Virus record (IMG/VR): IMGVR_UViG_3300008119_000058
Location: 1-20,340 of that record
Length of the DNA stretch: 20,340 bases
Reading direction: 5' to 3' (one strand)
From: a virus
Shown here piece by piece: positions 1 through 20,340 of the stretch; the stretch's first letter is position 1; every line of letters starts with the position of its first letter. The translations under genes were made by a program, and so were the position numbers. The notes below the pieces were generated by a model. The model was not told where the DNA came from, did not search any database, and saw nothing but the letters and a program-made list of their open reading frames with translations.

Positions 1-3000
1 TCAAGCGGGTCAACGGGCTCTTCGGGAACTTCAGGCTCAAGTGGCTCGTCGGGTACATCGGGTGCCAACGGCTCAAGTGGCTCAAGCGGAACAGCAGGTT
101 CTTCAGGAAGTGCGGGTTCTACGGGTTCTTCAGGGTCTTCAGGCACAGCAGGGTCGTCAGGTACGGCAGGTTCTTCGGGTAGTGCGGGCTCAAGTGGCTC
201 TACAGGCTCAAGCGGTACTGCGGGCTCAAGCGGCTCTTCAGGCACATCGGGTGCAAATGGCTCAAGTGGTTCTGCAGGTTCAAGTGGTACTTCAGGAACA
301 GCAGGTTCAAGTGGTACTTCAGGAACGCGAGGTTCGTCAGGGTCATCAGGCTCTACAGGTTCAAGTGGGTCTACGGGTACGTCAGGCTCAAGCGGTTCAA
401 GTGGCACATCGGGCTCGAGCGGGTCTTCAGGCACATCAGGAGCGAATGGTTCAAGCGGCTCTTCAGGAACAAGTGGTTCTTCAGGAAGCACGGGTTCAAG
501 TGGGTCTACGGGTTCATCAGGAACAGCAGGTTCTTCAGGAAGTGCGGGTTCTACAGGGTCTTCAGGCTCTTCAGGAACAGCAGGTTCATCAGGTACATCG
601 GCATCAAGTGGTAGTTCAGGAAGTGCAGGCACATCAGGCGCAAATGGCTCGAGCGGCTCAAGCGGAACGAGCGGTTCTTCAGGAAGCGCGGGTTCTACAG
701 GGTCTTCAGGCTCTTCAGGAACAGCAGGTTCATCAGGCACATCGGGTTCTGCGGGTAGTGCAGGCTCAAGCGGCTCTACGGGCTCAAGCGGTACATCAGG
801 CTCAAGCGGGTCTTCGGGTACATCAGGTGCAAATGGCTCAAGCGGTTCAAGTGGAACAAGCGGGTCTGCAGGTTCAAGTGGTTCTACGGGCTCATCGGGT
901 TCGTCAGGAACTGCAGGTTCAAGCGGTACTGCAGGTTCTTCAGGTTCTACAGGCTCAAGCGGGTCTACGGGCTCAAGCGGAACTGCGGGTTCAAGCGGGT
1001 CTTCAGGCACATCGGGTGCAAATGGCTCAAGCGGTTCAAGTGGAACAAGTGGTTCTGCGGGGTCTTCGGGAACTTCGGGAACAGCGGGGTCAAGCGGTAC
1101 TTCAGGAACTCGGGGTTCATCGGGTTCATCGGGTTCGACAGGCTCAAGTGGTTCAACGGGTACATCAGGCTCAAGCGGTTCGAGCGGAAGCGCGGGTACG
1201 TCAGGTGCAAACGGTTCGAGCGGAACAAGCGGTTCTTCAGGAAGTGCGGGTTCTACAGGCTCTTCAGGCTCTTCAGGAACAAGTGGTTCAAGCGGAACAA
1301 GCGGAAGTGCAGGTTCAAGCGGTTCTACAGGCTCAAGTGGGTCTACGGGTACTTCGGGCTCAAGTGGCTCAAGCGGAAGTGCAGGCACATCAGGTGCAAA
1401 CGGTTCTTCAGGAACGGCAGGTTCTTCAGGAAGCGCAGGTTCAAGTGGGTCTACGGGTTCTTCAGGAACTGCAGGTTCTTCAGGTAGTGCAGGTTCTACG
1501 GGTTCTTCGGGTTCTTCAGGAACTGCGGGTTCGAGTGGAACTTCGGGCTCATCAGGAAGCGCAGGTTCAAGCGGAAGCGCGGGTACATCGGGTGCAAATG
1601 GTTCAAGCGGAACTTCGGGCTCATCAGGAAGTGCAGGTTCTACGGGCTCATCAGGTTCGTCAGGAACTGCAGGCTCAAGTGGAACATCAGGAACGAGGGG
1701 TTCTTCAGGCTCAAGCGGTTCTACGGGTTCCTCAGGCTCCACAGGAACCTCAGGCTCAAGCGGAAGCGCAGGCACATCAGGTGCAAACGGTTCTTCAGGA
1801 ACGTCAGGTTCTTCAGGAAGCGCAGGTTCAAGTGGGTCGACAGGGTCAAGTGGAACATCAGGTTCTTCAGGAAGTGCGGGTTCTACAGGCTCATCAGGTT
1901 CTTCGGGAACAGCGGGTTCATCAGGAACATCGGCATCAAGTGGAAGTTCAGGAAGCGCAGGTACTTCAGGGGCAAACGGTTCTTCGGGTACTTCGGGCTC
2001 ATCAGGAAGCGCAGGTTCTACGGGCTCATCAGGCTCAAGCGGAACAGCGGGCTCATCAGGAAGCGCAGGTTCGAGTGGCTCTACAGGGTCAAGCGGAACA
2101 GCGGGCTCATCAGGAAGTGCAGGTTCTACGGGTTCAAGCGGTTCTACGGGTACATCGGGCTCAAGCGGTTCGAGTGGAAACACGGGGGCAGCGGGGTCAA
2201 GCGGAACGAGTGGGTCTTCAGGTAGCGCAGGTTCAACGGGTTCGAGCGGGTCTTCAGGAACTGCGGGTTCTTCAGGAACATCGGGCACAAGAGGTTCATC
2301 AGGTTCAAGTGGGTCTACAGGTTCGAGTGGTTCTACGGGTACATCAGGCTCAAGCGGTTCGAGTGGAAACACAGGAGCAGCGGGGTCAAGCGGAACGAGC
2401 GGGTCTTCAGGAAGTGCAGGTTCGACAGGTTCAAGTGGTTCTACAGGTACATCGGGCTCAAGCGGTTCGAGTGGAAACACGGGCGCAGCGGGTTCAAGTG
2501 GAACGAGCGGGTCTTCAGGCAGCGCAGGTTCGACAGGTTCAAGTGGTTCTACGGGTACATCGGGCTCAAGCGGTTCGAGTGGAAACACAGGTGCTGCGGG
2601 TTCAAGTGGAACGAGCGGTTCGAGTGGAAACACAGGTGCGGCAGGTTCTTCGGGAACTTCAGGCTCAAGCGGCTCAAGTGGTAACACAGGTGCGGCAGGT
2701 TCAAGCGGAACGAGCGGTTCGAGTGGAAACACAGGAGCGGCAGGTTCTTCGGGAACTTCAGGCTCAAGCGGCTCAAGTGGTAACACAGGTGCGGCAGGTT
2801 CAAGCGGAACGAGCGGTTCGAGTGGAAACACGGGTGCGGCAGGTTCATCAGGGACTTCAGGTGCAAACGGTGCTGCGGGCTCAAGCGGAACAAGCGGTTC
2901 ATCAGGAACTTCAGGCGCAAACGGAGCGGCAGGTTCTTCAGGAACTTCAGGTTCGAGCGGAAACACAGGTGCTGCAGGTTCATCAGGTACGAGCGGTACG

Positions 3001-3738
3001 AGCGTATCGGTAAGCGGTACTACAAACAGAATCGTTAAGTTCACTGCGGGCGCAAATGGAGCGGCAGGTTCCTCGGGAACTTCGGGTACACGTGGTTCAA
3101 GTGGAACATCGGGTGCAAATGGAGCAAATGGTTCATCAGGTACGTCAGGCGCGAATGGAGCAAACGGTTCATCAGGTACATCAGGCGCGAATGGGGCGGC
3201 AGGTGCTGCAGGTTCATCAGGTACGAGCGGTACGAGCGTAGCGGTGAGCGGTACGACAAACAGAATCGTTAAATTCACTGCATCGACCACGATAGGAAAC
3301 GCAAACGCGTCCGACGATGGAACGACATTCGAAGTATTGAATACGGTTGGATTTAAGGCAGCCAAATCGTTAGCGGTAGGTGCTTTGTCACCATCCGCAA
3401 CCACAGGACGAATTGATGCTTCAAACGACATCGTAGCGTTCTCTACATCAGACAAACGATTCAAAGAAAACGTGAAGCGAATTGAAAACGCTCTCGAGAA
3501 AATCAAGACAATCGGTGGATACTCATTCGATTGGCGCGAGGAAGGCTTCGAGGCTCACGGATTCAAAGGAAGTGATGTCGGAGTAATCGCGCAGGAAATC
3601 GAATCAGTGTTGCCCGAAATCGTGAAGGTGAAAGCCAACGGATTCAAGGGTGTACGTTACGAAAAAATTATCGCCTTGGTGATTGAAGCAATCAAGGAGT
3701 TGGATGACAAAGTTGAACAATTAAAGAAGCAACAGTAA
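1..3738 (+). CDS. Collagen-like tail fibre protein with C-terminal S74 intramolecular chaperone (5' partial)
   Basis: Frame 1 is open from the left edge to the TAA at 3736-3738, so the N-terminus is missing. Codons up to about 2990 encode roughly 330 Gly-X-Y triplets in which X and Y are almost only Ser, Thr, Ala and Asn, with rare Arg (GTR triplets at 322, 1105, 1690, 2284, 3085) and no Pro. A globular part follows from about 3226 (VSGTTNRIVKFTA, then GNANASDDGTTFEV), a module typical of fibre heads. The last 96 residues (from 3448) match the peptidase S74/endosialidase chaperone family: SDKRFKENVKRI start, DVGVIAQEIESVLPEIV core, VRYEKIIALVIEAIKEL end. Known members trimerise fibres and cleave themselves before the conserved Ser. 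I infer a long trimeric receptor-binding fibre. GTG at 3244 is an internal codon, not the start. The gene is far more G+C-rich than its neighbours. Confidence 0.93.
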   Translation, partial: SSGSTGSSGTSGSSGSSGTSGANGSSGSSGTAGSSGSAGSTGSSGSSGTAGSSGTAGSSGSAGSSGSTGSSGTAGSSGSSGTSGANGSSGSAGSSGTSGTAGSSGTSGTRGSSGSSGSTGSSGSTGTSGSSGSSGTSGSSGSSGTSGANGSSGSSGTSGSSGSTGSSGSTGSSGTAGSSGSAGSTGSSGSSGTAGSSGTSASSGSSGSAGTSGANGSSGSSGTSGSSGSAGSTGSSGSSGTAGSSGTSGSAGSAGSSGSTGSSGTSGSSGSSGTSGANGSSGSSGTSGSAGSSGSTGSSGSSGTAGSSGTAGSSGSTGSSGSTGSSGTAGSSGSSGTSGANGSSGSSGTSGSAGSSGTSGTAGSSGTSGTRGSSGSSGSTGSSGSTGTSGSSGSSGSAGTSGANGSSGTSGSSGSAGSTGSSGSSGTSGSSGTSGSAGSSGSTGSSGSTGTSGSSGSSGSAGTSGANGSSGTAGSSGSAGSSGSTGSSGTAGSSGSAGSTGSSGSSGTAGSSGTSGSSGSAGSSGSAGTSGANGSSGTSGSSGSAGSTGSSGSSGTAGSSGTSGTRGSSGSSGSTGSSGSTGTSGSSGSAGTSGANGSSGTSGSSGSAGSSGSTGSSGTSGSSGSAGSTGSSGSSGTAGSSGTSASSGSSGSAGTSGANGSSGTSGSSGSAGSTGSSGSSGTAGSSGSAGSSGSTGSSGTAGSSGSAGSTGSSGSTGTSGSSGSSGNTGAAGSSGTSGSSGSAGSTGSSGSSGTAGSSGTSGTRGSSGSSGSTGSSGSTGTSGSSGSSGNTGAAGSSGTSGSSGSAGSTGSSGSTGTSGSSGSSGNTGAAGSSGTSGSSGSAGSTGSSGSTGTSGSSGSSGNTGAAGSSGTSGSSGNTGAAGSSGTSGSSGSSGNTGAAGSSGTSGSSGNTGAAGSSGTSGSSGSSGNTGAAGSSGTSGSSGNTGAAGSSGTSGANGAAGSSGTSGSSGTSGANGAAGSSGTSGSSGNTGAAGSSGTSGTSVSVSGTTNRIVKFTAGANGAAGSSGTSGTRGSSGTSGANGANGSSGTSGANGANGSSGTSGANGAAGAAGSSGTSGTSVAVSGTTNRIVKFTASTTIGNANASDDGTTFEVLNTVGFKAAKSLAVGALSPSATTGRIDASNDIVAFSTSDKRFKENVKRIENALEKIKTIGGYSFDWREEGFEAHGFKGSDVGVIAQEIESVLPEIVKVKANGFKGVRYEKIIALVIEAIKELDDKVEQLKKQQ
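61..2157 (+). repeat. 63-residue higher-order repeat of the Gly-X-Y shaft
   Basis: The Gly-Ala-Asn triplet marks a super-repeat. Its Gly codons start at 61, 250, 439, 637, 826, 1015, 1204, 1393, 1591, 1780 and 1969. The spacing is 189 bp (21 triplets) in eight intervals and 198 bp (22 triplets) in two. Around each landmark the pattern is similar (GTSGANGSSG, then GTSGSSGSAG). Synonymous codons differ between units, so protein periodicity is better kept than DNA identity. The right boundary is approximate. Confidence 0.85.
2176..2868 (+). repeat. Gly-Asn-Thr-type repeat zone with a recent 99-bp tandem duplication
   Basis: The shaft here is marked by Gly-Asn-Thr-Gly-Ala-Ala. Gly codons start at 2176, 2365, 2473, 2581, 2626, 2680, 2725, 2779 and 2824. 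The spacing shrinks from 189 to 108 bp, then alternates 45 and 54 bp. The last steps form a 99-bp unit (2626-2724 and 2725-2823); by eye the two copies differ at one base. This fits growth by unequal crossing-over or slippage near the 3' end of the shaft. Confidence 0.85.
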
Positions 3739-4415
3739 TGGCAGTACCAACATCAAATATAAGTATGAGCGCAATTTACGGGGAGGCCAACGTAGGTGGC
3801 CCCCCGAGCGACTTGGCGGTTAGTGACTTATTCAAATTGTCATATTTTGAAAGTAACGCTTTCGGTGGTCCCTTGGCATATAATGCTTGGGGTATTTATG
3901 GAAATGCGAGTGGCGCAGACAGAATTTATGGACTTTCGGCAAGTAACACCAATAATAACTTTAATCAATTTGCGAGCAAAGTTTACTATATGGATAATTC
4001 AACGTATGCTAACTATGTAGATGTAGTCAACAATTTAGTAGCACCCCCCCCTCCTGACCCACCTGATTTGAACGATATAACTGTTTTTTGTAGATTATAT
4101 GATTCTACAGGTGTTTATCAATATAGTTTGTTTCAGTCCTTAATAGCCGCAGGTGGTAGTGCAAGTCAAATATTTAGTAACACGACTGAACCTATTTTGG
4201 CAGTAGCATATTGGGAAGTTCAGTTTCAGCCATCGAGTCCTATGTTTGCAGGTACAACGTGTAATATAGATATAAATAATACAGGCAAAGTCAGTGGTGG
4301 AACTATCAATGCAATGGGAATTACAACCTTTTCATTTAGTACATACGGTAGTGAATTAGTAGCATCAAATTCATCAGGGTACATTGGCACTTACTTTGAT
4401 ATTTCAATAGGTTAA
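3738..4415 (+). CDS. Putative tail-associated structural protein
   Basis: This 225-residue protein starts one base into the fibre stop codon (TAATG), so it is translationally coupled to the fibre. It opens with MAVPTSNISMSAIYGEANVG, a style of N-terminus common in small tail proteins of Bacteroidetes and marine phages, and is rich in Gly, Ser, Asn and aromatic residues, as in beta-rich virion proteins. A Pro-rich hinge (PPPPDPPD, about residues 103-110) separates two halves. The hinge lies on a run of eight C residues (4044-4051), and a C6 run lies at 3800-3805. I see no signal peptide, membrane segment or catalytic motif. The virion role is inferred from position and composition. Confidence 0.75.
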   Translation: MAVPTSNISMSAIYGEANVGGPPSDLAVSDLFKLSYFESNAFGGPLAYNAWGIYGNASGADRIYGLSASNTNNNFNQFASKVYYMDNSTYANYVDVVNNLVAPPPPDPPDLNDITVFCRLYDSTGVYQYSLFQSLIAAGGSASQIFSNTTEPILAVAYWEVQFQPSSPMFAGTTCNIDINNTGKVSGGTINAMGITTFSFSTYGSELVASNSSGYIGTYFDISIG

Positions 4416-4444
4416 GTAAATTTGAAGTGAATAAAAATGTAACT

Positions 4445-4702
4445 ATGGAAAAAATATTATTATCAGAAGAAGAATTAAATGAATCACGAATCATTTCTCA
4501 AATTCAAAATGACTTGAATTCTCAAATCGCGACTTTCACAAGACAAATTGAATCGTTAAAATCCAAGCGTAAATATGCAATCCAAGAATTCACAGAATTA
4601 GAGGAAAAAAACAAAGTCTTTTATGAGCATATTACTAAGAAATACGGTGTTGGAAGCATTGATTTGGACACGGGTGAGTTTACCCTAATAAATATCAAAT
4701 GA
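4445..4702 (+). CDS. Small coiled-coil phage protein of unknown function
   Basis: The 85-residue product is highly charged. Its middle (about residues 10-55) has heptad-like spacing expected of a coiled coil, and it ends in KYGVGSIDLDTGEFTLI; a similar Gly-Ser-hydrophobic-Asp-x-x-Thr-Gly-Glu-Phe ending occurs in small proteins near phage tail and lysis genes. I chose ATG 4445. An in-frame GTG at 4427 would add six residues but has no better ribosome-binding site. Its stop overlaps the next start as ATGA. Function is unknown; a virion-assembly or scaffold role is a guess from location. Confidence 0.7.
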   Translation: MEKILLSEEELNESRIISQIQNDLNSQIATFTRQIESLKSKRKYAIQEFTELEEKNKVFYEHITKKYGVGSIDLDTGEFTLINIK

Positions 4703-5172
4703 TAGTTGTTTTTTATGGGAAAAGAAACTCAGGCAAGACAACTCTTTGCCGTGAGTTTTATGGTTGGGTAAAACAGAATTTGCCTCTCAGATGTCATTAC
4801 TTAGATGCAGACAAACTTCGGTTTGTTTATGGTCTAAAAGGATTCTCTGAGCAAACAGAAAGAGCATTGGTACAAAAAGCGATGGAAATATCGCGTTATG
4901 AGGAAAGTTTAAATGACGTTGTTTTGATTAGTATTTCTTTTGCATATAAGGACCAAAGAGAAGTTTTTGAAGAAAACAGGGGAATTTTATGGATACCTTT
5001 GACACACGATGAGTCTCAAAGGCCCACGAATAAAAAAGAATTTGAAAACGCTCAGTTCGAAAAATTGGAAAATGAAATTGACACATCGCAAAATGATGTG
5101 AAATCGGCATTAAATACAGTAATCCAACGCTACAAAGATTTTTGTGTAACTTCGCAATACAAGGGGAAATGA
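4699..5172 (+). CDS. P-loop kinase resembling adenylylsulfate (APS) kinase
   Basis: This 157-residue protein has a Walker A loop at residues 7-14 (GKRNSGKT) and then a CysC-like order of elements: YLDADKLR at 34-41, GLKGFSEQTER at 45-55, and VVLISISFAYKDQREVFEE at about 74-92, which corresponds to the APS kinase strand carrying the S-x-Y-x-x-x-R segment. True CysC phosphorylates adenylylsulfate to PAPS. Here the loop is GKRNSGKT rather than the usual GLSGSGKS, so the substrate may be another nucleotide or sugar nucleotide. The start overlaps the upstream stop (ATGA), and the gene sits in a structural operon with no other sulfur-metabolism gene. The fold call is good; the substrate is unknown. 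Confidence 0.72.
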   Translation: MIVVFYGKRNSGKTTLCREFYGWVKQNLPLRCHYLDADKLRFVYGLKGFSEQTERALVQKAMEISRYEESLNDVVLISISFAYKDQREVFEENRGILWIPLTHDESQRPTNKKEFENAQFEKLENEIDTSQNDVKSALNTVIQRYKDFCVTSQYKGK

Positions 5173-5390
5173 CAACTCAACAGCAACAAAGCGCAATGAT
5201 TGAAAAATGGGTAAATCGCATACTTCTTGGAATATGCGCATTTTTCTGTGCTCAATTATTTGCGGATATGAAAACTCAACGTCACGACATAGAAGAAGTG
5301 AAATTGAGTAACGCGAGAATTGAAACGGAAATAAAGTACATCAGAGAAATGGTGGAGCCGTATCGAAATAATAAAGTAGTTAACAATTAA
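5169..5390 (+). CDS. Small one-TM protein with C-terminal coiled coil, holin/XhlA-like
   Basis: The start is ATG 5169, overlapping the upstream stop (ATGA) with AAGGGG just before it. An in-frame TTG at 5142 is less likely. The 73-residue product has a Gln-rich N-terminus, one membrane segment (about residues 14-33) and a charged amphipathic tail (about 38-65) ending IKYIREMVEPYRNN. This layout resembles XhlA-type membrane-associated proteins of phage lysis and tail regions, with the order TM then coil. Two more small membrane proteins follow. Function is inferred only from topology. Confidence 0.65.
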   Translation: MTTQQQQSAMIEKWVNRILLGICAFFCAQLFADMKTQRHDIEEVKLSNARIETEIKYIREMVEPYRNNKVVNN

Positions 5391-5396
5391 AAAATT

Positions 5397-5699
5397 ATGC
5401 CAATACCTGTAGCAATAGCGGCAGCATTAATCACAACGGCAGGTAGTACGGCTGTAGGTGGTTTAGATGTTGTCTCAAAACGAAAACTCGAAAAAAACCT
5501 TGCTAAATTAAACGCTGCGGAGGCCGAGGCTCTTCAAAAGCAATTAGCAAAAGAAAAGGATGCTCAAACCAAATTGATTTTACTGCAGGATGCTGCGGAT
5601 AAAGCGCAAAAAAGAAGCACGACGAATATAATTATTGGCTCTGCAATCGGCTTAATTGGCTTGATTGCGGCAATTATTGCATTAAAAAACAAAAAGTAA
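5397..5699 (+). CDS. Two-TM small membrane protein
   Basis: The 100-residue product has a hydrophobic Ala-rich segment at residues 3-22, a long charged helical region rich in Ala, Lys, Glu and Gln (about 28-72), and a second strongly hydrophobic segment at 77-96 ending in KNKK. The hairpin-like topology with a helical spacer would fit a holin, a tape-measure accessory or a membrane scaffold. No family is recognised. It starts six bases after the upstream stop and its own TAA overlaps the next ATG (TAATG). Confidence 0.65.
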   Translation: MPIPVAIAAALITTAGSTAVGGLDVVSKRKLEKNLAKLNAAEAEALQKQLAKEKDAQTKLILLQDAADKAQKRSTTNIIIGSAIGLIGLIAAIIALKNKK

Positions 5700-6016
5700 T
5701 GGAGTTTTCAAAAGAAGTAAAAAACGCGGTCATCATTGCAGTTGCGACAATTACTTTATATGTGCTGTTGAAACCAAAGAAAAATAGTCTTAGCAAGCCT
5801 ATGAAGGCGACTAAAGACGAACTGAGTCAAAAGCAAAATGCTCGAACCATTTTGGATGCTTACTTAAATGCAGTTGATGCAAAAGAATCATCAACAGCAC
5901 TACAGAAATTGAACGCAATTTTTGCGGACGAATATTCAATGAAGGTGTATAAAACAAAGAGTGGCAGTTATGTAGCGCGAACCTTAGACGGTAAAGATGT
6001 ATTAGTAGCAAAATAA
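5699..6016 (+). CDS. One-TM anchored small protein, unknown function
   Basis: This 105-residue protein has an N-terminal membrane segment (residues 9-24) followed by KPKK, suggesting an inner-membrane anchor. The soluble part (about 35-105) looks like a small alpha/beta domain ending in KVYKTKSGSYVARTLDGKDVLVAK. It is coupled on both sides by TAATG overlaps, so it belongs to the operon starting at the fibre. No catalytic motif is visible and I do not recognise the family. Confidence 0.62.
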   Translation: MEFSKEVKNAVIIAVATITLYVLLKPKKNSLSKPMKATKDELSQKQNARTILDAYLNAVDAKESSTALQKLNAIFADEYSMKVYKTKSGSYVARTLDGKDVLVAK

Positions 6017-6465
6017 TGGCCACGTTCAATCCAATCATAACGACATATCCAAATGACGCAATCAGAGTTACAAGCGCGTCTGATATTAGTTATGAAACGG
6101 TGAACGCAAGTGTGGGTACGGGTTACTATTATGATTTCAAAAGTTTTTATCAATTTTCATCGGTCTTAGAGCAACTTCTTGAACCCATATACTTGCTGAA
6201 ATTTAGTAAACAGGGTGACAGGAATGTTTACTATATGAATAATACAATTGACCCATATCAGGGTACATCGGCATTGTCTATAGATACCGAATTTCTTGAT
6301 TACAGGTTTGATTCAAACAACGCTTTCATCCCAAGAATTCTTGGAAATACAACCTTGTTTTATCGCTTCGATATTCACGAATTAAGTAATGAAGATTTAT
6401 TGACAAGGGGAGAAAGTAATTTTGGAATGATAGATTTTTACGAAGATTACGAAATAGATTTCTGA
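6016..6465 (+). CDS. Hypothetical protein, possible virion component
   Basis: The 149-residue product is rich in Tyr, Phe, Asn and Ser, with no signal peptide, membrane segment or recognisable motif. The C-terminus is very acidic (MIDFYEDYEIDF). Its composition resembles beta-rich phage structural proteins. It starts inside the upstream stop (TAATG) and ends inside the next start (TGATG), so production is coupled to both neighbours. Function is unknown. Confidence 0.62.
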   Translation: MATFNPIITTYPNDAIRVTSASDISYETVNASVGTGYYYDFKSFYQFSSVLEQLLEPIYLLKFSKQGDRNVYYMNNTIDPYQGTSALSIDTEFLDYRFDSNNAFIPRILGNTTLFYRFDIHELSNEDLLTRGESNFGMIDFYEDYEIDF

Positions 6466-6827
6466 TGCCCGCCAAAAAAATGATATTAAATATTGAAAAC
6501 CATACGCCCTATCCCGCGTATATTTCTCTTTTAGGTGGTCTTCAGGACCCAAACCAATATAATATCAATGCTCAAACAGAATATTTGTATGATATCGGTA
6601 ACTACAATTGGGCGACATCAAGCATATGGACTTTACAATTCAAAAGGGTTGGAGCATCGACTTTCAGTGTACAACAGGGGCCTACAAACGGAAGTTCACA
6701 GGCATTTTTGATAAATTTAAATCTTTCAAGTTTAGGGTTGTTCAATACGCTTAGAGTGAGTTCAACCATATTTCTTCTGTACACTTTCAATGATTACTAC
6801 GAGTTTGGTACACTTACAATAAACTAA
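6465..6827 (+). CDS. Hypothetical protein ending the fibre operon
   Basis: This 120-residue protein begins MPAKKMILNIENHTPYPAYISLLGG and alternates hydrophobic and polar residues in a way that suggests a small beta sandwich. There is no signal peptide or membrane segment. Its start overlaps the upstream stop (TGATG), and its stop lies next to the hairpin terminator at 6828-6849, so it is the last gene of this plus-strand operon. A minor tail or decoration role is a guess from position; no family is recognised. Confidence 0.62.
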   Translation: MPAKKMILNIENHTPYPAYISLLGGLQDPNQYNINAQTEYLYDIGNYNWATSSIWTLQFKRVGASTFSVQQGPTNGSSQAFLINLNLSSLGLFNTLRVSSTIFLLYTFNDYYEFGTLTIN

Positions 6828-6849
6828 AAACCACCCCGAAAGGTGGTTT
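6828..6849. terminator. Bidirectional hairpin terminator between converging operons
   Basis: AAACCACC (6828-6835) pairs perfectly with GGTGGTTT (6842-6849) around a six-base CCGAAA loop. The A run before the stem becomes a U run when read on the minus strand, so it can stop transcripts from the recT side. It also directly follows the last plus-strand stop codon. Confidence 0.8.
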
Positions 6850-6943
6850 ACAGTCTGAAGGAACAGTCACTTCTCAATAGAATCTTTAAAATCGTCGAAT
6901 TCAAAATACTTTAATATTTTGCAACAACGACACGAATTTAGTG

Positions 6944-7729
6944 TCAATCATCTGTATAAGCAAGTTTTGCATAAAGGCCCTTTTTTGTGGGCTTTTTGTC
7001 GTTTATAATGATGACTCTTTCTTCATCATCAAGGGTCAAAACTGCACCTCCTTCAACTTGGTCGTCAAAACTTAAAGCCCTTGAACCCAAGGAGTCTTTT
7101 GGCAGTAGTTTAGACAACTGTTTCAACACGATTTTCTTTAGCATCCAAAATTGACTGTCTTTTGCGTCATTGAAATACAGTTCGTTTCTATTTTGAAGAT
7201 TCTCCACAATCGTTTCCAATTCTTTCTTAGACATCACCTTGAAGACCTTTTCTTCATCGCGCGTTTTGACCATCGCGTAAATGTGAGTTAAAGAAATCGA
7301 TGTTCTCAAATCGTCTTTGGGTTTGTGACGTAGAATTGGGTCAAGTCCAAGTTCATAATCGAAGTCATCCGCCTCGTGCACAGACTCACACCAAATTGAT
7401 TTTACGCCATTATTTCGCATCAAGAGTGTGATTACACCTTTGTAGCCTAAAATAGGCTTAATTTGGCCCTTGTAGGGCAAAAAGAAAAACTCTCCGACTG
7501 ATGGATTGGGGCTCAAACCCAATTCTGCACAATGAATGATTGCCGCAAACAGGTTGCGAGGATTTTTTTGGAATGCAAACAGCATTTCTTCATTTCTCCT
7601 GACTTCAGTTAAAACAACTTGTTTGAACTGAGCGGGCGATATGGAATGATTTTTCAACAAATCGACCAATACCTTTTGTTCAAAAGTGTCGAGTTGAATA
7701 CTAAATTTTGTTAAAAGGGCGTTATCCAT
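6944..7729 (-). CDS. recT: RecT-family single-strand annealing protein
   Basis: This 261-residue protein matches RecT in length and motif order. The diagnostic core lies at residues 68-100: AELGLSPNPSVGEFFFLPYK followed by IKPILGYKGVI. A late conserved helix, FWMLKKIVLKQLSKLLP, lies at 194-210. RecT proteins anneal complementary single strands made by a partner 5'-3' exonuclease, driving phage recombination and end repair. The partner here is the PD-(D/E)XK nuclease at 9171-9965, separated by a fusion gene and a small gene. It is the last gene of the minus block before the shared terminator. No Shine-Dalgarno sequence is seen. Confidence 0.93.
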   Translation of the reverse strand: MDNALLTKFSIQLDTFEQKVLVDLLKNHSISPAQFKQVVLTEVRRNEEMLFAFQKNPRNLFAAIIHCAELGLSPNPSVGEFFFLPYKGQIKPILGYKGVITLLMRNNGVKSIWCESVHEADDFDYELGLDPILRHKPKDDLRTSISLTHIYAMVKTRDEEKVFKVMSKKELETIVENLQNRNELYFNDAKDSQFWMLKKIVLKQLSKLLPKDSLGSRALSFDDQVEGGAVLTLDDEERVIIINDKKPTKKGLYAKLAYTDD

Positions 7730-7736
7730 TGGTTTT

Positions 7737-7952
7737 TTATTTTGATTTAATTAGGGTTAGGGCTTCTTTCATCATCCTGACTTTTTTCAAATCTGAGGGC
7801 GTGTAGCCGTGTATGTCAAGCAACCTATTAAAAGTTGCTATTCTCTGTTCAATCAGAATTACAGATTCGTCTTTGGTGTGATTTGGAAGCAACTCATTTA
7901 CAATTTCAATAGCATCTTTTGCTTCGGGAAAAGGAATAAAGGTTTCGTACAT
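7737..7952 (-). CDS. Small hypothetical protein between recT and a glycosyltransferase fusion
   Basis: The 71-residue product (MYETFIPFPEAKDAIEIVNE start) is predicted helical and charged, with no cysteine motif or membrane segment. Its ATG shares a base with the upstream stop (TAATG on the minus strand), and recT starts seven bases after its stop. The tight coupling suggests it is real and made together with recT. The function is not recognisable. Confidence 0.65.
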   Translation of the reverse strand: MYETFIPFPEAKDAIEIVNELLPNHTKDESVILIEQRIATFNRLLDIHGYTPSDLKKVRMMKEALTLIKSK

Positions 7953-9169
7953 TATGGTTTTGGATTGATGTCAACAAGTGATTTCTGACCTATGTGAATG
8001 AATAAATTTTCTTTGGTTAAAATTTGTTGTCTGTTTGGATATTCATCGGCAAATTTCAATTCCCATCCGTGGTCTTTGTGAAATATTTTGTTCTCAAAAA
8101 CGCGTCTGCGAAAAATTGAAGGGTTGTTACCATAATTGTTCATTTTTACCTCTTGCCATTTTAAAAATCCATTTTGCATTTCATAAAAGTGCCTGTAATT
8201 TTTTGGGAAAGGGTTTTTCCAATAATATTCATTCAAAGAAGTTTCTGACTTGATTTCGTCGGATTGAATTTCAAATACCTGAGAGAACATAATTTGGTCA
8301 AATGCGGAATGCTTTTTCAAATAATTGATGTGTTTGCCTAAATCGAGGGGTTTCACTGATTCCCAATCGTCTTCAAGCAAAAATACAAATTCGCTTGGTC
8401 CCATTAGGTGTTTAATCATATTGAACTTATCTACATAATCAAATTGACCATCACTGTTAAAAGTTACTACGTGCGCTTTTTTACCGAACAAGGCATCCAA
8501 ATACAATTCCATTTTATATCGCTCCTCAGAAGTACTTCGGTCATCCAAAACCCAAACCTCATTGAACATAGTCCTGTAGTTTGGATTGTGTTTCTGAAGA
8601 GATTTCAGTGTGCGCAGGAAATAGTCAAAACGTCTGCCTGATGAAATTATCAAATTAGGGGCCACGTGAGGCTCGTAATTGATGTAATAGCCATATTCGT
8701 CATCTCCATACAATAACTTCAAATTAGGATACCTATTGGCCATAACTTCAGGTGTTAAATCAGGTTGATGGTGAGTCTCATAAATGTTTCCCTCATATTC
8801 GCCCCTGTGCTCCAAATATGGAACAGCCACCAAGCATTTAATATTGTAGGTTTCTATTGTACCCATCAACAAAGTTGCATCAGATGGTGTGAGATGCTCA
8901 AGTATGTCGCCTAAAATGATGTAATCATACATCAAAATGTTAACGGTCATAATACTTTGCTGATAAATGGTATTGTATTTTGCTGCAAGGTTAAATTGAG
9001 GAATGTAGGGGTCCCAAATTTCCACTGCGTCCATTGGAATTTTTAAAAGGTCCGCATAGGTTCCTGAGCCCGCTCCAACGTCAAGGACGCGGGGATTAGA
9101 GGTGTTCTGTAGTTCTAAGAGAATGTGCTCTCGAACATTGTGTTTGAATTTGTTATTTGAATAGGGCAT
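7952..9169 (-). CDS. Methyltransferase-glycosyltransferase fusion protein
   Basis: The 405-residue product (from ATG 9169) has two parts. The N-terminal part is a class I SAM-dependent methyltransferase: VLDVGAGSG at residues 28-36 and LGDILEHL at 86-93. The C-terminal part starts near residue 172 with IISSGRRFDYFLRTLKSL and has GT-A features: VWVLDDRS at 205-212 and FLLEDDWE at 263-270, the latter a DxD-like metal and nucleotide-sugar site. The likely role is adding a sugar and methylating the glycan or an acceptor; substrates are unknown. ATG 9169 lies one base after the upstream stop, which suits this operon. An in-frame ATG at 9226 would overlap the nuclease by 56 bp and add 19 residues. 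It is an unexpected cargo inside a recombination cassette. Confidence 0.87.
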   Translation of the reverse strand: MPYSNNKFKHNVREHILLELQNTSNPRVLDVGAGSGTYADLLKIPMDAVEIWDPYIPQFNLAAKYNTIYQQSIMTVNILMYDYIILGDILEHLTPSDATLLMGTIETYNIKCLVAVPYLEHRGEYEGNIYETHHQPDLTPEVMANRYPNLKLLYGDDEYGYYINYEPHVAPNLIISSGRRFDYFLRTLKSLQKHNPNYRTMFNEVWVLDDRSTSEERYKMELYLDALFGKKAHVVTFNSDGQFDYVDKFNMIKHLMGPSEFVFLLEDDWESVKPLDLGKHINYLKKHSAFDQIMFSQVFEIQSDEIKSETSLNEYYWKNPFPKNYRHFYEMQNGFLKWQEVKMNNYGNNPSIFRRRVFENKIFHKDHGWELKFADEYPNRQQILTKENLFIHIGQKSLVDINPKP

Positions 9170-9170
9170 T

Positions 9171-9965
9171 TTAGTAGAATACTTGTTTGATTTTAGGTAA
9201 AAGGGCTCTTTGTTCGCAAGTTTCATTTAGGTGGCACTTGTTACACCTTTTGAGTTCGGGATATGCTTTCCAACCGTTTGGAGATTTCATTTCTCTTTTT
9301 AGTGCTTGAGAAACATTTTTGACTCCCTCCAAGTGTTCCATTTCTTTGCTTGGGTCTACCAAAACTTCAAAAATTCGGACATCCATTGGGTCCTTGGTAT
9401 TGAATACAAAAAAGTAAAAAGGCACATCATCTGTCTTGAATTTTTCTTTAGCAATAATTTTGTAGTGAACGGCTTGGGTTAATATTTTTTCCTTCTGTTC
9501 AAGGAAGTCTTCGTGCCAACCCAATTCATTCCATTTGTCATCCACTAAACCTGAGTATTTAAGGTCAATGATACACTTTTTACCATTCCATTTTGCAATA
9601 ATATCGGTGGTGCAAGACATATTCAATTTTGTGCTCACCAACTTTTTGCCAAAACTCAGCATTTTAATGTTCATTGCTTTTAAAAGGGCTCTACAAAAAA
9701 TGGCACTTTGATTGGCGCGTTCATAATCTTCTGACAACCTTTCTTTTGCTGTCCCTTTGTAAACCGTATCGGGTTCGGGTGGTGTTCCGTCACCATAAGC
9801 GGGAAGACCTCCTGTGGCCATATATTCAAAATATTGACCAAGTTTCATTGCTTTGGTCGGCACAGATTGAATACCATCGAGGTATTTTGCTTTCACAACT
9901 AAGCCACATTCTTCTTTCACCCGATATTCGGCAAAAGACTTCATAAAAGATTGACTAATTTTCAT
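9171..9965 (-). CDS. PD-(D/E)XK exonuclease of the Cas4/AddB type with a probable Fe-S cluster
   Basis: This 264-residue nuclease has the expected order: LGQYFEY near residue 42, D121 in the TTDII strand, IIDLKYS with D134-x-K136, and the helix motif Q164-x3-Y168. It also has four cysteines spaced as in Cas4 and AddB 4Fe-4S nucleases: C20 near the N-terminus and C241-x2-C244-x5-C250 near the end. It should degrade duplex DNA ends to make single strands for RecT. It overlaps the upstream gene by 11 bp, and the fusion gene begins just after its stop. Nuclease identity is strong; the Fe-S cluster is inferred from cysteine spacing. Confidence 0.9.
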   Translation of the reverse strand: MKISQSFMKSFAEYRVKEECGLVVKAKYLDGIQSVPTKAMKLGQYFEYMATGGLPAYGDGTPPEPDTVYKGTAKERLSEDYERANQSAIFCRALLKAMNIKMLSFGKKLVSTKLNMSCTTDIIAKWNGKKCIIDLKYSGLVDDKWNELGWHEDFLEQKEKILTQAVHYKIIAKEKFKTDDVPFYFFVFNTKDPMDVRIFEVLVDPSKEMEHLEGVKNVSQALKREMKSPNGWKAYPELKRCNKCHLNETCEQRALLPKIKQVFY

Positions 9966-10170
9966 TTGGTGTATGTTTTAAAAAAAAGGTTTTAAAAAAT
10001 GATTCACTCACGGCCATTTGGATTAAGACAAGATTGCTCCAATTTATTGCAGCATAAAATTTGCCTTCTTTTTTTCTCAGCAGTATATCGAAACGTCGGC
10101 ATACAAAATATTTGCTCTCGTCTGTCAGTGACAATGCTTTAGTGAAATAATCCTCTACACTGTTTTCCAT
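9955..10170 (-). CDS. Small hypothetical protein upstream of the exonuclease
   Basis: The 71-residue product (MENSVEDYFTKALSLTDESK start) has mixed charged and aromatic residues and no recognisable motif. It overlaps its upstream neighbour by 16 bp and the exonuclease by 11 bp, supporting translation as part of the recombination operon. The function is unknown; a nuclease partner role is conceivable only from position. Confidence 0.6.
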   Translation of the reverse strand: MENSVEDYFTKALSLTDESKYFVCRRFDILLRKKEGKFYAAINWSNLVLIQMAVSESFFKTFFLKHTPNEN

Positions 10171-10643
10171 AAATGCAAAATGTCATTGAGGGTTTGTCCC
10201 TGATTTAATACATAACAATTAGACTCAAGTTGTCTTTCAATTAACCAATCGTTCCAATTATCCATTACAAGTTGTATTAGGCTCATCGGAGACCCACGAC
10301 GTTCCATCCGCTTATAATATTCTTTTTTGCAGTTCAGAGCGGGTACTACTATAGAAAAATCAATAAAGTTTTCTTGTAAACACTGACGAACATTTTCGTG
10401 ACTACTGACAAATACAAAGTCAAGAAAATCGTGTTTCATTTGAAATTTAATGTGGTCAATATAGTTTTGAGGAAAATCAGGATTTGGCATTCTTGAGCCA
10501 CTATGAGTCATAAGAAAATCTCCATTAGGGTCCGTAAGCCAATTCCATTGACTTGAATCAAGGTCAACACACATAAAATTAGAATTGCGCGCTGCATAAG
10601 TTTTTCCAATCGCAGGAAAGCCTGAAATTACTTTTGTAGCCAT
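10155..10643 (-). CDS. P-loop NTPase, phage nucleotide-kinase-like
   Basis: This 162-residue protein begins with a Walker A loop at residues 8-15 (GFPAIGKT) after a short strand, followed by DLDSSQWNW (about 27-35), NPDFPQNYIDHIK (about 54-66), DFVFVSSHENVR (about 75-86) and KEYYKRMERRGSP (about 106-118). This order is familiar from small P-loop proteins of many phages, often labelled adenylate-kinase-like or AAA ATPase. Phosphate transfer to a nucleotide or nucleic-acid end is likely, but the substrate cannot be read from sequence. It overlaps both neighbours by 16 bp. Confidence 0.75.
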   Translation of the reverse strand: MATKVISGFPAIGKTYAARNSNFMCVDLDSSQWNWLTDPNGDFLMTHSGSRMPNPDFPQNYIDHIKFQMKHDFLDFVFVSSHENVRQCLQENFIDFSIVVPALNCKKEYYKRMERRGSPMSLIQLVMDNWNDWLIERQLESNCYVLNQGQTLNDILHLWKTV

Positions 10644-10897
10644 AAAAAATTACGGGTGTTAAAATTTAATTCGTAGTTTTTGATTTCCTGATACCGTGGC
10701 TTGTTTTCTTCAACGAATTCCATTTCAAGCAATTTAACATAACTATCAAGCCAAAACCTTGCTTCTTTCAAAGAATCAAAACCATAATCAGGTTGCCTTT
10801 GAAGCGGAAACCAAAAGAGATTAAAAAATTTTCTGTCAATTGCATACCCGCCTTGCGAAAATTCGCGAATTCGAAATTGTAGTTTTTTTGTTTTCAT
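10628..10897 (-). CDS. Small hypothetical protein
   Basis: The 89-residue product (MKTKKLQFRIREFSQGGYAI start) is basic at the N-terminus, rich in aromatic residues, and contains a helix-like stretch DSLKEARFWLDSYVKLLEME. The pattern of a beta hairpin followed by a helix resembles small phage proteins that act on host regulators, but no family is recognised. It starts three bases after the upstream stop and overlaps the next gene by 16 bp. Confidence 0.6.
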   Translation of the reverse strand: MKTKKLQFRIREFSQGGYAIDRKFFNLFWFPLQRQPDYGFDSLKEARFWLDSYVKLLEMEFVEENKPRYQEIKNYELNFNTRNFLWLQK

Positions 10898-10900
10898 ATA

Positions 10901-11155
10901 TTAGTTGTTAGTTGTTTTTTTTGACCAACCCCGTCCATCCCACATCACTTGACCTGTCTTTGTTTCTTTCACGCTTACATCAGCCACAAGGGTCTCAGAA
11001 GTCTCCCGTAACAAATTGGTAAGGATGTACCCTTTTTCTTTGAAATTAGGGTCATTGCAAACCTGTTCAAGCACTTTCCTTGCAGTATGCTTACTCTTTG
11101 CTTCGACGCTTATAGGCTTATCGATATCAAGAAAGTAATACTTGTAGATTTTCAT
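10901..11155 (-). CDS. Small hypothetical protein, first gene after the 11195 hairpin
   Basis: This 84-residue protein (MKIYKYYFLDIDKPISVEAK start) looks like a small beta-alpha-beta unit: a strand, the helix SKHTARKVLEQVC, then more strands. It has no cysteine cluster or membrane segment. A strong hairpin ends 39 bp upstream of its start, so transcription of this and the downstream genes needs read-through or a promoter in the short gap. I see no good -7 box there. Function unknown. Confidence 0.6.
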   Translation of the reverse strand: MKIYKYYFLDIDKPISVEAKSKHTARKVLEQVCNDPNFKEKGYILTNLLRETSETLVADVSVKETKTGQVMWDGRGWSKKTTNN

Positions 11156-11194
11156 TAATTTCGAAGTGATTTACTGCAATGGTAAGTCGTGTGC

Positions 11195-11227
11195 AAAAGG
11201 GGAGTTTTGCCAACTGACTCCCCTTTT
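11195..11227. terminator. Perfect 11-bp stem hairpin dividing the minus-strand block
   Basis: AAAAGGGGAGT (11195-11205) pairs perfectly with ACTCCCCTTTT (11217-11227) around an 11-base loop, overlapping the stop codon of the upstream minus-strand gene. The U-rich end of the stem fits an intrinsic terminator or attenuator that lowers transcription of genes from 11155 to recT. The plus-strand reading has an even better T run, but no plus gene enters here. Confidence 0.7.
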
Positions 11228-11567
11228 ATTTTTGACCGTATCCTAAATCTTTTTTAACAGTCCTTTTATGTTTTTGACGTGATACCCATTCGTCACCGCG
11301 CAAATGCGGGTTTTCTTCTTGGACCTTTTGCCATTGACGTGCTATTGACGCTTGGTGTTCAAAAGTGCCCTTGGAATAAAGGCTGAAAAACTGTTTTGCG
11401 CTCAGTAATTCAAAGTCAATCTTATTTTTAGGTGCATCTATATGATACCAATAATTACAAGTTGTTCGGAGCAAGTTGTCACGGAGACTTGGGTCTTGTT
11501 CTAACAACACCTTTACGTTGTGTTTTACATCACCGCGTTTGCCATTTATTTTAAAATGCTGTTTCAT
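11226..11567 (-). CDS. Conserved phage hypothetical protein
   Basis: The 113-residue product is basic and helical. Its C-terminal half (SIARQWQKVQEENPHLRGDEWVSRQK, split here by reading as residues about 74-100) resembles a small protein family seen in many phages of Firmicutes and Bacteroidetes, where a helix precedes a QEENPxLRG-like motif. The family has no established function known to me. Its start overlaps the upstream stop as ATGA, and its stop lies within the 11195-11227 hairpin. Confidence 0.68.
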   Translation of the reverse strand: MKQHFKINGKRGDVKHNVKVLLEQDPSLRDNLLRTTCNYWYHIDAPKNKIDFELLSAKQFFSLYSKGTFEHQASIARQWQKVQEENPHLRGDEWVSRQKHKRTVKKDLGYGQK

Positions 11568-11959
11568 ATATCAGTATTTTGGATTTCGTAAAATTGAATG
11601 GCATTTTTGATTGTTTCAAAAATCTGTCTGTGAGATTGAGACTCGCCCTCGCTGTCACAGCCAACAATCAAACCATTGTTGAAAAAAGGACCATAAACAT
11701 TTCCTTTGGCGGCTTGAAAAGAAAATGCTCCTTTAACGTAGCCATCGCCCTTGATAAGACTTTCTTCGTCTACAAAGCAAGTGTCCATATGAGATTTTGA
11801 TTCAACAGCGGAAACGATTGGTAAGTAAAAACCTTTTTCAATCATTTCGCATTCAAGGCCCATCGCATCATACATAGATTGTAGACCACCTTCGATTTCG
11901 ACTTCGTAAACAGTCCTGCTTACTACGTCAATTTTTATGCATTTCATAATTTTATCCAT
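11564..11959 (-). CDS. DUF3846-like protein
   Basis: This 131-residue protein begins with a strand repeat (KCIKIDVVSRTVYEVEI) and ends with NNGLIVGCDSEGESQS followed by a helix. A Gly-x-Gly-hydrophobic-x-x-Gly-Thr/Cys-Asp-x-Glu-Gly ending is the hallmark I associate with DUF3846, small proteins found in phages and plasmids. The function of that family is not established. ATG 11959 overlaps the upstream stop by eight bases; ATG 11947 is a possible alternative start. Assignment is from motif memory, not a search. Confidence 0.68.
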   Translation of the reverse strand: MDKIMKCIKIDVVSRTVYEVEIEGGLQSMYDAMGLECEMIEKGFYLPIVSAVESKSHMDTCFVDEESLIKGDGYVKGAFSFQAAKGNVYGPFFNNGLIVGCDSEGESQSHRQIFETIKNAIQFYEIQNTDI

Positions 11960-12134
11960 TGTCCTTTTTAGTAGCGTTCATCAATATTGCAATCCTTGCA
12001 GGTAGAACAAATTCCATATTACAAGAATCGCAACACTTACCTAATACGTTTAATGGAAACGCATTGTTTCCATAGCCCACAAATAGCACACGGCAAATCG
12101 GGCATTTTTTTAGAGAGTTTCCCATTGTTTTCAT
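11952..12134 (-). CDS. Small zinc-ribbon protein
   Basis: From ATG 12134 the product is 60 residues. It has CPIC near the N-terminus and CCDSC about 23 residues later, with GYGNNAFPL between them and EFVLPARI after. This is a recurrent small phage protein with a treble-clef or ribbon-like Zn site; the Asn-Asn-Pro/Phe-Pro loop is typical. It probably binds zinc and perhaps nucleic acid. A TTG at 12143 would add three residues, but ATG 12134 sits just after a promoter-like element at 12146-12177. The next gene overlaps its end by eight bases. Confidence 0.7.
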   Translation of the reverse strand: MKTMGNSLKKCPICRVLFVGYGNNAFPLNVLGKCCDSCNMEFVLPARIAILMNATKKDNG

Positions 12135-12145
12135 TTTTGACAATT

Positions 12146-12177
12146 CAATATTACAAACGAAAACTTATTTTGCAAAA
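12146..12177 (-). promoter_or_regulatory. Bacteroidetes-type promoter before the zinc-ribbon gene
   Basis: On the minus strand TTTTG (12177-12173) is followed after 19 bases by TAATATTG (12153-12146). This matches the TTTG / TAnnTTTG form with one mismatch in the -7 box. The gene start at 12134 is only 11 bases from the box, so the mRNA would have almost no leader. Confidence 0.5.
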
Positions 12178-12194
12178 TAATTTTTGTGAATGGA

Positions 12195-12602
12195 TTAAAA
12201 TTTTATTGAAAAGGGCAAAAAAGCCTTTTCGGGCTCCAAATACTTCTTCAATTCGTTATAAACGACAATTGCTGTTGGACGGTCTGAAGCCATTTTTTTG
12301 CCTTTAAAGAACATAAATGCTTGCTGTTTAGAGGTATCCATACAGCCAAAACAAAAAGTCCGTTTACTTGGCGGGTAAGTTTCCATCAGATAAGGCTGTA
12401 GAGTCGCAAACTCCTGACCATTCTCAAGATAGTTGTGATAAGTAAAGTAGTATCCATTGAGGCACACTTCTTTAAAATTTTGGTTATCAAATATTTTTCG
12501 ATTTCGCTCAAGGACATTGTATCCTTGATTTGTCATATAATCCAACATCGTTTCGTCGTCCAAGACTTTTTCGAAGCGCATAGGTGTAAGTTGTAAATTC
12601 AT
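12195..12602 (-). CDS. Hypothetical protein
   Basis: This 135-residue protein (MNLQLTPMRFEKVLDDETML start) contains several Tyr/Phe-rich strands and RTFCFGCMD near residues 81-89, which has only two cysteines and is not a full metal site. No known domain is recognised. It starts five bases after the upstream stop, so it is co-transcribed with the polymerase-palm-like gene. Function unknown. Confidence 0.62.
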   Translation of the reverse strand: MNLQLTPMRFEKVLDDETMLDYMTNQGYNVLERNRKIFDNQNFKEVCLNGYYFTYHNYLENGQEFATLQPYLMETYPPSKRTFCFGCMDTSKQQAFMFFKGKKMASDRPTAIVVYNELKKYLEPEKAFLPFSIKF

Positions 12603-12607
12603 ATTTT

Positions 12608-13339
12608 TTAATATTCTAACTGTTTGTAGGAAAACTGCTCGGCATCCAAGTATTCGTAAACTTTACGACGGTTCTCGACGGTGTCGCGATAATAAATGCA
12701 ATCGGTTCGGTAAGCCTCAAAATCATTCTCGAGGATTTCGGCAATCGCTGACATCATTTCAAAACACTTGTACCGAATACCACGGTAAAGCAAATTAACT
12801 CTTGGGTCTTCGCTTGGAATTACAATTGGGTTCTTTTGTTTGATACCATTTTGAAATTCGTGATAAGCAACACTTCTACCCAATACTGCAAGGGCGGCCA
12901 AGCGAATAACTTTCCAATCGTTCCCCTGAGCCTTTTTGTAAGTGTTGTCACTGATTATCCCAAGTTTGTGGGCAATAACCCAATAGGCACTATTGATATC
13001 CGTGCCCGTGATTACTCCATACGATGCATCATAATCATAATTGGTTTGATTCACGGGATATTTATCGGGCACTTTCCAATTTGGGTTTTGCTGTAAAAAC
13101 CTCATTGCATCATTTTTGACCAATTTGAAAATGAACAATTTGTTTGCAGGAAAACTTTTTGTATCACGACTCTTATAAATCGTTTCTACACCTTGGTAGA
13201 CAATTTGAGTCATAAATTTCGTTTCCCTGTAAACAAAGTTCTCACCCATCTTAACCAAACGGTTGAAAACGGATTTGGGATTTGCACTTGGTTGAAAACG
13301 ACTTTCAATAATTCCAAATGTTTCGCTCTTTTTTGCCAT
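12608..13339 (-). CDS. Conserved phage protein resembling a reduced family-B polymerase palm
   Basis: The 243-residue product contains TDINSAYWVIAHKLGII at about 113-129, then a helical stretch RLAALAVLGRSVAYHEFQNG at 146-165, and AYRTDCIYYRD at 209-219. The order resembles family-B DNA polymerase motif A (DxxSLYP), motif B helix and motif C (YxDTDS). The first Asp of motif A and one Asp of motif C are present, but the KxxxNSxYG of motif B is not. Related-looking proteins occur in Bacteroidetes phages as hypotheticals. It lacks exonuclease, thumb and fingers domains of usual size, so polymerase activity is doubtful. A promoter-like element precedes it. Confidence 0.65.
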   Translation of the reverse strand: MAKKSETFGIIESRFQPSANPKSVFNRLVKMGENFVYRETKFMTQIVYQGVETIYKSRDTKSFPANKLFIFKLVKNDAMRFLQQNPNWKVPDKYPVNQTNYDYDASYGVITGTDINSAYWVIAHKLGIISDNTYKKAQGNDWKVIRLAALAVLGRSVAYHEFQNGIKQKNPIVIPSEDPRVNLLYRGIRYKCFEMMSAIAEILENDFEAYRTDCIYYRDTVENRRKVYEYLDAEQFSYKQLEY

Positions 13340-13348
13340 TGTGAATCA

Positions 13349-13379
13349 CGAAATTAAGCAAACAAAAATTATTTCCAAA
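13349..13379 (-). promoter_or_regulatory. Bacteroidetes-type promoter before the palm-like gene
   Basis: On the minus strand TTTG (13379-13376), 19 bases, then TAATTTCG (13356-13349), a one-base variant of TAnnTTTG. The start codon at 13339 is nine bases further on. The element lies in a 49-bp A+T-rich gap, one of the few real gaps in this block. Confidence 0.5.
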
Positions 13380-13388
13380 AATAATTTA

Positions 13389-14432
13389 TCAAATTGTTCC
13401 ACCACGTTTGAATTTGTCAATTGCGGCTGTGGTTTGTGCAATAATCGAAGCCCGTTCTGCTAAGTATTGTTTCTTCGTCAGAATCTTTGCATCATACAGT
13501 CCTTTTGAATCAGCCAATAAACGCTCTTGACGGTCAAGGGCCTTTTGAATGTTTTCTGCACGACGCTTATCGAATTTGGGCTCGGCTTTTTTCTGAGGTT
13601 CTTTTTTGATTGGTTCCTCTTTAGGTGCAACTTTTACTGTGGGTCTTTCTCGGCCACGAATGTCTTTTTTACGAGCCTTTTCCCTTTTTTGCTTGGCAAG
13701 TTCTTTTCGACGTTTTACGATTTCCCTCCGTCGCGACCTACGCTCCTCCAATGTTTCTTCCGAAAGGACCATCGGTTGCGCCTCTTCAAAAGTTTCCGAA
13801 GGTATGATTTGCTGTCCACCGACATAAATGGTAAACTGAATGAAATAAGAATCAGGTCTGCCATCGTCTTGCATATTTGGACGTACTCTAACCTCTCCCT
13901 CCCAATAAGGCTCACTTTCATTTTCAGGCATTTCGCCCTGAATGTAGTCACGAACACTTTCAACGATTTCGTTTAAGCCACTACCCTCATAGGTGTATTC
14001 GCTCAGTTCTATAATTCCCGTGCTACCGTATTCACCCGCGTTAACTTCAAACCGTAGATTTTTACCTCCTGTTTCTGCAGTCAAGTCAACATCAATAAAA
14101 TTGTCAAGGTCAAACCAAAAAACACCACTTAATAAAGTGATTGGAATACTTAATGGATTGACGAAATCTCCGACATTGATTACACCCGACCCTGTCAAAG
14201 CGCGGTCTACTGATTCACGGATATCAGCAATTTTGACCTCTCGGCTGCTCAAGCCTTTGTATTCAGGGTAAATTTTTTCTTTAATGAAGGCCGTAAGTTC
14301 TTTGCCTTTTAAAGGTTTTTCCTGTTTTTCAAGTTCTTTGGAAACAGTCTTTCTGACCTTTTGATAGAGACGGGAGGCCCTCGAAATTTTTCGTCGAGTT
14401 TCCTGAGTTACTTTTTTTTTCTTGTTAGCCAT
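13389..14432 (-). CDS. Large hypothetical protein with coiled-coil and charged C-terminal region
   Basis: This 347-residue protein has a basic helical N-terminus (MANKKKKVTQETRRKISRAS), a central domain of about 100-215 that looks beta-rich and acidic (FWFDLDNFIDVDL, then GQQIIPSETFEEAQ), a very basic Lys/Arg/Glu stretch (about 225-305) predicted as coiled coil or disordered, and a C-terminal helix ending in KFKRGGTI. It could bind DNA or a virion component, but no family is recognised. A 78-bp gap with a promoter-like element lies upstream. Confidence 0.7.
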   Translation of the reverse strand: MANKKKKVTQETRRKISRASRLYQKVRKTVSKELEKQEKPLKGKELTAFIKEKIYPEYKGLSSREVKIADIRESVDRALTGSGVINVGDFVNPLSIPITLLSGVFWFDLDNFIDVDLTAETGGKNLRFEVNAGEYGSTGIIELSEYTYEGSGLNEIVESVRDYIQGEMPENESEPYWEGEVRVRPNMQDDGRPDSYFIQFTIYVGGQQIIPSETFEEAQPMVLSEETLEERRSRRREIVKRRKELAKQKREKARKKDIRGRERPTVKVAPKEEPIKKEPQKKAEPKFDKRRAENIQKALDRQERLLADSKGLYDAKILTKKQYLAERASIIAQTTAAIDKFKRGGTI

Positions 14433-14445
14433 TAGTGAAGGGATG

Positions 14446-14477
14446 CGAAGGTATATGATGTTGAATTTGCAAGCAAA
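14446..14477 (-). promoter_or_regulatory. Bacteroidetes-type promoter before the 347-residue gene
   Basis: On the minus strand TTTG (14477-14474), 20 bases, then TACCTTCG (14453-14446), again with TTCG in place of TTTG. The start codon at 14432 follows after 13 bases. It shares spacing and the TTCG variant with the element at 13349-13379, which strengthens both. Confidence 0.45.
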
Positions 14478-14510
14478 TAAATTTTTACACTATAGTCTTA
14501 GGCCCTGTAA

Positions 14511-14744
14511 TTACGCGGGTTTATACTCTAATGTACCTTGTTCGTCAATATCTACATCTACAAGCATTATGACCAATCGTTTTGCGGGGTTTCTACTGTC
14601 TTGAAATACGACGGGCCTGTCTTTAGAAAACAGTAAACTCACGGACATATCCTTAGGGTTGCTTATTGTCTCGGTCCAAGGATTTGACATTACTTCAAAA
14701 AATTCTTCGTTTCCAAGTGTGATTTTAAATGCGGTATGTTTCAT
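14511..14744 (-). CDS. Small hypothetical protein, first gene of the minus-strand block
   Basis: The 77-residue product (MKHTAFKITLGNEEFFEVMS start) is acidic and beta-rich, ending VIMLVDVDIDEQGTLEYKPA. It has no cysteines, signal peptide or membrane segment. It is the promoter-proximal gene of the leftward block and lies next to the divergent region at 14745-14902. A position like this is often taken by early host-takeover proteins, but nothing in the sequence proves that. Confidence 0.6.
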   Translation of the reverse strand: MKHTAFKITLGNEEFFEVMSNPWTETISNPKDMSVSLLFSKDRPVVFQDSRNPAKRLVIMLVDVDIDEQGTLEYKPA

Positions 14745-14779
14745 ATTATGTATTTTTGCGTGTTATCCATTGTGATTTA

Positions 14780-14813
14780 GGGGTGGTCATTGCTCAATTT
14801 GGCCGCCCCTTTT
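14780..14813 (+). other. G+C-rich hairpin in the divergent intergenic region
   Basis: GGGGTGGTC (14780-14788) pairs with GGCCGCCCC (14801-14809) with two G-U pairs around a 12-base loop, followed by TTTT. Read rightward it looks like an intrinsic terminator; read leftward it would fall in the leader of the minus-strand block. The rest of the 158-bp gap (14745-14902) holds a TATTTTTG box at 14751-14758 and the promoter box at 14888-14895. Confidence 0.5.
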
Positions 14814-14887
14814 CGTTGCAAATATGAATAGAATCCCGACCATTTGGTTTCACAATTTGGTCAATGAATAGTTTTCTTTGTAAGTGT

Positions 14888-14895
14888 TATATTTG
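14888..14895 (+). promoter_or_regulatory. Perfect TAnnTTTG -7 box before the lysis block
   Basis: TATATTTG matches the Bacteroidetes -7 consensus. It ends seven bases before the ATG at 14903, so the transcript would be leaderless or nearly so. No TTTG is found at the usual 19-20 base distance upstream. Confidence 0.6.
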
Positions 14896-14902
14896 TAAGT
14901 AA

Positions 14903-15538
14903 ATGAAGGTGAACCGTTTTACCCTGATTGTGATTTCTGCCTTTTCGGTAGGGGTTCTTTATGCTTTGGGTAAAAGCCCTAAAAAATTTAATCCCCTTGG
15001 CAAGAAGGCAATTTTTGTTGGTGACTCACATACAGCGGGTTTTGGATGGGGATGGCAAGACGCACTCGCCAAAAAATATGGATTCACCATTCAGCAAAAT
15101 TTAAGTAAGGGTGGATACCGAACTGACCAATTGCTACCGATTCTTCAAGACTACCTCAAAACAGCAAAGGGTGCGGAAATCTTATTTATCTATGCAGGGG
15201 CAAATGATAATTTCAGTTTGGTACAAAATCAAAAAGCAACTCAGAATGTACAGAAAATGGTGGATGCAGGGCGTAATGCAGGCATTGACAATATCTATGT
15301 AATTTCAGGATACAGGTCAAGCAAGGTCATTTATGATTTGAAGAGGTATGGTGACTACATTGAAAAGAGTGATGCATACAAAGAGGGGCTCGCAAAAAAT
15401 ATCAAAAACGCTGTAGTGGTTCCAATTTGGGAAGAAGCGGATTACAAAATGAGCACTGATTCATTACACCTTATCCAATCGGCCCAAAAGAAATTTGCTG
15501 ATTATATCGGGGCGCAAATATTTAAAGACACCAAATGA
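14903..15538 (+). CDS. Membrane-anchored SGNH/GDSL hydrolase
   Basis: This 211-residue protein has an N-terminal hydrophobic segment (residues 6-22), then an SGNH fold with all four blocks: GDSHTAG at 40-46 (nucleophile Ser42), Gly at 70-71 in SKGGYRTDQL, GAND at 99-102 (Asn101) and DSLH at 186-189 (Asp186/His189). SGNH enzymes remove acyl groups from esters and glycans. Placement as the first gene before an endolysin suggests de-acetylation of peptidoglycan or of an envelope polysaccharide. The segment could be a signal anchor; there is no clear cleavage site. It ends ATGA-overlapped with the next gene. Confidence 0.87.
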   Translation: MKVNRFTLIVISAFSVGVLYALGKSPKKFNPLGKKAIFVGDSHTAGFGWGWQDALAKKYGFTIQQNLSKGGYRTDQLLPILQDYLKTAKGAEILFIYAGANDNFSLVQNQKATQNVQKMVDAGRNAGIDNIYVISGYRSSKVIYDLKRYGDYIEKSDAYKEGLAKNIKNAVVVPIWEEADYKMSTDSLHLIQSAQKKFADYIGAQIFKDTK

Positions 15539-16227
15539 AATTAACCGAAACTGATAAAAAAATCATTTTGATTGTGGCGGCCCTCTTTGGGGTTGTAGTT
15601 GCTGTTAACGTATCAGCGGCTCCATCAAATCGAAAAGCAAAAAGCAAATGGAGGTTTTCAAAATACCCTCTCCTTTGGGATACAGTTTTGCGCGGTGAGG
15701 CAAAAACTTGGAATGATTACAACTTCTATACTTCAAAGTTGAATTCACGGGTGAATGCAAAAGACACGTTACCCTTTTCAAGCAAATTACTCACACAAAT
15801 GACCATAGGAAAGGTTATTGAATACCAAAGTATGTCGAGGTCAGGTAAAGGGCAATTGTGGGCAACAGGGCACTTTCAAATCATTCCATCAACTCTGAAA
15901 TCAATGTATGGAAAAGCGCGGTTAAATCTTGATTCAATTTACAATGAACAGAACCAAACCAAAATTGCTGATGCGCTAATCGATGCTGAAAGCACTTTGC
16001 CGAAGTATTTGAATGGTAAAATTGACGACACCGATGTTAATTTGAAAAAGGCTGCGCTTGACATTGCAACAGTTTGGTCAAGCATAGGAGTACCTTATGC
16101 TCTTACAAATTATAAAGGTGTGTATCGTCCATACAATGCATCGTATTATGGAGGCGATAAGGCAAGTGTCAGCACCGAAGTCGTTCAAAAAGTTTTACGT
16201 GAACAACGTAAAGCACTACAAGGTTAA
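15535..16227 (+). CDS. Lysozyme-like endolysin with N-terminal signal or signal-anchor
   Basis: The 230-residue product starts with a hydrophobic Val/Ala/Gly-rich segment (10-29) ending VSAA, compatible with signal peptidase cleavage or a releasable signal anchor. The catalytic part has RGEAKTWNDYN with a candidate catalytic Glu55 and, later, ATGHFQIIPSTL (110-121), the glycosidase motif seen in lytic transglycosylase and lambda R-like lysozyme folds, then helices ending near 185. It should cut the glycan strands of peptidoglycan. It overlaps the upstream gene by ATGA and meets the minus-strand gene tail to tail at 16224-16227. Fold is supported by motif order; exact family is not settled. 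Confidence 0.82.
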   Translation: MKLTETDKKIILIVAALFGVVVAVNVSAAPSNRKAKSKWRFSKYPLLWDTVLRGEAKTWNDYNFYTSKLNSRVNAKDTLPFSSKLLTQMTIGKVIEYQSMSRSGKGQLWATGHFQIIPSTLKSMYGKARLNLDSIYNEQNQTKIADALIDAESTLPKYLNGKIDDTDVNLKKAALDIATVWSSIGVPYALTNYKGVYRPYNASYYGGDKASVSTEVVQKVLREQRKALQG

Positions 16228-16484
16228 TCGAAATCGGTCATTATAAATATTGGGTATTCATCATCGTTACGAAGTGAACCCAACACATTGAAATCGAAGT
16301 GTTCAATAGCGTCTTCAAGAGTCATACCATCGTCTTCTACCAATGTTTGAATTGCTAAGTCATAATCATAAATCAAACGATAGTGTTGCAAGTCAACACC
16401 AATAACAGCCTTGTCAAAACCATCAGCCTTGAGAAATTCCACGTCGGGATACGTCTCGATAATTTGTTCTAATTTGTTGTTCAT
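16224..16484 (-). CDS. Conserved small phage protein on the opposite strand
   Basis: This 86-residue acidic protein has the sequence style YPDVEFLKADGFDKAVIGVD, a Tyr-Asp pair, then DDGMTLEDAIEHFDFNVLGS and a short hydrophobic end. I recognise this layout as a widespread small phage protein of unknown function. It is the only minus-strand gene between 14745 and 19923; its stop overlaps the endolysin stop by four bases. The gene to its right is divergent, sharing a 64-bp gap. No clear promoter box is visible for it. Confidence 0.78.
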   Translation of the reverse strand: MNNKLEQIIETYPDVEFLKADGFDKAVIGVDLQHYRLIYDYDLAIQTLVEDDGMTLEDAIEHFDFNVLGSLRNDDEYPIFIMTDFD

Positions 16485-16536
16485 ACAGCGTAATTTGGGC
16501 GTAAAGTAAAGAAAAAAAATTGATTAATCCATTAAC

Positions 16537-16544
16537 TATATTTG
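16537..16544 (+). promoter_or_regulatory. Perfect TAnnTTTG -7 box before a membrane protein gene
   Basis: TATATTTG ends four bases before the ATG at 16549, the same octamer as at 14888-14895. Transcription would begin at or beside the start codon. No -33 TTTG lies at the usual distance; an A run occupies that place. Confidence 0.6.
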
Positions 16545-16548
16545 TATT

Positions 16549-17058
16549 ATGAATAAAAAAGAAATCATACTTATAGCCGCAGCCGCTACAGGATTATACT
16601 TGGTGCTTCGTGGATTGAAAAAAAATAATCCAAAAGGTCTTGGAGAAGAGTTTAAGAATGCTATCGGGGATGTATTCAAGAAAAAGAAGACTTTTGGTCA
16701 ACGCGCGAATGCAACGCGATGCGAAACCAATCTTGAGCGGTTAGGTCGTTTGTTTCCGAATGAGGACCAATACAATGCTGAAGTGGGAAAAGCATATCAG
16801 ACCCAAGGCTCTAATTTTAACTCTTGGGCAAAATCTGACGCTAAACCTTGTTTTGTAGTTGGTGCGGACCAAGGAGGTCTTCAAGGCGGGGTAAATAACT
16901 TCACTGCAAATGATGATTTCTTTAACGGCAACGGCTGTAAAAAGCCTATGAAGTCGGCATACAATAATTACATCGGCTCAGATGGACAAGGAACTTACTT
17001 CAATGCACACGGGGATATGTCGTTAGACAATCTTGTACGTTCATACAAAAGACCATAA
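16549..17058 (+). CDS. Membrane-anchored hypothetical protein of the lysis block
   Basis: The 169-residue product has an N-terminal membrane segment (residues 5-21) followed by a Lys-rich stretch, then a soluble domain with three cysteines (58, 101 and 130) and a Gly/Asn-rich part (about 104-145). Disulfide use in the periplasm is possible. No catalytic motif is recognised. It begins just after a strong -7 box and its stop overlaps the next start (TAATG), linking it to the holin-like gene. A lysis or envelope role is inferred only from context. Confidence 0.68.
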   Translation: MNKKEIILIAAAATGLYLVLRGLKKNNPKGLGEEFKNAIGDVFKKKKTFGQRANATRCETNLERLGRLFPNEDQYNAEVGKAYQTQGSNFNSWAKSDAKPCFVVGADQGGLQGGVNNFTANDDFFNGNGCKKPMKSAYNNYIGSDGQGTYFNAHGDMSLDNLVRSYKRP

Positions 17059-17276
17059 TGATGAATTTTGAAAATTTAAAAAAGAACACAACAGCAATTA
17101 TTGCAATAATTATCCTGACTTTAAGTTATGCAATTTTATTCAGCATAATTTTTTGGGATTTTCCAACAGACCAAAAAGATATATATTTTACTATCGCAGG
17201 CGGGGTTACATCTATCGTGACTATGATAGTTTCATATTATTTTGGGTCAAGTAAAAATCAAAACGACGAAAAATGA
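17058..17276 (+). CDS. Holin-like two-TM protein
   Basis: This 72-residue protein has two membrane segments (about 12-33 and 43-62) with a short acidic turn between, and ends SYYFGSSKNQNDEK. The YFGSS plus charged tail is familiar from small phage holin-like membrane proteins. Holins form lesions in the inner membrane and time lysis. It is coupled upstream by TAATG and downstream by ATGA to a peptidoglycan-directed gene. Holin assignment rests on topology, tail motif and location, without a test of function. Confidence 0.72.
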   Translation: MMNFENLKKNTTAIIAIIILTLSYAILFSIIFWDFPTDQKDIYFTIAGGVTSIVTMIVSYYFGSSKNQNDEK

Positions 17277-17854
17277 AATTTGACCAATCAAAAATCGAAA
17301 AGACCCTAAAGAATAAAGCATATGCGTATTTCGAAAATGGGGAGTACAATTTGAATATCGTAGGTATTCGGAATTCAGACACAGGTAAGCGAGTGACCAA
17401 TCAATTTGATGATTGGATGACAATTTCTTACAAAGAGAATGGAGTTTGGAAATATTTAGAGTGGCCTTGCACCGTAGACAATGGTGATGGTAGTGCGCGT
17501 CTCGTAGAAGGGCAATATCGAGGTTCATTCACCATTGGATTGCACCAAGGGAAATACAAGGCATTGAAGCAATGTAAGCCTCTGAAAGTTTACAGAGATT
17601 GGAACTTGAAAGATGGGACTTATGATGAAAGCAAAATTTATGATGATGTCGCAGGATTAAACATTCACAAAGCAGGAGCAGATAGCCAACAGGTTAACAA
17701 TTGGAGTGAGGGATGTCAAGTCTTTAAGAAATCAGCGAATTTTGATGAATTTATGAAAATTATTGACCTATCAGTACCGTTGCACGGCAAAATTTTCACC
17801 TACACCTTGATAAACAGTAATGACATAAATATTGCAAATACCCCAATAGTTTAA
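17273..17854 (+). CDS. L,D-transpeptidase-like (YkuD-type) phage protein
   Basis: The 193-residue product carries NIHKAGADSQ (129-138, His132) and NWSEGCQVF (143-151, Ser145, Cys148). His and S-x-G-C in this order are the active-site signature of YkuD-like L,D-transpeptidases, which use Cys to cut and form peptidoglycan peptide links. The N-terminal part (LNIVGIRNSD) with a later FDDWMTISY matches phage proteins of this type. There is no signal peptide, so access to the periplasm would need the holin next door. It may work as a peptidoglycan hydrolase and is a second endolysin candidate. It overlaps the holin-like gene by ATGA. Confidence 0.7.
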   Translation: MKFDQSKIEKTLKNKAYAYFENGEYNLNIVGIRNSDTGKRVTNQFDDWMTISYKENGVWKYLEWPCTVDNGDGSARLVEGQYRGSFTIGLHQGKYKALKQCKPLKVYRDWNLKDGTYDESKIYDDVAGLNIHKAGADSQQVNNWSEGCQVFKKSANFDEFMKIIDLSVPLHGKIFTYTLINSNDINIANTPIV

Positions 17855-17857
17855 ATT

Positions 17858-18142
17858 ATGACAGCGGCAAAAAAAGTAAGTGCTAACACCTTGCCTGTTA
17901 GTTTTGACCAATTTAGAAAAAACCCTGTGGCAGCAGTCGCATTTTGTATGCTTGCGGCAGTAGGCTATCTTTATTACGATTTGAGAAATGGCTATAAAGA
18001 CCAAATAGACTCTTCAAACAAAAAAATCGATAATTTGGATGTGAAAATTGACAAATTAGGTAGTGCATTAAAAAAGTCAGATTCTGCGCTTAGTGCAGCA
18101 ATAACTGAATTAAGAATTATTAACACAATGAAAAAATTATGA
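17858..18142 (+). CDS. One-TM protein with coiled coil
   Basis: The 94-residue product has an Ala-rich membrane segment (about 23-40) and a long charged helix with heptad character (about 48-85, DSSNKKIDNLDVKIDKLGSA). The topology is like XhlA or an inner-membrane spanin partner, with a periplasmic coil. It begins three bases after the upstream stop and overlaps the next gene by ATGA. It may link the inner membrane to the next two envelope proteins. Confidence 0.66.
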   Translation: MTAAKKVSANTLPVSFDQFRKNPVAAVAFCMLAAVGYLYYDLRNGYKDQIDSSNKKIDNLDVKIDKLGSALKKSDSALSAAITELRIINTMKKL

Positions 18143-18540
18143 AAAAGACATTAGTAATTTTTGGATTATTATTTATTTTCTTGGAAGTGTTTCAACCATT
18201 AGGGGCTATCAACGCCCCTAAAGTTGATGAATTAGAGACTATGCTAAAGAAAATTGAAAACAACTTGAAAAGTGCCTCACAGGTAACATCTTTGGCCAAA
18301 GCGAAGGGTGAAAAGTTGGTTGCAAGTAAAGTTCAAGAAAAAAACGAATTGAAGAAAAGCGTTCAAAAACTCACTGAAAAGGTTGAAATTTTTGCTGTGA
18401 AAATGACTGAAGCAGGAATAGATACCGCTACAAAAACTGATAATTTTAGATACGAAGGCCCATTGTACGAAGAGTGGCTTGAATATCAAAAAAATGGAGG
18501 CGAATCTGATTTCGAATACTACAGACTATACAAAAAATGA
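18139..18540 (+). CDS. Secreted coiled-coil protein
   Basis: This 133-residue protein has a classical signal peptide (MKKTLVIFGLLFIFLEVFQP, cleavage possible near residue 23), then about 70 residues of Lys/Glu-rich helix with heptad spacing, and a Tyr-rich acidic end (YEEWLEYQKNGGESDFEYYR). It should be periplasmic and elongated. It lies between an inner-membrane coiled-coil protein and a lipoprotein with a C-terminal TM segment, so a role in joining membranes at lysis is plausible. ATGA overlaps join it to both neighbours. Confidence 0.68.
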   Translation: MKKTLVIFGLLFIFLEVFQPLGAINAPKVDELETMLKKIENNLKSASQVTSLAKAKGEKLVASKVQEKNELKKSVQKLTEKVEIFAVKMTEAGIDTATKTDNFRYEGPLYEEWLEYQKNGGESDFEYYRLYKK

Positions 18541-18959
18541 AATTGATAAAAGCATTTATCATTCTGTTGACGTTAACAGGATGTTCGGCAAAATGGCACT
18601 TGAATCAAGCAATAAAGAAAAATCCCGCGATGGCGCAAATTAGCGTCTACGGGATTGATACTATTTTTGTTCGGGATAGTATTTTGATGACAGACACGTT
18701 TACCACGACAGAAGTCGATACAGTGACTATAACCAAGGATGGGGTGACAACTGTTGTTTACCGTGACCACGATGTTATTCGCGTCAGGACAATTGTAAAG
18801 GCTGATACTATTCGCTACACAAAGACAATTACCCTACCACCACAAATCAAATTTATTGATAGAAAAAAAGGCTACGAGAAGTATGCTCCTTATTTGGGTT
18901 TTTTACTTCTGATTCTTTTGATGATTTCGATTCTAAAAAACACACGGAGGGGTTGGTGA
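18537..18959 (+). CDS. Candidate u-spanin: lipoprotein with C-terminal membrane segment
   Basis: The 140-residue product has a lipoprotein signal (LTLTGC, lipobox Cys16) and a single C-terminal membrane segment (about 118-133, LGFLLLILLMISIL) followed by a basic end. The middle (40-105) is almost entirely Thr/Val/Ile/Asp-rich beta-strand-like sequence. N-terminal lipidation plus a C-terminal TM segment is the defining layout of unimolecular spanins such as T1 gp11, which bridge and fuse inner and outer membranes at the end of lysis. It overlaps its upstream neighbour by ATGA and its downstream neighbour by TGATG. Topology is strong; fusion activity is inferred. Confidence 0.78.
   Translation: MKLIKAFIILLTLTGCSAKWHLNQAIKKNPAMAQISVYGIDTIFVRDSILMTDTFTTTEVDTVTITKDGVTTVVYRDHDVIRVRTIVKADTIRYTKTITLPPQIKFIDRKKGYEKYAPYLGFLLLILLMISILKNTRRGW
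18946..18950 (+). promoter_or_regulatory. Canonical ribosome-binding site deciding the 18959 start
   Basis: GGAGG, followed by GG, lies eight bases upstream of ATG 18959 and inside the end of the candidate u-spanin gene. Most genes here lack such a site. Confidence 0.65.
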
Positions 18960-19165
18960 TGTCTTTAATTAAGAACAAGGATTACTTTATCATCGGTTGC
19001 TTAGGAAAGGCTCAAAGAGAACCTATTCGCCAATGGATGAAAGACAATAACAAAACTTCACCCGTAGTTCCTGAAGAGGGACCAAATGCAAATGATTGCA
19101 TTACTTTGGTGGATTATAAAGATTGGATAAAAACTCAGCAATGGCCAAATGGATATCCAACGTAA
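18959..19165 (+). CDS. Small hypothetical protein with a true Shine-Dalgarno
   Basis: The start is ATG 18959, sharing a base with the upstream stop. It is preceded by GGAGG at 18946-18950, eight bases from the ATG. This is the only strong canonical ribosome-binding site I see in the window; an in-frame TTG at 18953 is unlikely. The 68-residue product (MSLIKNKDYFIIGCLGKAQR start) has no recognised domain; its C-terminal part is Trp- and Pro-containing (YKDWIKTQQWPNGYPT). It is the last gene of the block. Confidence 0.66.
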   Translation: MSLIKNKDYFIIGCLGKAQREPIRQWMKDNNKTSPVVPEEGPNANDCITLVDYKDWIKTQQWPNGYPT

Positions 19166-19181
19166 TGTAGTAAATATTTAC

Positions 19182-19189
19182 TAAATTTG
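19182..19189 (+). promoter_or_regulatory. TAnnTTTG -7 box for the tRNA and methyltransferase unit
   Basis: TAAATTTG matches the Bacteroidetes -7 consensus and ends eight bases before the tRNA's first base, the expected distance for transcription to start at or near the mature 5' end. No -33 TTTG is seen at 19-20 bases. Confidence 0.6.
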
Positions 19190-19197
19190 CGTTCTAT

Positions 19198-19269
19198 TGC
19201 GGGGAAGTGTATTGGTTGCATTTGTGGCTCATAACCACGAGGTAGTGGGTTCGATTCCTACCCCCGCAA
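19198..19269 (+). tRNA. tRNA with CAT anticodon (Met elongator or Ile2)
   Basis: The cloverleaf folds by eye: acceptor TGCGGGG (19198-19204) with CCCCGCA (19262-19268) and discriminator A19269; a short D arm; anticodon stem TGTGG/CCACG with loop CTCATAA; variable loop AGGTA; T arm GTGGG-TTCGATT-CCTAC. The anticodon is CAT. The T1-A72 pair and lack of three G-C pairs in the anticodon stem argue against an initiator. Elongator Met and lysidine-modified Ile2 cannot be told apart here. CCA is not encoded. The methyltransferase gene starts 13 bases later. Confidence 0.92.
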
Positions 19270-19281
19270 CAAATTACAAAT

Positions 19282-19923
19282 ATGGAACTTGAAAAATATG
19301 TGTATCCCGAAAATCACGGTGCGTTAGTAGAGGCCTTTTATGATGAAATTTATCACGGCCACGAATACGACAGGTATTTCAAAATTCAACCACACGACAT
19401 TGTTATTGATTGCGGAGGCTTTGTAGGCCTTTTTACCAATTATGCGCTATCTCAGGGCGCGAGTACCGTTATCACCGTAGAGTGCGAACCTGAGTATTGG
19501 AAATGCTTGATTAAAAATGTCAAGTCGTATGACGCTCAAGTAATATTTGGGCGCGTGTTTCAAGACGACATACCAACTACGAATCCTGATGTGGCTCCAT
19601 CATATTCAATTGAAGGAATAATGAATCTGAAAAATCTACCTAAGGTCGATATGGTGAAGATGGATATTGAAGGAGCAGAATGGGGCGTTTTAATTAATAT
19701 GGATGATGATGTGATGAAGCGGGTGGACAGATGGGCGATTGAAGTGCATTTGGAGTGGAGTCAGAATGACACGGTGTGGGCAGGTCACGGTAGAGACTTT
19801 GACGGGCACCTTTTAAGCAAACTTGTTTTCGTGATGGAGAAATTCTCCAAGAATGGATTCAAAGTCAATTATGAGCAGATACACAAGAGTTGCAGACTTG
19901 CAATGTTGTATGCATACAAATAA
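19282..19923 (+). CDS. FkbM-family SAM-dependent methyltransferase
   Basis: This 213-residue protein has the FkbM layout: DIVIDCGGFVGLFTNYALSQ (SAM-binding motif I, about residues 39-58), ITVECEPEYW (about 64-73) and VDMVKMDIEGAEW (about 122-134), the last being the family hallmark DIEGAE. FkbM enzymes O-methylate hydroxyl groups on sugars and small molecules. It lies directly downstream of the tRNA and shares its promoter and the strong terminator at 19953-19974. Together with the methyltransferase-glycosyltransferase fusion at 7952-9169 it suggests glycan methylation in this phage, though the acceptor is unknown. Confidence 0.88.
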   Translation: MELEKYVYPENHGALVEAFYDEIYHGHEYDRYFKIQPHDIVIDCGGFVGLFTNYALSQGASTVITVECEPEYWKCLIKNVKSYDAQVIFGRVFQDDIPTTNPDVAPSYSIEGIMNLKNLPKVDMVKMDIEGAEWGVLINMDDDVMKRVDRWAIEVHLEWSQNDTVWAGHGRDFDGHLLSKLVFVMEKFSKNGFKVNYEQIHKSCRLAMLYAYK

Positions 19924-19952
19924 GATTTAGTGTTTAGTTTCCGCAAAAATAT

Positions 19953-19974
19953 GGCCCCTGTGGGGCCTTTTTTT
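19953..19974 (+). terminator. Strong intrinsic terminator after the FkbM gene
   Basis: GGCCCC (19953-19958) pairs with GGGGCC (19962-19967) around TGT and is followed by seven T residues (19968-19974), a textbook rho-independent terminator on the plus strand. Confidence 0.9.
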
Positions 19975-20195
19975 GTTTAATGGGTACTTGTACCCCATTT
20001 ACCCCTTTTCCTTTCCCTGAGGGCCTCCTTTTCACTATTAGGCCTAACCCTGTTATTCCCCATTTTCTGTAAAAACCGCACTTAGTTTTTTCCCTTTCCC
20101 CATTTTTGCGCCTCCCTTTTTCCGTCAACGCCCATTTTTACTGTGGGGTCTTTATTTTTTTTATTCCCGTATCCCCTTTTCTGTAAAAACCACAC
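19975..20195. other. Non-coding pyrimidine-rich region
   Basis: No convincing gene is seen here. The plus strand is strongly C/T-rich, with many CCCC and TTTT runs. It contains the inverted repeat GGGTAC-TT-GTACCC (19982-19995) and one full copy of a 29-bp repeat. A minus-strand open frame (19934-20128) is just Lys/Arg/Gly low complexity and runs through the terminator. A regulatory or replication role is possible but nothing decisive is visible. Confidence 0.5.
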
Positions 20196-20205
20196 TTAGT
20201 TTTTT
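20063..20205. repeat. 29-bp direct repeat pair in the right-hand intergenic region
   Basis: The copies at 20063-20091 and 20177-20205 differ at one base (TTTTCTGTAAAAACC, then G or A, then CACTTAGTTTTTT). Their starts are 114 bp apart. The second copy also holds an inverted repeat, GTAAAAAC (20183-20190) with GTTTTTTAC (20199-20207). No similar copy was noticed elsewhere in the window. Confidence 0.75.
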
Positions 20206-20340
20206 ACGCAAATAGGTTGCGTAGTTTTGTCCTTTTCTTCCTGATATGGGTCAACGATAGGAACATCGGCATCAAGACCTATTTCCTTCCCCCTGTGATG
20301 ACCTTTGGTCCTTTCCTGACATCTTACCATACCCCTTTCC
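20196..20340 (-). CDS. Possible 3' end of a minus-strand gene entering from the right edge (partial)
   Basis: Reading leftward from the edge, a frame stays open for 47 codons to TAA at 20198-20196. It ends DVPIVDPYQEEKDKTTQPIC VKN, which is mixed and protein-like rather than low complexity. The start lies outside the window. The frame's C-terminal codons overlap an inverted repeat (20205-20223), and its stop lies within the second 29-bp repeat. Composition of the region is unusual, so this could also be a chance frame. Confidence 0.35.
   Translation of the reverse strand, partial: ERGMVRCQERTKGHHRGKEIGLDADVPIVDPYQEEKDKTTQPICVKN
20205..20223. repeat. Inverted repeat TACGCAA-5-TTGCGTA
   Basis: TACGCAA (20205-20211) and TTGCGTA (20217-20223) form a perfect dyad with a five-base spacer, directly abutting the second 29-bp repeat. 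Size and symmetry fit a binding site for a dimeric DNA-binding protein, but no such regulator gene is visible in the window. Confidence 0.5.

Follow-up and report, generated by a model that had tools for sequence, protein, structure and literature searches.

Genes at the Locus

The window, by which is meant the whole stretch of 20,340 nucleotides that was analysed, is an IMG/VR fragment that cuts the gene of a collagen-like fibre shaft, the remainder of which runs on upstream (Table 1). The part of the shaft encoded in the window has 1,245 residues, and its 458 Ser and 149 Thr (607 in all) bear out the hundreds of such residues reported in the first-pass annotation of this DNA. Gly-X-Y triplets account for 1,056 residues, X and Y being mostly Ser or Thr, with no Pro in the repeats. 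The top family matches are phage tail-fibre or baseplate proteins, and the two marks of a collagen-like fibre, Gly-X-Y repeats across hundreds of residues and a C-terminal Peptidase_S74 domain, are both present. Opposite the shaft, the minus strand contains an open frame of 1,168 codons (window 3-3506) that would encode a Pro/Glu-rich product; this frame is a composition artefact of the shaft repeats, and a similar antisense frame of 3,337 codons occurs at another locus (L105).

The complete gene is found in G001, a contig of 74.7 kb that is 99.99% identical to the window over 15.7 kb and extends upstream of it, the first base of the window being base 54,701 of G001. There the shaft (45923-58474) has 4,183 residues, including 1,612 Ser and 571 Thr, and 3,588 residues lie in Gly-X-Y triplets; the shaft of another relative, G002, reaches 5,338 residues. 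In the tracts examined, Ser is the commonest residue at the Y position (47-100%), and Thr stands mostly at X.

Table 1. Features of the window and of the gene cassette that precedes it in G001.
Feature	Position	Strand	Basis or remark
Collagen-like fibre shaft, 3' 30% of gene	1..3738	+	Frame open from window edge
Peptidase_S74 intramolecular chaperone domain, shaft C-terminus	3448..3627	+	PF13884, E 1.1e-16
MT-GT, 405 aa from MPYS	7952..9169	-	Longest ORF to 9226, 424 aa
N-terminal SAM methyltransferase of MT-GT	about 8672-9169	-	PF13489, homologues and AlphaFold2 model
C-terminal putative GT-A/GT2-like glycosyltransferase of MT-GT	about 7955-8671	-	PF00535 under cut-off, motifs
FkbM-type O-methyltransferase, 213 aa	19282..19923	+	PF05050, TIGR01444
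P0001, GT4 + FkbM, 656 aa	upstream of shaft, outside window	same as shaft	
P0002 (FkbM-X), FkbM + C-terminal domain without known family, 587 aa	upstream of shaft	same as shaft	
P0003, GT4 + TibC-type, 715 aa	directly upstream of shaft	same as shaft	

Upstream of the shaft, G001 carries a cassette of three genes on the same strand. P0002 and P0003 overlap by 4 nt, and P0003 overlaps the start of the shaft gene by 8 nt, an arrangement that resembles translationally coupled operons. The TibC-type and MT-GT proteins of G002 are 90-91% identical to their counterparts. The left end of G002 (L085 501-6167) also carries another group of GT2, FkbM, and TibC-like genes, which was not seen in the G001 contig; its P0006 scores 137 bits with TIGR04414, under the cut-off. 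G001 also encodes a small GTSG-repeat protein (38386-39267, or L082 18386-19267) two genes ahead of P0001, and the product of the next gene (39267-40037) has a similar N-terminus.

A Protein O-Heptosyltransferase Homologue Next to the Shaft

The second half of P0003 matches the TIGR04414 equivalog model with 315.3 bits against a cut-off of 200 (E 5e-94) and aligns over its full length with the TibC structure 4RAP (E 3e-58). TibC is a protein-serine O-heptosyltransferase that modifies Ser and not Thr, with a catalytic Asp110, sugar-binding Lys230 and Trp305, and an iron finger of four Cys (PMC4358343). The whole BAHT domain of TibC and Aah (TIGR04414, PDB 4RAP/4RB4) is retained in P0003: the counterparts of the three residues are Asp426, Lys548, and the Trp of a GLSW motif, and these positions are invariant in 111 of 111 homologues. 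All four iron-finger Cys are present, as they are in 110 of the 111. At the position of Pro300, which sets donor stereochemistry in TibC, P0003 has Gly, and Arg286, although P0003 retains it, is substituted in 30 of the 111 homologues; the sugar may therefore differ from that of TibC. By its score, P0003 is a full member of the TibC/Aah family of protein-serine O-heptosyltransferases, and by homology its donor would be a heptose.

As in TibC/Aah systems, the enzyme gene adjoins that of a presumed acceptor, which is rich in Ser. The present enzyme differs in being encoded by a phage and in its fusion to a GT4 domain, or elsewhere to MT or FkbM domains. The characterised members typically act on autotransporters, whereas the neighbour of P0003, and the acceptor proposed here, is the Gly-Ser/Thr-Ser tract of a collagen-like phage fibre. 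The prevalence of Ser at the Y position of that tract agrees with the restriction of TibC to Ser (PMC4358343).

The main rival to this proposal is that the glycosyl- and methyltransferases alter the surface polysaccharide of the host (LPS or O-antigen), for instance to block superinfection, and lie near the fibre since both concern receptors. Phage glycosyltransferases and heptosyltransferases are usually interpreted in this way (PMC7029224; PMC10747093), and GT4 and FkbM families are frequent in polysaccharide clusters. Set against it is the placement of the key enzyme in the protein-O-heptosyltransferase clade, above a curated cut-off, while LPS heptosyltransferase models score far weaker on P0003. 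A role in host LPS modification is considered improbable, also in view of the bacterial genomes described below.

Linkage of TibC-Type Genes to the Shaft in Viruses

A scan of IMG/VR with a six-row alignment of TibC-type sequences yielded at least 574 relatives. Outside the window's species group, a Ser/Thr-rich Gly-X-Y ORF was found at 33 of 76 TibC-type loci, and at 32 of the 38 viral loci for which 5 kb of upstream sequence was available. When the enzymes were clustered at 70% identity, 33 of 41 informative clusters, which are those with usable flank and include bacterial and shaft-selected loci, had a shaft ORF, and the other eight had none in the stretch seen. No such ORF occurred at 45 control viral loci (a random 16-mer draw, 423 kb) or at 10 loci related to the window through its exonuclease. 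These exonuclease relatives (42-51% identity) lack shaft, MT-GT, and FkbM alike and serve as negatives and nothing more; within its 37 kb, G007, which is among them, carries TibC-type genes and no shaft. The usual gene order is shaft, a GT4 protein of about 900 residues with the motif IAPHLSTGG, sometimes an FkbM gene, a GT4 protein of about 317 residues, the TibC-type protein of about 399 residues, and a T4-like tail sheath.

The association was also found in the reciprocal direction. Among 42 shaft-bearing records of at least 30 kb, picked by their repeat DNA, a TibC-type gene is present in 21, vs. 0 of 22 random records (P = 1.5e-5, a value that is only indicative because the sequences are not independent), and in 12 of these 21 a repeat ORF lies within about 10 kb of the gene. 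The other half of the shaft-bearing records are without a TibC-type gene; many of the records are fragments.

Part of this pattern might reflect mere neighbourhood, fibre genes and enzymes sharing the variable tail region of T4-like phages with no enzyme-substrate relation. Tail regions are indeed variable and rich in glycosyltransferases (PMC7029224), and many of the loci come from one lineage. However, the link holds inside that lineage: among T4-like relatives identified by their tail sheath, a shaft is present at 10 of 13 loci with a TibC-type gene vs. none of five without (P = 0.007, likewise indicative only, given the non-independence of the sequences). It is also found in unrelated architectures, namely the 735-kb phage LR756501, which encodes the same GT4-TibC fusion at 38% identity, and the cultured Microcystis phage Mel-JY01, in which a shaft lies 1.7 kb from a 1,227-residue fusion ending in a TibC-type domain, as well as in bacterial genomes. 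Chance neighbourhood is a very unlikely explanation, even less likely than an action on host polysaccharides.

The cyanophage SynMITS9220M01 (L100) was considered as a further case and was not counted, as the second half of its 839-residue GT4-like protein proved on reading to be without TibC motifs. The first 46 residues of that protein are 50% identical to P0003, and annotated genes for ADP-heptose synthesis (kinase, isomerase, and epimerase) adjoin it.

TibC-Type Genes and Repeats in Bacterial Genomes

Phage-type TibC genes are also present on 11 bacterial genome contigs. A DNA pattern of five consecutive Gly-(Ser/Thr)-(Ser/Thr) triplets gave 62 matches across the roughly 35 Mb of nine of the genomes, and 61 of these matches lie on the contig of the TibC-type gene and within about 11 kb of it; in one genome of 5.1 Mb, the single match is 632 bp away from the gene. 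True repeats occur in nine of the 11 TibC-type genomes vs. two of 273 control genomes, which belong to the same class as one of the TibC-type genomes and of which 14 had any match and two encode Gly-Ser/Thr repeats. A number of the neighbouring bacterial proteins are short and have a signal peptide or lipoprotein-like features: at L182, L184, L188, L189, and L190, TibC-type genes adjoin secreted or lipoprotein-like (GTS)n or (GSS)n proteins, in Methylomicrobium, Polaromonas, and other proteobacteria. When TIGR04414 was run over 274 genomes from a single bacterial class, the genome at the centre was the only one above the cut-off; the other 82 matches were weak and partial and were not counted.

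The bacterial genomes are the strongest pointer to the acceptor. The tie of TibC-type enzymes to one repeat motif, which extends to bacteria that have small (GTS)n proteins of secreted or lipoprotein-like type next to the gene, also argues against host polysaccharides as their substrate.

The MT-GT and FkbM Genes of the Window

The first-pass annotation had proposed that the shaft, the MT-GT fusion, and the FkbM gene may form a fibre-glycosylation system extending over positions 1-19923. The idea is borne out in part: glycosylation of the fibre by phage enzymes has strong, if indirect, support and is likely, with the difference that the core enzymes lie upstream and the two named enzyme genes look accessory; nor do the three genes form one locus, the enzymes being 4-15 kb from the shaft.

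The methyltransferase half of MT-GT is solid. Its PF13489 match (E 5e-5) is below the curated cut-off, and a fold search with its AlphaFold2 model retrieves SAM methyltransferases. Only suggested is the glycosyltransferase half, with 13.5 bits for PF00535 against a cut-off of 23.3 (E 0.07) and the motifs DDRS and EDDW; pLDDT is under 50 for residues 272-424, and homologues are few. The fusion that had been annotated at 7952-9169 stands for its first half and probably for its start, since initiation at 9169 (MPYS) is as in fused homologues. A PHROGs search with the protein gave no match.

The FkbM gene was correctly identified, with 36.2 bits for PF05050 (cut-off 22.7, E 8e-9) and 50.8 for TIGR01444 (cut-off 37.7). 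Between MT-GT and FkbM, at 14903-15538, the window encodes a GDSL/SGNH hydrolase with an N-terminal hydrophobic stretch, which may act in lysis or as a sugar esterase.

Whether these two enzymes share in the chemistry of the cassette is less clear-cut. The cassette might glycosylate the fibre while MT-GT and the free FkbM act elsewhere, as cargo genes or on DNA or host glycans, a reading that contests the accessory role alone and whose likelihood is not to be weighed against that of the core explanation. The neighbours of MT-GT are recombination genes (RecT and an exonuclease), and the whole protein is confined to the window's species group; none of the 32 other cassette-bearing records searched contains it. 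It is also missing from the near relative G005 (exonuclease 95% and S74 68% identical), which has kept the shaft and in which only 17 residues match at the site. The FkbM gene, for its part, is found some 15 kb downstream of the shaft, and free FkbM genes are scarce.

On the other hand, the methyltransferase domain alone recurs, fused to TibC-type enzymes: it shares 48-55% identity with the N-terminal domain of such fusions at three loci (L145, L154, and L181), two of which sit downstream of a shaft. Similarly, the nearest homologues of the FkbM protein (35-41%) are encoded inside the cassettes of L120, L121, and L173, the closest being that of L121. On the strength of these relationships, it is plausible that both are accessory, variable enzymes serving the same chemistry as the cassette; action elsewhere is a serious possibility that falls somewhat short of even chances. 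Co-occurrence of the three genes, suggested earlier as a check, is seen in near-identical relatives and in those at 79-93% identity and breaks down in G005; limited to close relatives and with MT-GT dispensable, it is not decisive as proof.

A Model of Fibre Glycosylation

The explanation that we regard as probable is that the collagen-like fibre, of 4.2 to 5.3 thousand residues, is O-glycosylated by enzymes of the phage, those of the upstream cassette forming the core and MT-GT and the free FkbM being accessory. The fibre would be modified in the infected cell before assembly, in the cytoplasm, where ADP-heptose and unassembled fibre coexist. The TibC-type half of P0003 would prime the Gly-Ser/Thr-Ser repeats on serine, probably at the Y position, most likely with heptose from the ADP-heptose of the host. 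The sugar might then be extended by the GT4 and other transferase domains and capped by O-methylation through the FkbM (and MT) methyltransferases, with the window's MT-GT and free FkbM adding variable decorations to it. The probable effect of the glycan is to stiffen or shield the proline-free shaft.

On a broader scale, the evidence leans towards a phage-type TibC clade, often fused to glycosyl- or methyltransferases, that is dedicated to Gly-(Ser/Thr)-Ser repeats and accounts for a widespread, unreported glycosylation, by methylated heptose-based glycans, of phage fibres and of some bacterial secreted (GTS)n proteins. A literature search, with subscription journals and preprints outside its scope, returned no account of phage TibC-type enzymes or of glycosylated Gly-Thr-Ser fibres. 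If the proposal is correct, the fibres of hundreds of aquatic phages are glycosylated by the phages themselves, along a route known so far from adhesive autotransporters, with G-T/S-S as the acceptor sequence motif. Many phage glycosyltransferases, heptosyltransferases, and FkbM methyltransferases now filed as modifiers of host LPS would thereby gain a function, and it would become understandable how a collagen that is thousands of residues long and free of proline might cohere or evade recognition.

Comparison with Known Glycosylated Proteins

A Gly-X-Y repeat with O-linked sugars also characterises Bacillus BclA and other collagen-like glycoproteins of bacteria, and the first-pass annotation had cited BclA as an analogy. 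The window's fibre would share both properties, and a methylated sugar is expected in each case. However, the repeats of BclA contain Pro, which those of the shaft do not, and are glycosylated by other enzymes; BclA is not known to have a TibC-type enzyme. Rather than to this analogy, the sequences point to Ser O-heptosylation of the TibC type. In the cuticle collagen of Riftia, glycosylated Thr stabilises the triple helix, and a sugar at the Y position of the shaft could similarly stand in for hydroxyproline, although the Riftia protein is of animal origin, carries Thr-galactose, and is modified by unrelated enzymes.

Phage virions with glycans have a precedent in mycobacteriophages, in which, according to the passage of PMC12619734 that cites Freeman et al. 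(2023), capsid and tail-tube proteins are glycosylated at their C-termini. Structural proteins of a phage would carry glycans in both cases, as an observation there and as a prediction from genes here. As far as that passage goes, the substrates differ, being capsid and tail tube in the mycobacteriophages and, in the present prediction, a collagen-like fibre with more than 2,000 Ser/Thr residues and a protein-O-heptosyltransferase homologue as the enzyme. The present case would therefore be not wholly new but a variant of virion glycosylation.
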